A stretch of 64,000 nucleotides of DNA from Methylocella silvestris BL2 (GTDB lineage: Bacteria; Pseudomonadota; Alphaproteobacteria; Rhizobiales; Beijerinckiaceae): the NCBI RefSeq assembly GCF_000021745.1, contig NC_011666.1:3375001-3439000 (forward strand). The letters are read 5' to 3'. Made by a program: the position numbers and the translations under genes. Positions within the stretch are counted from its first letter, which is position 1, and every line of letters begins with the position of its first letter. The notes below the pieces were generated by a model. That model was not told where the DNA came from. It did not search any database and saw only the letters and a program-made list of their open reading frames with translations. Positions 1 to 64,000 of this stretch are shown here, piece by piece.

Positions 1-537
1 ACAACGGGGACGGGCACTAAATTTACGCTCGCTGCGACGATCGCAGGCGGAGTTATCACCTCTATCAACAGCATCACGACAGTAGGAAATTATAGCGTTA
101 ACCCGGCCACATTGACCGCCGAGCCGGTTACCGGCGGCGGGCTCGTCGGCGCGACCGTCAGCGTCAAAATGGCTCCGTTGACGCTGTCCGTCGCGACTGG
201 GGGCGTCTATACGGCGCCTGTCACAAATCCAGTGTCTCAAGGATCCGCTTCCGGCTCAGGATTGGGGGCGACTTTCAATCTGACGGCTTTTGCGCCGCTC
301 GCGACGCTGGTAGCAGGGACGAATACGTCGCGTCAATATCTTGCCTTTCGTAACGATAGTCAGGCGTTGGGCCTTGGCGCCTCGCTCACCGGATCGGCAG
401 GTTTCGGTACGCTCGGAACCACGTCATTCGATCCAGGCGGATATGGCTACGAGTGGGGCGGGAGCCGCGTTCCAAGCAATGCATTGAGCCTCATTGGTCA
501 GGCCGCATTCCAGCAATTCACAGCTTGGGAGGGCTAA
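1..537 (+). CDS. Phage structural (tail fibre-like) protein, 5' end outside window
   Basis: The frame is open from the first base, so the N-terminus lies outside the window and at least 178 residues are visible. The sequence is rich in Gly, Thr, Ala and Ser, with no catalytic motif. Its first part has short beta-rich repeats built around GTGxxF and NYSVNP-type turns, as in phage tail fibre and tail-tip proteins. The last 60 residues are less repetitive and end in FTAWEG. An internal TTG at 112 could be taken for a start but has no reason to be one. The next gene follows after 4 bases. The tail-fibre role is inferred from composition and position only. Confidence 0.5.
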   Translation, partial: TTGTGTKFTLAATIAGGVITSINSITTVGNYSVNPATLTAEPVTGGGLVGATVSVKMAPLTLSVATGGVYTAPVTNPVSQGSASGSGLGATFNLTAFAPLATLVAGTNTSRQYLAFRNDSQALGLGASLTGSAGFGTLGTTSFDPGGYGYEWGGSRVPSNALSLIGQAAFQQFTAWEG

Positions 538-541
538 ATCG

Positions 542-1801
542 ATGGATCTTCGCGGGCGTCCCCAATCGGGGGAAACGATTTATGGAAAAATCAAACGACT
601 GGCGCTGCGCGCCCGCTCCGGGGTCGGCAACCCTCATTTTATCGACCCGCTGACGGGTCTGCCAGCGCTTATGGCGAATCCACCGACAGTGACGACGACC
701 GCGGGTCAGTTTGCCAACAATGCGGCCGTCGTCGCGGCGGGCTATTCTCATCTTGAGCAGGCATTGAAAAACGGCGGCGTCAATTCCGTCTATTACTGCA
801 CCGGCGGCTGGCCGCGATTTAACGCTACAGTCTATCTCGTACTGCCATCCGGCACGACATGGTCGACAGGCGCAGGCAACGCGGGCAGCAATCCGCCGTT
901 GCAGGCGCTTGCGCCTCGCATCAAATTCGTTACCGACAGCCAAAAATTTGTGCTGGGCGTCACTGGGACGTTCCGGCTCATAGTCAATGGCCGCTACGTC
1001 TCGCTGGCGCCCTATGCTGCGTCCGGAACCGTCCCGGCCTACACCCTGGTTGACTTCACCGCAGTCGGCGGCCGGCAAATGCGCCAGGTCGAAATCGAAA
1101 TGATCACGGCTACCTCGTTCTACGGCGTGTGGGTTGGTCCTGCAGAGACGATATGGGCGCCGGCGTCTGGTGACAATTTGCGCTGGATCCAGAATGGCGA
1201 CAGCCTCACGCAATCGGCAGGAAACCTGCCCGGAGGTCCCGGCGACGGCTACAGCGAGATCATGGCCGATCACCTTGGCGTGTCGGACTACCGCGCGGCC
1301 GGCATTGGCGGCGTCGGCTATTATGCAAATAATGGCGGCGTAAATTACCGGATGCAGGAACACATGTTCGATCTGCTCAACTACAATCCGGATGTGATCT
1401 CGCTGGCTGGCGGCGTCAACGACGCGACGTTCGGCTTCCCGCTTGCGCAGCCCGGCCTTGCGTCCTGCATCGCTCAGGCGCGGGCCTATTCCGCAAGCAT
1501 GCCGATTTTCGTCACCGGCATCCTGGCGTCGGTCAACGATGCTACGGCATTGGCATGGGAGATCGCCCAGGCGGCTTATGTCGCGTCGCTGAACGATCCC
1601 AACCTATTTTTCATCCCGATCACGACAGACGCTAACGGTCCGTGGATCACGGGCGCCGGCAACTCCGCCGCGCCTGCCGGCAACGGCAATCGCGACGTGT
1701 ACTACGATTCGGGCGGTCCGCACCCGCCGACGATCGGCCATCAATATCTCGGTCTGCGCTACGCTCCTGGCGTTCTGGCGGCTATCGCCGGCAAGGCTTA
1801 G
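542..1801 (+). CDS. SGNH/GDSL hydrolase, phage tail-associated
   Basis: The 419-residue protein has the SGNH esterase blocks in order: GDSLTQ (nucleophile Ser) at about residues 220-225, a Gly-rich block II (GIGGVGYYANN), GGVNDA for block III (GxND) and a C-terminal block V with Asp and His (YDSGGPHPP). About 200 residues precede the catalytic domain and probably attach it to the virion or form a beta-sandwich, as in other SGNH esterases. In phages such enzymes deacylate host surface polysaccharides, but the substrate cannot be read from the sequence. The start is placed at ATG 542, four bases after the upstream stop. A TTG at 494 in the same frame would overlap the previous gene. Confidence 0.75.
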   Translation: MDLRGRPQSGETIYGKIKRLALRARSGVGNPHFIDPLTGLPALMANPPTVTTTAGQFANNAAVVAAGYSHLEQALKNGGVNSVYYCTGGWPRFNATVYLVLPSGTTWSTGAGNAGSNPPLQALAPRIKFVTDSQKFVLGVTGTFRLIVNGRYVSLAPYAASGTVPAYTLVDFTAVGGRQMRQVEIEMITATSFYGVWVGPAETIWAPASGDNLRWIQNGDSLTQSAGNLPGGPGDGYSEIMADHLGVSDYRAAGIGGVGYYANNGGVNYRMQEHMFDLLNYNPDVISLAGGVNDATFGFPLAQPGLASCIAQARAYSASMPIFVTGILASVNDATALAWEIAQAAYVASLNDPNLFFIPITTDANGPWITGAGNSAAPAGNGNRDVYYDSGGPHPPTIGHQYLGLRYAPGVLAAIAGKA

Positions 1802-1872
1802 GCAGGCTTGGGCGGGTTCGCCACTGTTGCTTTAACGAAAAAAATCGACCGCCTAGTTCCTGCACCATATTG

Positions 1873-1900
1873 GCTCGCCTCGCGCGGGCTTTTTCTTTTC
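1873..1900 (+). terminator. Rho-independent terminator between SGNH hydrolase and endolysin
   Basis: GCTCGC (1873-1878) pairs with GCGGGC (1884-1889) around a 5-base loop and is followed by a T-rich tract (TTTTTCTTTT). It lies just before the endolysin gene, so it would reduce rather than define endolysin expression. Confidence 0.5.
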
Positions 1901-1911
1901 TGGAGATCGCC

Positions 1912-2694
1912 ATGGCCATCGGGGGATTTTCCGTTTGTCTGCCTTATACGCTGCGGGAGGAGGGCGGCGAATCGAATGATCCGCGTGATCCCGGGGGCCA
2001 CACCAACAAGGGCGTGACCCAGACTCGCTACGATCAATACCGTAGCGCCAAACGCATGCCGCGCCAAAGCGTGTCAAGGATTTCCGATACCGAGCTGGAG
2101 GATATCTACCGTCACTCCTATTGGGATGCGGTCAAAGGCGAGAAACTTCGGCCGGGCGAGGATCTGTCCGCCTTCGATTTCGCCGTAAATTCGGGCCCGG
2201 CGCGCGCCACATCCGCGCTCGGCAAAGCCAATTTGGGATCGCCGCCGATCACCAAGGTCATCGAAAACATCGCGGCCATTCGACTTTCGTTTCTCCACGC
2301 GCTTGTGACTTGGAGCGCCTTCGGCAAGGGCTGGGGCGCGCGCGTGGCGCGGATCGAGGCCGCGAGTTTGAAGATGGCCGGTCTGCCGATCGCCCCACAC
2401 GCCGTGGCGGCCAAGGCTCGACAAAAGGCGAGCGCGACTGCGGCAAAGGGGAGCGCCGCCGCCGCGCCGGCGGGCGCCGCCGGCGCCCATCATTTTCTCG
2501 AGGCCCCAGCCTCCGTCGCGGCGCTCATTTTCGCAGCGATGCTGGTCGCGGCGGCCGCCGCCGCCTACGCGGCGTGGCGGCAGAGCCAGCGCGCCGCAAC
2601 GCTCAATAATGCGGCTGCAGCTCAAGCCGCCGCAGCAGCCCAATTGGCAACCAAATTTGTGTCCCAAGCCGCAGGTCAGCAACCAAAATCCTGA
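1912..2694 (+). CDS. Phage endolysin, glycoside hydrolase family 108 type, with C-terminal membrane segment
   Basis: The N-terminal part (about residues 10-170) matches the GH108 N-acetylmuramidase pattern. EEGGESNDPRDPGG carries the catalytic Glu in the family's E-G-G-(Y)-x-N-D-P-x-D-P-G-G signature, followed by TNKGVTQ and later WDAVKG. This enzyme class cleaves the peptidoglycan glycan strand during lysis. Residues about 165-200 are an Ala-rich linker. A hydrophobic segment (LIFAAMLVAAAAAAYAAW, about 203-220) and an Ala/Gln-rich tail follow. There is no N-terminal signal peptide, so a C-terminal anchor or holin-dependent release is likely. The start at ATG 1912 begins the homologous region. 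In-frame codons further upstream overlap the SGNH gene. Confidence 0.85.
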   Translation: MAIGGFSVCLPYTLREEGGESNDPRDPGGHTNKGVTQTRYDQYRSAKRMPRQSVSRISDTELEDIYRHSYWDAVKGEKLRPGEDLSAFDFAVNSGPARATSALGKANLGSPPITKVIENIAAIRLSFLHALVTWSAFGKGWGARVARIEAASLKMAGLPIAPHAVAAKARQKASATAAKGSAAAAPAGAAGAHHFLEAPASVAALIFAAMLVAAAAAAYAAWRQSQRAATLNNAAAAQAAAAAQLATKFVSQAAGQQPKS

Positions 2695-2715
2695 CGCTTC
2701 AATCCGGAGATCCCA

Positions 2716-3084
2716 ATGTTGTGGTTTGCGCTTTTGACTGCGGCAAGCCTTGCCGTCTACTTCCTTTTCATCCGGCCGAAGCTGAAGGAATTTCGCGTCA
2801 TCGCGGGCATCCTCGACAAGATCGATGAGGCGGGGCTGTCCGGCTGGCAGAAGTTCAAGCTGCGCCTGCTCGGGCAGAAGACCTGGCTTTCCGGCGCCAT
2901 TGGCGTGTTTGTGACAGTGCTCCCGGGCGCCCTGGACAATCTTCATCTCGTGGATTTTTCGGCTTTCTTCGCGGAAGAGGTCGCGCTGAAGATCTCGGGC
3001 GCGATAATGCTGCTGATGACCGTGACGCATATCTTCGGGATCGTCAGGGCGGCGCAGATCGAACCGAAGAAGGCTGACGAATGA
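2716..3084 (+). CDS. Small phage membrane protein, holin-like
   Basis: The 122-residue protein has an N-terminal transmembrane helix (residues 2-19), a charged cytoplasmic stretch with KLKEF and QKFKLRLLGQK, then two more hydrophobic segments (about 58-75 and 90-108). It lies directly after the endolysin, with GGAGA 7 bases before the ATG, and overlaps the next gene by the four bases ATGA. This position and topology suit a holin or antiholin. I do not recognise a named family. The coupled downstream gene is also holin-like, so the two may act together. Confidence 0.6.
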   Translation: MLWFALLTAASLAVYFLFIRPKLKEFRVIAGILDKIDEAGLSGWQKFKLRLLGQKTWLSGAIGVFVTVLPGALDNLHLVDFSAFFAEEVALKISGAIMLLMTVTHIFGIVRAAQIEPKKADE

Positions 3085-3533
3085 TAGCGCTTCTGCCAAT
3101 TCTCAACGCGCTGTTTGGCAGCCTCATCAAACCCTTCGTCGCCGCCTGGATAAATTACGAGCGGGATAAATTCGCGACGACGGAAAGAGGCTTTGAGGCC
3201 GCCGCGTCGTCTGATGCAGCCGTGATGAGCCAGGCGCTCAAATCCGACATCGAGCTCAACGCCTTAAAAGTCCAGGTCTACGGCCAGCCGGTCAATCGGC
3301 TGATCATGCTGATCGCCGGCGTGCCGCCGGCGGTCCATTTCGGGCTCGTTTTTCTCGACACAATTCTCGCCTCGAAATTCATCTTCGGCGCGCCGGGCCC
3401 TCTCGGCGTGCCGAAACTCCCCGCGCCCTACGACACCTTCGAATGGGCGATCGTCTCCAGCTTTTTCCTCGTTCACGCTGTCGCATTAGGCGCCGGCAAT
3501 GTATCGGCCTGGCTTAACCGAAAGGGCGCGTGA
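3081..3533 (+). CDS. Phage holin of the 3-TM type (putative)
   Basis: The 150-residue protein has a hydrophobic N-terminus (IALLPILNALFG), a long amphipathic charged middle (residues about 25-75, with AAWINYERDKFATTERGFEA) and two hydrophobic segments near residues 75-100 and 120-140. This resembles the 3-TM holins of alphaproteobacterial prophages and gene transfer agents. It is translationally coupled to the preceding membrane protein by an ATGA overlap. The likely role is to form the inner-membrane lesion that triggers lysis. Family assignment is by pattern only. Confidence 0.6.
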   Translation: MIALLPILNALFGSLIKPFVAAWINYERDKFATTERGFEAAASSDAAVMSQALKSDIELNALKVQVYGQPVNRLIMLIAGVPPAVHFGLVFLDTILASKFIFGAPGPLGVPKLPAPYDTFEWAIVSSFFLVHAVALGAGNVSAWLNRKGA

Positions 3534-3536
3534 CTC

Positions 3537-3764
3537 ATGAAAATCGTCGTCCTCATCCTGACCTGCTTGGCCTCGGCGCCGCAGGAGGCATGCACGCGAG
3601 AAACCGCCCTCGATGTCCGCGAGGTGATGGCGTCCGCGGGCGAATGCGCGATGGCCGGTATGGCGACCGCAGCGGCCGATCCGCGCGGCGGCGACGGACT
3701 GCGCGTCAAGATCATTTGCGGCCGCCCCGCGCGAGAGGAGCAGACAGCAAATGGCGGTTCCTGA
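3537..3764 (+). CDS. Small exported cysteine-containing phage protein
   Basis: The 75-residue protein begins MKIVVLILTCLASAPQEACT, a short signal-peptide-like segment, and has Cys at 10, 19, 37 and about 62. The ETALDVREVMAS stretch with conserved cysteines is a recurrent small protein in prophages of this order, always near the lysis genes. A spanin or lysis-accessory role is possible, but it is not a classical lipoprotein box. It starts 3 bases after the holin stop and overlaps the next gene by 14 bases. Confidence 0.5.
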   Translation: MKIVVLILTCLASAPQEACTRETALDVREVMASAGECAMAGMATAAADPRGGDGLRVKIICGRPAREEQTANGGS

Positions 3765-4035
3765 CGCCCCGGATTTCTGGTCGAATGTCCTCCCGGGCGG
3801 CGTCGGGACGGCGCTTGGCGTGCTTGGAACAATCATCGTTGCGGTTCTCAACCGCCAGCCTTCGATGGCGACGATCGTCGACGCGCGTATTCGCACCCTT
3901 ATCGAGGGATATGAGAAGCACGTCGACGATTTGCAGCGCGAGATCCGGAAGCTCGAGGCTAAAGTCGATACTTTGACGCGGGCGCTTGCGGCCGCTCACG
4001 CCTATCGCTTCCCAGGAAAGATCGACGATATTTGA
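3751..4035 (+). CDS. Small membrane-anchored coiled-coil protein of the lysis region
   Basis: The 94-residue protein has one hydrophobic helix (about 17-33, VGTALGVLGTIIVAVLN) followed by a predicted coiled coil (about 45-80, with YEKHVDDLQREIRKLEAKV). One transmembrane anchor with a periplasmic coiled coil is the arrangement of Rz-type inner-membrane spanins, but the partner outer-membrane lipoprotein is not evident. GAGAGGAG at 3732-3739 is a good ribosome binding site for ATG 3751, despite the overlap with the upstream gene. It is the last gene of the operon. Confidence 0.6.
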   Translation: MAVPDAPDFWSNVLPGGVGTALGVLGTIIVAVLNRQPSMATIVDARIRTLIEGYEKHVDDLQREIRKLEAKVDTLTRALAAAHAYRFPGKIDDI

Positions 4036-4137
4036 CGCAAAATCTCGGCGAAGCTGAGACGGCGCCTATCGGAGGACCACGTTTCATGCCGCGCTTTATC
4101 TGAAGACTCCGGAAGAGCCGCGTCTACCTCATTTTGT

Positions 4138-4173
4138 GCCCCTGTCTCGCTCCGGCGAGGCGGGGGCTTTTTT
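4138..4173 (+). terminator. Strong rho-independent terminator ending the prophage operon
   Basis: A 13-bp stem (4138-4150 with 4155-4167, including two T-G pairs) closes on the loop TCCG and is followed by six T residues. It lies about 100 bases after the last lysis gene and marks the end of the phage late transcript. Confidence 0.85.
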
Positions 4174-4360
4174 GCTGTTTCGAGTTCGATTCATGAAAGG
4201 CATGATACAATGCTGTGTGGTGCGAAATTGGTCTCGTGCGGCTTGCATGAACAAGGATTATGCGCCAACAATCGAGCCGAAAGCTCGTATCGGTCGCTCA
4301 GAGGGATCGCGTGCAGATGTCTGGCGATGGGCAGTCCTCTTGTCGGCGCCGGAGGCGGAG

Positions 4361-6127
4361 GTGACGGCGCGTTTGCTTTCAGTGAACGTCGGCCTACCGC
4401 GCGATATCGACTGGCGCGGGAAGACCGTCCACACTGCCATCTGGAAGGCGCCCGTGGGAGGGCGACGCATGGTGCGTCATCTCAACATTGACGGGGATGG
4501 GCAGGGAGACATCGCCGGACACGGCGGCGAGCACCGCGCCGTCTTCGTCTATCAGATCGACTCCTATCGCTACTGGCAAATCCAGCTCGGTCGAGACGAT
4601 TTCACTCATGGGCAGTTCGGCGAGAACTTCACCATTGATGGCCTGTCCGACCAAGACGTGTGCATTGGCGATCAATATCGCGTCGGCGGCGCGTTGCTGG
4701 AGGTGGCGCAGCCGCGCGTCACCTGTTACCGGGTCGGCATCCGAATGGGCGAACCGCAGATGGCCGCGCTGCTGGTGGCGCATGGCCGGCCGGGGTTCTA
4801 CTTTCGTGTTTTGCAGGAAGGCGAGGTGGGAGCCGGCGACGAGATCGTGCAGGTCGCCGCGGGGCCCGAACGCATGAGCGTCTTCGAGATCAACGCTCTG
4901 CTGTATATGCCCGGTCACCCTCGCGGCCAGCTCGAGCGCGCGCTGCGCATCCCGGCGCTGAGCCCCGGCTGGAACGCATCTTTCCAGGCGCTGCTCCAGC
5001 AGGACCAAAGCGGCGGCGCCAAAACAGGAAACGCGGGCCTTGCTCGGCCGTCGGGACCTGCTCCGGCATGGCCGGGATTTCGGCCGCTTCGGGTTTCACG
5101 AAAGCTTCCCGAAAGCAGCAGCGTCGTCTCGCTGACTTTCGAGTCTGTCGACGGATCCTCTCTGACCAAAGCCCTGCCGGGTCAGTTTATCGTTCTGCGG
5201 CTGAAGGCTGTGGCCGATGCGCCCGCGCTCTTGCGAAGCTACTCGTTGTCAGGCGAACCCAGCGCTGAGCGCTATCGTGTAAGCGTAAAGCGCGAACCCC
5301 ATGGAGCGGCCACCGCATACATCCACGATGAACTGCGGGTTGGCGACGTGCTCGAGGTGAGCGCGCCCCGGGGCGGCTTCACGCTTCGGCCCGGTGATGG
5401 ACCTGTTGTATTCCTAAGCGCGGGCATTGGCGCGACCCCTCTGCTGGCAATGCTCCACGCTTTGGCGGCGGAGGCTTCGGCACGGGAGATCTGGTGGCTG
5501 TACGGAACTCGTGACCATCACGATCACCCGTTTGCCGCTGAGACGGACGCCCTCCTGCAAAAATTGGCCTACAGCCGCCGCCACATTTTCTACAGTTTGC
5601 CTGCGGCCGAAGATCAGTTGGGAGTCGATTTCGACGCTCGCGGGCATATGGATATGGGCGGCGTGCGAGAGCTCGGAACGCCGCGAAATGCTGATTTTTA
5701 CATTTGCGGGCCGTCTACCTTCTTGAGCGATCTGAGCGCTGGTCTTGCCGAATGGGGGGTCGCTTCAAGCAACATCCACACCGAGATTTTCGGCTCGGGT
5801 CCACCCATGACTCCAGGCCTCGCCGCGTCGCCGCGCCCTCGGCCTCATCTGCCGCATGGGGCTCCTGGCAATGGCCCTCGCGTCTCGTTTGCCAGGAGCG
5901 GTATAGACGTTTACTGGGGGGCGAATTGCCAGAGCCTGCTCGATCTCGCCGAAGCGTGCGACGTGCCCGTACGATGGTCCTGCCGCACGGGCGTTTGCCA
6001 CACCTGTGAAACGGGGCTTGTGGCCGGGGCCGTGACATATCGGCCCGAGCCAATCGACGCGCCCGCCGGCGGCAATGTGTTGATCTGCTGCTGCCAGCCC
6101 CAAGGCGACCTCGTCATCGACCTTTGA
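4361..6127 (+). CDS. MOSC-domain / flavin reductase / 2Fe-2S ferredoxin fusion oxidoreductase
   Basis: The 588-residue protein has three units. Residues 1 to about 160 are a MOSC domain (SVNVGLPRDI, GKTVHTAIWK, DIAGHGGEHRAVFVYQ) with a cysteine in RVTCYR, the usual molybdenum-cofactor ligand or sulfur carrier. About 230-460 form a ferredoxin-NADP reductase unit (LRSYSLSGEP for FAD, FLSAGIGATPLLAML for NAD(P)). The C-terminus is a plant-type ferredoxin with CRTGVCHTC and a final cysteine cluster in LICCCQP. Known relatives move electrons from NAD(P)H to a sulfur or N-hydroxylated substrate, but the substrate here is unknown. GTG 4361 is chosen because homology begins there (VTARLLSVNVG) and GGAG lies six bases upstream. 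An ATG at 4194 would add a non-homologous leader. Confidence 0.85.
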   Translation: MTARLLSVNVGLPRDIDWRGKTVHTAIWKAPVGGRRMVRHLNIDGDGQGDIAGHGGEHRAVFVYQIDSYRYWQIQLGRDDFTHGQFGENFTIDGLSDQDVCIGDQYRVGGALLEVAQPRVTCYRVGIRMGEPQMAALLVAHGRPGFYFRVLQEGEVGAGDEIVQVAAGPERMSVFEINALLYMPGHPRGQLERALRIPALSPGWNASFQALLQQDQSGGAKTGNAGLARPSGPAPAWPGFRPLRVSRKLPESSSVVSLTFESVDGSSLTKALPGQFIVLRLKAVADAPALLRSYSLSGEPSAERYRVSVKREPHGAATAYIHDELRVGDVLEVSAPRGGFTLRPGDGPVVFLSAGIGATPLLAMLHALAAEASAREIWWLYGTRDHHDHPFAAETDALLQKLAYSRRHIFYSLPAAEDQLGVDFDARGHMDMGGVRELGTPRNADFYICGPSTFLSDLSAGLAEWGVASSNIHTEIFGSGPPMTPGLAASPRPRPHLPHGAPGNGPRVSFARSGIDVYWGANCQSLLDLAEACDVPVRWSCRTGVCHTCETGLVAGAVTYRPEPIDAPAGGNVLICCCQPQGDLVIDL

Positions 6128-6788
6128 AATCGAGTTGCGATCGGCGCCTATCACGATGACCTCGGAACCGCGGTTCGCAATAGCAGCGGTTTTCCGGCCT
6201 GCTCTCGGACAAGATACTTGGCGTACCGGTCCGGCTCCCCTGGCCGATCTTTGCTCGTGTTCGCCGCACGCGGCGACCGCACGCCTTCAGTCGTCCCGGA
6301 CAATCGCACGGTAGGCGCTCGGAACACCCAGCCATTGCCGCCTGGATCGCTGGACGGGGCGAACGAAGCATAGCTACGCCGCGCGGGGGCAGCCCTTAAG
6401 GTGCGTAACGGCTGAACACAAATCGCACGGCGCGGATTTCCTCTGCAAGCCCTGAACAAAGAGCCGCAAAGACTCGTTCTTGAGCGGACGCATCAAATTC
6501 ATGAATAAACAGCAAAAGACTAATATAAGAATTTTTTTTTGACGGACTATATTTGTATTAATTAATGGATTGTGGACGCATAAGGCCGCTGTTGAAAGTA
6601 TTATAATTGATGAGTCAATACACAATCATATCCCTGATCTTCTTGCTTTATTCGCGCGCCGGCGGTTTGGCGCCGGCGTCGCGGGCGGCTTCGCACGCCT
6701 TCGTCGGAGGCCAGACGCCAAAATCTTGCCACCCCCGGCCCAGGCGGCTACACGGTGCAGCGTCGGACCTCAGATTTGGAGACGAGCC
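6128..6788. other. Intergenic region before hisD, no supported gene
   Basis: These 661 bases hold short open frames on both strands without a ribosome binding site or recognisable protein pattern. The middle (about 6500-6620) is markedly AT-rich, with a poly-T run at 6532-6540 and TTGTATTAATTAA at about 6551. It is a plausible promoter region for the hisD operon, but no exact boxes are convincing. Confidence 0.5.
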
Positions 6789-8090
6789 ATGCCGTTGAGG
6801 CTGGATACGAGGCGCGCGGATTTCGGGGCGGCTTTCGAAGCGCTTCTCGGCGCCAAAAGGGAGTCCGCGGACGACGTCGATGAGGTTGTGAGGAAGATCA
6901 TCGCCGAGGTCGTCGCCGAAGGCGACCCCGCCCTCGTTCGCGCGACGAAGAAATTCGATCGGGTAGATCTTGACCGGATTGGGCTACGAGTCTCCGCCGG
7001 CGAGATCGACGCGGCTGGCGATCTTTGCGATCCCGAGGCCCTCGACGCGCTGAAACTGGCTCACGCGCGCATTGTGGCTTTCCATAAGCGGCAATATCCG
7101 CAGGACGAACGCTTCACGGACGCTTTGGGTGTGGAGCTTGGCTGGCGCTGGACTTCGATCGAGGCGGTTGGCCTCTATGTCCCCGGCGGCACGGCGAGCT
7201 ATCCATCGTCCGTGCTGATGAATGCGGCGCCCGCCAAGGTTGCGGGCGTCGAGCGCATCGTCATGGTCGCTCCCGCTCCGGACGGCAAACTGAACCCATT
7301 GGTGCTAGCGGCCGCCAAGCTGGCGGGGGTCGATGAGATTTACCGCATCGGCGGCGCTCAGGCCATCGCTGCGCTTGCTTATGGAACGCAGACGATCCAG
7401 CCGGTGGCGAAAATCGTTGGACCGGGGAACGCCTATGTCGCGGCGGCCAAACGTCGCGTATTCGGCAAGGTTGGCATCGATATGATCGCCGGACCGTCCG
7501 AGGTGCTGATCATCGCCGACGGCGACGCCAATCCGAGCTGGATCGCCGCCGACCTTCTGGCTCAGGCCGAACATGACGCTGCGGCGCAATCGATTCTGAT
7601 TACAGACGCGCCGGCTCTCGCGGACGCCGTCGCGGCGGCCCTCGAGGATCAATTGGCGTCGCTTCCTCGTCGGGAGATCGCGGCGGCAAGCTGGCGCGAT
7701 TTTGGAGCGATCATCGTCGTGCAAAATCTTCAGGACAGCGTTCCCCTGGCCAATCGGCTGGCTGCGGAACATCTTGAAATCATGGCGGCTGGGGCCGAAG
7801 AGCTCAGTTATCAAATCCGCAATGCCGGCGCAATTTTCCTCGGCGGCTTTACGCCGGAGGCGATTGGCGATTATGTCGGCGGGTCCAACCATGTGTTGCC
7901 AACCGCGCGCTCGGCGCGCTTTTCTTCCGGCTTGAGCGTGCTGGACTTCATGAAGAAGACGTCAATCCTGAAATGCGGCCCGGATAGCCTCGTCGTTCTT
8001 GGCCCCGCAGCGGTCGCCCTCGGTCGCGCGGAGGGTTTGGATGCTCACGCGCGGTCAGTCGCGCTTCGTCTCGAAAAGGGAGCGTCATGA
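6789..8090 (+). CDS. hisD: Histidinol dehydrogenase
   Basis: The 433-residue product oxidises L-histidinol to L-histidine in two NAD-dependent steps, the last reactions of histidine synthesis. Family signatures are clear: [66 protein letters not shown] (Zn/catalytic Glu-His), [10 protein letters not shown] and [15 protein letters not shown]. The length is normal for the family. ATG 6789 is the start because homology ([12 protein letters not shown]) begins there. It overlaps the following UPF0262 gene by ATGA, which indicates an operon. The hisD - UPF0262 - phosphatase order is conserved in Rhizobiales. Confidence 0.97.
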
Positions 8091-8575
8091 GCGGAACGGA
8101 TCCAGCCGCCCGTAATCGACTTGTTTCCGTCACCCTGGACGAGGCGTCGATCGGCCGCAGCACCGCCGATAAGGAGCATGAGCGTCAGATCGCGATCTAC
8201 GATCTGATCGAGGAAAATAGTTTCGGCGTTCCGGGGCATGATGCGGGTCCTTATGGCCTCAAAATCGCCCTGCAGGACTCCAAGCTGGTGCTCGAGATCC
8301 TCGACGAGCACAATGCCCCCTTGGTTACGCATATTCTGTCTTTGACGCCGTTGCGCGGACTGCTCAAAGACTACTTCTTCGTCTGCGAAAGCTATTACGC
8401 GGCGATCAGGACCGCGATGCCTGGCCAAATCGAGGCGATCGACATGGGACGGCGCGGCCTTCATAACGAGGGCGCGCAAATGCTGATCGAGCGGCTCAAA
8501 GGCAAGATCGATTGCGACATCGACACCGCGAGGCGCATCTTCACCCTCGTCGCCGCATTGCACTGGAAGGGCTAG
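8087..8575 (+). CDS. UPF0262 family protein
   Basis: The 162-residue cytosolic protein belongs to the uncharacterised UPF0262 family. It is recognisable by [41 protein letters not shown] and the closing [16 protein letters not shown]. No enzymatic motif is visible and the function is unknown. In many alphaproteobacteria it lies between or beside hisD and the low-molecular-weight phosphatase gene, as here. It is translationally coupled to hisD by a 4-base overlap. Confidence 0.93.
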
Positions 8576-8615
8576 CGTCGATGCCCGCGAAAGGGGACGC
8601 CAAGGCGCCGCCAGG

Positions 8616-9071
8616 ATGAAGGCCGGAATCAAAGACCGTCCGCAATCCATCCTTTTCGCCTGTACGCAGAATTCGGTGCGATCGCCGATGGCCGAGGCGC
8701 TGGGGAGGCATTTTTTCGGCAAGGAAATCTATTTCGCGTCCGCCGGCCTGAAGCAAGGAGAACAAGACGGTTTCGCGATCGCCGCGATGGATGAGCTTGG
8801 CGTCGACATCAGCAGACACCGCCCGCAGACGTTTGAAGATCTGGAAGATATGTCCTTCGATCTCATCGTCACCCTATCGCCGGAAGCCCATCACAAGGTT
8901 CTCGACCTCACGCGCACCTTGGCGATCGACGTGGTCTATTGGCCGACGATCGATCCGACGGCGGTCGAAGGGTCGCGCGAAAGGATGCTCGAAGCCTATC
9001 GCGGCACGCGGGACGGGCTGTTGGAGCGAATTGAAAAATTGCTGGACTATCGGCCGATGGGAAATCTTTGA
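8616..9071 (+). CDS. Low-molecular-weight protein-tyrosine-phosphatase family protein
   Basis: The 151-residue cytosolic phosphatase family member has the P-loop CTQNSVRS (Cys-x5-Arg-Ser) at residues about 15-22, directly after a beta strand (SILFA), as in LMW-PTP and arsenate reductase ArsC relatives. The catalytic acid is probably the Asp of the WPTIDPT motif. It follows UPF0262 by 40 bases on the same strand and is probably in the hisD operon. In many Rhizobiales the next genes would be infA and maf; here recJ follows, so the cluster is shortened. The natural substrate is unknown. An arsenate reductase role is less likely because the arsenate-type extra cysteines are not evident. Confidence 0.85.
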   Translation: MKAGIKDRPQSILFACTQNSVRSPMAEALGRHFFGKEIYFASAGLKQGEQDGFAIAAMDELGVDISRHRPQTFEDLEDMSFDLIVTLSPEAHHKVLDLTRTLAIDVVYWPTIDPTAVEGSRERMLEAYRGTRDGLLERIEKLLDYRPMGNL

Positions 9072-9151
9072 TTTATACTTGAGCTTCTTTGCGCGGCGGC
9101 GCGCAGTTTTGCCGGCTCGCGCCCGCGCGCTCCTCACGTTAGACTTCGGGC

Positions 9152-10963
9152 ATGAGCGAATCGCCTCTCCCCAAGCCCCGATCCTTCCTCGGCGTCGAAC
9201 ATTCGGCGCTCGGCGTCAGCTGGCGCGACCGGCTCGACGCCGGCGGTCAGGCCAGGGCCGCGGCGATTACGCAATTGCGCGGCCACGGCGATATTCTGGC
9301 GCGGATCCTGGCCGGGCGCGGCGTCGGGCCCGAGACATGCGACGAATATCTCGATCCGACGCTGCGGCGCCTGCTCCCCGATCCGTTTTGCATCAAGGAC
9401 ATGGAGCCCGCAGCGGAACGGATCGCCGCCGCCGTCGAAGGCTCGCGCAAACTTGCGATTTTTGGCGATTATGACGTCGATGGCGCGGCGTCTTCGGCGC
9501 TCCTTGCCGATTATTTCACCGCCTGCGGCGTCGAGGCCTTCGTCTACATCCCCGATCGCATCTTCGAAGGCTATGGTCCGAATATCGGCGCGATCCGCAA
9601 TCTCGCCGCGGCCGGCTGTCACCTTTTGATCACCGTCGATTGCGGCACGATGAGCCATGGTCCCCTGGCGGAGGCGACCGCGCTTGGCCTGGAGCCGATC
9701 GTCCTCGACCATCATCAAGCGCCAGAAAACCTGCCGGACGCGCTCATCGTCAATCCCAATCGGCAGGATGATCTATCTGGTCTTGGCGCGCTCTGCGCCG
9801 CGGGCGTCGTCTTCCTGACCCTGATCGCCGTCAATCGGAGGCTCCGAGAAAAGGGATTTTTCAATCTCCGCCCGGAGCCCGATCTCCTTAGCGGGCTCGA
9901 TCTGGTTTCGCTCGCGACGGTGGCGGATGTTGCGCCTCTCGGGGGGCTGAATCGCGCCTTTGTCACCAAGGGCCTCGCGGTGATGCGCCAGCGGCTGCGC
10001 CCGGGCCTGAGCGCTCTGTTCGACGTCGCGAAATTGGAGGGTCCGCCGACCCCCTATCACCTTGGCTTTCTGATTGGCCCGCGCATCAACGCCGGCGGGC
10101 GAATCGGCGACGCGGCGCTTGGCGCGCGTCTGCTCAGCATCGCCGACCCGATCGAGGCCAAGCGCATCGCCGAAGAGCTCGACCGTCTCAATCGCGAGCG
10201 GCAGGTGATCGAAAGCGGAACGCTTGACGAAGCGGAGGCGCAGGCGATCGCCGGCGGGCTCTCGCCTGACGCCGCGGCCATCGTCGTCGCCTCGGACGGG
10301 TGGCATCCGGGCGTTGTCGGTCTCGTCGCATCACGGCTGAAGGAAAGACAGCGCAAGCCCGCCTTCGCGATCGCCTTTTCCGCGGATCTTGGCGTCGGCT
10401 CGGGGCGATCCGTTCCGGGCGTCGATCTCGGCGCCGTCGTGCGCGCGGCGGTCGAAGCGGGAATTCTGGTCAAGGGCGGCGGCCATGCGATGGCGGCTGG
10501 AATTACGATCGCCAAGGACCGGCTGGAGGACTTCCGAGGCTTTCTCGAATCAAAACTTGCTGACAAACGAACCGAAGGCGGCGACGCCCACGCGCTCCTG
10601 GTCGACGCCGCAGTGACAGCCGCCGGCGCGACCGCGACTCTCGTCAAATCCCTGGAGCGGGCAGGTCCCTATGGCGCCGGCAATTCTGAGCCGGTCTTCG
10701 CTCTCCCGGCGCATAGGCTGATGCGCGTCAATGAGGTGGGCAATGGCCATCTGCAGCTGCGCGCGCAAGCTGGCGACGGCTCGACGATCGACGGAATAGC
10801 ATTCCGGGCGGCGGCGCAACCGCTGGAAAAAGCGCTTCGCGCGGCGGTCGGCTCATCCGTCCATTTGGCTGGCGCGCTGGCGCTCGACAGCTGGGGCGGG
10901 ACCGAGCGGGTGCGGCTGCGGCTGATCGACCTCGCCCCCGCAAGCGGACCGCGCGCGTCATGA
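9152..10963 (+). CDS. recJ: Single-stranded-DNA-specific exonuclease RecJ
   Basis: The 603-residue product degrades single-stranded DNA 5' to 3' in mismatch repair and RecF-type recombination. The DHH domain shows FGDYDVDGAASSALLADYF (motif I), the metal-binding DCG and the DHH of VLDHHQAP. The DHHA1 domain has GGHAMAAGITI near residue 450. An OB-type C-terminal part follows (GPYGAGNSEPVF). Length and domain order are normal. It is separated from the hisD operon by 80 bases and followed by tRNA-Glu. Confidence 0.97.
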   Translation: MSESPLPKPRSFLGVEHSALGVSWRDRLDAGGQARAAAITQLRGHGDILARILAGRGVGPETCDEYLDPTLRRLLPDPFCIKDMEPAAERIAAAVEGSRKLAIFGDYDVDGAASSALLADYFTACGVEAFVYIPDRIFEGYGPNIGAIRNLAAAGCHLLITVDCGTMSHGPLAEATALGLEPIVLDHHQAPENLPDALIVNPNRQDDLSGLGALCAAGVVFLTLIAVNRRLREKGFFNLRPEPDLLSGLDLVSLATVADVAPLGGLNRAFVTKGLAVMRQRLRPGLSALFDVAKLEGPPTPYHLGFLIGPRINAGGRIGDAALGARLLSIADPIEAKRIAEELDRLNRERQVIESGTLDEAEAQAIAGGLSPDAAAIVVASDGWHPGVVGLVASRLKERQRKPAFAIAFSADLGVGSGRSVPGVDLGAVVRAAVEAGILVKGGGHAMAAGITIAKDRLEDFRGFLESKLADKRTEGGDAHALLVDAAVTAAGATATLVKSLERAGPYGAGNSEPVFALPAHRLMRVNEVGNGHLQLRAQAGDGSTIDGIAFRAAAQPLEKALRAAVGSSVHLAGALALDSWGGTERVRLRLIDLAPASGPRAS

Positions 10964-11055
10964 CTTGCTTTTTGCGAACTTGCCAGTCTGGCGATCGCGC
11001 TTTATATGTCGCGCCGCTGAGGGCGGCGTCGACGACAGATGTGCGCCCCGGCCCC

Positions 11056-11131
11056 GCGCCCATCGTCTAGCGGTCTAGGACGTCGCCCTTTCACGGCGAA
11101 AACAGGGGTTCGATTCCCCTTGGGCGCGCCA
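11056..11131 (+). tRNA. tRNA-Glu (anticodon TTC)
   Basis: A complete 76-base cloverleaf is present. The acceptor arm GCGCCCA (11056-11062) pairs with TGGGCGC (11121-11127), followed by discriminator G and an encoded CCA. The anticodon stem TCGCC/GGCGA holds the loop CTTTCAC, with anticodon TTC at 11090-11092. The T-arm is CAGGGGTTCGATTCCCCTT. The 3' half is the attachment site of two tandem integrated elements and is restored intact by the insertion. Confidence 0.97.
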
Positions 11132-11150
11132 ACGAAATCAATCAGTTAGC
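11085..11150 (+). repeat. attL of element 1: 66-bp direct repeat within tRNA-Glu
   Basis: The 66 bases from the anticodon stem of tRNA-Glu to 19 bases past its end are repeated without a mismatch at 29553-29618, and a decayed copy lies at 51209-51265. Identity breaks on both sides (C versus T before the repeat, GC versus TT after it). A perfect repeat covering the 3' half of a tRNA gene is the classical product of tyrosine-integrase insertion. Confidence 0.95.
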
Positions 11151-11170
11151 GCTAAACTCACCGCCGGCCT

Positions 11171-11190
11171 GTCCAATATCCGTCCAATAT
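11171..11190 (+). promoter_or_regulatory. Left arm-type integrase sites of element 1
   Basis: GTCCAATAT occurs at 11171-11179 and again at 11182-11190, 11 bases apart. The core TTGGAC occurs inverted at 11237-11242. The same word recurs near the right end of the element (GTCCAATAT at 29441, GTCCAAAGT at 29430, GTCCAATAG at 29461), also with an 11-base step. Matching repeats inside both ends are expected for arm binding sites of the element's own integrase. Confidence 0.65.
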
Positions 11191-11323
11191 ACCGGCATGT
11201 AGCAGCGCGCATTTGACGCGAGTGTGGCGCACTTAATTGGACAGCTGCCGGCGCCGGGCGTGGCGAACTGAACGAAAGTCCAAGGCACGCGTTTCCTCCG
11301 ACCTTTGAACTGGAGGACGCCTC

Positions 11324-11584
11324 ATGATGCGCACGATCCTTCTCGCTTCTGTGCTTGTCGCAGCCAGCGCTACCTTCGCTTTTGGCGACACGCCTGGTCC
11401 TGATTGGATCAGCAAAGAAGCCCTCATCAAAAAACTGGAAGGCCAAGGCTACAGCGCCATCAAAGCCGAGGCGGACGATGGCTATTGGGAAGGCAAGGCC
11501 GTCAAGGACGGCAAAATCATCGAGTTCAACGCCGACCCTAAGACGGGAGAAATCACAAAGTCTGAGCCCGATGACGGAGACTAA
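11324..11584 (+). CDS. Exported PepSY-like small protein
   Basis: The 86-residue protein has a signal peptide (MMRTILLASVLVAASATFAFG, cleavage near 21) and a single PepSY-like domain: SKEALIKKLEGQGYSAIKAE, then WEGKAVKDGKIIEFNADPKTGEI. PepSY proteins are small periplasmic proteins often linked to protease inhibition or redox regulation. The specific role here is unknown. It is the first gene inside element 1 and probably cargo. Either of two adjacent ATG codons could be the start. Confidence 0.75.
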   Translation: MMRTILLASVLVAASATFAFGDTPGPDWISKEALIKKLEGQGYSAIKAEADDGYWEGKAVKDGKIIEFNADPKTGEITKSEPDDGD

Positions 11585-11689
11585 CGCGCTTGCCGCATCC
11601 GCGGAATTCGTGGCGCCGGACTAAAGAGCAGTTTCAGATTTTTGTAAGTCCAGCTGCTAATCCATGCGCCAAGGATCAGGGAGAAACGA

Positions 11690-11857
11690 ATGCATAAGCT
11701 TATGGTTGGCCTAATAGCCACGATTCTCGGCTTTGCGCTCCTGGCGCCAGAGCCGGCGTCTGCGCAACGCTGGAACGGCAGCGGCTGGAATAATAGCGGC
11801 TGGCATGGTCACAGGTGGCTAGAGCGGACGCCATCGTTGCCGGACGCATTGGGTTAA
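11690..11857 (+). CDS. Short exported protein, possibly truncated
   Basis: The 55-residue frame has a clear signal peptide (MHKLMVGLIATILGFALLAP, ending ASA) followed by a Trp/Gly/Asn-rich start (RWNGSGWNNSGWHGHRW), the opening of a family of small secreted Gly/Trp/His-rich proteins. Such proteins are normally longer, and the last 15 residues here lack the pattern, which suggests truncation by a frameshift. GGGAG lies upstream of the ATG at the right distance. Confidence 0.45.
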   Translation: MHKLMVGLIATILGFALLAPEPASAQRWNGSGWNNSGWHGHRWLERTPSLPDALG

Positions 11858-12248
11858 TGGACGTCGGATCACCCGCTGCTGGTAGGCTGCGACCTTAGCC
11901 TGCGCTATATTCCACGGGTTCGGCTCGTTAATTGCTAGAGCGAGACGTCGCCCGATTTCATGCGCTCGGGCGACACCTACGGCGCCACGGCGCCTTTACG
12001 TGAATCACCTCCCAATATGACTAGAAACCGGGCTTTGGTCCGGTTTCTTTTTGGGCATGGATATCCGCCGCCCTCGCCGTGACGCCAATGACACAGCTCT
12101 TGGTAAAGCGACCCGCCATTCCGATTCGATGTTTGCTTACCGCGACGGTCGGTCCACTCTCCGCAACGAGAGAGTGGACCATCACCCTGGGGGAACGGAA
12201 GCAAATCTCGATGGTCCGCTCTTTCCACCAAGCGGTGGCGCAGAAGCG
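11858..12248. other. Non-coding stretch with three hairpins
   Basis: No supported gene. It contains a 9-bp inverted repeat GTCGCCCGA...TCGGGCGAC (11947-11974), a rho-independent terminator (12023-12052) and a perfect 11-bp inverted repeat GGTCCACTCTC...GAGAGTGGACC (12151-12180, 8-base loop). The last lies just beyond the stop of the leftward operon at 12249 and may be its 3' end structure, though it lacks a T tract on either strand. Confidence 0.55.
12023..12052 (+). terminator. Rho-independent terminator
   Basis: AGAAACCGG (12023-12031) pairs perfectly with CCGGTTTCT (12040-12048) around an 8-base loop, and the RNA ends in a run of five T. It would stop rightward transcription of the small exported-protein genes before the convergent leftward operon. 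Confidence 0.8.
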
Positions 12249-12575
12249 TCAGGCGTCCTCAAGTTCCCTGACGCGAACCGGCGCACGCTCTGGCGTATCG
12301 GCTCGATGCTGCGTTGTTTGCAGCACTCGAAAGCGTTGCGGGGCGTAGCCACATTCATGGCGCCGGACCCCATCCCGTCCGCGGAGGATTTCGTCGATAT
12401 AGACGACGAAGCCGCCGATCACGTCTTCGTCGGGATGGAAGCAGCGAACCGTGTAGACGCAACCTTCCGTGAGGCCATCCAGCGTTCCCGTCGTGATGCG
12501 CGGACGAGCGAGAAACCTGTCGCGAGTATTGATGCAGACAACCTTGGTCCCCGCAGGGGTGTTCGGAGAGATCAT
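12249..12575 (-). CDS. Conserved phage-type hypothetical protein
   Basis: The 108-residue cytosolic protein has a small beta-rich core: GTKVVCINTRDR near the N-terminus, LTEGCVYTVRCFHPDE in the middle and QRFRVLQ near the end. This KVVCI...L.G.VYTV...FR pattern recurs in short proteins of early regions of prophages and mobile elements in Proteobacteria. No function is known. It is the last gene of a three-gene leftward operon, and AGAGG at the end of the upstream gene serves as its ribosome binding site, 9 bases before the ATG. Confidence 0.6.
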   Translation of the reverse strand: MISPNTPAGTKVVCINTRDRFLARPRITTGTLDGLTEGCVYTVRCFHPDEDVIGGFVVYIDEILRGRDGVRRHECGYAPQRFRVLQTTQHRADTPERAPVRVRELEDA

Positions 12576-12578
12576 CGT

Positions 12579-12827
12579 TCACATCCTCTGATAATTGCGG
12601 CTCATGTCGAAGTCGTTTGACCGCCGCCGAAGCCACCACGGCCTTTCGCGAGTCACTGGCAGCGTTTTTCGCGGACCGCCTAAGGAATCCAATTGGGCGG
12701 TGAACTTTCCGATCAGCCTGTGAAAGACGCTCGCTTTTGCGTTATCTCCGGCCGCTTCTGCCTCGGCGGCTTTCTCGGTACATTCGCGGATAAGGGCGTG
12801 AAGAACATCTGCGCTCGTGATCGCCAT
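12579..12827 (-). CDS. Hypothetical protein in the early operon of element 1
   Basis: The 82-residue protein is largely helical (TSADVLHALIRECTEKAAEA) with a basic C-terminal region (RERPWWLRRRSNDF). I do not recognise the family. The start used is the ATG that overlaps the upstream stop as TGATG. An alternative ATG lies 12 bases earlier. It is translationally coupled on both sides. Confidence 0.5.
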   Translation of the reverse strand: MAITSADVLHALIRECTEKAAEAEAAGDNAKASVFHRLIGKFTAQLDSLGGPRKTLPVTRERPWWLRRRSNDFDMSRNYQRM

Positions 12828-13294
12828 CACGCCCTCCATTCACAGGCGGCGGACAGGAGATCGTTGACGATGGAATGACCCAACGTTGTGCTTCCCCAGC
12901 ATTCGTAATTGTCGACGATCTCAGCGAGAGACGCTTTGAACAGGATGTCGTCGATGGTCGTGGACTTCGCTGCCCGGATCTTCTTGAGGGGCTTGTTCAG
13001 CACACGACGCAGGCCTCTGATCCGCAGGCGCGCGGCGACATACTCTTCCCTCGGGCGCCGGGGAGACACGGTTCTGTCCAGATGCTCCTCCTGCTGATCG
13101 GCCGCGACATAAGCGTCCAGATCCTTCAGGAACTTGGCTAGTTCCTCTCCTGAAAGCACCGACGGCCGCAGCGCCCTGAAGTCCTTCGAGCGCACGACGG
13201 CCAGCCCGGAGGCGGTTTCTGCGAGGCCTGACGGCGGATTGATGTCTGAATTTGGCAAGCCTTTAGCGGCTGCCGGAACGGTGTCGTTCGGCAT
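12827..13294 (-). CDS. Hypothetical protein, first gene of the operon opposite the XRE regulator
   Basis: The 155-residue protein has a disordered N-terminus (about 1-35) and a helical, charged remainder with KFLKDLDAYVAADQQEEHLD and RIRGLRRVLNKPLKKIRAAK. GGAG lies 9 bases before the ATG. It is transcribed divergently from the XRE regulator at 13386, with a 91-base shared regulatory region. This is the position of an early or lysis-decision gene in temperate phages. No family is recognised. Confidence 0.5.
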   Translation of the reverse strand: MPNDTVPAAAKGLPNSDINPPSGLAETASGLAVVRSKDFRALRPSVLSGEELAKFLKDLDAYVAADQQEEHLDRTVSPRRPREEYVAARLRIRGLRRVLNKPLKKIRAAKSTTIDDILFKASLAEIVDNYECWGSTTLGHSIVNDLLSAACEWRA

Positions 13295-13310
13295 TGTGGT
13301 TGCTCCACTT

Positions 13311-13342
13311 GATCTAACATATCAGTGTGATACAATTAGATC
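13311..13342. promoter_or_regulatory. Candidate operator between divergent genes
   Basis: GATCTAA (13311-13317) and TTAGATC (13336-13342) form an inverted repeat in the 91-base gap between the leftward operon and the rightward XRE regulator. A further GATC-centred element (GATCTATATGGATC) overlaps the regulator's start. It is a reasonable binding site for the adjacent XRE protein. Confidence 0.45.
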
Positions 13343-13385
13343 AGCTAATTGGAGCTGTCAATACGTTTGGATATTTGTGATCTAT

Positions 13386-13643
13386 ATGGATCAAAAAAGG
13401 CCAACTGGAAGGCAGATTGCTGCGGCTCGCACCCTCTTGGGGATGACACAGCCACAGCTTGCCGCGCAGGCGAATATTTCCATTCCTACCCTGAAGCGAA
13501 TGGAAGCCACCGATGGGCCTGCCGCGGGAATGGGGAACAACGTCGATGCCATCGCTCGCGCTCTTGAGGCTGCGGGGGTTGAATTCATCCCGGAAAACGG
13601 CTCAGGGGCCGGCGTAAGGCTCAGGAAGGACATTCAGAATTAG
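13386..13643 (+). CDS. XRE-family HTH transcriptional regulator
   Basis: The 85-residue protein is a single Cro/CI-type helix-turn-helix domain: RQIAAARTLLGMTQPQLAAQ, then ANISIPTLKRMEA (recognition helix) and a conserved tail AARALEAAGVEFIPENG-like (IARALEAAGVEFIPENG here). This short, tail-ending form is common in Rhizobiales genomes and mobile elements and usually autoregulates or controls a linked gene. ATG 13386 fits the domain start. A longer in-frame extension from upstream would cross the intergenic operator. A broken second copy of its C-terminus lies at 14545-14656. Confidence 0.85.
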   Translation: MDQKRPTGRQIAAARTLLGMTQPQLAAQANISIPTLKRMEATDGPAAGMGNNVDAIARALEAAGVEFIPENGSGAGVRLRKDIQN

Positions 13644-13669
13644 GGAGCGCTGTCGGCCGGCGGCAATGC

Positions 13670-13882
13670 ATGCAGTGGATTCGGTTTAACGCACGCCTCG
13701 AAGAGAAAATCGAGAAAGCTTACCAGGAATGGAAAGCCAACCTCGCGACACATGACGCAAAAGAGGCTAATCAGGATCAGGTCGTCGAGGGACCAAAAAA
13801 TAGCGCGGTCGTCGCCAGATTGGTCGATAGGCGCTTCATTGATCACCTAGCCGCAATCGGCGTTCCCTTCGAGCGTCCTTAA
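13670..13882 (+). CDS. Small conserved protein downstream of the XRE regulator
   Basis: The 70-residue helical protein has an amphipathic core EEKIEKAYQEWKANLATHD and a closing motif LVDRRFIDHLAAIGVPFE. It starts 27 bases after the XRE gene and probably shares its transcript. A paralogue with the same core (RAYQEWQAQL ... PVDKRFIERLTNLGIPFE) lies at 14296-14502, which supports the idea that this is a real protein family. Function unknown. Confidence 0.6.
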   Translation: MQWIRFNARLEEKIEKAYQEWKANLATHDAKEANQDQVVEGPKNSAVVARLVDRRFIDHLAAIGVPFERP

Positions 13883-14295
13883 CTGGGCGAGTTCATCGCT
13901 GCGAAGCCCATTATTGTCTGACGTCAGCTGCCGTCGGCTGCTCGGAGGTGGCACAAAGGATCCATAGCCCGACGCCAACTTGGCGACCGATCTGTTAGAA
14001 TGCCGACAGACGCAACCCTTCCAAGCGTAATAGCATTTCATTTCGTCGATTGAGCGCCGGATGGCGCTGGTCCCTCTGTCTCAGCAGACCGGTGAAGGGC
14101 GATTGGCGCTCGCCTACCACCTTGTTAGACTGGCGGAGGATGGTGAGCGCGACGCCGATCGTGACGTGGGCGGCGCTCTCTTGGCCGCGCGACCTGCGTT
14201 GCGTCACACGGGGTAGGAACTTGCGCTCGAAACGTAAACTAAGCAATTCTGCAACGCTCCTCTTCGGGGCCGCGAAGGCGAGCCGCGAGGCGGCC
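13883..14295. other. No supported gene between the two small paralogues
   Basis: Open frames exist on both strands but none has a ribosome binding site or a recognisable protein pattern. The tandem relics on either side suggest that this stretch is debris from a partial duplication. Confidence 0.4.
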
Positions 14296-14502
14296 GTTCA
14301 GTTGATTCGCTTCGACCAAAGCTTAAAGATACAAGTCGATAGGGCTTACCAGGAATGGCAGGCTCAACTCCCTGCGGACAATGAAAGCCGCACTCCTCGG
14401 CGATTATTGGGCGTGGGCTTCAGAGAGAGCATCATTAAGCCGGTCGACAAGCGCTTCATCGAACGCCTCACGAATTTGGGCATTCCGTTTGAATGGCTGT
14501 GA
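14296..14502 (+). pseudogene. Paralogue of the 13670-13882 small protein, probably start-less
   Basis: Aligned with the intact copy, the codon at the ATG position is GTT (14296), followed by CAG TTG ATT CGC for CAG TGG ATT CGG. Translation could begin only at the TTG at 14302. The body is intact (IQVDRAYQEWQAQL, FIERLTNLGIPFEW). It is either a weakly expressed gene or a relic. Confidence 0.5.
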
Positions 14503-14544
14503 GGAGGCCGGGAGCTCCTTCAGAAATGACCACGGCCTCTCAAT

Positions 14545-14656
14545 TACCAGTGGAGCACGATGCCCTAAAGCCGCTGGCGTCGAGTTCATCGCCGAGAATG
14601 GCGGGAGACGAGGGTTCACGCTGAGAAAGGCGCTCGGCGGAACCTGCGTGGGTTAG
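14545..14656 (+). pseudogene. C-terminal relic of an XRE regulator
   Basis: The end of this stretch reads AAGVEFIAENGGRRGFTLRKA, closely matching the C-terminus of the intact XRE protein at 13386-13643 (AAGVEFIPENGSGAGVRLRK). The HTH part is missing, and a one- or two-base slip in CTAAAGCC disrupts the frame where the helix before it should be. With the preceding paralogue it is the rearranged remains of a second regulator plus small-protein pair. Confidence 0.6.
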
Positions 14657-14892
14657 CGCCTGCCGACGCGATCAACGGGACCGCCCCGATTCATCGGCGT
14701 TCCCGGCCGCACCGCCTCTCGCACTGCGGCTCGCGCAACCGGCCGCGGCCGTAGAACGACCCCAGGCCTCACAACGCAATTGGCGGGGTAAGACACATAT
14801 TGGCAGTACACTACAGCATTGGCGTTCTCGGTAATCGCGGCGCCGAACGAAAGTGATAGTAGTGCAGTTGCAAATGCAGTTGAGCGTTTCAT
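14653..14892 (-). CDS. Exported basic small protein
   Basis: The 79-residue protein has a signal peptide (MKRSTAFATALLSLSFGAAI, cleaving near ANA), then a two-cysteine segment VYCQYVSYPANCVVRPG and an Arg/Pro/Val-rich tail closing with GTPMNRGGPVDRVGRR. This is a recognisable family of short secreted proteins in Rhizobiales, of unknown function. It lies inside element 1 as probable cargo. An AGGTCCAGG-type site precedes the ATG. Confidence 0.7.
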   Translation of the reverse strand: MKRSTAFATALLSLSFGAAITENANAVVYCQYVSYPANCVVRPGVVLRPRPVARAAVREAVRPGTPMNRGGPVDRVGRR

Positions 14893-15230
14893 CCTGGACC
14901 TCCATTATTTTTATTATCTTATAAGCAGCCGAAAAAACGGCGACTCATCGATTGGGGAGTTTTGGTCGAATATCTTTTCAAAAGTCTTGGATTGAGTGCG
15001 ACGGCAGTAACCGCCCGCAGCATATCTTTGACCATTTTTCGACTCAAGTAAAAACGCCCATAGCAAAATTCGGTCAATGTGGGATCAACATCCGCGGAAA
15101 ACGGCGGCGGACCTGGCGTTAGGTTAAGGAGGAAGCCTCAGAACTGAAATCGCGTTCCGTTCAAGCCACAATTTCGCTATAGCGTTATGCAACCTATGAT
15201 TGATATTGTGGTATTGCGGACGCTTATTTT
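14893..15230. other. Intergenic, no supported gene
   Basis: AT-richer sequence upstream of the leftward exported-protein gene and the rightward small gene at 15231. It presumably holds their promoters. No clear boxes or operators can be assigned. Confidence 0.4.
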
Positions 15231-15461
15231 ATGGATTGCTACATTGAAGATTTAGCCCGCACGCTCGAAACCGTCGCGGCGTATAGTAGAGATTGCGATG
15301 ATTTGCTTATCCAATTTCGGTTTGAGCACCCCAACGCGTCAGAAAAAGAGATTTACCGCGCGGCCCTTTTCGCCGCCACAAGGCGCCAAAAATTGGAGAA
15401 AAAGATGATCTCGTTGCTACGTGATTTAGCGCTGAGGCGAAGTTTAGGCCCCCCAGATTGA
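15231..15461 (+). CDS. Small hypothetical helical protein
   Basis: The 76-residue, probably all-helical protein is acidic at the start (MDCYIEDLARTLETVAAYSR) and basic at the end (AATRRQKLEKKMISLLRDLA). No family is recognised and the ribosome binding site is weak. It is kept because its composition is protein-like and the region is otherwise AT-rich. Confidence 0.4.
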   Translation: MDCYIEDLARTLETVAAYSRDCDDLLIQFRFEHPNASEKEIYRAALFAATRRQKLEKKMISLLRDLALRRSLGPPD

Positions 15462-15546
15462 TTGCTTTGTCTAATTCATATTTTGCGGAGGTATGGCCCG
15501 TGACCGCTGAAATCGTCAGCTTTGCAGAAGTCCGCGCCGATCTGCA

Positions 15547-15678
15547 CTGCGCCCGGAAGACTGGAAAAGCTGGATCTATCTGGATAAGCCCGAGAGCGAA
15601 CTTCTGCGCCCGCTTCCGGCGGGGTCGCTCGACGTCGAGATCGTGAGGCGGGGGAAGACCGATGGCGACCTGGTTTGA
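15547..15678 (+). pseudogene. C-terminal relic of a SRAP (SOS-response-associated peptidase) gene
   Basis: This frame reads LRPEDWKSWIYLDKPESELL...PLPAGSLDVEIVRRGK and ends in a stop at 15676-15678. It matches the C-terminus of the complete SRAP protein encoded at 31039-31632 (HPADWKAWIYLQRPEAELL...PLPAGSLSVETVRVGR). The catalytic N-terminal cysteine part is absent, so this is a remnant. It shows that element 1 or its predecessor once carried the same repair cargo as element 2. Confidence 0.8.
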
Positions 15679-15723
15679 AAAACTCGTGCAGCCCATGGCG
15701 ACTTTGAATATCGGACCGAAACA

Positions 15724-16899
15724 ATGAGCGAGAAACGTTCTAGCCTTGCTTCCGTCCTTCTAACCGTGACCCTCCTGCTCCCGCCGGCAGTATGTTCTGC
15801 CGAAGACAGGATCGTTACAATCCACCCCAATCCAAATTTTGCGGTTGACGGATTAGTTGTTGGAGGGCCTGTAGCCCCGAACTCCGCCGCTTATCGCCGC
15901 TATAGGTGCACGCCAAGTGAACAATATCTAGACTTTACTAGGTGTAATCAATCTAACATTAAGGACGGGGTGCGCGTTTCTGGGACAATATTGCACGGCT
16001 CCAATCTGCTGGCTTGGTACGTCAATAAACAAGTCACTCCAGCTTACTTCACTCCTTCGGAGGTCGAGACAGAAATCGAGAGATTATCGAGGCGGTTTGG
16101 CGTAGCTCCTCAAATTTACCGATTGCCTGACAATTCTGAATTTCCAGCTGCGGTTATTGTAACATTTGGTGGAATCAAGCTACAGCCGCTAAACGTGAGA
16201 GAGTTGTCGATACTTGCGCAGGGGAAAAGTCCCAAGGCGGGGATATTGGTAGACTTTCTCAACGATTTTCGTCGCTCCGCCGCAAGCCGCTTGCCTGTCT
16301 ATAGGCTCGGGGGAAGCGAAGGTTTCGCATGGATCGCTAACTACGATCAGGAGGGCAAGGGGTCGCTCCGATTTTTCGCCGCCGACCCGTCCCATATGAA
16401 GCGTGGCGCCTCGGAAGACTCTTCGTCCGATCCAGAGCGAGCGGGCAACGTGATGACTCCGCTTGAGACGCATCCGCAGATAACGCCGCCCTCAGAGGAA
16501 ACCAGTCAACGTCCCGCCTTTATGGTCGCGATGGAGAGTGTCGGCGGCATCTATCAAGTTCCCATCCGCATCAATGATACTATAACTTTGGATGCAATCG
16601 TAGACAGCGGCGCAAGCGATGTAAGCGTCCCCGCTGATGTTGTCATGACGCTAATGCGCTCTAAGACGATTTCAGCAGACGATTTCCTAGAATCCAAAAC
16701 CTACACTCTTGCGGATGGCTCTAAAGTGCCATCCGAGCGTTTCGTGATCAGATCGCTGAGAGTCGGCAACCGAACATTAGAAAATGTGGCCGCCAGTATC
16801 GCATCTGTAAACGCGCAAATTCTTTTGGGGCAGAGCTTCCTGAGCCGATTTAAGTCATGGTCCATTGATAATCAGAAGCACGGCTTGATTCTGAATTGA
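15724..16899 (+). CDS. Exported retropepsin-like aspartic protease
   Basis: The 391-residue protein has a signal peptide (residues 1-25, ending CSA). An N-terminal region of about 230 residues has no recognised family. The C-terminal domain is clan AA retropepsin-like: IVDSGASDVSVP carries the catalytic Asp in DSGA, and ILLGQSFLSRFKSWSID is the matching LGxSFL...F flap-side signature. Such bacterial enzymes act as homodimers in the periplasm or membrane, and the substrate here is unknown. It lies on the opposite strand to the adjacent tail genes, with lower GC than its neighbours, so it is probably late-acquired cargo. Confidence 0.8.
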   Translation: MSEKRSSLASVLLTVTLLLPPAVCSAEDRIVTIHPNPNFAVDGLVVGGPVAPNSAAYRRYRCTPSEQYLDFTRCNQSNIKDGVRVSGTILHGSNLLAWYVNKQVTPAYFTPSEVETEIERLSRRFGVAPQIYRLPDNSEFPAAVIVTFGGIKLQPLNVRELSILAQGKSPKAGILVDFLNDFRRSAASRLPVYRLGGSEGFAWIANYDQEGKGSLRFFAADPSHMKRGASEDSSSDPERAGNVMTPLETHPQITPPSEETSQRPAFMVAMESVGGIYQVPIRINDTITLDAIVDSGASDVSVPADVVMTLMRSKTISADDFLESKTYTLADGSKVPSERFVIRSLRVGNRTLENVAASIASVNAQILLGQSFLSRFKSWSIDNQKHGLILN

Positions 16900-16907
16900 A
16901 GCCAATA

Positions 16908-18779
16908 TTATTGCGCCACCGGCCTCATGTTCCGCACCAGATCGCTCCCCGCTCGCCTCAGGTTTCCACCGATCGCGTTCGCCGTGTCGACGGGACTCGC
17001 CGATCCGTCGACGTGAACCGTCACCGTTTGTGATGGCGAATAATTGTTCGTCGTCGTCTTCCATGAGTTGTGGACTGGCGAGACGCCCAGCGGCGCTGTC
17101 TTGAACATTTCATGCAGACGAGCAGGGTCGCCGAACGGGTTCTTTGGCGCTTCCGCTGCGTTCGCAGAGCCGATCCCAAAGTTCTTCATGCCGGGCACGG
17201 CGCGATATCCCGTTCCGGCCTTCGGAACGCCTGGCGGAAGTCTCTCCGCGGTCTTTTCCTGCGTCGGAGCCGCGGCGCCGATCTTCTCGCGCCCGAGAAA
17301 TTTGCGATAGGCGCCCGACGTAAAGGTTGTCCAATCGCGGAAGCCGCCGGCGTTGCGGTGCATTTGCAGAGCGACGCGGGCGTTTGTCGCGGGGTCGAAT
17401 AGATCCTCGTTGGAGCTCAGCCCGAACTTCGCGCGACGCTCCGGCCCCATGCCGCCGAGCATATTGATTTGCCAAAGCCCGTACGAATTATCTCTGCCTC
17501 GGATGTTGTGCGCGCCTGGATTGCCGCCGGATTCGGCCGCAGAGATAGCCGCAAGGGTGCGCGCTTCGTCATCTGTCCCGCCGGCCTTCTTAATCAGATC
17601 ATAGGCCGCCTTCACGTTGACCTTGCCGCCGCCTGGATTGCCGCCCGCCGGCGCATCTTGTCCCCCGAGCCACGACGGCATATTCCGCTGCCACCAATTG
17701 CGGTGATCTGCGCCCGCCAGGCCGTTCCCGCCGCCCGCGATATCTCTTTGCCGCGCGGCTTCGTCTTCGCCAGCATTGAGGGAGCTCGTCGAACCAAAGT
17801 AAGCCGCACCAGCCAAGGCCGCAGGAACCCCGAGAAGCGACAGAAGCCATGCCGGCGGCTTTATCGCCGTCAGCCCGAGAAGCAGGGTAGTCACCCGCGC
17901 GAGAGAGCCGACGAGCTTGAAGAGCGAGCCCGCAACAAAGAGCGCGATGACCTTGTCCCACCCGCCGATCCACTCGACGAACTTATCAATCTGCGGCAAC
18001 AGTTTGCCGATCTCTGTCGCGATCTTCACAAACGCGTCGGCGAGCCTGACGAGGAAATCTCGAATCTCGCCGGAATGTGCGAGGAGATAGTCGCCGAATT
18101 TCTGGAGGATTGGACCGTATTTGTCGAAGAGACTCGACAGGGCGCCATCCCAGATATAGCCGACCTTGTCCCAAAGATCGCGCCAGACCTGCATAAACTT
18201 GGCGCCGTCAGCCGCAGCCTTGTCAGGGTCTAGCCCGGCCTTCTTCATCCATTCGGCGCGATCCGCCATAGCCTTCTTGGCGCCCGGATTTTCCAGCGCG
18301 TAGAACAGCTTTTCGGAGATGCCATAATTTTCGAGCCAAGCGTTTCGTCGCATTGTGGGCATCGCGGCCACAACATCGAGAAATGATTGTAATGTCTTGC
18401 CGGAACCGTGCGCAGTATCGACGCCCATGCGCTGCAATTGGTGCGCCCACCCCGGAGCGTCACGCATCTTCTTGGCGAGGTTTTCGGCCGCCGAGGTTGC
18501 TTCGTCCGCGCTTGACCCGAACTGCTCGGCCGCGGCGCCCAGAGCCTTGAGATAGCCCGCGCTGGAGCCGGTCCGTTGCATCTGATAGAAGAGCTTTTCG
18601 AACCCGTCCGCCGAATGCTCTACCGCCTTCGTGAGCGCTGCGACGGCGGCGACGGCGCCAGCCGCGAACGTCGCCAGCCGCGTCGTAACAGTCTCGATAT
18701 TTGTTTGAAACTTGCGCAAGCCGGCTTCGTCAACGTCCCAGCCGATCCTAACAAGAAATTCTTTGAGCACGTCCGTCAT
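16908..18779 (-). CDS. Phage tail tape measure protein with C-terminal lytic transglycosylase-type domain
   Basis: The 623-residue protein starts with helical tape-measure sequence (about 1-250, KFQTNIETVTTRLATFAAG, GGEHSADGF-like turns), followed by hydrophobic segments near residues 290-350. A lysozyme-like domain lies at about 400-500: AISAAESGGNPGAHN contains the catalytic Glu and NSYGLWQINM the substrate-side motif of SLT/goose-type lysozymes. The role is to set tail length and open host peptidoglycan during DNA entry. At 623 residues it is a short tape measure. It is the last gene of the leftward late operon, one base after the upstream gene. Confidence 0.85.
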   Translation of the reverse strand: MTDVLKEFLVRIGWDVDEAGLRKFQTNIETVTTRLATFAAGAVAAVAALTKAVEHSADGFEKLFYQMQRTGSSAGYLKALGAAAEQFGSSADEATSAAENLAKKMRDAPGWAHQLQRMGVDTAHGSGKTLQSFLDVVAAMPTMRRNAWLENYGISEKLFYALENPGAKKAMADRAEWMKKAGLDPDKAAADGAKFMQVWRDLWDKVGYIWDGALSSLFDKYGPILQKFGDYLLAHSGEIRDFLVRLADAFVKIATEIGKLLPQIDKFVEWIGGWDKVIALFVAGSLFKLVGSLARVTTLLLGLTAIKPPAWLLSLLGVPAALAGAAYFGSTSSLNAGEDEAARQRDIAGGGNGLAGADHRNWWQRNMPSWLGGQDAPAGGNPGGGKVNVKAAYDLIKKAGGTDDEARTLAAISAAESGGNPGAHNIRGRDNSYGLWQINMLGGMGPERRAKFGLSSNEDLFDPATNARVALQMHRNAGGFRDWTTFTSGAYRKFLGREKIGAAAPTQEKTAERLPPGVPKAGTGYRAVPGMKNFGIGSANAAEAPKNPFGDPARLHEMFKTAPLGVSPVHNSWKTTTNNYSPSQTVTVHVDGSASPVDTANAIGGNLRRAGSDLVRNMRPVAQ

Positions 18780-18780
18780 T

Positions 18781-19116
18781 TTATGCGCTTCCCTGCTTCT
18801 GCGCGGCGATCAATTCCGCCCAGCGGCGATCGAATGTCTTGCGCGCCAGGTCTGTAACCGTCTGCACCATGCGTTTCCGTTGTTGACGCGGCCATCCAGT
18901 GGCGCGAAATGCGTCCTTCGCCATGGCCTCGACCGGCGCCATGACAGCCTGTCGGCACGTCTCAACGCGATCGACGCCGGTCTCAACGCCAAAAGCGAAC
19001 ATCGAATCACACAATTCGACGACGTGCTCTTCGACGCCTCCGATGGCGTTGGCCATCTTATTTCCGTGCTCGCCGAGTGAGTTCAATACATGGCTTATTG
19101 ATTGATCATCGCGCAT
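18781..19116 (-). CDS. Phage hypothetical protein between tail genes
   Basis: The 111-residue protein starts at ATG 19116 (MRDDQSISHVLNSLGEHGNK), one base after the stop of the upstream baseplate gene. It is mostly helical with a basic segment (GWPRQQRKRMVQTVTDLARK). Its position directly before the tape measure gene suggests a tail-assembly chaperone-like or tail protein, but no family is recognised. Confidence 0.6.
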   Translation of the reverse strand: MRDDQSISHVLNSLGEHGNKMANAIGGVEEHVVELCDSMFAFGVETGVDRVETCRQAVMAPVEAMAKDAFRATGWPRQQRKRMVQTVTDLARKTFDRRWAELIAAQKQGSA

Positions 19117-19117
19117 G

Positions 19118-20056
19118 TCAGCCACGGCCCTTTCCGATTTGGCCGGGACTCGGATCGCCCGTTTTCGCCCCGATGCAGACAATATCGCAATACCAGGGGT
19201 TGCCCCGTGTATCGCCCTCCCAATCGATCGACAGCACTTTATAGATGCCGTCCTTCACGCCGGTTTGCATCAACAGCTTGTCGCTATTGGGATACCCCTG
19301 ATTAGATAGATCGAGGGCGGCACGATTGATGGAACTCTCGTTGATCTGCAAAAGCGTGTTCACGCGGATGGCCGGGTTCAACAGGCATTTGACATAGATG
19401 CCGTCTGTAGTTTCTTCCGGCATTCCGATCAGGCCCGTGGTCGTATTCAGCACGAACGCGGCGCCCGGCTTATGACCATTGTTCGGGACCATATCAACCT
19501 TGCCGCCCTGGATGCTCCACTGACAATCGTTTGATTGCGCGAGCGTGCGAAGGTATTGCTTCGCCGGACCGAACATAGTCACGGCGCGCGGATATTTCAG
19601 GTTCCCCCCGAAATCGTCGGGGAAGTACCCTATAGATGAGCCGTGCTCCTTCATTGCATCCGTGCATGTGCGGAGAATGTCCTTCGGCGTTGCCCCAGCC
19701 GCGAGTGTCTTCGAGACAAATGCATAGTTATACGCTTGGTCGCCATCCGAACATCGCAGAGCGAGATAGGTATCGACAGGGTTCTCCCTGCCCTTGCGCG
19801 GCTGGATCAGCGTGCCTTGAAAGATCACCCCTCGATTGCCTTTATAGCCAGCCTCAAGAACAACTCTGGTGAATTCCTTAGCCATGAGCTTTTGGGCCGT
19901 CGTCTCCGCGAGATTGGTCACGAAGATGTCAGCTATGTTGCAGCTTTGGAGGGTGTCCTGATGAACTTGGAACCTGATCCTCATATTCGACAGGTCGAGT
20001 GCCGTCTTGCCGTCCCCAACCGTGAGGCGGCAATCTCTGATCCACTGGCGCGTCAT
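19118..20056 (-). CDS. Phage baseplate hub/tail protein
   Basis: The 312-residue protein matches a conserved phage protein type found beside tape measure and baseplate genes in Burkholderia- and Rhizobiales-type prophages. The pattern is RDCRLTVGDGKTALDLSNMR at the start, EFTRVVLEAGYKGNRGVIFQ, DTYLALRCSDGDQAYNYAFV, the central MFGPAKQYLRTLAQ and the closing DWEGDTRGNPWYCDIVCI. The fold expected is a baseplate hub-like beta structure. It overlaps the upstream gene by 4 bases. The assignment is by remembered family pattern, without a search. Confidence 0.75.
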   Translation of the reverse strand: MTRQWIRDCRLTVGDGKTALDLSNMRIRFQVHQDTLQSCNIADIFVTNLAETTAQKLMAKEFTRVVLEAGYKGNRGVIFQGTLIQPRKGRENPVDTYLALRCSDGDQAYNYAFVSKTLAAGATPKDILRTCTDAMKEHGSSIGYFPDDFGGNLKYPRAVTMFGPAKQYLRTLAQSNDCQWSIQGGKVDMVPNNGHKPGAAFVLNTTTGLIGMPEETTDGIYVKCLLNPAIRVNTLLQINESSINRAALDLSNQGYPNSDKLLMQTGVKDGIYKVLSIDWEGDTRGNPWYCDIVCIGAKTGDPSPGQIGKGRG

Positions 20057-20337
20057 GCCTGTAGCGCCTCCGTGACGATATCGGCGATCTTGACGTGGGC
20101 GAGACTGCCATCGGCATCAGGAACGAAGACGCTGCCGAGAGTCGCTAACCGGACCCGAAGCTGCCTATCGTCCGCCGGGGGAGCGCCATCATCTAGCGCG
20201 GCCATTAGAGCCGCCACGGCCTGCGCCAGCACGTCTCTCGCGCCAGATTTGTCGGATGCGCCCGCCCTGCGGTAGGCAACTATCGCAGCGGAGAGAACAT
20301 CGCGGCGCGCAAACATCAACTCCGTTTCCGTGTTCAC
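20053..20337 (-). CDS. Small phage structural-region protein
   Basis: The 94-residue protein probably starts at GTG 20337 with AAGGA upstream. An earlier in-frame ATG would add a non-protein-like basic leader. The visible part is helical (FARRDVLSAAIVAYRRAGAS, AVAALMAALDD) followed by VRLATLGSVFVPDADG. It is coupled to the baseplate gene by ATGA. Function unknown. Confidence 0.5.
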   Translation of the reverse strand: MNTETELMFARRDVLSAAIVAYRRAGASDKSGARDVLAQAVAALMAALDDGAPPADDRQLRVRLATLGSVFVPDADGSLAHVKIADIVTEALQA

Positions 20338-20496
20338 TTCTTGACGTCCTTGCTTTTCCTGATGACGTATATGACAAATTCGCGCCCCCCGGCCGCAAGG
20401 AATAACGACTGGGGGGCGCAGCCATGCGTGGATGGAGCGCCGTGAGGCCCACACCGGCTATCCCGCGAGAGTTCGGCGCCCGCAGGGAATGCAAAG

Positions 20497-21183
20497 TCAG
20501 ATCGCCGGAAGCGGCGCGTCCGGATCGCGCTTGAGAGCGTCAAGGACAGCCTTCCAATGCTGGTCGGACTGATCCTTCCGGCGCTTTGTTTCGTCGCCGC
20601 TGCGGACGCCTTCCGCCGGCCACGGTTCAAACATGGCGCCCCCAAGATACCGGGCGGCGCGACTCGTTGTCTGCGATGGAATATTTGACGGCGTGCAGCG
20701 CACAATCGAGGATACGGCGATCTTCGCCTGAAGCGCGCGCTGTTCGGCCTCCAGCGCTGCATCGACGGCGGCGTCGCCAAGCAGCCGGACGACGTCCTTG
20801 GCGGCGGCGTCTACATCCTTGTTCAGCTTCCCCAGCGCATCGCCGACTTGCGATTTGCGAGCCTCGACGGTGGCGAGCGCCTGCGAGCGAATCCGAAGAT
20901 TGTCCTGCGCAGCAACGAGCCGGACCCGCGCTTCGCTTACCTCATCAACTACGCCGACATCGGCGTCGCAGCTATACAGGCAATCGACAAGCCGGACATG
21001 GGCCGCGGCCGTAAACTGTTCGACTGCAGCGTCCGCTGCGGCGACGGCGCTCTCGGCTTCGATCACCAGGGCGCGCGCCCTTTCATAGGCCGCGTTGTGC
21101 TTATCAAAGGCCGCTTCGCCATCGTCTCGCAGGATGATGGCCTCAGCCAATGCCTGCCGCTCCTCGCTTCGCTTCTTTGCCAC
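20497..21183 (-). CDS. Phage coiled-coil protein of the late operon
   Basis: The 228-residue protein is almost wholly alpha-helical and Ala/Glu/Arg-rich up to about residue 165 (EERQALAEAIILRDDGEAAF, EAESAVAAADAAVEQF), then has a charged tail (KRRKDQSDQHWKAVLDALKR). Proteins like this lie downstream of DUF2213 genes in alphaproteobacterial prophages. A scaffold-like role is a guess. It starts two bases after the DUF2213 stop. Confidence 0.55.
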   Translation of the reverse strand: MAKKRSEERQALAEAIILRDDGEAAFDKHNAAYERARALVIEAESAVAAADAAVEQFTAAAHVRLVDCLYSCDADVGVVDEVSEARVRLVAAQDNLRIRSQALATVEARKSQVGDALGKLNKDVDAAAKDVVRLLGDAAVDAALEAEQRALQAKIAVSSIVRCTPSNIPSQTTSRAARYLGGAMFEPWPAEGVRSGDETKRRKDQSDQHWKAVLDALKRDPDAPLPAI

Positions 21184-21185
21184 TG

Positions 21186-21797
21186 TTAACCTCTAAGCCT
21201 GTGATAATCTGGAAACATTTTGCTGTAATCCATGCGGGCCACAAGTTTGTGGTCTCCGACATAGCAACTCGGGCCGGCGCGTCCCATCTCTACCGTCGCG
21301 ACATGATTTCCGATGATGTTGCGCATGACGCCGTCATAGGCCTCGCCCGCGGGAGTGCGTCCCGGCGTCATGTCGGGATCATAGCGGTAGGCGGATGACA
21401 GCTCGCGCTTGTCGCCGCTCTCGATGTCGTCAATGGCATCCTGCGCCCACACAATCAGCGGCGCGTAAAGGTGAACACCGTCAAATTTGATCTCGCTGCC
21501 AACGCAGCCGATGACCGCGGCGGGACGATGATCCTCTGCGTTGACCGGAACATGCCAGCCAAGTAATGGAAGCTGCGCGAAGGTCGCCGCCGCCTTCGCC
21601 AGCTCGTCAGGATGACGCCACATCTGATAAATGCGCTCAGAATCGAGACCGAGCTTGCGCCATCCAGGTATTTCGCGCCCGTAATAGGGGTTCACAGCCG
21701 CTCTCGAAAGGTTCGCCCGCGCGACGCGCAAGCGACCGTCTGCGTCATAGCTGCGCAGGCTTTCCCGATCGAAGGCGAGGTGCGGACGATCGTACAT
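21186..21797 (-). CDS. DUF2213 phage head-region protein
   Basis: The 203-residue protein matches DUF2213: LRSYDADGRLRVARANLSRA, NPYYGREIPG, YQMWRHPDELAKAA, PLLGWHVPV (prohead protease-like position), KRELSSAYRYDPDMTPG, YDGVMRNIIGNHVATVEMGRAG. The usual family members are longer and carry a C-terminal extension after the GRAGP segment, which is missing here. DUF2213 genes normally lie between portal and capsid genes, but neither is present. A head-maturation role is inferred from context. Confidence 0.8.
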   Translation of the reverse strand: MYDRPHLAFDRESLRSYDADGRLRVARANLSRAAVNPYYGREIPGWRKLGLDSERIYQMWRHPDELAKAAATFAQLPLLGWHVPVNAEDHRPAAVIGCVGSEIKFDGVHLYAPLIVWAQDAIDDIESGDKRELSSAYRYDPDMTPGRTPAGEAYDGVMRNIIGNHVATVEMGRAGPSCYVGDHKLVARMDYSKMFPDYHRLRG

Positions 21798-22264
21798 CAG
21801 CGATTGAGCCTATTCGCGTTGGGGAACTGCTTCTCATAAGCGGCGCGCTCTTTCGCCGTCTGCGGCCTAGCATGCGGATCGCGCCCCATCTCACGCTCAC
21901 GTAAGCGAGCCCGTACGCTGGCGTCGGTCGCGTAGTGCCTTCTCACGGCCTCGGCGAGGTCCTTGTCGTTGGCAGCATCGCCAGCGAGGTTACGCTTCTC
22001 CTTCGCCGCCGCGACGGCCTCGGGATCATCATTCTCAGGGTCGTCATCTTCGACAGTGGCCCCAGCGGCACCGTCGACATGGGCCTTGAGCGATTCCAAA
22101 AGCTGGGCGATGTCTTCAACCGATAGATTTTCCTGGATCCAGTCGCAAACGCTGCTGGCGTCGGGGAGCTCTGCCGACGCGTCCTGCGCGAGGCCGGAGC
22201 CGGAACGAAGGTAGAGGCCCGCGTGGTTCGTGCCGCGAGGGGAAGGCATAGGCGTTCTGGTCAT
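21797..22264 (-). CDS. Phage protein upstream of DUF2213, possibly a displaced DUF2213 C-terminal part
   Basis: The 155-residue acidic protein has a core IAQLLESLKAHVDGAAG, an acidic linker (VEDDDPENDDPE) and a tail ending EKQFPNANRL. The acidic linker plus the closing F-P-x-A-x-R-L resembles the C-terminal extension that normally follows the DUF2213 domain in a single protein. Here it comes first, overlapping the DUF2213 start by one base. A rearrangement or an unrelated scaffold protein are both possible. Confidence 0.5.
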   Translation of the reverse strand: MTRTPMPSPRGTNHAGLYLRSGSGLAQDASAELPDASSVCDWIQENLSVEDIAQLLESLKAHVDGAAGATVEDDDPENDDPEAVAAAKEKRNLAGDAANDKDLAEAVRRHYATDASVRARLREREMGRDPHARPQTAKERAAYEKQFPNANRLNR

Positions 22265-22277
22265 GTAGGTGTCCTTT

Positions 22278-23750
22278 CTAAGGGCGTGAGCGAAACGTGC
22301 CGAGGTGAAGCGGCGCGGAACGGGAATTGGATGGCCTTGCAGATAAGGCGAGGAGCTCCGGGGTGATGATCATTGGGGCGCGCGTCTGCGACGCCAGCAC
22401 GAGGCCCCCAGCGACGCTATTCGCTACATCATCATGACCACCCGGCCCGTGATCGACCGAGTCACGCCCACTTCGGGCCGTGCGACGCTCAAGGCCCGCA
22501 AGCTGTGCCACTAAGCGGCTGTTATCGAGCAGCTCAACCCGCCCGCTGTTGATCAGCGGCAGCATCGCGAGATAGATTTCGCTGCGCACCTTCTCAGACA
22601 GATCGTAGCGAATCCCATGCACGCGGAAGCGCTCGCGTGGCCACTCCCCGCCGTACCGATCGCCGGTGACAGACGCCAGCCGATAAGCCTTCAGTGTTTC
22701 AGCGAACTCACTGACGACGGCGTCAGGCGAGAAGGGCGGGCGGATCTCGCGGATGACGTCAAGCACGATGCGCTTGTCTTTTTCAGCATGGCAGATGCCG
22801 AGCGTCATCGAATCAGATGAGCCGCCCGAGGGGTCGGCAAAGGCGACGTAACGGACCCCCGGCGCGGGCGGTAATTCGCGACGACCGGAAGCGACGCATG
22901 CCTCAATCGCCTCGCGGTCAACGAAAGCCGCGACATCGGTCCTGAATTGCGCGCCGTACTCGGCGGCGGCGGAAACGGGGTCGCGCTCAATCTCGGCGTC
23001 GATGAAGGACTGCGGCACCGATGGGTTCATCGTGCGCGTCGCGGCCTGCCACACTAGATTTTGCGCGTCCGGCTTGCCGAAGTACTTCCTATAGTTCGTC
23101 CAGAGCAGCCCGCTCTTGGAATAGGGAGATGACGCGACAACCATCATGGCGTCGTCGCCAAAGGTCGCCATAGAGGCTCTGATCGCGACGAAGACTTCCG
23201 TGTCTGGCGATACGCTGTCATCGCGGCGCCAGAACGCCACCTCGTCGAGCAGCGCAACGCAGACAGAGCGACCACGCACCGTCCGATAGCTGCACGTCGC
23301 CACCTCGATGACGACACGGCCCTTGAGCTCGATGGTGTCGGCGGTCTCCGCTTCGACCATCTTCGCCAGCATCGGCGCTTCAAGAATGCCACTGATATAG
23401 CGCCGCAGGATCTTGGCTTGCTCGCGATCAGCGGCGACAAGAAGCACGACCGCGCGTTCGCCCGGCGCCAGCCTCGATGTCCAATCCCGGAACAGCCCGA
23501 GGAAGCACGCCAGCAACGCCATCGCGAATGTTTTCCCGCCTCTGCGACCGATGACCAGCCACAGGAAGCCGAACGCCGCTCCCTGAGCCTCAGCGCGGCC
23601 CGTACACTGGCGAAATAGCTCTGCGCCGTAATCATCAAGCGGCAGGCCAAAGACAGCTGCCAGCATGGCTCGCCAAGGCTTCCATGACTCATGGTCACGG
23701 ATGGCAGAACCGAGCAGGTGCGGGTCGTCGATAGCGTCGATGATGTTCAA
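22278..23750 (-). CDS. Phage terminase large subunit
   Basis: The 490-residue ATPase/nuclease packages phage DNA. The Walker A-like motif is in FLWLVIGRRGGKTFAMAL (GRRGGKT, about residues 68-74), the Walker B region is in CVALLDEVAFW (about 165), and the C-terminal RNase H-like nuclease has FADPSGGSSDSMTL and later DRYGGEW and DVANSVAGG. The length and order are normal for large terminases. It overlaps the small subunit-like gene by 4 bases. No portal gene follows, which is the first sign that the head module is incomplete. Confidence 0.9.
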   Translation of the reverse strand: MNIIDAIDDPHLLGSAIRDHESWKPWRAMLAAVFGLPLDDYGAELFRQCTGRAEAQGAAFGFLWLVIGRRGGKTFAMALLACFLGLFRDWTSRLAPGERAVVLLVAADREQAKILRRYISGILEAPMLAKMVEAETADTIELKGRVVIEVATCSYRTVRGRSVCVALLDEVAFWRRDDSVSPDTEVFVAIRASMATFGDDAMMVVASSPYSKSGLLWTNYRKYFGKPDAQNLVWQAATRTMNPSVPQSFIDAEIERDPVSAAAEYGAQFRTDVAAFVDREAIEACVASGRRELPPAPGVRYVAFADPSGGSSDSMTLGICHAEKDKRIVLDVIREIRPPFSPDAVVSEFAETLKAYRLASVTGDRYGGEWPRERFRVHGIRYDLSEKVRSEIYLAMLPLINSGRVELLDNSRLVAQLAGLERRTARSGRDSVDHGPGGHDDVANSVAGGLVLASQTRAPMIITPELLALSARPSNSRSAPLHLGTFRSRP

Positions 23751-24178
23751 GCCTGCGCGCCCTTCGTCTTGGCGGCGACATAGGCTTTAAAGTCCGGCGT
23801 GATGTCTCGCTTGCGGCGTTCGATGCCAAGCGATTCGAGGATGCGACGCAGGCCGCCGGCATGGCGATTGTAAGCATCGAGATCAGCGGCGTTGCCAAGG
23901 CTCAATTGCCCCTCGATCCGTTCCAGCTCAACCTCCAGAGTTGCGGCTCTCCGGCAAAGGCTCATCTGTGCTTCCGACAAAGCGGGCTCGCCGCCGAGGT
24001 CATCGACGTGCAAAGCGAGCAGGTCCTTGAAACGCCGATACCACGGGCTGTTGCCATCGCCCTGGATGAAGGCTTTCGATCCGTTCGTCACGGCCGACGC
24101 CGAACGCTTCCGGCTCGGCGGCGCTACGTTGGCGGCCATAGGCTTTTCGAGGGCTTTCGGTTGAGTGACGGTTTGCAT
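23747..24178 (-). CDS. Terminase small subunit-like protein
   Basis: The 143-residue protein has a pattern seen directly before terminase large subunits in Rhizobiales prophages: SAVTNGSKAFIQGDGNSPW, YRRFKDLLALHVDDLGG, SLCRRAATLEVELERIEGQL and LRRILESLGIERRKRDITP. The role would be recognition of the packaging site. No classical HTH is evident by eye. The start is M1 at 24178, with M14 as an alternative. Confidence 0.65.
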   Translation of the reverse strand: MQTVTQPKALEKPMAANVAPPSRKRSASAVTNGSKAFIQGDGNSPWYRRFKDLLALHVDDLGGEPALSEAQMSLCRRAATLEVELERIEGQLSLGNAADLDAYNRHAGGLRRILESLGIERRKRDITPDFKAYVAAKTKGAQA

Positions 24179-24393
24179 TCTAACCTATGGTCCAAACATG
24201 TGATCTTGAACAAACATTGGACATTGTACTACGAGCTACACAGTAAGTCACTGTTTACACAACTGTATCTAAATCCACTGCAATCTTATTTTCGCCTTGA
24301 GCGAGCGAAGTCGTCGGCAAATCGATGGCGAAGTTGCGTTGAGCGCTATGGCGGTCGGGGTACGTGTCAAACCGGCCGCCGTAAGAAAAAACC

Positions 24394-24505
24394 AGACCAC
24401 GGATAACGGACGACCACGGATGACTTTCCTATAGACCCCTACGTGCGCGCGCATATAGGACTCTTATGAAAAGTCGTCCGTGTCGTCCGTGGTCATCCGT
24501 GGTCT
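24394..24505. repeat. Large imperfect inverted-repeat cluster of CCACGGAT/CGTCCGTG words (candidate origin or operator)
   Basis: The left arm at 24394-24427 contains ACCACGGAT twice and GGACGACC. The right arm at 24469-24505 contains GTCGTCCGTG, CGTCCGTGGT and CATCCGTGGT, the complements. The arms flank a central palindromic element, CCTATA (24428-24433) facing TATAGG (24454-24459), around ACGTGCGCGCGC. The whole region 24179-24705 has no gene. Its density of repeats next to replication genes suggests an origin of replication or a regulator-binding region. Confidence 0.7.
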
Positions 24506-24705
24506 AGGGGTGCGGAAGATCGGCTTGGCTGGCGGTATGTGTCACGATGCGGTGCAAGTTGCCCCGCATGAGCTTCCTCTCACGATGTCTCAGCGCAATC
24601 TTGGCAAGGAGGGCTGCTCTCCTCCGCAGGAAGTGCGTAGAAGCACATCGTTGCCGATTGCCTCGCAATTACTATCGCCGGTCCTGTAAGCAGACGAGGT
24701 GCGCC

Positions 24706-25017
24706 ATGATCAAGCTGGAAGCCTTGAATCTTATCATTAGCGGAAATGACCGCGACGATCTTCTATACGAATGGTATCTGAACGAGAGGGCGGAGAATCC
24801 TGAGACGATCAGACCGGCTGATTTCAATAAAGTTGAGCGCGCGCCGGCAATCGGGCCAAAGGTTGACGAATATGAGCGGCAAATCTGCCGTGCGGTGATG
24901 CGCATCGCGAAGTCGAGAGTTGGTGCAGCCATCCTTGGCGCGGCAATGCGGCTTCCTGAGCCCCTTTATGTCTTGCCGATCGGAGAGCGCGATGCAGTCA
25001 TGATGGGGGGCATATGA
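24706..25017 (+). CDS. N-terminal half of a putative M91-like metallopeptidase effector (or separate small protein)
   Basis: The 103-residue frame contains KVDEYERQICRAVMRIAKSRVGAA, a helix pair of the type that precedes the zinc motif in NleD/M91-like effector domains (R-x-x-L-x-R-I-x-x-T-x-x-G). It ends at GERDAVMMGGI, inside a six-G run (25005-25010). The following frame, offset by one base, continues with the HExxH domain and overlaps it by ATGA. One base gained or a -1 slip at the G run would fuse both into one protein of about 260 residues. Whether this is a decayed gene, phase variation, or two true genes cannot be told from one sequence. Confidence 0.55.
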   Translation: MIKLEALNLIISGNDRDDLLYEWYLNERAENPETIRPADFNKVERAPAIGPKVDEYERQICRAVMRIAKSRVGAAILGAAMRLPEPLYVLPIGERDAVMMGGI

Positions 25018-25493
25018 GCAAATGCTTTGCCGATGAGGCTCATGTATCGCGAACAAATCCCGACGATAAAGTCCCCCCGGTGAAGGTTAACCCGCGCGAT
25101 CCGAGCACCTGCAAGCCGCTGAAGGCTGGCGGCGCGGAAACCGATCCGCAGAATGAACTCGACACCTCGCTCGTGCATGAGATGACCCATGGGGTGCGGC
25201 CAAAATCCGTTCCCCTCTGGAAAAAGATTCAAACTGGCGACCCATGGGAGGACTTCGAGGAGTTTTTTGCGACCACCGTGGAAAACATTTACAAATCGGA
25301 ACGCGGCGATCTCGTCCTCAGAGGCGGTCATGACGCGAGCATTTTGTCTCATGATCTCGCGACATCCGAGGGATTTATGAAAGACTCAACACTTCGCGCG
25401 AGGATTCAAAAGCTCCATAAGGCAGAGCCCCTCGCGCAAAGATTGGGGCGTCTGAAAGGCATTAAATTTAATCCGTTTGCGCTGGCGGCTTGA
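25014..25493 (+). CDS. HExxH zinc-metallopeptidase-like protein, M91/NleD-like (putative toxin/effector)
   Basis: The 159-residue frame has a zinc motif HEMTH at residues 55-59 within SLVHEMTHGV. About 25 residues later comes DFEEFFATTVENIYKSERGD, with a Glu (82 or 83) in the place of the third ligand, followed by LRGGHDAS. This HExxH...EEFFA...NIY.SE...LR..H arrangement is that of M91-like domains of secreted effectors and polymorphic toxins. No signal peptide is visible. The gene pair is oriented against its neighbours between VapE and the terminase genes. No immunity gene is evident. Confidence 0.65.
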   Translation: MSKCFADEAHVSRTNPDDKVPPVKVNPRDPSTCKPLKAGGAETDPQNELDTSLVHEMTHGVRPKSVPLWKKIQTGDPWEDFEEFFATTVENIYKSERGDLVLRGGHDASILSHDLATSEGFMKDSTLRARIQKLHKAEPLAQRLGRLKGIKFNPFALAA

Positions 25494-25500
25494 AATTTCG

Positions 25501-26742
25501 TCAACGCGTGCCGGTGAAAGTCCAAGGCATGTTGCCCTTCCAATCTTTAGGTCCGCGTGACCACTGCATGCGCTCCAGGATCGCGGTGATGCGGTTTTGA
25601 TCGGCCCGACTATTTCGCTGTGTCTCGATGCCCAGCGCCTCTCTGGCGATCTGGCCGACCAAGACTGATCGCTTATCGCGCAGCCATGCCGCTATGGTTT
25701 CCTCCCAAGCGTCTGTTTCGAATCGGGCTTCCTGTTGCGGCTTAATGTGCCGAAGTTCGAATTGAGCGTCAGGCCACCACTTCGCACCTGCTCGGTAGAG
25801 ATGGACGGCTTCGGCGAAGAGCTGGTCGCGGTCGTGGGCGAGCGCTTCTGTGTCGATCGCGCCTACCTTGACTGGCCAGAAGCGTCGCCCCCCGGTTTCA
25901 TCGCGGAGATAAGCCGCCTTGTTTGTAGAGCCGATGAAAAGACACTGCCTCGGCTCGACGACTTCCTTCCGACCGAAGGCCGGACGGTAGCGCTCCGTCT
26001 GTCGGCTGATGAACGCCTTCAACGCCGCACTCTCGGCGCGGCTCATAGCCGACATTTCGGCGATCTCGATGAGCCACTTTCCGCGAAGATGCTGATCGAC
26101 GTCCTTACCGCTCGTAACGTCGGGGAGGCTATCGGAAAACCACGGGCCGCCCAGGATGGCGCAGGCGGTCGATTTGCGTGCCCCCTGCGGACCTTCCAGC
26201 ACGACCATATAATCAGCCTTACAGCCTGCCTGAAAGATCCGCGCGACCATGGCGATGAGAAACAGCCGGCCGATGCCCTCGATGTAGGACGATGGCTCAA
26301 CGCCGAGATAATACGATAGCCATTTGTCGACGCGGGCGCGCCCGTCCCAGATCGTACCGGACAGATAGTCACGCACCGGATGAAACGCACATTCTTCCGC
26401 GCGGAGGTCGACCGCTTGATGAACAGTGTCCTTTCCGATCTTTGGCAGGCCGGTTCGCTGCATCCACTCCTGCACCTGTGACACGTCCGCATCACGCGCT
26501 GGCCGGGGGAGGGTATCGTCTCCGTTTGCGGGCGCCGATCCGCCAAGGACAGGCAGAGGTTTGACGAGCACCACGGCGCGCAGCATTTCGTCCAGATGGA
26601 AGCAATTGGCGATCTGCGGCGCATTGCGCAGCGCGGCCATCGCGGACGCAAGGTTCGGGACGATCTTGCCATTCTCATCGCGGCAGGCATGTGTCAGCCA
26701 ATCTTCCTCGCGGGCAGGAAACGCGCGGGCGGCCACGGTCAT
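25501..26742 (-). CDS. VapE-family primase/helicase (virulence-associated E)
   Basis: The 413-residue protein has the virulence-associated E core. VVLEGPQGARKSTACAIL is the Walker A (GPQGARKST), LIEIAEMSAMSRAE the Walker B region, KAFISRQTERYRPAFGR the conserved VapE block, and LFIGSTNKAAYLRDETGGRRFWPV the sensor region. VapE-type proteins are superfamily 3-like helicases with roles in replication of prophages and phage-inducible islands. The N-terminal 100 residues may hold a partial primase-type region, but no clear catalytic primase motif is seen. It overlaps the upstream small gene by 4 bases and is convergent with the HExxH gene. Confidence 0.85.
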   Translation of the reverse strand: MTVAARAFPAREEDWLTHACRDENGKIVPNLASAMAALRNAPQIANCFHLDEMLRAVVLVKPLPVLGGSAPANGDDTLPRPARDADVSQVQEWMQRTGLPKIGKDTVHQAVDLRAEECAFHPVRDYLSGTIWDGRARVDKWLSYYLGVEPSSYIEGIGRLFLIAMVARIFQAGCKADYMVVLEGPQGARKSTACAILGGPWFSDSLPDVTSGKDVDQHLRGKWLIEIAEMSAMSRAESAALKAFISRQTERYRPAFGRKEVVEPRQCLFIGSTNKAAYLRDETGGRRFWPVKVGAIDTEALAHDRDQLFAEAVHLYRAGAKWWPDAQFELRHIKPQQEARFETDAWEETIAAWLRDKRSVLVGQIAREALGIETQRNSRADQNRITAILERMQWSRGPKDWKGNMPWTFTGTR

Positions 26743-27029
26743 TCGGCGGCCTCCGTTACGTCGGACTGTTCATGCTCTGCGGCGCAGGCGGCGCGCTCAA
26801 GCTCGGTTAGATCATTTGCGAACCGAACCGCGGCCTTGAAGTGACCGACGCCACCCTTCAGGGCGTAGCCCAAACCAAAGGCGTCGCCGGTCTCGGCGAA
26901 CATCAACGCGATGTTGATCTGGATCGCCGCTTGCTCAAGCTGGTTGGCAATCTCATCGAAATGCAGAACGCGAGTGACGCGCGCGACCATGGTGGGGTCG
27001 CGCGGCAGCTGAGGTGAGGGCGCGTTCAT
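26739..27029 (-). CDS. Small protein in the replication operon of element 1
   Basis: The 96-residue, mainly helical protein has a central RVLHFDEIANQLEQAAIQIN and an acidic C-terminus (ELERAACAAEHEQSD). It is coupled by 4-base overlaps to both VapE and the upstream small gene. No family is recognised. Confidence 0.55.
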   Translation of the reverse strand: MNAPSPQLPRDPTMVARVTRVLHFDEIANQLEQAAIQINIALMFAETGDAFGLGYALKGGVGHFKAAVRFANDLTELERAACAAEHEQSDVTEAAE

Positions 27030-27229
27030 GCCGGCCTCCTCTCGAAGGCGAGAGCGGCAATCAGTCGAGCGCGGCTCGAAGTTATTCCGAAGCGACTCGC
27101 GACAAAAAAGCTCTGGAAATCAGAGAGCGATGATGTTAGATCTCGGGTGTTGATCGCTTGGCCGTGAGCAACATTCCCGAGGGCTCCGCCGTTCGCACCG
27201 GCTGGAGCTCTCGATGTTTTTGAAGCCAT
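27026..27229 (-). CDS. Small hypothetical protein of element 1
   Basis: The 67-residue protein has a low-complexity N-terminus (SKTSRAPAGANGGALG) followed by SSLSDFQSFFVASRFGITSSRARLIAALAFE, which resembles a short helical HTH-like segment. It lies between the AlpA-like gene and the 26739 gene with a 4-base overlap. Function unknown. Confidence 0.5.
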   Translation of the reverse strand: MASKTSRAPAGANGGALGNVAHGQAINTRDLTSSLSDFQSFFVASRFGITSSRARLIAALAFERRPA

Positions 27230-27233
27230 TTAT

Positions 27234-27440
27234 TTACGCTGCGGCCTCCGCTTCAGTAGCGGTCGCCTGCTCGCGAGCCCGCCGCCAGTCGGCTGCGGCT
27301 TCCTTGGTGATTAGCACGCGCTTGCCGACGTGCATCACGCGCGGGCCAACGCCTGCTTTCTGAAGATTGAAATAGGTTGACTTCGAGATGCGATGGCGGT
27401 CGCAAAACTGCTCGATGTCGTAGACGTCCTGTTGTTCCAT
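27234..27440 (-). CDS. AlpA-like/MerR-type HTH protein (candidate excisionase or activator)
   Basis: The 68-residue protein holds one winged HTH: IEQFCDRHRISKSTYFNLQK (helix-turn-helix) then GVGPRVMHVGKRVLITKEAA (wing) and ADWRRAREQ. This is the AlpA/excisionase pattern of small regulators beside integrases, and such proteins promote excision or activate the replication operon. The start is ATG 27440, preceded by GGTGGAGC. In-frame codons upstream overlap non-protein-like sequence. It heads the leftward operon that contains VapE. Confidence 0.75.
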   Translation of the reverse strand: MEQQDVYDIEQFCDRHRISKSTYFNLQKAGVGPRVMHVGKRVLITKEAAADWRRAREQATATEAEAAA

Positions 27441-27502
27441 AAGTTTAGCTCCACCCATACACTCTTCATTGAATGTGGGTGGATAGTGCCACGGCTCCGA
27501 CC

Positions 27503-28123
27503 TCAAGAAATGGGGATTAAAAGGCCGATAAATTCGGGCCATCGTACGGCGTCTGCTCTATTGGTATCCATATCTGCCCGCCGTGCCTTGAAATACGGTA
27601 GGAGCCGCTTTTCGAAATATTCGGCCTCACCAGCGAAGCTTGCCGCTTGAGCCGCAACGTCGATCTGCGCGGCATCGCCCTTTATGGCGACTCCAATCGC
27701 GAACGCCATGCTCGCTAGCCAAGTCGTATCGTCTAAGTCTTGCGCCTTTGATATTCTGTGTGACTTGCGCTTTATGTCGGCAGCAAACGGTGCAAACGCA
27801 TCTCGCTGTTCGATATTCTCTCTGCCGCGCGGGGGCACAGCTAGTGCGACAAGGACTTTTCCTCCGGCGTGCAGGGACCTAAGGTTTGCAGGGTCATTAA
27901 TCGGCATACCGAATTGGATGGTCGCCAAGGTCTTTGCAACTTTTCTTCGCGACATACTCTTTTCATTTTGGACAATCGCGCCCGCTGCTCGATAGAGAGC
28001 TATCAGATACCGGTCGGGATCGTCTCGCACACGCAAGGAAGGCCGTCCTATTTTCTTCGGCTGTTCCGTGTTCCCCGCTTTTCGGGGACGGCCTCGTGGC
28101 CGTCCGGTCGGTTTCGTTACCAT
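27503..28123 (-). CDS. Hypothetical protein with AT-hook N-terminus
   Basis: The 206-residue protein starts MVTKPTGRPRGRPRKAGN, a clear AT-hook (GRPRGRPRK), with a second GRPSLR element. The remainder is helical with a RDDPDRYLIALYRAAGAI block and LDDTTWLASMAFAIGVAIKG. AT-hooks bind the minor groove of AT-rich DNA, so a DNA-binding role is reasonable. It starts 5 bases after the integrase stop and probably shares its transcript. No named family is recognised. Confidence 0.65.
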   Translation of the reverse strand: MVTKPTGRPRGRPRKAGNTEQPKKIGRPSLRVRDDPDRYLIALYRAAGAIVQNEKSMSRRKVAKTLATIQFGMPINDPANLRSLHAGGKVLVALAVPPRGRENIEQRDAFAPFAADIKRKSHRISKAQDLDDTTWLASMAFAIGVAIKGDAAQIDVAAQAASFAGEAEYFEKRLLPYFKARRADMDTNRADAVRWPEFIGLLIPIS

Positions 28124-28127
28124 CGGA

Positions 28128-29414
28128 TCAGTTCGCCTTGGTCGATTTATGAAGTAACGCCACGTTCGTCTGCTGCACCGTTCCGAACGTCGGCGCAAAT
28201 TGCCGGATCTGATCGGCGACATAGGACGGCGCGAGGTGCGCGTAATGCTTCTCCGTCATCCGCGAATCAGCGTGACCTAAGTTCTTCGCCACGACCGGCA
28301 TCGGCACGCCGCCCATGACATTGTGACTCGCCGCGGTGTGGCGGAGGATATGAAAGCCCGCCTTGGCGATCTTGGCGGCCTTGCAGGCCTCAGCCATCGG
28401 CCGGATCTGATGCGACGCGCCCCATGGAGCGCCATCGGCCCTCGAAAGCATCAAAGCGTTGGTCGGCCGGCCGGCAGTTAGCTGACGGAAGAAACCTTGT
28501 CCTTCCTCGGTCAAGACGACGTGCCGCGCCTTGCCCGATTTACTCTGCCCGACGAAGACGGTCCCGGCGTCTGGATTGAAATCGCCGACCTGCAGGCGAC
28601 ATAGCTCGCCGTATCGGCAGCCGGTGAACAGCGCGGCATTGACCAGCGATCGAAACTCGCCCTGAGCCGCATTAACAAGCCTCCGGACCTCATCCTGGGT
28701 GAAATAGCGCACCCTCGGCGCATCGACCTCGCGGAAAGGCTGGATGGTCCGCCATACGGTGTCCGAAGTGATCTTGCCCGAACGGAAACCTTGATTGAGC
28801 GCGGCTCGCAGGATCGTCAGCGTCCGATTGGCGCTGGCGCGGCGTCGACGCTTTTCATCATCGGTCTTCGGCTTGGCCAGTGCTCTCGACACTGTTCCGG
28901 CCTTGCCGCGGACATTGCGCGGACTGTCGGCGAGGGCCTTCAGCCATTTCTGGATCGCTTCCTGTGTCAGATCGGATGCCAGCATGGCGCCGAAAGCCGG
29001 GCGGATATGGTTTTCGATCCGATTGCGAGAGTCGGAAACCGATTTCGAATGCTGAGCCTCGGCTTGCTTGAGATAGGCGTCGAGGACCGTCGAGATCGTG
29101 ATCGGCGCCGCGCCGCTGGCTTCCTGACGCCGGGCTTTGGCGATCTCTCTCGCTTTGGCCTGGGCCTCATTGAAGGTGAGGATGTCTTTTCCATCGGCGT
29201 CGTCGCGATCGTCCGCAACGGCGATGGTCTCCACCTCGTACTTCTCGTTTCCGAGATAGCGCCGCATAACCCATTTGCCGCCGTGCCGCCCTTTCCGATA
29301 GCCGAGGTGCAGAAGCCCGGCGTCGAGCGAGCGATAATAGGGCTTGCCGGAAGCCTTCAGTTTTTCACGCGAAGCACGGGACCCGAGGGCGTTGTCGCGA
29401 ACGTTTTTTGCCAT
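28128..29414 (-). CDS. Tyrosine recombinase (integrase) of element 1
   Basis: The 428-residue integrase has an N-terminal arm/core-binding region with the RYLGNEKYEVETIAVADD and TFNEAQAKAREIAKARR pattern of P4-type integrases. The catalytic domain has TGCRYGELCRLQVGDF (Arg I), HILRHTAASHNV (His-x-x-Arg) and GHADSRMTEKHYAHL (Tyr nucleophile). ATG 29414 is used (MAKNVRDNALGSR). An ATG at 29528 would run into the repeat region. Its start faces the 66-bp repeat at 29553, the expected layout, and GTCCAAT-type repeats lie between. Confidence 0.92.
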   Translation of the reverse strand: MAKNVRDNALGSRASREKLKASGKPYYRSLDAGLLHLGYRKGRHGGKWVMRRYLGNEKYEVETIAVADDRDDADGKDILTFNEAQAKAREIAKARRQEASGAAPITISTVLDAYLKQAEAQHSKSVSDSRNRIENHIRPAFGAMLASDLTQEAIQKWLKALADSPRNVRGKAGTVSRALAKPKTDDEKRRRRASANRTLTILRAALNQGFRSGKITSDTVWRTIQPFREVDAPRVRYFTQDEVRRLVNAAQGEFRSLVNAALFTGCRYGELCRLQVGDFNPDAGTVFVGQSKSGKARHVVLTEEGQGFFRQLTAGRPTNALMLSRADGAPWGASHQIRPMAEACKAAKIAKAGFHILRHTAASHNVMGGVPMPVVAKNLGHADSRMTEKHYAHLAPSYVADQIRQFAPTFGTVQQTNVALLHKSTKAN

Positions 29415-29429
29415 GGCGAAAACCTGCCT

Positions 29430-29469
29430 GTCCAAAGTCTGTCCAATATATCGGGGAAATGTCCAATAG
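29430..29469 (+). promoter_or_regulatory. Right arm-type integrase sites of element 1
   Basis: GTCCAAAGT (29430-29438), GTCCAATAT (29441-29449) and GTCCAATAG (29461-29469) lie between the integrase start and the attachment repeat. The first two are 11 bases apart, exactly as in the pair at 11171/11182 near the left end. They may also overlap the integrase promoter and allow autoregulation. Confidence 0.65.
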
Positions 29470-29552
29470 ACAATGGTGCAGCGGTGTGCATTAGATATAC
29501 GTGATAACAACGACTTATTGAAGCGCAATGGACCGAAATGGAGCGCTTCTTT

Positions 29553-29618
29553 GCCCTTTCACGGCGAAAACAGGGGTTCGATTCCCCTTGGGCGCGCCAA
29601 CGAAATCAATCAGTTAGC
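29553..29618 (+). repeat. Central attachment repeat: attR of element 1 and left end of element 2
   Basis: A perfect 66-bp copy of the tRNA-Glu 3' half and flank (see 11085-11150). The 5' half of the tRNA is missing, so this is not a functional tRNA. Because a second element with its own integrase ends at another copy (51209-51265), this repeat is shared between two tandem insertions. Confidence 0.95.
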
Positions 29619-29633
29619 TTGTTTTTGAGCTTC

Positions 29634-29657
29634 GTCTCACACAGCCGTCTCACACAG
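29634..29657 (+). promoter_or_regulatory. Left arm-type integrase sites of element 2
   Basis: GTCTCACACAG occurs at 29634-29644 and 29647-29657. The same 11-mer recurs at 51106-51116 near the right end, with a near copy GTCTCACAGAG at 51094-51104. Tandem copies at both termini, 12-13 bases apart, are expected for arm sites of the integrase at 49803-51086. Confidence 0.7.
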
Positions 29658-30054
29658 GGAATTTGCTTCCTTGAGCGTCGCAGGCTTCCAACCCCGTGCG
29701 CTTGAACCTTACTTTTGAGCGTGACGGATAAGGGGAGTCGACGCATATTGCGCTTGGCTGCATCTTGACGAGCGCCAGATCGCGAGCACAAATGCGCGTG
29801 GATGCCCGCCCAAGATGGGACTCTTTGGCCCAAAACGCGATCGTGTGCGACACGTCACACGGTAAAAGTTTAGGCAAAGGTAATGAAATACCCTCTTGCG
29901 TCATACTACGCCTACCCCTATCGTAGGTACGCTTTCGAGGGTTGACAGCAGATATTTTTCTGATAGAGCGCACGGCGCAGTTTGACTCGGAAACTTTCTC
30001 TCCCGTCTGGAGTTCAGGTTGGGAGCTCGAATTGTGTTTGTTGAGGAGCGAGCA
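29658..30054. other. Left end of element 2, no supported gene
   Basis: Short frames on the minus strand cover this stretch, but none has a ribosome binding site or protein-like composition. It presumably contains the promoter for the small gene at 30055. Confidence 0.4.
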
Positions 30055-30255
30055 ATGGAACGATATCCGGAATGCAAAAAGCTCGCTGCCCGCTTTGAAA
30101 AGATGGCGGCGGCTGGGCTTCTGGACGTGAAATTTTACGTCAGTGATCCGCATGAGTTGACGGCTGAAGGGCTCTGCGCTGACGTCAACGCTTTATATGA
30201 AGCCGTCGATGGAGGGAAAGCGAAGCTGCTTTCTCTTGAAGGTTGTGATAAATAG
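30055..30255 (+). CDS. Small conserved protein of mobile elements
   Basis: The 66-residue protein (starting MERYPECKKLAARFEKMAA, then LLDVKFYVSDPHELTAEGLC and DVNALYEAVDGGKAK) belongs to a short family found beside ImmA-like genes in Rhizobiales elements. GAGGAG ends 6 bases before the ATG. Function unknown. A terminator follows at 30282. Confidence 0.65.
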   Translation: MERYPECKKLAARFEKMAAAGLLDVKFYVSDPHELTAEGLCADVNALYEAVDGGKAKLLSLEGCDK

Positions 30256-30281
30256 CCTTTCCAAATAAGTTACCGTTCTAT

Positions 30282-30312
30282 AAAAGGTCTCGTTCATTCG
30301 AGGCCTTTTTTG
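30282..30312 (+). terminator. Rho-independent terminator
   Basis: An 11-bp stem (30282-30292 with 30299-30309, one T-G pair) around a 6-base loop is followed by further T residues. It separates the small gene at 30055 from the ImmA-like gene, which begins immediately downstream. Confidence 0.8.
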
Positions 30313-30324
30313 TTGGATTCAGTA

Positions 30325-30930
30325 ATGGTTTTGGACGGCAAGATTGCGGTAACGGTATTTAAAAAAGTCCGCCAAGCGCGTCATGAGATCAAAGCGTATT
30401 GTATAGCGCCAGATCAACCAGTCATCCCGCTTGGGGAACTTAAGAGAATCGTTGGCCAAATGTATCACCTGGCCATCAATGTTCATGAGCTTCCCTATAA
30501 AAGCGACCGTGTGAAAGGGCTCATGGAGCGTTACATTGATCGCGTAACAATCTATGTTAAAGAAGATTTAGATGAATATTGGAAGCGCTTCACAGTCGTG
30601 AAAGAGCTCTGCCATGTTATGAATGATGAGCCGGACGATTGGTCGTATGAGGGCGTAAACACCTTAAAGAATCTACTGACGGAGTACACTTTGCACCAAG
30701 ACTCCGCGGCGTCGCGTGCATCTCAATCAGAAATCTTTGCGGAAATCGCCGCCGTCGAACTCTTGTACCCCTTCGAACAGCGAGCGATAGACATTAACGG
30801 CGGCTCAGGTAAACCCATTGCCGAAATTGCGCGGTGGTACCACCTTCCCGAGCTGATTGTGAGTCGATCCCTCCTCGAAGGTTATCACGGTACGGTGGCT
30901 GAGATTTGGGGCCTCGTTGGATCAGAGTAG
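30325..30930 (+). CDS. ImmA/IrrE-like protein with a degenerate zinc motif
   Basis: The 201-residue protein resembles the ImmA/IrrE metallopeptidases that cleave phage or stress repressors. RFTVVKELCHVMND stands where RFTxAHELGHxxxH is expected, and FAEIAAVELLYPFEQR matches the downstream E-x-x-A-x-x-F-A-x-x-L-L-x-P segment. The first zinc-binding His is replaced by Lys (KELCH), so proteolysis is doubtful. A sensor or regulatory role is more likely. It begins 13 bases after a terminator, so it must have its own promoter in or after that region. ATG 30325 is the probable start. Confidence 0.7.
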   Translation: MVLDGKIAVTVFKKVRQARHEIKAYCIAPDQPVIPLGELKRIVGQMYHLAINVHELPYKSDRVKGLMERYIDRVTIYVKEDLDEYWKRFTVVKELCHVMNDEPDDWSYEGVNTLKNLLTEYTLHQDSAASRASQSEIFAEIAAVELLYPFEQRAIDINGGSGKPIAEIARWYHLPELIVSRSLLEGYHGTVAEIWGLVGSE

Positions 30931-31038
30931 ACCTTGTCCTCCCGACATCAAGCGAAGCAAGTGCCCGGGCAACGATCGGCAATCGGACCTCGACGTCGGC
31001 GCCTTTGACGCGGTCGCCTAAACAGCTTCGATCTGATC

Positions 31039-31632
31039 ATGTGCAACGACTATGAGCAACATGTCGCCTGGAAGGCGTATTGCCAGATGATGCAGTTGCT
31101 TGAGTGGGGCATACCCGCCCGCCAGAGCGACGCAGACTTGCCGCAGGCCGACGACGTGCGGATCACCGACTTAGCCCCCGTCGTGCGAGCGGCCGGCGCC
31201 GACGTCGAGCTTGTCCCAATGAGTTTCGGGTTTCCGCCTGCCACGCCGCGCGGCGGACCCGTTTTCAATTTCAGGTCGGAGGGGCGCAGCTTTGCGAACA
31301 CCAACAGATGCCTCATCCCCGCGTCGGCGTTCTTCGAGTTTACGGGGAGCAAGTCGCCGAAGACCAAGCATCGCTTCACGCTGAGAGACGCTCCGTTCAT
31401 GGCCATTGCCGGCATATGGCGCGAGCAGAAGGGAAATCAGCCGCCGGCCTTTTCGATGCTTACGACCGCGCCGGGAGCCGACGTTGAATCCATCCATAAC
31501 CGCCAGATCGTCGTGCTTCACCCGGCAGATTGGAAGGCGTGGATTTATCTGCAAAGGCCGGAGGCTGAACTCCTGCAACCGCTGCCGGCGGGCTCGCTGA
31601 GCGTCGAGACGGTGCGAGTCGGGCGGGGATAG
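31039..31632 (+). CDS. SRAP/HMCES-family protein (SOS response-associated peptidase)
   Basis: The 197-residue protein begins MCNDYEQ. Cys2, exposed by Met removal, forms the thiazolidine crosslink with abasic sites in single-stranded DNA. Family motifs follow: FNFRSEGRSF (Asn-x-R-x-E), NRCLIPASAFFEF (catalytic Glu side) and IHNRQIVVLHPADWKAWI (His). The last is HDRMP in typical members, so the loop is slightly divergent. SRAP proteins protect abasic sites, and here it accompanies a DNA ligase as element cargo. A relic of the same gene lies in element 1 at 15547. Confidence 0.9.
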   Translation: MCNDYEQHVAWKAYCQMMQLLEWGIPARQSDADLPQADDVRITDLAPVVRAAGADVELVPMSFGFPPATPRGGPVFNFRSEGRSFANTNRCLIPASAFFEFTGSKSPKTKHRFTLRDAPFMAIAGIWREQKGNQPPAFSMLTTAPGADVESIHNRQIVVLHPADWKAWIYLQRPEAELLQPLPAGSLSVETVRVGRG

Positions 31633-31773
31633 CAACAGGCTGTGTGTAGAGTGCGCTATATCGGCGTGCCAATTCTTGGGACAGGGTGCCAAGACAAGGC
31701 GCCAACAACTGCCGGGTCGGTTTAGACTCTCAACTCGCCAGTGCGTGATGATCCTTTATTGGAGAGGGCAAAA

Positions 31774-32493
31774 GTGATTAAGTATTTCTTCTGTACGGCG
31801 CTCGCCCGCGTAAGGGCGTTTTTGAACTGCTGCTTTTTGCTCGGACAGCGGGTGGTCCGTTTCGCAAGGGAGAACGACGGTCTATTCACAGCAACATCAA
31901 CGATTGCGCTGGCATTCTTCACTCTCGGCCTCTGGTGGTCGACGGAAAAACTGTGGACCGCTGGAGAGAAGCAATTATCCCTCGCTCGCGACGCATTTGT
32001 TGCCGGCCAGAGAGCATGGCTTGGCCCATCTGATGCGGCAATTGAGCCGTTGCAGTTAAAGCAGCCAGTTCGGGGCGTATTTGTTTATCAAAACGGGGGC
32101 CATCAACCAGCCCTTCACTCCATCGGAGTGAAGGGCTTAATTTTTAGTAAAGAGGAATGGTTAGACCAAAGATCAGGCGATCCTCTTCGTAAATTGCAAC
32201 AGCAGTGTTTCAGCTCAATTCCTGAAAGCTCGAAACTTGCCTACCCGTCAATTAATTATTCCCTATTATTCGATTCAGAAAAATTGCAAGAAACCGATAA
32301 ATTTTCAACTAGTCAAGCTATGATCGACGGCAACAGCGTAATAGCCTTCGTTGGCTGCATAGCGTATGTGGGCTTTCACGAGCCCTCTATTGTAAACATA
32401 AATCACGCATCGTTTTGTTTCTACTATCAGTCTGGAGTTACGCCGAGCCCGACGCACTTAAGTATTTGTAATATCGCCAACTTCGGCGATTGA
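31774..32493 (+). CDS. Membrane-anchored hypothetical protein
   Basis: The 239-residue protein starts at GTG 31774, with GGAGAGG ending 6 bases upstream. It has a hydrophobic N-terminus (about 2-25), a second hydrophobic helix near residues 38-56 (TSTIALAFFTLGLWWS), a helical stretch (WTAGEKQLSLARDAFVAGQR) and a soluble, beta-rich C-terminal domain with several cysteines. This layout (two helices, a short coiled coil, then an extracytoplasmic or cytoplasmic domain) occurs in many uncharacterised membrane proteins of mobile elements. The GC content is lower than in its neighbours. No family is recognised. Confidence 0.55.
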   Translation: MIKYFFCTALARVRAFLNCCFLLGQRVVRFARENDGLFTATSTIALAFFTLGLWWSTEKLWTAGEKQLSLARDAFVAGQRAWLGPSDAAIEPLQLKQPVRGVFVYQNGGHQPALHSIGVKGLIFSKEEWLDQRSGDPLRKLQQQCFSSIPESSKLAYPSINYSLLFDSEKLQETDKFSTSQAMIDGNSVIAFVGCIAYVGFHEPSIVNINHASFCFYYQSGVTPSPTHLSICNIANFGD

Positions 32494-32770
32494 GAAAGCC
32501 TCCCACTGCATTCCCTTCGCTTCCAATTCGCGGCAAACCACAAGCTCTGTGCTGACGCCGTCGCGCATTTCGATGCACGCGGTGCCGCGCCGTCCGGCCT
32601 CGGCTGTGCGGCTGAGATTGCCTCGCGCGCTTGCTCAATGACCAACACCATAATTCCGACAGTCAAGCGATTGCCGTTCGGCATATCAACGGCGAGAAAA
32701 TCGACGCCAGGGGTGTTGGCGTGCCCCGCGCTGCCCTCCACGAATGCTCTCGCCGTTAACCAAAATCTGA
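32459..32770 (-). pseudogene. Frameshifted small conserved gene
   Basis: The minus strand reads TPGVDFLAVDMPNGNRLTVG and EQAREAISAAQ in one frame. Near 32585 the protein-like sequence moves to another frame: CIEMRDGVSTELVVC, then AKGMQWEAFSIAEVGDITNT and a stop. Together these make a plausible protein of about 105 residues interrupted by a frameshift. The 3' end overlaps the convergent membrane-protein gene by about 35 bases. The call rests on composition only. Confidence 0.4.
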
Positions 32771-32812
32771 AGATTTTACGGCGAACCGACCTAAGAGCGT
32801 ATTCTGGCCAGC

Positions 32813-33823
32813 ATGGCCAAGTCCCCGCCAGCAAAGCCGCGCTCGATCAGCTGCAAGACAGATGTCGTCGCGGATGGGTTGAGGAGTCGGCCGCTTGTCT
32901 CGGCTGATCCGACAGTCCCCCAGCTCTTCGATGCGCCGCTGCCGGGCTGGATCGCGCCCTGTTTGCCGACGCTCGTCCCCAAGCCGCCGGCCGGCGAAGA
33001 ATGGGTTCACGAAATCAAATGGGACGGCTATCGGGTTTCAGCTTACGTCGAGCCAGGCGCCGTCACGATCCGCACGCGCAACGGCTATGATTGGACGGCG
33101 AGATTTCCGACGATCGCCGCTGCGCTCGGCAAGCTGAAGGTGCGGTCGCTGGTTATCGACGGCGAGGCGAGCGTGCTCGACGAGAAAGGCCGTTCGAGCT
33201 TCGCCGAGCTGCAAGCCGACCTTGCAACGGGCGGCGCGCAACGAGCCGTGCTTTACGCCTTCGATCTGCTTTTCCTCGATGGGGAAGACTGGCGCCAGCG
33301 GCCGCTAGACGAGCGGCGCGGGGCCTTGGCCGGCCTGATCAAGAAAAAGCCGCCGCTGCTTCTCAGCCAGGAATATGCCGGAACTGGCGTCGATTTTTTC
33401 AAGGTCGCTTGCGAGCATGAGCTCGAAGGGATCGTCTCGAAGCGCCTCGACAAGCCTTACCGATCCGGCCGCAGCAAGGATTGGCTGAAGACCAAATGCG
33501 TGCAGAGCGGGGAATTTGTCGTGATCGGCTATCAGCCCTCGTCCGGCGCGGTCCGGGCGCCCCTGGCCAATATCAAGGTCGCGCGATGGGAAGAAGGCGC
33601 GCTGCGCTACGCGGGAGCAGTGGGAACAGGCTTCAGCGAGCGCGTCGCCAGGATGCTGCGCGACAGGCTTGACGGCCTCAGGACGCCGCGCTGTGCGATC
33701 CCAAGGCTCAAGGTTGGGGGCGCAGTTTGGACGAAGCCCGATCTCATCGTTGAGATTGATTATCGCGGCCTCACTGCGGACGGCGAGCTTCGCCATGCGA
33801 GCTTTCGCGGGATCGCAGAATGA
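32813..33823 (+). CDS. ATP-dependent DNA ligase, LigD ligase-domain type
   Basis: The 336-residue stand-alone ligase has the adenylation Lys in HEIKWDGYRV (motif I KxDGxR), VIDGEASVLDEKG (motif III), AFDLLFLDGED (IIIa), EGIVSKRLDKPYRSGRSKDW (IV) and WLKTKC (V), followed by an OB-fold domain ending VEIDYRGLTADGELRHASFRG. It corresponds to the ligase domain of the end-joining enzyme LigD without polymerase or phosphoesterase domains. No Ku gene is present in the window. It lies beside SRAP, giving a small repair cargo module. The first 40 residues are an extension. Confidence 0.9.
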   Translation: MAKSPPAKPRSISCKTDVVADGLRSRPLVSADPTVPQLFDAPLPGWIAPCLPTLVPKPPAGEEWVHEIKWDGYRVSAYVEPGAVTIRTRNGYDWTARFPTIAAALGKLKVRSLVIDGEASVLDEKGRSSFAELQADLATGGAQRAVLYAFDLLFLDGEDWRQRPLDERRGALAGLIKKKPPLLLSQEYAGTGVDFFKVACEHELEGIVSKRLDKPYRSGRSKDWLKTKCVQSGEFVVIGYQPSSGAVRAPLANIKVARWEEGALRYAGAVGTGFSERVARMLRDRLDGLRTPRCAIPRLKVGGAVWTKPDLIVEIDYRGLTADGELRHASFRGIAE

Positions 33824-33952
33824 GCGCCGCCGTACGCAGGCGGGGCCGAAACGGCAGGTCATCCGGATAGGAAATTGCGACCCGCTTGCCGCCGCTGGAC
33901 TCGCTGCGCGCGGCAGACTAGAACATATCAGGAACAAACCTGAGGGCGGGCT

Positions 33953-34243
33953 ATGTCGAAGCGAGGTAAGCGGCCGGAGCTTCCGGCCGATCCTGCGGCC
34001 ACTGTGCGAGCGCTCCGCGAGTGTCGCGATGCGATGATCCGCCTCTCCATGCAAGTCGCGATTGGCGGCAACGTGGACAAGCTCGCGCACATGGTCTTGG
34101 TGTCGATCGATGCGCTTGCCGCCGAACTGACAGGCGATAACCAGTATTTTTGGAGCGTTGGCGCTGGCGCTTCAGCCGATCAGCGGCGAGTGATGGAGGA
34201 AAAGGCGGCGCGGGAGAGAGGGGACATCCCATGGCGAAGGTGA
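33953..34243 (+). CDS. Small hypothetical protein of mobile-element cargo
   Basis: The 96-residue, mainly helical protein includes PAATVRALRECRDAMIRLSM and KLAHMVLVSIDALAAELTGD. It overlaps the next gene by 13 bases. Composition and spacing are protein-like. No family is recognised. Confidence 0.55.
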   Translation: MSKRGKRPELPADPAATVRALRECRDAMIRLSMQVAIGGNVDKLAHMVLVSIDALAAELTGDNQYFWSVGAGASADQRRVMEEKAARERGDIPWRR

Positions 34244-34482
34244 CGTACTATGTCGCTCTGCCGTTCGTCTGGACCGAGGATGGCGAGCTTGTGGCAGGTG
34301 ACGCCAAAGAGTTTCAGTCCGCCGGCGCGGCTGTGGGCGAGGCGCAACGCATGGCGCTCAAGGCCGCCGGCGCCGTCGCTTTCCAGCGCCACGGCGATCC
34401 CGCTTCAGGCGAATTTGAAGACGCCGTCGTTATCCAGCGGTTTGGCAACGTGCCGAATGACGAGCAGCTCCTGGGCGGCTGA
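34231..34482 (+). CDS. Small hypothetical protein, conserved in Rhizobiales elements
   Basis: The 83-residue protein has a compact alpha/beta pattern: KVTYYVALPFVWTEDGELVA, then AVGEAQRMALKAAGAVAFQR and DAVVIQRFGNVPNDEQLL. It starts at ATG 34231 after GAGAGAGGGG and is coupled to the upstream gene. It resembles small proteins scattered over Rhizobiales genomic islands. Function unknown. Confidence 0.6.
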   Translation: MAKVTYYVALPFVWTEDGELVAGDAKEFQSAGAAVGEAQRMALKAAGAVAFQRHGDPASGEFEDAVVIQRFGNVPNDEQLLGG

Positions 34483-34765
34483 AGCCAAGGCGCCGCCAAC
34501 GCACGCCTTGCCAAGGAAGGTGCCGCGCCGCTAAGGACGCGATTGGTATCATCGTGGATGGACCGGCTGATAAGGGTTGGCGCCGCCGCGGCAGGCGGTG
34601 AGCACATCAAGCCGATACACTACCGCAAAACGTCCAGCGTCCAGTTTGTATCTTTGTCACTACAGATTTTCTCGAACGCTTCTTCAACAAAATAAAACAC
34701 CATCGCGCCGGGCCATGCCCCGCGACAGAGGCACCGACAATCTCGTCGCCGGCGTCAAGTTCGCC

Positions 34766-37702
34766 TCAAACTGAATCAGGTTTCCGCAGCATATCTGCCA
34801 TTTGAACACCTGTAACGTTCGCTCCTCTCCTTTTGAGATCGGCGCCGCGGTCGCCCTTGCCGGGGAGAATGAGCGTCCTTAGAAGCGTAGCTCCCTTTAC
34901 ACTGGCCTTATCCAGAGGAGAAACTAGCAGCTTAGCATCATTGAATTGAGCGCCCTCCAGATTAGCGTCTTCGAAGTCGGTGGTTTCGATCACCGACCCG
35001 CTGAAATTTGCGTTGGAGAGGTTGGTCCCTTTCAACTTGCATGTGCGCAACGAGGCTAACTCGAGGCGCGCGCGGCGCAGATCGGCGTGTTGCAGATCAG
35101 CAGCAAAGAGTGCTTGCCCTGTCAAGTCTGCTTCAGGAGCCACGAGATAAGCGAAGCATTTCATGACCGGGGCAGCTGCCGTGGCAATGGCAAATTGAAA
35201 TTGAAAAAACAAAATTTTATAGAACATTTTCGGGCCGAAGCTTGTGGTGAGATCGGTCTGTCCTACAACTCGTCGCAGAAGGTTGCCGAAAGCGGCCTTA
35301 TCGGGCCACGCAACCTCAATTTTTGCGCGCTCAGGATCAGTGGCGGCGATGGCTAATGAGCATGCATTGAGCACCGCCCATACCATGACCTCGGCGTTGC
35401 GCTGCCTTGCTTCCGCCACTCTCCAGGGCTGATCCGCATTGCCATTCGCCGGCAAACCATCACGGATGACCGCGGAAGCCAAACGTTCGAATCCAGATTT
35501 TAGTGCGCGAACTTCTTCTAATCCCTCAGAACTGCTGGCACGTAATTGCAATTCGCGCCGCATGTGGTCCAATAATTCGTTGGTGAGGTTGCCGGTGGCC
35601 GTGACATCGAACCATTCCTTCATCGCCGTCTCGGGCCGGCGATCAATAAGAGTGATCAGATCTAACGCTACTTCCAGAAGCGCTCGACCGGCGAGATAGT
35701 CGCCAAAGCTCTTATGTGTAAATTCAAAACCACGCGTCTCAATCTCAGCGTTCTTGAGGTAGAAGTTCATTGCGAGGTTAGTAATATCGGAGCCGTTGTC
35801 TCGAACGAAGTCATCCCAGGCATTGCCAGTTCGCAGAGACCTTGCCGCATTATGAAATCGAGCTTCGCTGCACACTCGCGTGTCGCCTCCCTGCCATCCG
35901 GCCAGAGCAATGGTTTCCATCAGTCTATTGAAGCCCTCCTGGCTTAGAAATCTCCCGGCACCTGGGCGCCGCCCGTTATCAGGGTCGTCTCCCCAACCAC
36001 GTCGCCACACCTCGTCAATCAGTTCACGATAGATCAAGTTCAGGTTCCCGGCAGCTAATTGCGCTCCTTCGGTAAGATATCCCGAGAGCACGAGGAGGTA
36101 GCATAGCAAGGGCTCGCGAGTGAGTTCTGTCAGGGCGGGGGCGGATAAGGCATGGGGTGGTTTTAAGGAAAGTCCGACCGCTGCTGCATAACCTTTCCAC
36201 CAGGTTTCCCTCTGATCGATGCGGGCAATGTCGCTCTGCTGCTCAGGCGCTGCTTTTTGAGGGGGTGCAACAGTCAGAACAGACTCTAGCACCCCTGAAG
36301 CGACGTCTAGGCCCTTACCGCCGAATTCCTCGCTCGTCTGAAAAAGTTCGGCCCCCTTAATGGGAAGAAAGCCCACGACCTCGTAGCTTTTCCTATTGAC
36401 CGCGCCCGCAAAGCGCTGAGCGGCCTGGAAGGACGGCATTCGCCCCGTGACGATGACCCGAAGACGGCTCTTTTTATCTCCGCGCAATTCGGACGTAAGC
36501 TGCCCAAGCTTGCCCATGAAGTCGCGAGCGATGTCGTTAGCAGCCTCCCCCGGTCGGGCCAGTTCATCGAGGCCGTCGAAGATGAGAACAAGCGGGGGCC
36601 CATCCTCTACCACATTGCGGGCAAGGGGCGGCTGTCTGAATGGATTTGCCGTGCGCTTAGTGAAGTGGGCGTTGATCGCCTCACGCAGATCAATAGCTGC
36701 GTCGATGTTAGCGAGGGAGATGAAAAGAGGTCGGCAGTCGTCGCGTGCCGCGAGCCTACGCGCGAGAGCTTTCGCGATCGTCGACTTTCCGCTGCCGGGG
36801 CCACCGCCCAACAGTTTCAACTCGTATTCCTCGTGGCCACCAGTCGCCCAAGCGTCAAGTTCGTCGTCCAACCAGACAAAATGAGACGCCTTCCAACGTG
36901 AAGGGGAGAGTGTAAGCGCCCGCGTCTTGACGCTTCGGGACGGAGGTCGTGGATCGTCGTGTTCTTCACGCCAGACTCCCCGAAGCGGAACATAAATTTG
37001 CGATAGTGCAATCTTGAGGGTTTCTTGCCCAAAAACCGGCTTAACCTCGAATTCGTGGATCAGGCCTTTTCGATATGCGTCCCATTCCAGACGGAACGCA
37101 TGGGCGGCTGCTCCCGGAGCATTCAGGGCGGCTGCCAGCGGTTGGTATTGTTCCGGCGACTGTGACCAAAGCAGGAATATTGCACGATCGAACGCCGCGT
37201 CGAAACGCGCCCGCAATATGTCGTCCTTCTCGCCCCCTGCCGCTCGGAACGCGCCCTTCCGTTCGACAAATGAGTCTCGCACCAGTCGGTAGAGGGGTAG
37301 CGTAGTGGGTTGGTCAAGGAATGACGTCGGGATGATCTGCTCGCCTTGATCCACTCTTTCCTTCGCTTCGGCGAGCGCATCGCGCACGGCCGTTTCGACA
37401 CCGATGTCGTCAAGTTGACCGCGAGCTCTAAGCTCGTCAAAAGCCCAGGCAAATCCTAACGCGAACAATAACCAACCGCGCTCTCCAGGCGGCGCATCTA
37501 TAGAGATGGCACCAGCAGCCTCGACCAAGCTAGAGATACCTTCAGGGATATGATCAAGGTGGCCGTGGAAAATCGCAAAGCCCGAGCCAACCACCTTGAC
37601 GATGTTGGCCACGAATTTCGGCCATTCGGCCTTCAATGTAGAGTCCCGGACCAACAAAATGCCAGTCTCGGCGCGGGCAACGGGTTTACGAGTACGCGCC
37701 AT
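34766..37702 (-). CDS. NACHT-type STAND NTPase with C-terminal pentapeptide repeats (putative anti-phage defence)
   Basis: The 978-residue protein has an N-terminal region (1 to about 280) of unknown type. A NACHT domain follows, with Walker A GGGPGSGKST (299-308), Walker B LVLIFDGLDEL (371-381) and VTGRMP downstream, then a long helical sensor-like middle. Pentapeptide repeats lie at about 855-945 (ADLTG, ADLQH, ADLRR, TNLSNANFSG, TDFEDANLEG). STAND NTPases with this architecture are often defence proteins that oligomerise on sensing phage. It is oriented leftward, is AT-richer than its neighbours, and sits directly after the cut end of a virion gene. ATG 37702/37705 with GGGGGAGG is chosen; longer frames run into that relic. 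Confidence 0.85.
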   Translation of the reverse strand: MARTRKPVARAETGILLVRDSTLKAEWPKFVANIVKVVGSGFAIFHGHLDHIPEGISSLVEAAGAISIDAPPGERGWLLFALGFAWAFDELRARGQLDDIGVETAVRDALAEAKERVDQGEQIIPTSFLDQPTTLPLYRLVRDSFVERKGAFRAAGGEKDDILRARFDAAFDRAIFLLWSQSPEQYQPLAAALNAPGAAAHAFRLEWDAYRKGLIHEFEVKPVFGQETLKIALSQIYVPLRGVWREEHDDPRPPSRSVKTRALTLSPSRWKASHFVWLDDELDAWATGGHEEYELKLLGGGPGSGKSTIAKALARRLAARDDCRPLFISLANIDAAIDLREAINAHFTKRTANPFRQPPLARNVVEDGPPLVLIFDGLDELARPGEAANDIARDFMGKLGQLTSELRGDKKSRLRVIVTGRMPSFQAAQRFAGAVNRKSYEVVGFLPIKGAELFQTSEEFGGKGLDVASGVLESVLTVAPPQKAAPEQQSDIARIDQRETWWKGYAAAVGLSLKPPHALSAPALTELTREPLLCYLLVLSGYLTEGAQLAAGNLNLIYRELIDEVWRRGWGDDPDNGRRPGAGRFLSQEGFNRLMETIALAGWQGGDTRVCSEARFHNAARSLRTGNAWDDFVRDNGSDITNLAMNFYLKNAEIETRGFEFTHKSFGDYLAGRALLEVALDLITLIDRRPETAMKEWFDVTATGNLTNELLDHMRRELQLRASSSEGLEEVRALKSGFERLASAVIRDGLPANGNADQPWRVAEARQRNAEVMVWAVLNACSLAIAATDPERAKIEVAWPDKAAFGNLLRRVVGQTDLTTSFGPKMFYKILFFQFQFAIATAAAPVMKCFAYLVAPEADLTGQALFAADLQHADLRRARLELASLRTCKLKGTNLSNANFSGSVIETTDFEDANLEGAQFNDAKLLVSPLDKASVKGATLLRTLILPGKGDRGADLKRRGANVTGVQMADMLRKPDSV

Positions 37703-37752
37703 CATCCTCCCCCTGACGTCTATCGACATTCTTTTTGTCGCCATTCGCGTTT

Positions 37753-37926
37753 TTAACTCTGATCCGACCGAGTGATTTTGACAAGCGCTCCCAGCGCGAA
37801 CATATCCGAGAGCGCCCGGCTTCCGATCGCCCCTGCGCCGGCCGCCGCGGCTCGCTGTCCCGCTGGCGCCGTGACGCGCGCGCCCGCCGCGAGCTGATTG
37901 GCGAGATAGGCTTGAACGGCGGGCCA
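37753..37926 (-). pseudogene. C-terminal relic of a DNA-ejection (injection) protein
   Basis: The minus strand reads WPAVQAYLANQLAAGARV and ends in GAIGSRALSDMFALGALV before a stop at 37753-37755. This matches the C-terminus of the full protein at 39196-41133 (PVVQAYLRNRVASGVRG ... SSLSDLF). A TAG lies immediately upstream in the same frame, so only the end of the gene remains. It shows that virion genes once continued where the NACHT gene now begins. Confidence 0.65.
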
Positions 37927-37946
37927 CTAGAACTGCCCGCGATGCC

Positions 37947-38636
37947 CTAGACGAAAGGCAAGTTGTAGCTGCCGGCGGGTTGCGGCGCATCCTTCGGGTC
38001 ATAGCCGAACATGGCGGTTAGCGGGGACGAGTTGCGAAGCTTTTTCCAGCCATCGCTAAGCCCGGCCTTGATACCGACGTTGCCGAGGCCGCTGGCGATC
38101 GATCCGGCCAAATCCCAGCCGTCGCCTGCGTGCGTGTCCTGATTGAGCTGCAGGCCCATGACGCCGGTGTCGCCGCGCTTGAAATCAGCGAGCTGTCCGA
38201 GCTGCGAAGCGTCACGGCCCTGCAGCAGCGCGTCGTTTCCGAGCACGTCGCCAAAGGCGCGCACCTTGGCCCCGGCCGCTGCCTGTTGGTTCGAGAATTT
38301 CTGCGCCGCCCCGCGCGCGGCGCTCTCGGCTGCCTGCGTGTTCGCCGAGCCGCCCGGCGCGACATTCGCGCCGGAAGTGGCTACAGGCTGTACAGCCTGA
38401 CCGAAATAATCGCCGAGTGACTTCGATTTGGCCTCTGTCTGGCCGGCGAAATCGCCATAAAGCCCAAGCGAGTGGTCATTGAGTTTCGAGGCTTGCGCGT
38501 CGAGCTCCTGCTGCCGCGCCAAGTTTGCGGCGAGCGTCCGCGCCGTCGCGTCCGCGACCTTGCCGGCGCCGATCGCATTGGCCGCGGCGCCGGCGCCGCC
38601 GAGGGCAATTCCTGCAATAGTGATCGGATCGCACAT
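37947..38636 (-). CDS. Podovirus-type internal virion/ejection protein
   Basis: The 229-residue protein begins MCDPITIAGIALGGAGAAAN, a Gly/Ala-rich hydrophobic N-terminus typical of small internal virion proteins ejected with the DNA in podoviruses. A long helical stretch follows (ADATARTLAANLARQQELDA), and it ends in TAMFGYDPKDAPQPAGSYN. A truncated homologous 3' end lies at 61340-61578 outside the element. It is the third gene of a leftward cluster with the GNAT-like and long ejection proteins. The assignment is by architecture and position. Confidence 0.65.
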   Translation of the reverse strand: MCDPITIAGIALGGAGAAANAIGAGKVADATARTLAANLARQQELDAQASKLNDHSLGLYGDFAGQTEAKSKSLGDYFGQAVQPVATSGANVAPGGSANTQAAESAARGAAQKFSNQQAAAGAKVRAFGDVLGNDALLQGRDASQLGQLADFKRGDTGVMGLQLNQDTHAGDGWDLAGSIASGLGNVGIKAGLSDGWKKLRNSSPLTAMFGYDPKDAPQPAGSYNLPFV

Positions 38637-38704
38637 TTAGGCCTCTCCCAAGTCGCGGGCGTTGGATTTGGAACGCCGACGCCGAAAGGGCGCCGCCGCT
38701 GTCG

Positions 38705-39199
38705 TCAGTTAATCGTGCGCGGCGCGTCCGCGCCGGAAACCCAGGCGTAATAATCGAAATCCTGGCCCGCCTTGCCGCATTTCCGGATCGTGCTTTCGAA
38801 AGAAAGCCCGAGCGCTTCGATCCAATTATGCACCGCGCGATAGCTCGACATGGACGCGCATTCGATCCGATGAACGCCGGCGGCGATCCGCGGCGCAAAG
38901 AGTTCGCGCTTGACGTATTTCGTGAGCGGCAGAGCGATGGAGGAAAATTCGTCGGTCGCGAAAAACAGAAGCGACAGCACGTTCGGCCTGAGCTCGATAA
39001 GTCCGCAAATAGCGATCGGCTTGCCGTCGAGCCCGACGGCGAAGACGTCGTCGCGCGATCCGTAGCGATCGGAGAGCAGGCGCGCCAGGTCCTCGCGCGT
39101 GCTCATATGCGAAACGGCTTCGAGCTCTTCGAAGTCTCGCGCACGCATTTTCAACGCAATGTCGTAGACCGTTTGCGGCAGGTCGGTTTCAATTCTCAT
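38705..39199 (-). CDS. GNAT-fold phage internal virion-type protein
   Basis: The 164-residue protein has the acetyltransferase-like pattern FAVGLDGKPIAICGLIELRP, ALPLTKYVKRELF and a late beta strand RIECASMSSYRAVHNWIEAL followed by GLSFE. GNAT-like proteins of this size accompany DNA-ejection genes in podoviruses (compare T7 gp13). It is coupled to the long ejection gene by ATGA. Enzymatic activity is not certain, because the acetyl-CoA loop is not obvious. Confidence 0.65.
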   Translation of the reverse strand: MRIETDLPQTVYDIALKMRARDFEELEAVSHMSTREDLARLLSDRYGSRDDVFAVGLDGKPIAICGLIELRPNVLSLLFFATDEFSSIALPLTKYVKRELFAPRIAAGVHRIECASMSSYRAVHNWIEALGLSFESTIRKCGKAGQDFDYYAWVSGADAPRTIN

Positions 39200-41133
39200 C
39201 GCGCGTATGCCTTGCGTTGCGGAGCGAACAAGTCGGACAGGCTGGAAAGCCCGGAAGGGGTGAGCGCGCTATTTGCGACGGCGCCGTTGGCGACGCCGGC
39301 GGCGAGCTGCGGCGCTGTCGGAATGCCGCGGACGCCGCTTGCGACGCGGTTGCGCAGATAGGCCTGCACGACAGGCGACATAAGTGCGCGCCCGGCGACT
39401 GCCGGCCCGATCACGCCGGCAGCCGCGGCGATCGGATGGCCGCTCAGCGCGGCTCCGACGGCGCCGCCGCTCTGAAGCGAATGCATCACCGCTTGCCGCG
39501 GAGCGGTGCCTGATTGCGGGAGTGGCGCGAGCACCGTTTCGCCGGCGCGCGCCAGCTCGCCGAGATCGCTATTGCCGCGGACGTAGCCAGCCTTGGCGTT
39601 GCCGGCCGAGGCGGCTGCGCGCAACTTCATGGGCGAAAGCACGCCCTGCGCTGTCTGCTCGCCGGCCCCGCCCATGGCCTTTTCAAGCGTCTTCATGTCG
39701 CCGTATCGCTGCCTGGCGTCGTCCCACGCGCGAGCGTCCTGTGGTGAGATCGAGCGCCGCATAGCCGCGTCCATGGCGTCGCGAACGGCGCGCAACGCGT
39801 CCGCCGACGGCGGATTGGCGAAGCGCAGCCCTTCAGCCTGCTTTGACAAGCTCGAGCGCGTGTTCTGATAGCGCTCGCCATGGACGCCCCAAGGCTCGGC
39901 AAGCAGATCGCCAATCGTGTTTCCGACGACGGGCCGCTGCTGCGCCGGGATTGCAGCCTGATCGTAAGCCGTGCGCGCGCCCCGCAGATCGCTGCGGAGC
40001 TGCGCGTCATTGACCATGACGTTGCGGCTCGAGAGGTCGTTAAATTCGTCCCGCAACGCCTGCGCGCCCTGACGCATGGTTTCCGGCGTCGCCAGCTGGC
40101 CTTCTACAGGAGCAACGCCCATGCGCCGAAGCCCCGCTTGCGTGAACGCCTCGCGCTGCGCCTCAGTGATGCGGTTCGCGCCGCCTCCTGCGAAAGGCAG
40201 ATCGCTTATGGCGCTTTCCATCCATTTAAGCGGCTTGCTGCCGGTCGCCTGGCCTGCTGTGAGCGGGACGCCCTCACGGCGCATGACGTCGATCGCCGGC
40301 AGGCGCGAGGCCGGCGTGTCGATCGGGCTGACAATGCGGCTTGCGCTCTCGGCAAGAACGGGGCCGGCGAGCGCGCCGATAGCCCCGCCGGCGGCGCGCG
40401 CGGCCGGCTCATATTTTGAGCCTTTCGCCATCTGCCCGCCGGCCTCGGAACCAAGCCCGGACGGCACGCCGAAGCGGACGGCGTTCAAGGCCGTTTCTGC
40501 GGCGCTGCGCGCCGGCATGAGAGCAACGCCGGGCAGCGCCGCCCCGACGGAGGCCGCATATTCTCCGGTCTTCGTCTCCGGCTTGTGCAAGGCGCTCGTC
40601 AGCGCGCCGCGCGCGGCGTCCTGAGCCTGGCCGACAAGGTCATGGCTCTGCCGCGTGCTCTCACGATCGGCGCGCGCCTGATCGGACAGCGGCGCACCGA
40701 CAACCGAGCGGGCCGCGTCTTCGATCTTGTCGGCGCCGTAGTTCAAGCCGTTTTTTATCCCGCGCAGCGCCGTGACGGGCAGCTGCAGGAGCTCAGACGA
40801 GCCGAGGCTGACGCCGCTTCCGAACGAGGCAGCTGCATCTTTCGCTGTGTCGGCCCAGGTCTTGGGCGCCGCCGGATCGGCAGGCGCGCTCTGGCGCGCC
40901 GCGAGCTCTGCGGCGAAGGGGTTTGCTGGCGCGGCTTTGCGCGAGGCCAGCTCTGCGGCGAACGGGTTCGTCGCCGCTAAGACGTCTTTGCCCCTCTCGG
41001 CCGAGGCCTTGGGAGCGCCCGCGAGCTCAGCCCGGCGAGCGGCAATCTTGGCTGCGACAGGATCAACAGGCGCCGGAGCGGGCACCACAGCTTTGCGCGC
41101 TGCGAGCTCTGCGGCGAATGGATTGTCAGTCAT
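39196..41133 (-). CDS. Long DNA-ejection/injection-type virion protein with NPFAAEL repeats
   Basis: The 645-residue protein opens with repeated modules of the form NPFAAELAxRK (near residues 4, 53 and 68) separated by Pro/Ala linkers, with a divergent copy AAKIAARRAEL. The middle carries long amphipathic helices (FNDLSSRNVMVNDAQLRSDL) and hydrophobic Gly/Ala-rich stretches (GALAGPVLAESASRIVSP, HPIAAAAGVIGPAVAG). This suits a protein that leaves the capsid with the DNA and enters the host envelope. ATG 41133 begins MTDNPFAAEL. The same repeat word occurs in the protein at 43672-44274. Confidence 0.65.
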   Translation of the reverse strand: MTDNPFAAELAARKAVVPAPAPVDPVAAKIAARRAELAGAPKASAERGKDVLAATNPFAAELASRKAAPANPFAAELAARQSAPADPAAPKTWADTAKDAAASFGSGVSLGSSELLQLPVTALRGIKNGLNYGADKIEDAARSVVGAPLSDQARADRESTRQSHDLVGQAQDAARGALTSALHKPETKTGEYAASVGAALPGVALMPARSAAETALNAVRFGVPSGLGSEAGGQMAKGSKYEPAARAAGGAIGALAGPVLAESASRIVSPIDTPASRLPAIDVMRREGVPLTAGQATGSKPLKWMESAISDLPFAGGGANRITEAQREAFTQAGLRRMGVAPVEGQLATPETMRQGAQALRDEFNDLSSRNVMVNDAQLRSDLRGARTAYDQAAIPAQQRPVVGNTIGDLLAEPWGVHGERYQNTRSSLSKQAEGLRFANPPSADALRAVRDAMDAAMRRSISPQDARAWDDARQRYGDMKTLEKAMGGAGEQTAQGVLSPMKLRAAASAGNAKAGYVRGNSDLGELARAGETVLAPLPQSGTAPRQAVMHSLQSGGAVGAALSGHPIAAAAGVIGPAVAGRALMSPVVQAYLRNRVASGVRGIPTAPQLAAGVANGAVANSALTPSGLSSLSDLFAPQRKAYAR

Positions 41134-41209
41134 TTCCTCTCGCCAATGCTCAGCGACGCCATGAGAATTTGCATACACGGCGTCGGCGCCGCCAGTCCGC
41201 GCGTCGGCG

Positions 41210-41839
41210 TCATTGGAGCGTCTCGCTCGCGGCCATTGCGCCGAGTTCGTTGTAGTAAGCGCGCGCTCTTACCTCGTCCTCCCGAGCGGCGGCGTTGATC
41301 CTGACGCGGTCGCGACGGCTCATTTCGTCCCTGACTTTCGCCACGACGTAGCCGGCGCAGGCTTTGTCGAACGCGTCGCATTTCTGGACAGCGTCTCGCG
41401 CCGCAAGCTCATGCATGAGGCCGGTTTTGAAAAACTGAAGCTCGGCCAGGGTCTTGTCCAGCATCGACGCCGCGAGCCTGTCGACGACGGCGCATTTTTC
41501 CAAATTTTCAGTGGCGGGCTCTTCGTCGATCAATCCGGCTTGGAAGTCCAAGGCAACCATGTATTCGGCGCCTTCTACAGGAACGCCGCGGATAGCAAAC
41601 AACGCCTTCAGCGCTTTCGCGCCGAGATCGAACAGCGGTGCGCGCTCCGGGCAGGCGCATTCCAACGCTCCCCGCGCATCAAGCAAGCGGAGGAACAACA
41701 GCTCAAGATCGGCGCCTCCAATGAATGGCCCATTATAGGCAACGGCAGCATCGATCGCGACGATTGTTGCATCAAGCGGATTTTTGCTGCGAGGGATAGC
41801 GCAAAGCGCCTTGTCTATGGCCTCAACTTGAACGTTCAT
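41210..41839 (-). CDS. Hypothetical protein upstream of the ejection genes
   Basis: The 209-residue, predominantly helical protein (VQVEAIDKALCAIPRSKNPL, GGADLELLFLRLLDARGALE, KVRDEMSRRDRVRINAAARE) ends 76 bases before the ejection gene start and is co-directional. No family is recognised. A virion or assembly role is suggested by context only. Confidence 0.55.
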   Translation of the reverse strand: MNVQVEAIDKALCAIPRSKNPLDATIVAIDAAVAYNGPFIGGADLELLFLRLLDARGALECACPERAPLFDLGAKALKALFAIRGVPVEGAEYMVALDFQAGLIDEEPATENLEKCAVVDRLAASMLDKTLAELQFFKTGLMHELAARDAVQKCDAFDKACAGYVVAKVRDEMSRRDRVRINAAAREDEVRARAYYNELGAMAASETLQ

Positions 41840-42428
41840 GATTTCCGCCTTTGCCTAACTCGCTCGCGTGGTGAGCGTAGAGGCAATTAATTGGTTTTGT
41901 CAAGCGTCGCACGGTATTTTTACGGCCCTGTTGGCGCGGCGATGAAATGCCTCGGCGTGTAGAGCGCGTCGGGCCGGCGCCTGTTGGTCACATCAACTCG
42001 GCGTTCTTCTTATCGAGAAGGCGGTCCGGTGTGACGCGTGGGGACGCCAAATCGAAAGCGGCAAATTTCCAGCTCGGGACAATTTTGTTTTCGCGCTCCC
42101 CGCTAGAAATCGCCATGCAGTCTGACTGTATACTAGGGGTGGCATCGGGCTTCCCGGCCGCTGCCGCCCGGAGCGGCCGGCAATCCGCCACCGTGGAAGG
42201 CGCCGTGACTTCTGCGTTTCGCTGTGCAGGCATGCGTTGAGAGCAGAGGAACAGGCGCGCGGCCCGTGTAAAGGCGTCGGAGCGGAGCGTGATAGGCGCT
42301 GGCGCTTATGCGGCGGTGCGGCCGGACATTAAGCCGCGGTCAAAGAGCTTGGGCGCGCCGCCGAGGTCGATCCGGGCGAACTCCGCGCGACGAGCTCCGC
42401 GCGCGATCGTCGTCGCTCGTCTATGCGA
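41840..42428. other. No supported gene
   Basis: Frames of up to about 95 codons exist on both strands (for example around 41950-42240), but they lack ribosome binding sites. The minus strand near 42306-42400 reads ARIDLGGAPKLFDRGLMSG before a stop and may be the tail of a lost gene. No confident call. Confidence 0.4.
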
Positions 42429-42695
42429 TCACGCCCCGCAAATTTCACACTCGGTTGCGTGAACTAGGCGAAGTAGAGCGACGTTTTTCGTTCCTAGCGC
42501 AATGTGCGCCAGGTCGCCGAGCAAACCTTCCGTCTCGCGCTTATAGGTTGCCGCTCTGATATTCGGCCTCGCGCGCAGCTCGGCCAGCTCACGGCGCGTG
42601 GTCCAATAATAATTCGTGTAGAATTCCAAGCGGGACATCTTGCTCCGCGTCTCAGCCGTTGTGCAGTCGTTTCCTGCGTTGAGAGATTTGCTCAT
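42429..42695 (-). CDS. Small hypothetical protein with C-terminal CxxC
   Basis: The 88-residue protein starts with GGAAAGGTGG properly placed upstream of ATG 42695. It has SRLEFYTNYYWTTRRELAEL, a basic helix, and ends ATECEICGA with a CxxC. Small proteins of this kind occur in phage early regions, but no family is recognised. Confidence 0.5.
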   Translation of the reverse strand: MSKSLNAGNDCTTAETRSKMSRLEFYTNYYWTTRRELAELRARPNIRAATYKRETEGLLGDLAHIALGTKNVALLRLVHATECEICGA

Positions 42696-43147
42696 ACCGC
42701 AACCACCTTTCCAAAAGATCAGGCCCTATGGTGCGCGGCATGCTTCTAAGTTGTCAAGCCAGAAAAATTCTAAAACGGCTGATATTACAGTATGTTAGCA
42801 TACTGTTGACATACGGAGAGCGGCGACGATTGTCATTGTCAGTGTGCATGCTGTTGATTAAATTCGATCTGCGGTCGGCGCGCCAACCAGCGAACTGGAA
42901 TGCTTAGGTCCGAAAATAATTTACGACCCCTCAAGCGGCTCAACCGCCGGACCAATCGGGCCGGTTGGATTTTGCGCATGGATCGCGCGGCGCTCAAAGC
43001 CTTATGCGCAGCGATACCGTCCAATTTGGGTACACCCCTACGAAACATCGCCGTGAGACATATTTCGCGTCTTAATAGGGTTGACTTTGCATTTATAAGA
43101 CGGGATAAGAAGAGGGTCTAGAGGCTATCGAGACAGTTGAGGGTGAC
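42696..43147. other. Regulatory gap upstream of the recombinase gene
   Basis: It holds the perfect palindrome at 42787-42806 and no convincing gene. A 73-codon frame at 42900-43121 has basic, non-protein-like composition and no clear ribosome binding site. The end of the gap presumably contains the serine-recombinase promoter and possible resolution site. Confidence 0.45.
42787..42806. promoter_or_regulatory. Perfect palindrome ACAGTATG-N4-CATACTGT, candidate operator
   Basis: Two perfect 8-base arms (42787-42794 and 42799-42806) flank TTAG, followed by TTGACATAC. The site lies between the leftward small gene at 42695 and the rightward recombinase gene. It has the form of a dimeric repressor site overlapping a promoter. 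Confidence 0.6.
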
Positions 43148-43702
43148 ATGGCGACTTACGGATATGCGCGGGTTTCGACGACAGACCAAGACCTCGCCTT
43201 GCAGAAGAAAGCTCTCAAGGCCGCAGGCTGCGCGATCATCCGGGCCGAGAAGATGACAGGAACGAAGCTCGCCGGCCGTACGGAGCTGCGCACGCTGCTG
43301 GATTTCATTCGCGGCGGCGACGTTCTCATGGTGACGCGCATCGATCGCCTGGCGCGCTCAATCGGCGATCTTGCAGGCATTGTGCGCGAGCTCGAAACCA
43401 AGGGCGCGGCGCTCAAGGCGACAGAACAGCCGATCGACACAAGCACGGCGGCCGGCAAGGCGTTTCTGGGAATGCTCGGAGTGTTCGCTGAGTTCGAAAC
43501 AAACATCCGTAAGGAACGCCAGCTCGAGGGCATCGCCAAAGCGAAGGCTGAGGGCGTCTATAAGGGCCGCAAGCCTTCGATCGATGCGGCTGCTGTGCGG
43601 CGCCTGCGCGACGTCGACGGGCTTGGCCCAACAGAGATCGCCGAGCGGCTTGGCATCGGCCGCGCAAGTGTCTATCGGGTCTTGGGGGCAGCGGCTGGCT
43701 GA
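43148..43702 (+). CDS. Serine recombinase (resolvase/invertase family)
   Basis: The 184-residue protein has the catalytic Ser in YGYARVSTTDQDL (Ser 10), the arginine-rich MVTRIDRLARSIGDL and the FAEFETNIRKERQLEGI helix. A C-terminal HTH (LRDVDGLGPTEIAERLGIGRASVYRVL) completes a normal-length DNA invertase or resolvase (Hin/TnpR type). It is the only rightward gene in its neighbourhood and overlaps the convergent 43672 gene by 31 bases. Possible roles are dimer resolution of an excised element or an inversion switch, but no paired recombination sites were found by eye. Confidence 0.92.
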   Translation: MATYGYARVSTTDQDLALQKKALKAAGCAIIRAEKMTGTKLAGRTELRTLLDFIRGGDVLMVTRIDRLARSIGDLAGIVRELETKGAALKATEQPIDTSTAAGKAFLGMLGVFAEFETNIRKERQLEGIAKAKAEGVYKGRKPSIDAAAVRRLRDVDGLGPTEIAERLGIGRASVYRVLGAAAG

Positions 43703-44274
43703 AACTGCATGCGGGACATCGCCGAATGTTTCTGCTCCGCGATCGCCGCAAGGAATTTCCGTCGCTCGAGCTCGGCGGCAAAGGGATTTTGCGAGGGATC
43801 ACTGACCTGCGATGCGGCGAATGATTTTTCATAGTCGCGTTCGATCAAATCAAGCATCTTGTATTCGCGAACCGGGCGGGCCGCTTGGTATTCGGCGTAA
43901 CGCCTATCAACCTCGGCCGCTTTGGCCTCTGCCGCCTGCCTCGCTTCGAAAGCCGCGTCGAGCGGCGTGATCTGCTCATCGTCGGGCCGTACGGCGTTGA
44001 GAAGGGCGACAAGCGCGTAATAGCAGGGAGCGCACGCGACCACCTGAGCTTCCTGGCGTTCGAGGGTCATCGTGCTCCCTATGGCGCCTGCGATGGCACC
44101 CCTGATTTCTTCCACGCCCGTCACTATGCGCGCTACGGCGCCCGGAAGCTCTTTCGCGCCCTGGTATATGCCGACGACGATCAGGACCGGTAAAAGAACC
44201 ACGGCGCCCCAAAACGTCAGCAACGCAAGGGCCTGTATAGTTCGCTCGAATGCTATCTTTGGAATTGCGAGCAT
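43672..44274 (-). CDS. Membrane protein with C-terminal NPFAAEL motif
   Basis: The 200-residue protein has an N-terminal hydrophobic helix (ALALLTFWGAVVLLPVLIVVG, about 15-35), then EELPGAVARIVTG-like and coiled-coil segments (EARQAAEAKAAEVDRRYAEY). Near the C-terminus it has QNPFAAELERRKFLAAIAEQ, the same word that is repeated at the start of the ejection protein at 39196-41133. It lies upstream of the ejection cluster on the same strand. The shared motif suggests one binding partner, perhaps in virion assembly. Function not otherwise visible. Confidence 0.55.
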   Translation of the reverse strand: MLAIPKIAFERTIQALALLTFWGAVVLLPVLIVVGIYQGAKELPGAVARIVTGVEEIRGAIAGAIGSTMTLERQEAQVVACAPCYYALVALLNAVRPDDEQITPLDAAFEARQAAEAKAAEVDRRYAEYQAARPVREYKMLDLIERDYEKSFAASQVSDPSQNPFAAELERRKFLAAIAEQKHSAMSRMQFQPAAAPKTR

Positions 44275-44355
44275 CTGATTTCCTTCGGTTCACAGAGGCG
44301 GCGCGGTTTGGCCGCTAACGAGCGCGCCGGGAAACGCCGCAATGGTCATCCGCAA

Positions 44356-44700
44356 TCACTCGAAAACATCGATCGGCGGCGCGTCCCTCGATTTACGCCG
44401 CTTTGCTTTCGGCGCGCTGGCGTCGGGCGACATTTGCCCGCGGCGGATGATTTGATCCAGCTCTGCGGCAGTCATTTCGGACAGCGGTTTGTCGTCGGCC
44501 GTGCCTTCCGTCTTATCAAACAAGCCAGCGGCGCGGAAGATCGAAGTTGCCGCGGTTGCTTTAGCCGGAGCGGGGGCTTTCGGGTTGTTGCAAATCTCGC
44601 GCAAGGCTGCGAACGCCTCTTCAGCGCCTTCGCGCCGGATTTTCCTACGGAGATCGGCGAGCGCTTCGATCGGTGTTGCGTTGGACTGTTTCTTGGTCAT
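44356..44700 (-). CDS. Small phage protein, terminase-small-subunit-like region
   Basis: The 114-residue protein has the pattern TPIEALADLRRKIRREGAEE, then NNPKAPAPAKATAATSIFRAAG and EMTAAELDQIIRRG. Rhizobiales prophages carry such proteins near the start of the packaging or structural region. No large terminase follows here. It is coupled by ATGA to the HGG-motif protein upstream. A DNA-binding role is a guess. Confidence 0.55.
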   Translation of the reverse strand: MTKKQSNATPIEALADLRRKIRREGAEEAFAALREICNNPKAPAPAKATAATSIFRAAGLFDKTEGTADDKPLSEMTAAELDQIIRRGQMSPDASAPKAKRRKSRDAPPIDVFE

Positions 44701-45287
44701 GGAAATAGTTTCCTCAGCGTTTCGGGCGAAAACGAGATGGGGCTTGGATCGCCAGGGGAGGCCGCTGGCTGGCTTTCGGCGCCGCGGTCAGCTTGGGCGT
44801 GGTTTCTGGCTTCGAAGGCGGCCTCGGTCGCCAGGACGATCTCCCGGAAGGCTTTGGCGTCGGCCCGCTGTTTGCGAATGCTGGCGCGACGCGTCGCCGG
44901 GCCGGGGTTCATCACGCGCTTGGCGAATTGGTTGTCGTAGGCGGCTCGCTGCTCCGGCGTCATGGCCGTCAGTTTTGCCGCGCGAGTGGCTGCGCGCTTT
45001 TTTTGGCGTTGGACAATCATCCGTTCTTTGCGCGCCAAGGCGTCGGCTCCTGCGTCTGCTGCCGGAAGCTGAATTTTGTGCCAGTCTTTTCCCTTAGGCG
45101 TCTTTCCGCCGTGAAATTTGCATCGCCCATTCGGATAGAGCACGAGCTGCTGGCATGGCTCGCCGTCGCGCTTGCGGCGGGCGCCGCAGCGCGGTCCGGC
45201 GAGGCGCTCGGCGTTGATCTTCTTCATGCGATCGGAGCAAGTCTTTCGCCACGCCGGCGACCGTTGGAAAGTGTAGGGATTATCCAT
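44697..45287 (-). CDS. HGG-motif phage protein
   Basis: The 196-residue protein has a short zinc-ribbon-like segment CGARRKRDGEPCQQLVLYPN followed by RCKFHGGKTPKGKDWHKIQL. This C..R....PC......G.C..HGG..P/TG arrangement is a widespread prophage motif of unknown function. The rest is basic and helical (KRAATRAAKLTAMTPEQRAA). It is the first gene downstream of the replication region. Confidence 0.7.
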   Translation of the reverse strand: MDNPYTFQRSPAWRKTCSDRMKKINAERLAGPRCGARRKRDGEPCQQLVLYPNGRCKFHGGKTPKGKDWHKIQLPAADAGADALARKERMIVQRQKKRAATRAAKLTAMTPEQRAAYDNQFAKRVMNPGPATRRASIRKQRADAKAFREIVLATEAAFEARNHAQADRGAESQPAASPGDPSPISFSPETLRKLFP

Positions 45288-45481
45288 GCGCGCCTGCCGG
45301 TGCTGTTTTATCTAAAAGAACGTGCGAACTTAAATCCGATCCGCGTCCGCTGATGATCGGCCGCCGACGGCTTTTCGTGATTTTAGTTGGACGGGTCTTT
45401 CCGCGGCTAAATCCGCGCGGCCGAAGTCGCAGGCCTCTGAAGAGGGCGCGCTTAAACAGCGCCAGCGACCTCTTTAGAGTG

Positions 45482-45564
45482 TTCAAGCTGTTCAAGCGGC
45501 AGCCTTTGAAATCATTGAGCTTTTTCTGGATTAAACAGCTTGAACAACTGTTCAAGCTGTTTAA
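45482..45564. repeat. 34-bp perfect palindrome and TTCAAGCTG repeats, candidate replication origin of element 2
   Basis: TTAAACAGCTTGAACA (45531-45546) and its exact complement TGTTCAAGCTGTTTAA (45549-45564) flank AC. Further copies of the same word are TTCAAGCTG at 45482-45490, TTCAAGCGG at 45491-45499, TTAAACAG at 45452-45459 and TTCAAGCC near 45629. All lie in the 341-base gap between the HGG protein and the 3' end of the replication protein. The iteron-like set next to a prim-pol/RepA gene is what a plasmid- or phage-type origin looks like. Confidence 0.7.
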
Positions 45565-45628
45565 CGCCTTGGGAGCAGACGAAAGCCGAATGATTTCAAT
45601 CTTGTCGGCTCGAACAGGCGTCATTTGT

Positions 45629-48154
45629 TCAAGCCCCGGCCAAGTCATCGTCTATGGTCTCGTCGTTGACATCGCTTGTATGTCTTAGGAGCCAAGGCGA
45701 AGCCTTATCTGCGCCTTCTTTTTCGGCCCAAACGCGAATACGTTTGTGGTCTTTGACGACGATAACACCATCCCCCGACAAATTGTCTGTGAGCGTGTTT
45801 CTGATTGTTTGCTCGCGGTCGGTTTTAGCTATTCCCGCAAGCTTTAGCGCCTTGCCCAATTCAAGATACGCTCCGCTGATTTTCAGCTGGGCGCTTCCCC
45901 CCATAACCTCCAACGCTGCGCTCGCCACGCTGCGGCGCATCACATCTTCTTCACCTGATCGAACGGCGCTCGCCTCCGCGGCTGCTTTCCTCGCATCGAT
46001 TATTTCGTGAACTATGACGGTGTCTCCGCGGCGCCGGAGCGACGCCTCGGCGTCTTCTTCGTTGAAGAGTGCGTCGGCTGTTTCTGGTGACCAATCCGCA
46101 GTCCCGTTGCCGACCGGTACGACTTTCAATCGATAGACCAGACCGCCGATCTTGGGGCCGTAATTCGCTCCGCCCATGTCAGCGCGCATGTATCGGCCAG
46201 GGGGAAGCCCTCCCCGTAGGGGGTCTTTCTCCGATACTTCGTTGAGATTGAGACTGCCGCGCACGACGCCGCCACTGGCTGAGGCGCCGCGCCCCGCATG
46301 TATGTCGTCGACGGCTTTTTCGGTTTTGCCTGTGTGATGTACGATTAATATCGCAGTATTTTCTTCGGCCGCGATAGTGATGAGCAGTCGGAATGCCGCA
46401 TCCATCGCGTCGTTTTCGTTTTCGCCGATGCCGGCCACTAGCGATACAAGCGGGTCGAGGATCACGAGCGTGGGCTTTTTCCGCCTGATCATTTCTCTAA
46501 GCTTCGCGAAGCCTGGCCCTTCAGTGACAGCGCTTGTTCTGCCGTCTTTGCGTTCGGCGACAATTAGCCTGCGGGAGCTCCCCGACCAGAGTGTTATTCC
46601 ATGCTTCACCCGGCCGATAACGCCATGAAATTTCTGAACGGCACTCAGCCGCCGTTGCATTTCCGCCTGCGGGTCTTCGGCGTTGTAAACGATAACCGGT
46701 CCGCACTTGTGCAAGCGCTCCGGTGATATATTGCCGGGGCCGCGCAAGATGCTTTCTTTTCCGGTCGCGACGGCCAAAGCGAGGCGCAGCATAAATGCGG
46801 ATTTGCCTAACTTCGATGCTCCGACAACCTGGCTCGCGGTGCAGGCCATAAGCCACGGGCTGACGATCCACTTGCGCGTTGGAAGATGTTTCGGGTCTAT
46901 CGCCTCAGTTATTTCGCAGACATCATCGGGGCCAAAGGCCTCAACGGCCTGCGGCGACTTGGCTTTGACGTCAAATCCCTCCAGCGCCCCCCGAAGCACG
47001 TCGCGGTCGGCGCCGGTCGTCAAACTAAGGCTCTCTATTGCGTCGTCTTTGTCCTCATCGATCACGTCGAAATAGACAGAGACGCGAGCGAAGTCGTTCG
47101 GGGCGTGCAGCTCTGCCTGCTCGTAAAGCCAGCTTGCGCCGCGGCGGAATGGCGGAACCATTTTGCGCCATTCTTGCGCGACGTAATCTGGATCGTTTCC
47201 GTCGGGCCCGTCGTATTTCTCAGACCACTCTTGCGCCAGCGCCTCTGCAGCGCCTGGATCGTCCGGCAGCGCCGCCTTGATTGCGTAAAGCATGTCTAGC
47301 CAGCTATCGCGCGTCGGGTAGAGCGCCTCTGTGTTCGGCAGGCTGCGCACGGCGCGCGCAACGGCTTCCGCCGACCCTGTGAACTTCGTTTGGTCGCCGC
47401 CCGAGCCCGATCCTGCCGATAGCTTGCGCCCGCGGAACTCTGCGTTCGGCATGACGTGCGAGAGCTCAAGAAAGAACGCCTCGACTTGCTCGGGCGTTAC
47501 CTCTGTCAGCTCTTTGAACGGCGGTAGCCCCTCGGGCCAGCTGTAAGGCTTTCCCGTCTTTGGATGCGTCCCGCGCATGACGATCTGGCGTCGGTCTGTG
47601 CTGAGCTCGACGAGCTCGCGCTTTCCCTCGGGGCCGTCGAACTTGACCTTTAGGAACGGGACAGGCTGCGCACAGCGGTAGAGGAAAAGCGCCTTCGGCG
47701 CCCGGCCGACGCGGGGCCGCGCCGGCCCGAGCATCTCGCGCATGAGTTCGGCCGCGCGCGCTGAAAGGCCGTGATCGAGCGTGTCTATGTCGACAGCCAG
47801 CACGCTTGACACAAGGCCTGTCATAAGGCCGACGCCGGCGCCCCAGGACGCCCATTCGACAAGATCGGCGTCCGTCGTGCTATGTGTTTGCCAGTCGTGG
47901 AAGCCAACCCAGGTTCCGTTTGCCAGGCGCTTGCCCGGTATCTTGCCAATGAGCTCTGGCCGGATGTTGGAGCTCTCGCTCATCGTCGCGTCATGCGGGA
48001 TAAGCGGCCTTAGCGCGCGATATCCGCGATCCCATAGCTCTTTGAAGCGATTGGACGAAGGCGAGCCGTGCTGCGGCGGGGCCGCCGGCGCCGCTGGTTC
48101 GTCGGCAGACGACTTGTCTTCGCCAACGCTTGGCGGTATAGAGTGATGACCCAT
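45629..48154 (-). CDS. Prim-pol / RepA-type ATPase replication protein
   Basis: The 841-residue protein begins with a bifunctional primase-polymerase domain (about 55-260): GVGLMTGLVSSVLAVDIDTL supplies the acidic catalytic pair (DID) and later HPKTGKPYSWPEG the conserved end. After a linker (about 270-420) a RecA-like ATPase follows: VVGASKLGKSAFMLRLALAV (Walker A), TLVILDPLVSLVAGIGENEN (Walker B) and TAILIVHHTGKTEKAVDDI (motif 3). This is the architecture of primase-helicases that replicate phages and integrative elements. Candidate origin repeats lie at its 3' end. Confidence 0.85.
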   Translation of the reverse strand: MGHHSIPPSVGEDKSSADEPAAPAAPPQHGSPSSNRFKELWDRGYRALRPLIPHDATMSESSNIRPELIGKIPGKRLANGTWVGFHDWQTHSTTDADLVEWASWGAGVGLMTGLVSSVLAVDIDTLDHGLSARAAELMREMLGPARPRVGRAPKALFLYRCAQPVPFLKVKFDGPEGKRELVELSTDRRQIVMRGTHPKTGKPYSWPEGLPPFKELTEVTPEQVEAFFLELSHVMPNAEFRGRKLSAGSGSGGDQTKFTGSAEAVARAVRSLPNTEALYPTRDSWLDMLYAIKAALPDDPGAAEALAQEWSEKYDGPDGNDPDYVAQEWRKMVPPFRRGASWLYEQAELHAPNDFARVSVYFDVIDEDKDDAIESLSLTTGADRDVLRGALEGFDVKAKSPQAVEAFGPDDVCEITEAIDPKHLPTRKWIVSPWLMACTASQVVGASKLGKSAFMLRLALAVATGKESILRGPGNISPERLHKCGPVIVYNAEDPQAEMQRRLSAVQKFHGVIGRVKHGITLWSGSSRRLIVAERKDGRTSAVTEGPGFAKLREMIRRKKPTLVILDPLVSLVAGIGENENDAMDAAFRLLITIAAEENTAILIVHHTGKTEKAVDDIHAGRGASASGGVVRGSLNLNEVSEKDPLRGGLPPGRYMRADMGGANYGPKIGGLVYRLKVVPVGNGTADWSPETADALFNEEDAEASLRRRGDTVIVHEIIDARKAAAEASAVRSGEEDVMRRSVASAALEVMGGSAQLKISGAYLELGKALKLAGIAKTDREQTIRNTLTDNLSGDGVIVVKDHKRIRVWAEKEGADKASPWLLRHTSDVNDETIDDDLAGA

Positions 48155-48282
48155 TACTAAATCGCCTTTCGGAAAATCCCTGCATCAGTCGCGCGCTGCA
48201 GGGATTTTTCTTGTCTGCTCTTTGGTTGTGTCGGCAGCGCACAACAAGCGCGCTCCGTTCATTTTTTCGCCGCCGGCGTCGA

Positions 48283-48630
48283 TCAGCGCCGGTCGTCGCG
48301 GCGTTCCATCATTGGCGACGTCGCGGCGGAAGCGCCCTGACGGTGGTCGGCCGGGACGCCTTGCGCGATCGACGCAGAAACCTTCCGTTCTTTTCGCTCT
48401 TGTTTCCGGAGGCCTGCCTGTGCCATCCGCCGCGCACGCCGTGTGCTGAACAGCGCCGGCTCTTTGCCTCGGACGCGCACAGATCGTTCAACACGCAAAT
48501 CGACGCGGACGTTTGTCCCGTCCGGACCGATTTCGAAGATAAAGGCTCCTGGGTCGAGGTTCGAGATTTTCGAAGCAAGCGCATCTACGACGCCACTCCG
48601 GGGAGGCACCTGAGGCCGGGTCGTTTTCAT
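48283..48630 (-). CDS. Small basic hypothetical protein
   Basis: The 115-residue protein starts at ATG 48630 with GAGGA 8 bases upstream. The first half is beta-like (ISNLDPGAFIFEIGPDGTNV, VRVDLRVERSVRVRG), the second very basic (RRARRMAQAGLRKQERKERK). It precedes the replication protein gene on the same strand. No family is recognised. Confidence 0.5.
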   Translation of the reverse strand: MKTTRPQVPPRSGVVDALASKISNLDPGAFIFEIGPDGTNVRVDLRVERSVRVRGKEPALFSTRRARRMAQAGLRKQERKERKVSASIAQGVPADHRQGASAATSPMMERRDDRR

Positions 48631-48762
48631 AGGGCTGTCCTCGTAAGCCGACGCACCCGCGCGAGTTCCGAGCGCTTCGTGCGCTGCAGGGATTTTTCTT
48701 GCGCTCCGGGCCTCAAGTGTCCGGCTCTACATTCTTCCCACAATCTTTGCCGCGTAGACATT

Positions 48763-49215
48763 TCAATCCTCCATATGCGTTGGCGCCGGTCTGCAGCGCT
48801 GTTGTTGCTCAGGGCCGGTCAGCACGAGGAGCGCCAGCTCGAGGTCTTGCTCGGCTTCCTCGATCGCAAGGCAGGACAGCAACACGCCCAGCGCTCGCTT
48901 TGCCCACTTATTTCTTCGCCGCTCGCTTGGCTCGACGTCATCCTCGGCAACAGCCATCAACAGGCCCTCGAAGATATCGACGGCCTCGGCAGCGCCGGCG
49001 TCAGCAAACGGGAGCGTGAAGCGCCCTGCGACGACCTCAACGCGAGCTCGGGCGCCAAAGCGCTTCGGCGTGTCGCAACAGGCGACGAGCAGCGCGAACG
49101 TCCGCAAGGCGATGGATCGACCGAAAACGGCTTCAAACCGTGCTGGCGCGTTGGATTGGCTTAGGCGCTTGATCGTCGCTTGCAGCGTGCCGAAGGCCTG
49201 CGCGCGATCGATCAC
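48763..49215 (-). CDS. Hypothetical protein coupled to the HTH gene
   Basis: The 150-residue protein has RTFALLVACCDTPKRFGARA and later KRALGVLLSCLAIEEAEQDL, mostly helical with two Cys pairs. It overlaps the HTH gene by ATGA, so the two are made together. No family is recognised. Confidence 0.55.
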   Translation of the reverse strand: MIDRAQAFGTLQATIKRLSQSNAPARFEAVFGRSIALRTFALLVACCDTPKRFGARARVEVVAGRFTLPFADAGAAEAVDIFEGLLMAVAEDDVEPSERRRNKWAKRALGVLLSCLAIEEAEQDLELALLVLTGPEQQQRCRPAPTHMED

Positions 49216-49562
49216 ACCGCACCGCCGCTAGCGCGCCAATTCGCCCGCGCGAGTTCTGAGCGCTTCGCACGCGCCGCCTTGCCGCGATTCGATGGCGCCC
49301 ATGGCTCCGCGCTCTCAATGAGCTTGATGAGGCCCGGCGTCTCTACCAGCACACGTCCGGCGAGGCGGCGCAGTACAAGCCGGCCTTGCTCTGCCATGCG
49401 ATAGACAGAGGTCGGCGAAATGCCGCAGACCTGGCTTGCGAGGCTGACCGTTACGAACTGACGGTCGGTCCATGGTAGCGCATCCCTGTCGCCGACAACG
49501 CCGCGGCGCGTTCGGGTTGTGACTGCTTTGTCCGGTGTGGCTTGGTTGGTAGGGCGTCTCAT
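49212..49562 (-). CDS. HTH protein (AlpA/excisionase-like)
   Basis: The 116-residue protein has one HTH: FVTVSLASQVCGISPTSVYR, then MAEQGRLVLRRLAGRVLVET (wing) and PGLIKLIESAEPW, the MerR/AlpA-type single-domain pattern of excisionases and element activators. N- and C-terminal tails are basic. It lies just after the integrase gene on the same strand, behind a 240-base gap holding three phased repeats (49658-49687). A role in excision or early control is likely by analogy with P4-type elements. Confidence 0.75.
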   Translation of the reverse strand: MRRPTNQATPDKAVTTRTRRGVVGDRDALPWTDRQFVTVSLASQVCGISPTSVYRMAEQGRLVLRRLAGRVLVETPGLIKLIESAEPWAPSNRGKAARAKRSELARANWRASGGAV

Positions 49563-49657
49563 GACCTAGACTTTCCTTGCGGCTGTATAGGAAAGCTATG
49601 TCAAGCAAGACGATGGGGCAACGCCGCGTTTGGAAGAAACGCCATATAAATCAATGA

Positions 49658-49687
49658 TGTATGTCAGATGTATGCCAAGTGTATGTC
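49658..49687. promoter_or_regulatory. Three direct repeats TGTATG(T/C)C phased at 11 bp
   Basis: TGTATGTC (49658-49665), TGTATGCC (49669-49676) and TGTATGTC (49680-49687) start exactly 11 bases apart, one DNA helical turn. They lie in the otherwise empty 240-base gap upstream of the HTH gene. This is a typical binding array for a small cooperative DNA-binding protein such as an excisionase or AlpA-like activator. Confidence 0.6.
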
Positions 49688-49802
49688 TATATTAATTGGG
49701 CGCATTTGCGCCCATCTGACTCATAAGTATCTGAGTTGCTGTTGATTGAAACAGTTCATGGTGAACTGTCGGCGTGGACCGTCAAGAACCTATCACGAAT
49801 TG

Positions 49803-51086
49803 TTACAGATGAGACGCCGGCGCGAGCGTCATCACGGCGCGCCTGGCGAGCTCTTCGGTCGCGTCGACGATATAGGCGGCGTAGTGCTTCTCAATCATCG
49901 CCGTGCTCGTATCGTGAAGCGCCGCAACGAGGCGTACCGGCAGGCCACAGCTCAAGCCGTGCACGATCGAGGTATGGCGCAGCGCGTACATCACCGTCCC
50001 GGCAGGGAGGCCTGCCGACTTGATCGCCGCGCCCCAGAGGCGATCGGTTTCGCTCGCCGTCTTCCACGGCTGCCGGCTGGTCCGCTCCCAAACGAAGGGG
50101 CCGGTCTGCTTGACATGCCAACGAAGCAAGAGCGGCTCATGGCCGCGCCGGCCGTTCAGCGCGGGCTTGAGCCTTTCCGCCACGTCTTCGCCGATCGGCA
50201 CGGCGATGCGCGCCGCCTGCTTCGCGCCGCGGCCCTTTTTTGAAACCGGGATCATGATGCGAAGCTTGCCGACTTGCACGTCTGCAACCGTCAGGGCGGC
50301 GATCTGAGAGAACCGGGCGCCGGTCGACGCGACGAGCAGCACGAGCCGGCCAAAGTCGCCGCTCTCCTCGACTGCGAAGGCCGCGGACACGACGCCGCGC
50401 ACGTCTGCATCTGAAAGCACCTGTCGGCGGGCCTCTGTCGCCGACGGCAAAGCCTTTGTGCCGGATTTGATATCGCCGGCGACATGGGCGGGAAGCTCGC
50501 GGCGATGGCGTTCAGCCATCGCGTTGAGCGCGGCGCGCAGATCGTTCAGGAGCCGATTGACCGTCGAGGGACGAAGCGTCTTCGGAAGGCCCTCACGCCA
50601 ACGCCGAAGGCTTGCGGCCGTCAGCCGGGCCAGCGTCAGCTTGGCAAAGCGCTCGTCGCTGAGGACGTGCTTCGTCAGCCGCGATTTGGCGTCATTTCCG
50701 CTCGCCGATTTGGCCTCGCGCTCGGCGATATAGGCCGTGATCGCGGATTGAACCGTCGGAACTTCGGCGCCGAAGTCGCCGTCTTCGCGCGCCTCGATCC
50801 CGGCAAATTTCTGACGGCCCCAGCTGAGCGCCGCTGAAACGGCTTGAGGGTAGGGCAGGCCGCCGGCCGGAGCTCCGGCGTCGTCTGCCGGCGCAATCCG
50901 TTCTTCGATGCGGACGCCAGCAACCACGATCTTTGCAACCCATGATCCGGCGCCGCGGGCGGGCTTCCGATAGCCAAGCGAGACGCCGCCGCGGCCGCCG
51001 GAAATGCCATGCCAATAGGGGTTGCGGTTCGCCGGCAACTTCGTGCGCTTGGCCGCCGTATCGAACGCGGCTTTCTCGGTCGCCAT
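49803..51086 (-). CDS. Tyrosine recombinase (integrase) of element 2
   Basis: The 427-residue integrase differs clearly from that of element 1. Catalytic motifs are TGARFSQIAALTVADVQ (Arg I), MYALRHTSIVHGL (x-L-R-H, Arg II; the usual first His is Tyr/Ala-region here) and DTSTAMIEKHYAAYI (Tyr nucleophile). The N-terminus has WHGISGGRGGVSLGYRKPAR and a SAM-like core-binding domain (TKHVLSDERFAKLTLARLTA). Its 5' end faces the decayed att repeat at 51209, and GTCTCAC-type sites lie between. It probably remains functional because the reading frame is intact. Confidence 0.9.
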   Translation of the reverse strand: MATEKAAFDTAAKRTKLPANRNPYWHGISGGRGGVSLGYRKPARGAGSWVAKIVVAGVRIEERIAPADDAGAPAGGLPYPQAVSAALSWGRQKFAGIEAREDGDFGAEVPTVQSAITAYIAEREAKSASGNDAKSRLTKHVLSDERFAKLTLARLTAASLRRWREGLPKTLRPSTVNRLLNDLRAALNAMAERHRRELPAHVAGDIKSGTKALPSATEARRQVLSDADVRGVVSAAFAVEESGDFGRLVLLVASTGARFSQIAALTVADVQVGKLRIMIPVSKKGRGAKQAARIAVPIGEDVAERLKPALNGRRGHEPLLLRWHVKQTGPFVWERTSRQPWKTASETDRLWGAAIKSAGLPAGTVMYALRHTSIVHGLSCGLPVRLVAALHDTSTAMIEKHYAAYIVDATEELARRAVMTLAPASHL

Positions 51087-51093
51087 GATTTCC

Positions 51094-51116
51094 GTCTCAC
51101 AGAGCGTCTCACACAG
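51094..51116 (+). promoter_or_regulatory. Right arm-type integrase sites of element 2
   Basis: GTCTCACAGAG (51094-51104) and GTCTCACACAG (51106-51116) lie between the integrase start and the right attachment site. The second is identical to the pair at 29634 and 29647 near the left end. Confidence 0.7.
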
Positions 51117-51208
51117 TGGTATGGACTGCCCAGGAGATAGAAGATAGCGAAATCGTTATATTACAGTAACTTAGGTTTTGTCTGGACAGTCAAAAAGTGG
51201 CTTGAGCG

Positions 51209-51265
51209 GCCCTTTCACGGCGAAAACATTGGTTCGATTCCCCTTGGATGCGCCAATGAAATCAA
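51209..51265 (+). repeat. Decayed attR of element 2 (third copy of tRNA-Glu 3' end)
   Basis: Over 57 bases this copy matches the 66-bp repeat with five substitutions (GG to TT in the T-arm, GC to AT in the acceptor stem, one C to T after the gene). After that the flank diverges. A tRNA made with these changes could not fold, so it is only an attachment scar. The divergence suggests that the insertion is old or that the site was formed by a different, related target sequence. Confidence 0.85.
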
Positions 51266-51455
51266 AGACTTAGGTGTCATCCGGTCCCCGAGACGAGGCT
51301 GATTCCCGACTCCTGTCCAATAAGGATGGGGCGAACGGCCCTGAGTTTCCCCGAACGATAGCGCACAGCTTATTGCCGTTTCGCGCCGCCTTTCGGCGCG
51401 CCGACAATCTGAAGTAGCGCGCCGGCGGCGCGGCCAAGTGGCCCTTTTTTGCTCG

Positions 51456-52520
51456 CTACTGCTTTCTGTCAGGATAAACGCGCTTCCAGTCTTCCTTCAT
51501 GTCGACGACAAGCCAGCCGCGCGCCGGCGCCTCGTCGAGCGCTTTGTCGAGACGGCCGATCTTGCTGCCGCGGTCATAGGCCCATTCTCGCTCGGCGTCG
51601 GTATGGCGCACGATAAGGCCGAACCTCGGGCCGGGATTGAGCGTCGTCCATTGCAGCATTTCAAGATCGCCATCGGAATTGCCGGCGGCGAAGATTGGCT
51701 TGCGGCCGATGAAGCGGTTAATCGCAACCGGCTTGCCGGGGCCATCGTCGACAAACTCGATCTGCGGCAGCTTTTCGATTGAGACCTTGTCTCCGTTAAG
51801 CGTGAAACTGGCTTTGATGCTCGAGCCGACGATCTGTTCCGGCGGCACGCCATAGACCGCGGGCGCCCAGGGACGCATGAAGTCGACGCCGCCGCCAGAC
51901 ACGATGAAAGTCTTAAAGCCATTCGCGCGCAGATATGTCAGGAGTTCAAGCATGGGCTGAAATATCAGCTCGGTATAGGGACGATCGAAGCGCGGATGGC
52001 GCGCGGAAGCCGTCCACGCGGCGACTTCCTTCGTGAATTCATCGACGGTGACGCCCGCATGGGTGAGCGCGACGACTTCCAGGATATCTTTCTCGCCAAT
52101 CCCCGCGAGCGCCGCCTTGTCTCCGCCGATGAGCGCCCTCAGAACGGGCTTCTGCCGCCATTCAGGGTGGTTCTTCGTCAGCGCCTGTACGCGGTCAACA
52201 GTGAAAGCGAGCTGGAAGTAATAAGGCTGTTCCGACCAGAGCGTGCCGTCGTTGTCGAAAGCCGCGATGCGCTCCGGCGGCGGTACGAAATCCGCCCCGC
52301 CGTCCCGCGTCACCCGGTCAACAAATGCGACGATCGCCGCCTTGGCGTGGCCCTCTGCCCAGGAGGGCAGCGGATCATCGGGCGCATCGCCATCGAAGCC
52401 TTCGCCGCTCGGCAGCCGAGGTCTCAACTCGGCTTGCGCGAAAGCCGGTGTGGCTCCGAACGCGAGATAAAAAGAGCCGGGGAGCCCAAAGACCCGACGG
52501 CGGCTCCAAAGATCAGTCAT
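51456..52520 (-). CDS. Exported HAD-superfamily phosphatase
   Basis: The 354-residue protein starts at ATG 52520 (MTDLWSRRRVFGLPGSFYLA), which gives a signal peptide with the RR pair near the start and cleavage after AFA. HAD motifs are complete: AAFDNDGTLW (motif I, Asp nucleophile), TFIVSGGGVDF (II), and FAAGNSDGDLEML (IV). The Lys of motif III should lie in SIEKLPQIEF or nearby. It overlaps the FGE gene by ATGA and is the last gene of the sulfatase operon. Periplasmic dephosphorylation of a sulfated or phosphorylated compound is plausible. The substrate is unknown. Confidence 0.85.
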   Translation of the reverse strand: MTDLWSRRRVFGLPGSFYLAFGATPAFAQAELRPRLPSGEGFDGDAPDDPLPSWAEGHAKAAIVAFVDRVTRDGGADFVPPPERIAAFDNDGTLWSEQPYYFQLAFTVDRVQALTKNHPEWRQKPVLRALIGGDKAALAGIGEKDILEVVALTHAGVTVDEFTKEVAAWTASARHPRFDRPYTELIFQPMLELLTYLRANGFKTFIVSGGGVDFMRPWAPAVYGVPPEQIVGSSIKASFTLNGDKVSIEKLPQIEFVDDGPGKPVAINRFIGRKPIFAAGNSDGDLEMLQWTTLNPGPRFGLIVRHTDAEREWAYDRGSKIGRLDKALDEAPARGWLVVDMKEDWKRVYPDRKQ

Positions 52521-53521
52521 TCCAAGGAGCCTTCCTTTTGTTCCGCGTGCGAGGGCCGCCTTATGCAGCGAAAGCCCACATGGCTGGTCGACGTGTCGAT
52601 CGCCTCCGCGTGACGCGCAGCCGGCCGATAGCGGCGGCAATAGTTTGGCGCGCAGAGATGCGAGCCGCCTTTCAGGACCTTCTGAGGAATGCTTGCGCCA
52701 GCCTGAAGCGACGCGTAGCTGCGCTCCATCGAACCACCGCGCGGATTGCGCGGGACGCAGCAAGCTTTCGGAGCATCGCCAGCATGGCGTTGTGACCACC
52801 AATCGGTCGTCCACTCCCAGACGTTGCCGATCAGATCGTAGAGTCCATAGTTGTTGGGTGGGAAGGTCCGCACCGGCGAGGTGCGCTCGAATCCGTCTTC
52901 AGCGAGATTTTGCAGCGGAAACTGGCCCTGCCACGTGTTCGCCATATGGCGGCCCCCGGGCGTGAACTCGTCGCCCCAGGCGAATTCGGCGCGCTCAAGG
53001 CCGCCGCGCGCTGCAAATTCCCACTCCGCTTCGCTCGGCAGTTCCTTGCCTGCCCATCGGGCGTAGGCTTCGGCGTCGCGGAAGGCGACATGGACGACCG
53101 GGTGGTCGTCGAGCCCTTTGATGGAGCTTCCGGGGCCATAGGGTTTGCGCCAGCTCGCGCCAAAGCGGAACGTCCACCACTGGCTCCAGTCTCGCAGATC
53201 GACAGGATAATCGGGCGGGGAAAAGACGAGCGAACCGGGCTTCAGCATGTGCGGCAGGGCGTCGGGGTAGTCTTTCGAATTCGGGGCGATCTCGGCGAAA
53301 GTCCTGTGGCCGGTCGCCTCGACAAACGCGCGAAACTGCGCATTTGTGACCGGCGTCTCGTCCATGAAGAAACCGTCTACCGCAACCCGATGCGCCGGCG
53401 CCTCTTCGGGATAGTGCCTGTCCGATCCCATCAGAAAGGTTCCGCCGTCTAGGTAGATCATTGCCGTAGGGTGGGTTGACCCCCTCCGGCTGGACGCCGC
53501 GCTCCGAACGCGTTTTTCCAT
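52517..53521 (-). CDS. Formylglycine-generating enzyme (sulfatase-modifying factor)
   Basis: The 334-residue protein converts the sulfatase active-site Cys to formylglycine. The FGE fold is shown by MIYLDGGTFLMGSDRHYPEE, VDGFFMDETPVTNAQFRAFV, GNVWEWTTDWW and RNPRGGSMERSYA. The copper-binding cysteine pair of the aerobic enzyme lies in VLKGGSHLCAPNYCRRYRP (C-x4-C), followed by the closing STSHVGFRCIR. No signal peptide is evident from the first residues. It acts on the arylsulfatase encoded two genes upstream in the same operon. It overlaps the HAD gene by 4 bases. Confidence 0.93.
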   Translation of the reverse strand: MEKRVRSAASSRRGSTHPTAMIYLDGGTFLMGSDRHYPEEAPAHRVAVDGFFMDETPVTNAQFRAFVEATGHRTFAEIAPNSKDYPDALPHMLKPGSLVFSPPDYPVDLRDWSQWWTFRFGASWRKPYGPGSSIKGLDDHPVVHVAFRDAEAYARWAGKELPSEAEWEFAARGGLERAEFAWGDEFTPGGRHMANTWQGQFPLQNLAEDGFERTSPVRTFPPNNYGLYDLIGNVWEWTTDWWSQRHAGDAPKACCVPRNPRGGSMERSYASLQAGASIPQKVLKGGSHLCAPNYCRRYRPAARHAEAIDTSTSHVGFRCIRRPSHAEQKEGSLE

Positions 53522-53554
53522 ATAGTTCTCTTTGTCGATTGTGCTTATCCGCGA

Positions 53555-54535
53555 TTACAGTCTGAAGGCCATGGATGCGAAAATCGAGTTGCCGCGCACA
53601 CGATTCTGCGTCGCGAATTCATGGAACCAGCGACTGCTGAGGATCACCTCCTGCTCGCCGGCCTTGATGGTGTAAGAGAGCAGCGGCCCGACGGCGGCGA
53701 CCCGGCCCTTGAAGGCGCCAAGCCGCTCGTCGCCTTGCCCGCCGTCGGCGGTGACCTGCTGATAGAAATAGCCGCCGACGCCGGCGGCGAGACCGAACGG
53801 CAAATGCTGATTCAGCGCCCATTCGACATGAAGCTCTTCGCCGCTCTGGTAGTTGGTCGCGCTATTGACGGCGTTGAAGGTCATGCCGACGCCGCCCGAG
53901 GCCTCAATTCCCGTCGTCAGGCTGAGATAGGTGTAGCTGGCCTTGAGGTCGACGCCAGGCCGGTTGAGGCTCGTGATGGCGAGAGCGTTCGGATCATATG
54001 ATCCGGTCGGAGCGAAGCCGGTCAGGGTTAGGTTCCAATGATGCTCGCCGGCCTCCCAGCCAATGAAGGCGGCGTAGGCGGTGTCGCCCAGGGCGTTGAC
54101 GCTATCGCTCACGCCGAGCTGTCTGCTGACGCCGCGCGGGCCCGTAAAAGCGACGCTGGCCTTGGTGGTTTCCCCGCCAAGCGGGATGAGCGCGGCAAAG
54201 CCGATCGCGCCGCCGAGCGCCTTGAGGTCCGTCACCCACGAAAACTGGGAAATGTTCATGACGAACTGATATTGAAGGCCCGCCCCGATAATATTGCCGC
54301 GCGGAATCCTGAGATTTGCGCCGGCGCTGCCCTCATAGAGATAGAACGTGTTTGAATAGTAGAATCCGGGCGGCGGCGTATAGCCGCTCAGCGGAATCTG
54401 ATAGCCGAGAAGATAATTGCCGAGACCATATTCCGCCGCCCCGGCTGTGGTCATTGACATCGCCGCGCCGAGCGCCAAAGCTACAAGCGCCCATCTCGGC
54501 CGGCGCCCTCGGAGCTCGGAAACGCTCCAGACCAT
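53555..54535 (-). CDS. Outer-membrane protein of the phenol-degradation/MetA type
   Basis: The 326-residue protein has a signal peptide (LVALALGAAMSMTTAGAAE, cleavage near 34) and a beta-barrel-like body with alternating aromatic and polar residues (PPPGFYYSNTFYLYEG, GAGLQYQFVMNISQF, SYTIKAGEQEVILSSRWFHE), closing in IFASMAFRL with a C-terminal aromatic-x-Leu. This matches the SphA/Phenol_MetA_deg outer-membrane family, which handles aromatic or hydrophobic compounds. It lies 76 bases after the sulfatase gene, suggesting that it lets the sulfate ester enter or the product leave. Confidence 0.85.
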   Translation of the reverse strand: MVWSVSELRGRRPRWALVALALGAAMSMTTAGAAEYGLGNYLLGYQIPLSGYTPPPGFYYSNTFYLYEGSAGANLRIPRGNIIGAGLQYQFVMNISQFSWVTDLKALGGAIGFAALIPLGGETTKASVAFTGPRGVSRQLGVSDSVNALGDTAYAAFIGWEAGEHHWNLTLTGFAPTGSYDPNALAITSLNRPGVDLKASYTYLSLTTGIEASGGVGMTFNAVNSATNYQSGEELHVEWALNQHLPFGLAAGVGGYFYQQVTADGGQGDERLGAFKGRVAAVGPLLSYTIKAGEQEVILSSRWFHEFATQNRVRGNSIFASMAFRL

Positions 54536-54611
54536 TCGTCTGCCTCCCCTCGTTTGGACGGAGCCTTCGGGCCGCTTCCGCAGCGGCCCGTTGCCTTGCT
54601 TTGGACGCAGC

Positions 54612-56261
54612 TTAATCGCCGCCAGTGGCGTTTCTGATTTGCGCCTCGATCTTCGAGAGATTGAAAGAGCCTGGGGACTGACTTGGAGGATAATCTTTGA
54701 GCGTTGCGAGAAATTTCGCCGCCATTTCCTGGATCGAAACGATCACGAAAACGCGGCTCAAATACCAGTCGTTGTATGTGTTGGAATTATGTTGCGCCAA
54801 CTCGAATGGATCACGCCGAAGATTGAACAGGAGGGGCGCTCGCAATTCGACGAAGGGTTCGCGCCAGACCTGAAGCCCCTCGGCGCGGTTCTCAAGGAAA
54901 ACGACTTTCCAAGCCGAATAGCGCGCCGCGACGACCTGGCCCTCGTCATTTACATACCAAAACTCCTTGCGAGGCGAATCTTTCGTCTTTCCCGTGAGAT
55001 AGTCGAGCAGATTGTAACCGTCGATGTAGTTGCGATAGCTGCGCCCGTTGATTTCGACGCCCTTGAGCAATTGCTCCTTGATGTCGGGGACGCCGGCGAT
55101 CGCCGCGAAGGTCGGCAGCCAGTCCTCATGCGCAACGATCCCGTTGAGCGTGATCCCGGCTGGAAATTTGCCTGGCCAGCGCACGAACGCCGGCACGCGA
55201 TAGGCGCCTTCCCAATTCGAGTTCTTCTCGCTTCGGAACGGCGTCGTGGCGCCGTCCGGCCAAGCGTTGAAATGCGGCCCATTGTCGGTCGAGTACATGA
55301 CGATCGTATCGTTTGCGAGGCCGAGATCGTCGATCAGCTTGAGCAGTTCGCCGACTTGACCGTCGTGCTCGACCATGCCGTCCGAATATTCGTCCTGGCC
55401 CGATATGCCGCGATGCTCCGCCTTCACGTGGGTGCGAAAATGCATGCGGGTGGCGTTCCACCAGGTGAAGAACGGCTTGCCGGCTTTGACCTGGCGCGTG
55501 ATGAAATCCTTCGCGGCCGCGAGGGTTTCGTCGTCGATCGTCTCCATGCGCGTCTTGGAGAGTGGGCCAGTGTTCTCGATCCTCTGCGTTCCGTCCGGGT
55601 TCGCCCAACTGTGAAGCACGCCGCGCGGACCGTATTTTTTGCGGAAATCCGGATTCGTCGGATAGTCCTCGTTTTCCGGCTCTTCCTCCGCGTTGAGGTG
55701 GTAGAGATTGCCGAAGAACTCGTCGAAGCCGTGCATCGTCGGCAAATGCTCGTCCCGATCGCCCTGATGATTTTTGCCGAACTGGCCTGTTGCATAGCCC
55801 TGGCTCTTCAGCACGGTAGCCACGGTGACGTCGCTCTTCTGCCAGCCCTGAGTGGCGCCCGGCAGACCTACCTTTGTCATGCCTGTGCGCACCGGGACAT
55901 TGCCGCCGAGAAAGGCGGCTCTACCCGCTGTACAGCTTTGCTGGCCGTAATAGTCCGTGAAGCCGAGTCCCTCGCGAGCGATTCTGTCGATGTTTGGCGT
56001 CAGGTAGCCCATCATGCCCCGGCTGTTGTGGCTGATGTTCCAAAGCCCTATGTCATCGCCCCAGATGACGAGAATGTTCGGCCGTCGCCCCGGCGCTTGG
56101 CCCGCCGGCGCAGAGGGTGTCGCTTGATCTTGCGCCGCCATAAGGGAACGGCTGGCCGCAAGCGTCCCGGCCGCGAGAGCCGTGGCGCCGACCAGGAGGC
56201 TGCGTCGATTCGGCGACATACTTTTCCCCGCCATCTGTCGCTTCTTGTCGCTGGCAGACAT
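54612..56261 (-). CDS. Tat-exported type I arylsulfatase
   Basis: The 549-residue protein has a Tat signal (SPNRRSLLVGATALAAG, ending SRSLMAA). Sulfatase motifs are NILVIWGDDIG (metal Asp pair), QQSCTAGRAAF with the formylglycine Cys in a C-x-A-x-R rather than the commoner C-x-P-x-R, GYATGQFGKNHQG, HFRTHVKAEH and YSTDNGPHFNAWPDG (metal Asp-Asn). The enzyme hydrolyses sulfate esters in the periplasm. AAGGAG lies 5 bases before ATG 56261. Three genes downstream in the same operon encode an outer-membrane protein, the modifying FGE and a phosphatase, so the operon is self-sufficient. Confidence 0.93.
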   Translation of the reverse strand: MSASDKKRQMAGKSMSPNRRSLLVGATALAAGTLAASRSLMAAQDQATPSAPAGQAPGRRPNILVIWGDDIGLWNISHNSRGMMGYLTPNIDRIAREGLGFTDYYGQQSCTAGRAAFLGGNVPVRTGMTKVGLPGATQGWQKSDVTVATVLKSQGYATGQFGKNHQGDRDEHLPTMHGFDEFFGNLYHLNAEEEPENEDYPTNPDFRKKYGPRGVLHSWANPDGTQRIENTGPLSKTRMETIDDETLAAAKDFITRQVKAGKPFFTWWNATRMHFRTHVKAEHRGISGQDEYSDGMVEHDGQVGELLKLIDDLGLANDTIVMYSTDNGPHFNAWPDGATTPFRSEKNSNWEGAYRVPAFVRWPGKFPAGITLNGIVAHEDWLPTFAAIAGVPDIKEQLLKGVEINGRSYRNYIDGYNLLDYLTGKTKDSPRKEFWYVNDEGQVVAARYSAWKVVFLENRAEGLQVWREPFVELRAPLLFNLRRDPFELAQHNSNTYNDWYLSRVFVIVSIQEMAAKFLATLKDYPPSQSPGSFNLSKIEAQIRNATGGD

Positions 56262-56884
56262 CTTCGCTCCTTTGCTTTTCTTGAGTACGTGGCGTTAAGG
56301 ATCAGCGATGCGCGGCGGCCGCTTGCATTATATGAATGGAGACGGCCTTTCTGGATCAAGGATAACGTTGAAAGTCACTTCATTCATTTTTTGCACTGCA
56401 AATATTTTCGCTTCAGTGCAGCATAGATCGATTGAACAAGCTTTCTTAGCTACCAAGTTATATTTCACGCTATACAAATGCGTGACGTTATCAGCTTGTT
56501 CATGTGTATTTTGCAGATGATATCACGTGATAATCTTGACATTTATGTGGTCTTTGACGTGAACGTAGACGTTCAGCTCCGCTTGCGCTTGCGTGCTGGC
56601 TACGACGAGGAGCGAAGTCACTATAAAGGCGCGGATTTTTGCATGCAAATACTATCCGGCACCCGGTCGAAGGTGAGCTGGGCGTCATGCGCGCCGGCGC
56701 CCCAGCGGACGCGCTCGCCTCTTCAAAGTGATTTGAGACGCGCTTGATCGGCCGGCAACATGGGAACGCGGCCGGCGATGGCCGCGGCTTTCTCCGACCT
56801 CTTACGCGCGGTCGAATGCTGGTCCGAGCAATATCTCGGACCATCGCGCCGGAGCGGCGAGACCACCAGAAAGTTTGGGGCGGC
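56262..56884. other. AT-rich gap upstream of the sulfatase operon, with a TATCACGTGATA palindrome
   Basis: These 623 bases have no supported gene. TATCACGTGATA (56521-56532) is a perfect 12-base palindrome, followed by TTGACATTT. The region about 56330-56560 is much more AT-rich than the rest of the chromosome portion, so it is probably the promoter region of the sulfatase operon (leftward) and possibly of the glycosylase (rightward). Confidence 0.5.
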
Positions 56885-57634
56885 ATGGCGACGATACGAA
56901 TTCTGGACTCTGACCAAGCGCTGGCCGAAGGGCTCGCGGAGCTTGGCCGCCTCGATCCGGTGATGGCGCGCCTCGTCGCCGAGGGCGCACAGCCGGTGCT
57001 GCGCAAGCGCGAGCCAGGTTTTCACGGCCTTGCCTGGATCATCATGGGGCAGCAACTCTCGGTCGCAAGCGCCGACGCCATCTGGCGGCGGCTGATCGAT
57101 CGTCTTGGGCCTTTGACGCCCTCAGTGATCGAGGCGGCGACGGATGAGGCGCTGAAGGCTTGCGGGCTGTCGGCGCCAAAAATCCGCACGTTGCGGGCGA
57201 TCGCCGAGGCGATTACAAGCGGCGCTCTGCCGCTCGACGAACTTGGCGTCATGCCGGCCGACGCGGCCCATGCCGCGCTGACGGCGGTGAAAGGCATCGG
57301 TCCCTGGACGGCCGACATCTATCTCATGTTCTGCCTTGGCCATTCTGACGCCTTCGCCGCCGGCGACCTTGCCTTGCAGGCAGCCGCGCGTCTCGCCTAT
57401 GGAATGACGGCGCGGCCGGGCGCCCCGGAACTTGTCGCGCTCGCCGAGCAGTGGCGCCCATGGAGAGCCGTCGCCGCCAAGGTGCTCTGGGCGCATTACA
57501 GGATCGCGAAGGGCCGGCCGGGCGTGTCGGAGAGCGTCAAGCCTGCGAAGGCGAGCCCGCCGAAAAAGAAGGCCGCTCCCAAACCAAAGCTGTCGAGGCA
57601 GGCGACGAAGCGCATCCACGCAAAGCTGAAATGA
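56885..57634 (+). CDS. DNA-3-methyladenine glycosylase II-type (HhH-GPD) enzyme
   Basis: The 249-residue AlkA-like base-excision enzyme has the HhH-GPD core: GLAWIIMGQQLSVASADAIW, KIRTLRAIAEAI, then the helix-hairpin-helix and Gly/Pro-rich loop LTAVKGIGPWTADIYLMFCL. The catalytic Asp is in AFAAGDLALQAAAR. The C-terminus is a basic, Lys/Pro-rich tail (PPKKKAAPKPKLSRQ). It removes alkylated purines. ATG 56885 begins the domain. A frame extension upstream is not protein-like. Confidence 0.9.
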   Translation: MATIRILDSDQALAEGLAELGRLDPVMARLVAEGAQPVLRKREPGFHGLAWIIMGQQLSVASADAIWRRLIDRLGPLTPSVIEAATDEALKACGLSAPKIRTLRAIAEAITSGALPLDELGVMPADAAHAALTAVKGIGPWTADIYLMFCLGHSDAFAAGDLALQAAARLAYGMTARPGAPELVALAEQWRPWRAVAAKVLWAHYRIAKGRPGVSESVKPAKASPPKKKAAPKPKLSRQATKRIHAKLK

Positions 57635-57801
57635 TGAGTAGATCATGCGCAGAGATTACTGCGCGCCGGACAGTTGAAACTACGCCCGAGATTGTCCTCC
57701 GTCGGACCTCGTTGGGTCAAGATGACATTCCCGACGTGCCAAAACGCGCTTTGCAGAGCCTGTCGTCTGGGCGATGTTGCGGCTTCCACGCGAGGCTCGT
57801 C

Positions 57802-60800
57802 ATGTCGCATGTTTTCGTTTGGTTGAAACGCCGCGCCGTCGTCGGCGCATTTTGCATGCTGGTCGCAAGCCAGAGCGGTTTTTGCGCCGAGGAAATTCGC
57901 GGCGTAGACGGCGGCGCAAAGCTGGCGTCGCGAGAGGCGGCGGAGGCGCTGGCGGGCGCCGCGCGCGCGGAAGACGATCGCGGCGCCTATCGCGCGGCCG
58001 CAGCCAAATTTGAGCAGGCGGCGCGCCTCGTGGCGGTTTTCGACCAGCGCCAGCAGTGGAACTATCTGATTGCCGAAGGCGACGCTCTGTTCGAGCAAAC
58101 CGACAAGCTTGTCGACGAGCCGGCGCTGGCCGAAGCGACCGACGCGTTCCGGCGCGCGCTTCTCGCCGCGCCTCGGGCGACACGGCCTCTGGATTGGGCG
58201 CAGACGCAGGACAAGCTTGGCGAAACGCTGCATCGGCGCGGCGGCAATCTCGACGACGCCGACGCCTACAAGGAGGCCGCCGCGGCCTTCCGCGCGGCAT
58301 TGGAGGAACGCACTCGCGCGCGCAACGCTTCTGACTGGGCCTACAGCAAAAGAAACCTCTGCAACACCATGCGGGACCTTGCCGACCTCGAACAGAAGTT
58401 CGCGCCTCCAGATGAGGTCACCGCCTGTTTTCGCGAGGTGTTGCAGGAATATTCGCGCGACAAGGACCCTGGCCAATGGGCCTGGACCCAATTGGCGCTC
58501 GGCAACGCCCTGACGGACCTCGGGCCGGCGACAACCCGCAAGGCGAGGCTGGAGCAGGCGGTCGAAGCCTATCGCGCCGGCTTGCAGGAGACGACGCGCG
58601 AGCCCGGCGCGGAGCCGTGGGCCAATCTCAAGCAGGCGCTTGGGCGCGCCCAGAAATCGCTGGGTGAAGGCGAGGCCGACCCGACCCGGCTTCTGGAGGC
58701 GGTCGCATCCTATCGCGACGCGCTCAAGGCCTATTCTCGCAAAGACACGCCGCGCGACTACGCGACGACGCAAAGCGACCTCGGCGACGCGCTGGTTGCG
58801 CTCGGCCGGCGCGAAGCCGGAACAGTGCGGTTCGACGAGGCCGTGGGCGCCTATCGCGAGGCGTTGCAGGAGTGGACGCGCGAGAGCGATCCGCAAAGCT
58901 GGGCGATGACGCAAAAAGACGTGGGCGATACGCTCATGATCATCGGTTGGCGCGTCGGCGATGCGGCGCCGTTCGAGCAGGCGGTCGCAGCCTACCGCGA
59001 GGCGCTGCGGGAAAAAACCCGCGAGCGGGTTCCGCTGGCATGGGCGACGATTCAGAATGCGATCGGCAATGCCCTGACTGCCATTGGCGATCGCCGCGGC
59101 GACCTGGCCCGGCTCGACGAGGCAGCCGAAGCCTATCGCGAGGCGCTGAAGGAGCGGACCCCCGAGCGCACGCCACTCGATTGGGCGCAAACGCAGGCCA
59201 ACCTCGCCAATCTGCTGCGCATTCAAGGCAGCCGAGACGCGTCGCCTGGGCGGCTCGAACAATCGATCGCCGCCTTTCGCGAGGCGCTGAAAGTCGAGAC
59301 GCGCGAGCGGGCGCCGCTCGACTGGGCGCAAGTGCAAAACAATCTCAGCGTTGCGCTGTTTATCCTCGGGCAGCGCGAGAGCGGGCCGGGCAGGCTCGAA
59401 GAGGCGGCCGCCGCAGCGCGCGAGGCGCTGAAGGAGAATCTGCGCGAGCGGTCGCCCATGGATTGGGCCGCGTCAGAGAACACGCTCGGCAATGCGCTGT
59501 TCGGACTCGGCCAACGCGAGAGCGGAACGAACAAGTTCGAGCAAGCGGTCGAGGCCTATCGCGAGGCGCTGCAGGAGCGCACCCGCGAGCGGGCTCCCTT
59601 GCTATGGGCGATGACGCAGCAGAGCCTCGGCGCGGCGCTCGCCGCGATCGGTCAGCGCGAGAGCGGATCGGACCGGCTGCGGGAGGCCGTCGCCGCCTAT
59701 CGCGACGCGCTGAAGGAGCGCACGCGCGAGCGGGCGCCGCTCGATTGGGCGCAGACGCAGAACAATCTTGGAGTAGCGCTGTCGGACCTCGGCCACCGTG
59801 AGAACGACAAGGCGGCGCTGGTCGAGGCAATTGACGCCTATCGCGGCGCCTTGCAGGAACAGACGCGGGCGCGGGCGCCGCGGGACTTTGCGGCGATCCA
59901 GGCAAATCTCGGCGCGGCGCTGTTGCGGCTTGGGCTTCGCGAGGACGGCCGAGGGAGGCTCGAGGAGGCGGTTGCAGCCTTCAGCGAGGCGCTTAGCGAG
60001 TGGACGCCTGAGGGCAATCCCGGCGGCTGGTCGATGACCCATTATGATCTCGGCACGGCGCTCTCGGCGCTTGGCGTACGCGGCGGCGGCGCGCCGCGGC
60101 TGCAACAGGCTGTTGCAGCCTACGACGAGACCTTGAAGCTGTGGACCCGCGAGGGCCGGCCGGCGGATTGGGCGATGGCTCAGCTTTATCTGGGCATAAC
60201 GCTCGAAAAGCTCGGCCTCGGCGAGATCGCATCTGCCAATCTCGAACAGTCGGTCTCAGCCTTGCGCGCGGCGCAGACAGTGTTCACCCACGAGCAGGCG
60301 CCGCAGAAGTGGGTCGTCGCTCAGGATAATCTCGGCCTGGCGCTGATGGGCCTTGGCGCGAGAGACAAGGGCTCCGCGCGCTATATTGAGGCCGCCGCCG
60401 CCTTCCGCGAGGCCCTGACTGAACATCAGCGCGAGCGCAGCCCGCTCGAATGGGCCAATGCGCGTGGCAATCTCGCCGACGCGCTGCGCGCTGCGGGCGA
60501 AGCGGAAACCGGGACCGCGCTGCTCGAAGAAGCCGTCGCCGCCTATCGCGACGCCCTGACGCAATGGACCCTCGAGCGCGCGCCGCCAAGGTGGGCGGCG
60601 ATCCAGCACGGTCTCGGCAAGGCGTTGACAGCGCTCGGGCAACGCGAGAGCGGAACCGTGCGGCTCGAGGAGGCGATCGCCGCAGAGCGGGACGCTCTCA
60701 ACATATGGACGAGGGAGCGTGCGCCGTTCGACTGGTCTGGGGCCAAGGACGCCCTTGGCGCGGCGCTGGCGGCGCTGGGCCAGCGCGAAAAGGCGACGGC

Positions 60801-61227
60801 CCGGTTCGAGGAGGCGGTCGCGGCCTTCCGCGAGGCTCTGAAGGAACGCCCGCGCGAGCGCTTGCCAATTCTTTGGGCCAGAACGCAAACAGGTCTCGGC
60901 GACGCGTTGCGCGCGCTGGGCGAAGGCGAGACCGGAACGGAAGCCCTGGAGCGCGCCGCCGCGGCCTATCACGAGGCGCTGCAGGAGTTGGGGCCGGAGC
61001 GCGGGCCGCAATATTGGGTCAAGGCCCTGGGCGGAAGCGGGGTCACGCTGTCGCTGATCGCTGAGCGGACCAGCGACAAGGCAATGGCAAAGACGGCGCT
61101 AAACCAAATCGCGACGGCGGCCAAAACCGCGCGCGACAACGGCGACGCCTGGACCGCGGCGGAGTTCGAGGCGGGTTTGCCGAGAGCCAAAAGCGTCGCC
61201 GAACATCTCAGTTCGCGGGGCGGATAA
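57802..61227 (+). CDS. Very long exported tetratricopeptide-repeat protein
   Basis: The 1141-residue protein has a signal peptide (LKRRAVVGAFCMLVASQSGF, cleavage near 31) and then about 21 near-identical repeats of 48-49 residues from about residue 130 to 1090. The consensus is W-A-x-T-Q-x-x-L-G-x-A-L-x-x-L-G-x-R-E, then AVAAYREALxERTRERAPLD. It forms a long right-handed superhelix for protein binding. No catalytic domain (CHAT, kinase or peptidase) is fused. ATG 57802 gives the signal peptide; an earlier in-frame ATG overlaps the glycosylase. A periplasmic scaffold role is likely, and the partner is unknown. Confidence 0.85.
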   Translation: MSHVFVWLKRRAVVGAFCMLVASQSGFCAEEIRGVDGGAKLASREAAEALAGAARAEDDRGAYRAAAAKFEQAARLVAVFDQRQQWNYLIAEGDALFEQTDKLVDEPALAEATDAFRRALLAAPRATRPLDWAQTQDKLGETLHRRGGNLDDADAYKEAAAAFRAALEERTRARNASDWAYSKRNLCNTMRDLADLEQKFAPPDEVTACFREVLQEYSRDKDPGQWAWTQLALGNALTDLGPATTRKARLEQAVEAYRAGLQETTREPGAEPWANLKQALGRAQKSLGEGEADPTRLLEAVASYRDALKAYSRKDTPRDYATTQSDLGDALVALGRREAGTVRFDEAVGAYREALQEWTRESDPQSWAMTQKDVGDTLMIIGWRVGDAAPFEQAVAAYREALREKTRERVPLAWATIQNAIGNALTAIGDRRGDLARLDEAAEAYREALKERTPERTPLDWAQTQANLANLLRIQGSRDASPGRLEQSIAAFREALKVETRERAPLDWAQVQNNLSVALFILGQRESGPGRLEEAAAAAREALKENLRERSPMDWAASENTLGNALFGLGQRESGTNKFEQAVEAYREALQERTRERAPLLWAMTQQSLGAALAAIGQRESGSDRLREAVAAYRDALKERTRERAPLDWAQTQNNLGVALSDLGHRENDKAALVEAIDAYRGALQEQTRARAPRDFAAIQANLGAALLRLGLREDGRGRLEEAVAAFSEALSEWTPEGNPGGWSMTHYDLGTALSALGVRGGGAPRLQQAVAAYDETLKLWTREGRPADWAMAQLYLGITLEKLGLGEIASANLEQSVSALRAAQTVFTHEQAPQKWVVAQDNLGLALMGLGARDKGSARYIEAAAAFREALTEHQRERSPLEWANARGNLADALRAAGEAETGTALLEEAVAAYRDALTQWTLERAPPRWAAIQHGLGKALTALGQRESGTVRLEEAIAAERDALNIWTRERAPFDWSGAKDALGAALAALGQREKATARFEEAVAAFREALKERPRERLPILWARTQTGLGDALRALGEGETGTEALERAAAAYHEALQELGPERGPQYWVKALGGSGVTLSLIAERTSDKAMAKTALNQIATAAKTARDNGDAWTAAEFEAGLPRAKSVAEHLSSRGG

Positions 61228-61339
61228 CGGCGAGCGCGGTGCGTTCCGGAATGGAAGGCGGCGATGGCGCTGTAGTGAGATAGCGCGCCGAGCGTGTCGA
61301 GACCGTTTGATTTCATGCGCGACGGATCGCCCATTCGCC

Positions 61340-61578
61340 TTACACGAAGGGCAGGTTGTGGCTGCCGGCGGATTGCGGCACGTCTTTCGGGTCATAGTTG
61401 AACAGGGAAGTTAGCGCGGATGAGTTGCGGAACTTTTTTCCGCCATCGTCAAGCCCTGCTTTTACGCTAATGCCGCCCAAGCCGTCGGCGAGCGATCCGG
61501 CCAAATCCCAACCCTCCCCGGCGTGTGTGTCCTGGTTATGCTGCAGGTCCAAAACGCAGGTGTCGCCACGCTTCACAG
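61340..61578 (-). pseudogene. 3' relic of a podovirus-type ejection protein gene
   Basis: The minus strand encodes QHNQDTHAGEGWDLAGSLAD and ends DPKDVPQSAGSHNLPF. This aligns over about 77 residues with the C-terminus of the virion protein at 37947-38636 (QLNQDTHAGDGWDLAGSIAS ... DPKDAPQPAGSYNLPF). Similarity stops near 61578, at KRGDT. It lies about 10 kb outside element 2, so an older phage-related insertion or a recombination event took place here. Confidence 0.85.
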
Positions 61579-61626
61579 GCACCCGTTGTAATCCATCCCA
61601 ACAATACATGCTGGGAGAGCCGCCTT

Positions 61627-62124
61627 TTACTTGAGTTCGGCCGCCGCCTTGTCGAGACCGGCCTTGGAGCAGCTCTCGTCCTTGTCGCCGCCGGGCGCGC
61701 CGGAGACGCCGACTGCGCCGATGATTTCGTCGCCGACCTTGATCGGCAGCGCGCCCTGCGCTGCGATGACTCCGTTCAGATGCACGAGCCCAAGAGCCGG
61801 ATTGTCCTTGAGACGTTGTGCGATCTCGCCCGAAGACGTTCTGAAGGTGCGCGCCGTGTAGGCTTTTCGCAAGCTGTTCTCGAGCGTGTGAGGCGAGGAA
61901 TCGTCGCCGCGGATCGCGACAAGAAGCTGGCCTTCTCGGCCAACCACATGGACCGAGACGTGGTAGCCCTGCTTCGCGCAGCTCTCATAGGCGCTTTGCG
62001 CGATCTCGAGGGCGACCTGCGTCGAAAGGCTCTTTTCGGTGAGGAGCTCGGCATGCGCCGGAGCCGCGAGCCCGCAGCCGACGAGAGCCGCAGCCGCAGC
62101 GTGCTTTAACAATCTTGATGTCAT
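61627..62124 (-). CDS. GlcG/HbpS-family exported protein
   Basis: The 165-residue protein has a signal peptide (HAAAAALVGCGLAAPAHAE) and the GlcG/DUF336 domain: ALEIAQSAYESCAKQGYHVS, SVHVVGREGQLLVAIRGDDS, LENSLRKAYTARTFRTSSGE and closing DEIIGAVGVSGAPGGDKDES. Members bind heme or act as accessory proteins in glycolate or corrinoid use, and the role here is unknown. ATG 62124 follows AGGGG at good spacing. It is co-directional with the peroxiredoxin gene upstream, 35 bases away. Confidence 0.85.
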   Translation of the reverse strand: MTSRLLKHAAAAALVGCGLAAPAHAELLTEKSLSTQVALEIAQSAYESCAKQGYHVSVHVVGREGQLLVAIRGDDSSPHTLENSLRKAYTARTFRTSSGEIAQRLKDNPALGLVHLNGVIAAQGALPIKVGDEIIGAVGVSGAPGGDKDESCSKAGLDKAAAELK

Positions 62125-62159
62125 GATTTCCCCTGCTTCACAGCTGTTCTGATTGTTCA

Positions 62160-62714
62160 TCACTGGGCGTGTTGCTCACGCCATTTGCGCACGACCGCAA
62201 GCGTGTTCTCGATGTGCTTTTCCGGCGCGGAATCGGAGTAGGCGTAGATGATTTTTCCGTCCGGATCGATGACATAGGATATTCGGTCGGACACCGTCTC
62301 GCCTGACGCCGTCGGCGCTGTGCGGACCGCATCGTAGGAGCGAATGACCGCGAGATCGGGATCGGCCGCGACCGGAAATTTGTCGCGGCATTCCTCGGTG
62401 GAGAATTTGCGCTGCGTCTCGATCGTGTCTTTCGACATCCCGATCAAAGTCGCCCCCGCCTCAGCGAAACTCTCCGCCGCTTCCGCGAAATCATGCGCCT
62501 CGATGGTGCAGCCGCGCGTGAAGGATTTCGGGTAGAAATAGAGAACGACCGGACCTTTGCCGAGCGCCTCGAAGAGGGAGAAGGTGAAATCCTTCCCCCC
62601 AACGGCGGCTTTGGCTGTAAAGCCCGGCGCGGAATCGCCCGCCTTCAAGGCCGCGAAAACGGGCGTCGCGAACAGGCCCGTCAACACCAACGCCCACGCC
62701 AATATGCGCTTCAT
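62160..62714 (-). CDS. Exported peroxiredoxin (AhpC/TSA-BCP type)
   Basis: The 184-residue protein has a signal peptide (AWALVLTGLFATPVFA) and a thioredoxin-fold peroxidase: GDSAPGFTAKAAVGGKDFTF, VVLYFYPKSFTRGCTIEAHD with the peroxidatic Cys in the TxxC-type loop, and FPVAADPDLAVIRSYDAV. A resolving Cys may be the one in TEECRDKF. It reduces peroxides in the periplasm, using an unknown thiol donor. ATG 62714 with AGAGGG upstream gives the signal peptide; a longer frame is basic and unlike the family. Confidence 0.9.
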   Translation of the reverse strand: MKRILAWALVLTGLFATPVFAALKAGDSAPGFTAKAAVGGKDFTFSLFEALGKGPVVLYFYPKSFTRGCTIEAHDFAEAAESFAEAGATLIGMSKDTIETQRKFSTEECRDKFPVAADPDLAVIRSYDAVRTAPTASGETVSDRISYVIDPDGKIIYAYSDSAPEKHIENTLAVVRKWREQHAQ

Positions 62715-62844
62715 GGATCGTTTCCCTCTCTTGCTGGCCGCCGCTCGCTCGCGCCGTAGGTTCAAAGATGCCGCCTAACGATGGGCCATCGCCTGTCTAC
62801 ACGCGAAGTCTTGTAGCGGCCGGAGGCTGCCTATGAATTCCGCC

Positions 62845-63327
62845 CTAGCGCTTTTCGGCCTCGGCGGTGTTTGAGGGGCGCGGTTCGATCTTTGTCAAAC
62901 TCCCGCCCTCCGCCTCATAAGTTTGCGCGCCCAGCGCCCCCGCGACCTTGAAGCCATGGGCGGTAAGAAAATCCGCCGCGACGCCAGACCGGCCCGAATG
63001 GTTCGAGACCGTAACGATGGTTCGATCCTTCGGGATGTAGGCGAGACTTTTCTCAAGATCCTTCGCCTGGATGCTGAGATAGACTGGCAGCCCGCCGATC
63101 GCCGTCAACTCGTCCGGTCGCCGAAGGTCGATAATGAGCAGGCTCTCGGGCTGCGCCAGGAGCGCCTCGAATTCCGCTCTTTTCAACTGCGGCGATTTGG
63201 ATTTGTACTCGGCCGCCGGCGCCGGCTTTGCGGCAGGAGCGGTCTTGGCGTCCTCGGCCGCCCATGCGAGCGACGATCCGAAAGTAGCGGTCAATACGAG
63301 GGGAAGAAGTAGCTTTCGCATCATCAT
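62845..63327 (-). CDS. Exported rhodanese-domain protein lacking the catalytic cysteine
   Basis: The 160-residue protein has a signal peptide (MMMRKLLLPLVLTATFGSSL, cleavage near WAA), a Pro/Ala-rich linker and one rhodanese domain (LLIIDLRRPDELTAIGGLPV, FLTAHGFKVAGALGAQTYEA). The active loop reads TVSNHSGRSG instead of the usual C-x-S-G-x-R-S, with Asn in the Cys position, so sulfurtransferase activity is unlikely. Such domains often act as binding modules. Three successive ATG codons compete for the start. Confidence 0.8.
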   Translation of the reverse strand: MMMRKLLLPLVLTATFGSSLAWAAEDAKTAPAAKPAPAAEYKSKSPQLKRAEFEALLAQPESLLIIDLRRPDELTAIGGLPVYLSIQAKDLEKSLAYIPKDRTIVTVSNHSGRSGVAADFLTAHGFKVAGALGAQTYEAEGGSLTKIEPRPSNTAEAEKR

Positions 63328-63376
63328 GATCCTGTGGTTAAAAGCGCCGGCGAAAAAGGCGAGAGCTCCGCTTGCG

Positions 63377-64000
63377 TCAGCCCGCCAGGTGGGCGTGGAA
63401 GAAAGCAATGGTGCGATCCCACGCCAGCTTTGCGGCGGCGGCGTCGTAGCGCGGCGTGGTATCATTGTTGAATCCATGTTGGACGCCTGCGTAGATAAAA
63501 GCCTGATAGTTGATCGCGTTGGCTTTTAGAGCAGCCTCAAAGGCCGGCCATCCCGCATTGATTCGTTCGTCCGCGCCCGCGTAATGGATGAGAAGCGGCG
63601 CCTTGATCTTGGCGACGTCTTCCGCAGGGGGCTGCGCTCCATAAAATGGCACCGCGGCGGCGACGTCCGGCTCATGCGCGGCCAGAAAATTGGCGACGCC
63701 CCCGCCGTAGCAAAATCCCACGACGCCCACCTTGCCGTTTCCGTCGGACAGGGCCTTCAGCGCGGCGACCGCCGCGATGAAATCATTGCGCGTCTTGGCC
63801 TGATCGAGCTTCTGGAAGAGGTCGCGCGCCTTGTCTTCATCGCCGGGATAACCGCCAAGAGGCGTCAGGGCGTCGGGAGCGAGCGCAATGAAGCCGTCGA
63901 CAGCGAGCCGTCTCGCAACATCTTCTATATGCGGATTGAGGCCGCGGTTTTCGTGAACCACAAGAACTGTCGGCGCCTTGCCATTGATATGGGCCGGCTT
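63377..64000 (-). CDS. Dienelactone hydrolase family protein, 5' end outside window
   Basis: The frame is open to the window edge (208 residues visible), so the N-terminus is missing. The alpha/beta-hydrolase has the nucleophile in [13 protein letters not shown] (Cys in G-x-C-x-G), the acid in [12 protein letters not shown] and the base His in [14 protein letters not shown]. The [20 protein letters not shown] block is typical of dienelactone hydrolases. The family opens lactone rings in aromatic degradation or hydrolyses related esters. It follows the rhodanese gene order by 49 bases on the same strand. Confidence 0.9.

Follow-up and report, generated by a model that had tools for sequence, protein, structure and literature searches.

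To our knowledge, known phage satellites either take the capsids of a helper phage, or bring capsids of their own and take tails. PICIs are generally understood as islands of 12-24 kb with tRNA att sites, which carry an integrase, an AlpA-type regulator, a primase or replication gene, a TerS-like gene and accessory genes, and no capsid gene. P4-like satellites are marked by the genes Psu, Delta, Sid and Epsilon. cfPICIs bring some virion proteins of their own (PMC10690885), and PICMIs are minimal elements with an int, alpA and primase core, whose packaging is presumed to depend on a DNA motif (PMC10803314, PMC11389934). EcCIMP1 is a PICI with integrase, AlpA and primase/helicase genes, and no identifiable terminase or capsid gene; its helper, vB_EcoP_Kapi1, is a podophage by its name, and its main text mentions neither ejection nor injection (PMC11773190). 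No description of a satellite family with its own ejection proteins was found in the open-access literature searched.

The window analysed here is a 64,000-nucleotide stretch of the Methylocella silvestris BL2 genome. It contains a bounded island, element 2 (29553-51265), which is probably a PICI-like phage satellite and, judged from its sequence, belongs to a family of similar islands that recurs in Hyphomicrobiales. The family shares with PICIs the features listed above. It differs from them in its occurrence, here, in Hyphomicrobiales, in having DNA ejection or internal virion proteins and a serine resolvase, and in a TerS which corresponds to the C-terminal part only and is paired with a zinc-finger gene. 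Like cfPICIs, members bring some virion proteins, but these are limited to ejection proteins; the family showed no detectable capsid, portal or TerL, and the own capsid, portal and TerL typical of cfPICIs were not found in element 2. The int, alpA and primase core is common to PICMIs, which differ from the family in that the latter carries TerS-like and ejection genes. No Psu, Delta, Sid or Epsilon family was present among the matches of a general Pfam scan of 20 window proteins.

The ends of element 2 are firmer than in the initial annotation. The left att repeat (29553-29609, plus strand) is the 3' end of a tRNA-Glu, located by ARAGORN at 29522-29595, and is common to the right end of the neighbouring element 1. 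The right att repeat (51209-51265, plus) measures 57 bp and is 91% identical to the left one. Two CGTCTCACACAG repeats reside at the left end (29633-29657, plus) and two, one with 1 mismatch, at the right end (51093-51116, plus). With up to 1 mismatch allowed, the 4 sites found in the window are confined to the two ends of the element, against 0.20 expected by chance, and the pairs are putative integrase arm sites. The tyrosine integrase (49803-51086, minus; Pfam PF00589) is 62% identical to that of the G147 element; as in PICIs, an own integrase goes with a specific att site. No empty integration site could be shown among 15 genus genomes searched with the host flanks, because the right flank, matched in 12 of 15, was found only in pieces outside the genome of the window itself; the left flank matched in all 15.

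The integrase, the AlpA-like HTH, the prim-pol/RepA protein and the DNA-ejection proteins reported in the initial annotation were all confirmed. The HTH (49212-49562, minus), with homologs in G530 and G147, scores 20.8 bits against HTH_17, below the 27-bit cut-off; its position near the integrase and the presence of a replication gene are as in PICIs. RepA (45629-48154, minus) features Pfam domains Prim-Pol, PriCT_2 and AAA_25, and is less constrained (dN/dS 0.46, window versus G040). The candidate origin proposed earlier was not confirmed. A tandem-repeat scan returned three short arrays, one being the end repeat, the others a 14-bp array (x 1.9) at 42377-42403 and an 11-bp array (x 2.9) at 49656-49687. 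Three additional genes map in this region: a conserved 150-aa protein (48763-49215, minus; homolog in G040), a serine resolvase/invertase (43148-43702, plus; PF00239, dN/dS 0.045), and a conserved 200-aa protein (43672-44274, minus; 94% in G040).

A putative packaging gene and its neighbour had been overlooked. The TerS-like protein (44356-44700, minus) corresponds to the C-terminal region of small terminases, without the N-terminal HTH. Alone it has no Pfam or PHROG match, and its structure model is poor (mean pLDDT 63.8); its assignment as TerS-like comes from alignment to the C-terminal part of the G010 TerS (phrog_51, E 5e-6; Terminase_2, 25.0 bits versus a cut-off of 26.1) and to the homolog of the latter in Rhizobium phage RHph_N65, as holds for the whole short TerS family. 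A TerS-like gene was labelled in 15/15 element stretches (the window and 14 others), and a replication protein in 13/15; the set leaves out the 6.5-kb G041 element, in which RepA is present and no TerS was seen. The overlapping gene (44697-45287, minus) encodes a HGG zinc-finger-like protein, with C34, C45, C56 and H59 invariant in 7 sequences, which is possibly the DNA-binding half of a split TerS. Neither window protein found a match in phages by tblastn. TerS-like and zinc-finger proteins have in common a C-terminal F-x tail, in most cases [ILV]-F-x, which also ends RepA in some members, though not that of the window. The tail terminates 13 of 66 called RHph_N65 proteins and is otherwise seldom seen in the sample; it could serve as a shared docking code by which replication and packaging of satellite and helper are linked.

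The ejection cluster is made of ORF1 (37947-38636, minus; 39% identical to RHph_N65 across 59% of the query, dN/dS 0.058), ORF2, an internal virion protein (38705-39199, minus; phrog_308, E 2e-7, 48% to RHph_N65, dN/dS 0.057), and a DNA ejection protein (39196-41178, minus; phrog_26400, E 6e-31, dN/dS 0.085). The latter is matched by a protein of Bradyrhizobium phage ppBeUSDA76-2 (OP596614; 36% identical over 66% of the window protein), a 41.8-kb record which, unlike element 2, has TerL and tail-fibre genes. The truncated gene noted earlier before the NACHT gene is real: what remains of a second ejection gene is a C-terminal piece of 43 codons (37795-37923, minus) at the cargo junction, 84% identical to the C-terminus of the G530 ejection fragment. 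A conserved 209-aa protein (41210-41839, minus; dN/dS 0.22) has homologs in G040 and G530; it was considered as the counterpart of gene X of other satellites, and rejected for want of profile support. X and Y denote the two genes preceding the injection gene, and may be paralogs (hhalign E 3e-4, with a probability of only 39%). PHROG and Pfam recognised none of X, Y, the G051 injection protein and the G147 ejection protein (above 0.24), which were named by BLAST matches among themselves and to RHph_N65. The ejection proteins of the various members are spread over different phage-related clades. The satellite ejection profile matched two viral contigs; scans of viral contigs with the ORF2 alignment, the G010 ejection protein and the window ejection protein returned no relatives.

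The NACHT/pentapeptide gene (34766-37705, minus; first scanned as 34766-38002), a defence-type cargo, stood up to Pfam analysis. The NACHT NTPase matches PF05729 with 31.1 bits (cut-off 26.7), and the C-terminal pentapeptide region matches PF00805 above cut-off; the N-terminal NNH3-like region, at 21.9 bits, falls short of its 27-bit cut-off, and no PADLOC match was found at 1e-5. The gene had been viewed as taking the place of a virion module. This view is not supported: no examined member has a virion module, and the slot, a cargo junction beside the ejection cluster, varies among relatives: two of them have there an esterase-like/TPR gene and a SIR2 gene. Defence-type cargo of the family includes SIR2 (PDC-S65, E 2e-203), IetS (E 1.6e-261) and NACHT. 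Other genes in element 2 encode an IrrE-like (Peptidase_M78) protein (30325-30930, plus; PF06114, scanned as 30310-30930), a SRAP/HMCES-type protein (31039-31632, plus; PF02586) with homologs in the G051, G041, G357 and G392 loci, a hypothetical protein with no Pfam or PHROG match (31741-32493, plus), and an ATP-dependent DNA ligase (32813-33823, plus; PF01068, PF04679).

Element 2 had been described as devoid of recognisable TerL, portal, capsid and tail genes, and none was detected; PICIs lack the same genes, and in a complete prophage the att sites would enclose genes for packaging and the virion. Among the PHROG matches listed (the best 25 of 79, and the best 25 of 34 families), one protein hit a family described as minor tail with lysin activity. 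Twenty queries for structural genes gave 0 matches in the 15 element stretches, and matched 4/5 control regions, one by a self-match. The phrog_2 TerL was found at 39 places in 13 genomes, none inside an element. Element 1 (11131-29552) is a decayed prophage that retains TerL, a head protease and a baseplate hub; the 10 of its proteins scanned include neither portal nor capsid, and it is unlikely to be a resident helper.

The comparison of gene content across related genomes had been indicated as the way to recognise a satellite by a recurrent conserved core without capsid genes, and the reduced form does recur across genera, several copies being closed by tRNA repeats. A similar order, made of AlpA-like HTH (checked with a local model), primase/RepA, zinc-finger, TerS-like, usually resolvase, and ejection genes, bordered on one side by an integrase, is found in other genera and families. 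HTH, RepA, TerS, resolvase, injection and ejection genes follow each other in G147, G010, G051, G357, G376 and G287; the zinc-finger gene precedes TerS in all of these except G010. The order of G147-type members is kept in G392 without a recognised resolvase, and the variant seen in the window resides in G040 and G530. The integrase was located at one end in G147, G010, G051, G357, G287 and G392; none was seen in the G376 contig or stretch. Some members have no ejection genes (G109, G041) or no full ejection protein (G530, G076a-c). Five islands, measuring 14.6-23.8 kb, are closed by exact tRNA repeats of 45-53 bp. Flanking repeats were found at 9/13 loci probed, and involve tRNA-Glu, -Thr or -Arg in the 8 with an ARAGORN tRNA; for the G040, G051, G376, G516 and G076b-c elements, the ends were placed manually and not by repeats at both ends. 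A conserved reduced form in other genomes is also a feature of PICIs.

Simple prophage decay had been put forward as another explanation of the same data. According to this explanation, a prophage similar to RHph_N65 or ppBeUSDA76-2 lost its virion block, and NACHT arrived later. RHph_N65 (MN988536) is the closest complete phage found, and unlike the islands is a 48.7-kb phage with an annotated TerL. Such a phage could have given rise to the island by losing its virion block, because RHph_N65 has homologs of the RepA (41%), TerS (44%), injection (31%) and ejection (48-57%) proteins of the G010 element; the X and Y genes of three satellites were not matched in it by tblastn. The 43-codon ejection remnant, and the decay of the adjacent element 1, are in line with the same process. 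Decay nevertheless fits poorly with the closed, reduced islands of several genera and families, with the strong purifying selection on the ejection genes of the window (dN/dS 0.06-0.09, in comparison with one relative, G040), with an ejection-ORF2-ORF1 order unlike the ORF2-ORF1-injection-ejection order of the phage, and with integrase, RepA and ejection genes which differ between members having the rest in common. The satellite reading is favoured over decay, which we judge improbable, because the reduced form recurs across genera, closed by tRNA repeats and without TerL, portal or capsid, and keeps its ejection genes under purifying selection.

Defence-type genes adjoin the ejection cluster and some members have no full ejection protein, as would be the case if the element were a genomic island using ejection proteins otherwise (for example, to block phage entry or ejection), immobile or moved by ordinary transduction. 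Against this account, unlikely to about the same degree as decay, stand the nearly constant TerS-like and replication genes, neither of which is needed for defence alone. Virion genes located elsewhere in the same genome could also serve the island as the other half of a split phage, and TerL genes do reside elsewhere in all 13 carrier genomes searched. RHph_N65-type TerL, however, gave a weak match in 2/13 carrier genomes and none in the other 11 (E 1e-5), so that no resident helper of this type was found, and no link was made between an island and a TerL of another type; a split phage is very improbable.

If element 2 is a PICI-like satellite, it would excise when a podovirus-type helper, whose nearest complete relative found is RHph_N65, infects the cell or is induced, and would replicate with RepA. 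The TerS-like protein, with its zinc-finger partner, would work with the helper TerL to bring the island into helper capsids. The ejection proteins of the island would be loaded instead of, or beside, those of the helper, and deliver the satellite DNA into a new cell. Protection of the host against other phages, and hence of the satellite too, is the probable role of the NACHT gene. We propose, tentatively and with rather less confidence than the satellite assignment itself, that the family pirates helper capsids while supplying its own ejection machine, a module swapped between lineages to suit different podovirus helpers. RHph_N65-like phages are the helper candidates. If true, a satellite bringing ejection proteins only would represent a third way to split the virion between parasite and helper, and phage satellites with exchangeable defence-type cargo would extend to Hyphomicrobiales, methanotrophs included.

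The window (G000:C1:3375001–3439000) comes from Methylocella silvestris BL2, whose genome is a single contig of 4,305,430 bases. Two elements are arranged in tandem behind a tRNA-Glu gene (11056–11131), and each of them is closed by a repeat of the 3' end of this tRNA. Element 2, bounded by such copies, spans 29553–51265. A pair of CGTCTCACACAG repeats is found just within either end; the window contains four sites (0.20 expected by chance), and none apart from those at the element 2 ends. Integrase arm sites resemble such paired repeats. Since paired sites occur at both ends only, they suggest that the two ends belong together. The integrase, AlpA-like HTH (score under the Pfam cut-off), prim-pol/RepA protein (Prim-Pol/AAA_25 RepA), DNA-ejection proteins (internal virion protein, phrog_308; DNA ejection protein, phrog_26400) and NACHT-pentapeptide protein reported in the initial annotation were all recovered. 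The truncated gene placed before the NACHT gene was also found, 37795–37923 being the 3'-terminal 43 codons of a second ejection gene; the candidate origin was not confirmed. Further genes encode SRAP, an ATP-dependent ligase, an IrrE-like protein and a resolvase. Element 1 (11131–29552) belongs to the same tRNA-Glu array and is the remains of a prophage; it encodes TerL, a head maturation protease, a baseplate hub protein and a helicase, and its gene at 16908–18779 clusters with genes of one island of genome G076 (G076a). A fragment of ORF1, the gene next to the internal virion protein gene (ORF2), is found at 61340–61609 (70%), adjoining a 1255-aa TPR-like gene, and the region 56744–57634 matches an HhH-GPD gene on the left side of the G040 contig; the two are perhaps the remnant of another element.

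No large terminase, portal, capsid or tail gene was detected in element 2, as initially claimed. In 15 element stretches, twenty virion and lysis queries, three from element 1, 12 from Rhizobium phage RHph_N65 and five from Bradyrhizobium phage ppBeUSDA76-2, had no tblastn match at E 0.01. Candidates for TerL, head, tail and lysis functions make up the set, and several, the portal for instance, are named by gene position only. The same queries matched in four of five control regions (one a self-match), and not in the fifth, H049. None of the 39 phrog_2 TerL places in the 13 carrier genomes lies inside an island of this type; one of these TerL places is in element 1. PHROG scans covered 134 non-core proteins (of 136 measuring at least 120 aa; two spanned a cut) and 32 larger ones. 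Among the matched families listed (25 of 79 and 25 of 34), the internal virion protein is the sole named head family, and one protein has a match to a family of minor tail proteins with lysin activity.

The search for a conserved core in related genomes, proposed as a check in the initial annotation, found the reduced form in the close relatives G040 and G530 and in G076, as in islands beyond the genus. Most of 37800–49207 is collinear with G040 in four blocks (85–89% DNA identity); integrase and HTH differ, and part of RepA is more diverged. G530 retains ORF1, ORF2, the 209-aa gene, the resolvase and the TerS-like gene, with a RepA of another kind; of the ejection protein it has one fragment, and of the integrase fragments only. 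G076 hosts several such islands, with four full ORF2 copies. One partial copy is also present there (stretches L027, L028 and L056–L059); the ejection-cluster DNA is 97–99.7% identical among copies, which occur in either orientation. Near tRNA-Glu repeats are at least three of the ORF2 copies. Counting the window genome, ORF2 is present in 4 of 15 genus genomes (E 1e-10); in the family, the ejection protein is matched in 4 (E 1e-8) and RepA in 8 (E 1e-30) of 149 genomes. The ejection profile identified 13 of 397 order genomes (E 1e-20), some matches being outside satellites, and a narrower satellite profile 2 of 337 class genomes (E 1e-40), the window genome again included. The window genome holds a second island (G000:C1:3041000–3053000; L082, L083). 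Its integrase is shortened, its ejection protein shares 42% identity with the G147 one, and it also encodes an HTH and one protein primase/helicase-like by eye; no phrog_2 TerL match was seen nearby, and no flanking repeat was found.

Decay of a single prophage, which according to the initial annotation explains the same gene content, is disfavoured by this conservation and by the low dN/dS ratios of the ejection genes; genes in decay would be expected to drift towards 1. Between window and G040, values are 0.045 for the resolvase, 0.057 for ORF2, 0.058 for ORF1, 0.085 for the ejection gene, 0.14 for the TerS-like gene, 0.18, 0.22 and 0.40 for the 200-aa, 209-aa and 150-aa genes, 0.26 for the zinc finger and 0.46 for RepA. 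Five genes compared with G530 gave 0.05–0.36; ORF2 and ORF1 gave 0.16 and 0.23 with G076. Element 2 is probably a PICI-like phage satellite with its own ejection proteins; confidence is very slightly lower because several element ends and the G376 integrase are not firmly set.

Beyond the genus, the order HTH-RepA-TerS-resolvase-(X-Y)-injection-ejection is shared by G147, G010, G051, G357, G376 and G287, X and Y being two genes that BLAST recognises in part of the islands only. Except in G010, where TerS is one longer gene, the TerS of each of these islands has a zinc-finger gene before it. No resolvase was recognised in G392; in G516 the ejection gene is shortened, and BLAST does not link RepA to other members. 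The HTH of G357, G376, G392, G287 and G516 was matched at E 4e-9 or better by a small local model. The integrase adjoins the HTH in G147, G010, G287 and G392, is at the opposite end in G051 and G357, and was not seen in G376. Flanking direct repeats were found at 9 of 13 loci probed, element 2 of the window being one of the nine. Exact repeats enclose 14.6 kb in G147 (52 bp), 21.6 kb in G010 (45 bp), 23.8 kb in G357 (48 bp), 23.6 kb in G392 (45 bp), 23.5 kb in G287 (53 bp) and about 6.5 kb in G041 (51 bp; Int, HTH and RepA, with no ejection or TerS match); imperfect ones enclose 11.7 kb in G109 (72 bp, 94%; without ejection genes) and 17.8 kb in G530 (50 bp, 98%). G076a has tRNA-Glu on one side and another copy of the tRNA 3' end on the other. 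Four loci gave no repeat: G376, which is at a contig end, G040, at a contig start, and also G051 and H000. The tRNAs targeted are those for Glu, Thr and Arg.

A quickly built tree of 20 ejection proteins, with SH-aLRT as its sole support measure, unites G147, G357, G376, G392 and G287 in a single clade; G010 and G051 are sister to RHph_N65 and L101, a 41-kb viral contig, and the window and G040 group with two G076 islands (G076d, G076e), ppBeUSDA76-2 and a G435 prophage. The L102 row, whose branch is very long, derives from the strand opposite to its match and is in all likelihood artefactual. G076a and G076c carry ORF1, ORF2 and a distinct 229-aa gene at the position of the large ejection protein. 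Exchange of a module that selection maintains argues for a module in use. The slot behind ORF1 is occupied by NACHT in the window, an esterase-like/TPR protein in G040, SIR2 in G530 (PADLOC PDC-S65, E 2e-203), and VWA and PP2C genes, with a weak kinase match under cut-off, in one G076 island. Since relatives carry different genes there, NACHT is the occupant of a cargo slot, and the initial proposal that it stands in place of a virion module is not supported. An IetS homolog is found farther along the G287 island; GGDEF-EAL, esterase and RTX-repeat proteins, cargo of no clear defence role, reside in other islands. End-joining genes possibly recur as cargo: ligase-like genes are found in the window (32813–33823) and G010 (L065 7085–7639), and a Ku-like protein, by our reading, in G051 (L063 4272–5180); one protein in the PHROG scan matches a Ku-like family.

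The position after RepA is taken in G010 by a 154-aa protein (phrog_51, E 5e-6; Terminase_2, 25.0 bits, just under the 26.1 cut-off), 44% identical to an RHph_N65 gene, and in other islands by a zinc-finger gene that bears an HGG motif. A 95–117-aa gene, following or overlapping the latter, aligns with the C-terminal part of the G010/RHph_N65 TerS; from the alignment we infer that the two may represent a split small terminase. An F-x C-terminus is found in 30 of 38 core proteins (RepA 7/13, zinc-finger 8/10, TerS-like 15/15; counts not independent, as members within each family are homologous), compared with 14 among the 246 remaining element proteins and 14 among 507 from the flanks (at least 80 aa). 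The RepA of the window lacks it. Carriers include window genes 44356–44700 and 44697–45287, RepA/TerS genes of G010, G147, G051, G357, G376, G392 and G287, and stretch L053. The [LIVM]-F-x ending marks 30 of 283 element proteins versus 5 of 508 others, and 13 of 66 called proteins of RHph_N65, several annotated as DNA-metabolism genes; figures elsewhere are 2/78 (ppBeUSDA76-2), 1/13 (L101), 1/44 (H000), and 0/49, 0/41 and 0/20 in three other prophage regions. As a guess, the tail could dock a common partner.

No description of satellites with ejection proteins, or of satellites in rhizobia or Alphaproteobacteria, was found in the open papers covered, subscription papers and preprints being outside the scope. 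The component genes suggest how the satellite may move. On arrival of a helper phage, the island would excise and be replicated by RepA; the TerS-like protein would recruit the helper TerL, and helper capsids would take in satellite DNA plus satellite ejection proteins, for delivery to the next cell and integration at a tRNA. Phage records matched number three for the window ejection protein, two for ORF2, and one each for ORF1 and the G010 TerS; RHph_N65 is the sole record matching all four, and direct comparison with this one phage also revealed RepA and injection homologs. TerL of the RHph_N65 type is nearly absent from the carrier genomes (2 of 13, weak), and such a helper would therefore need to arrive by infection.
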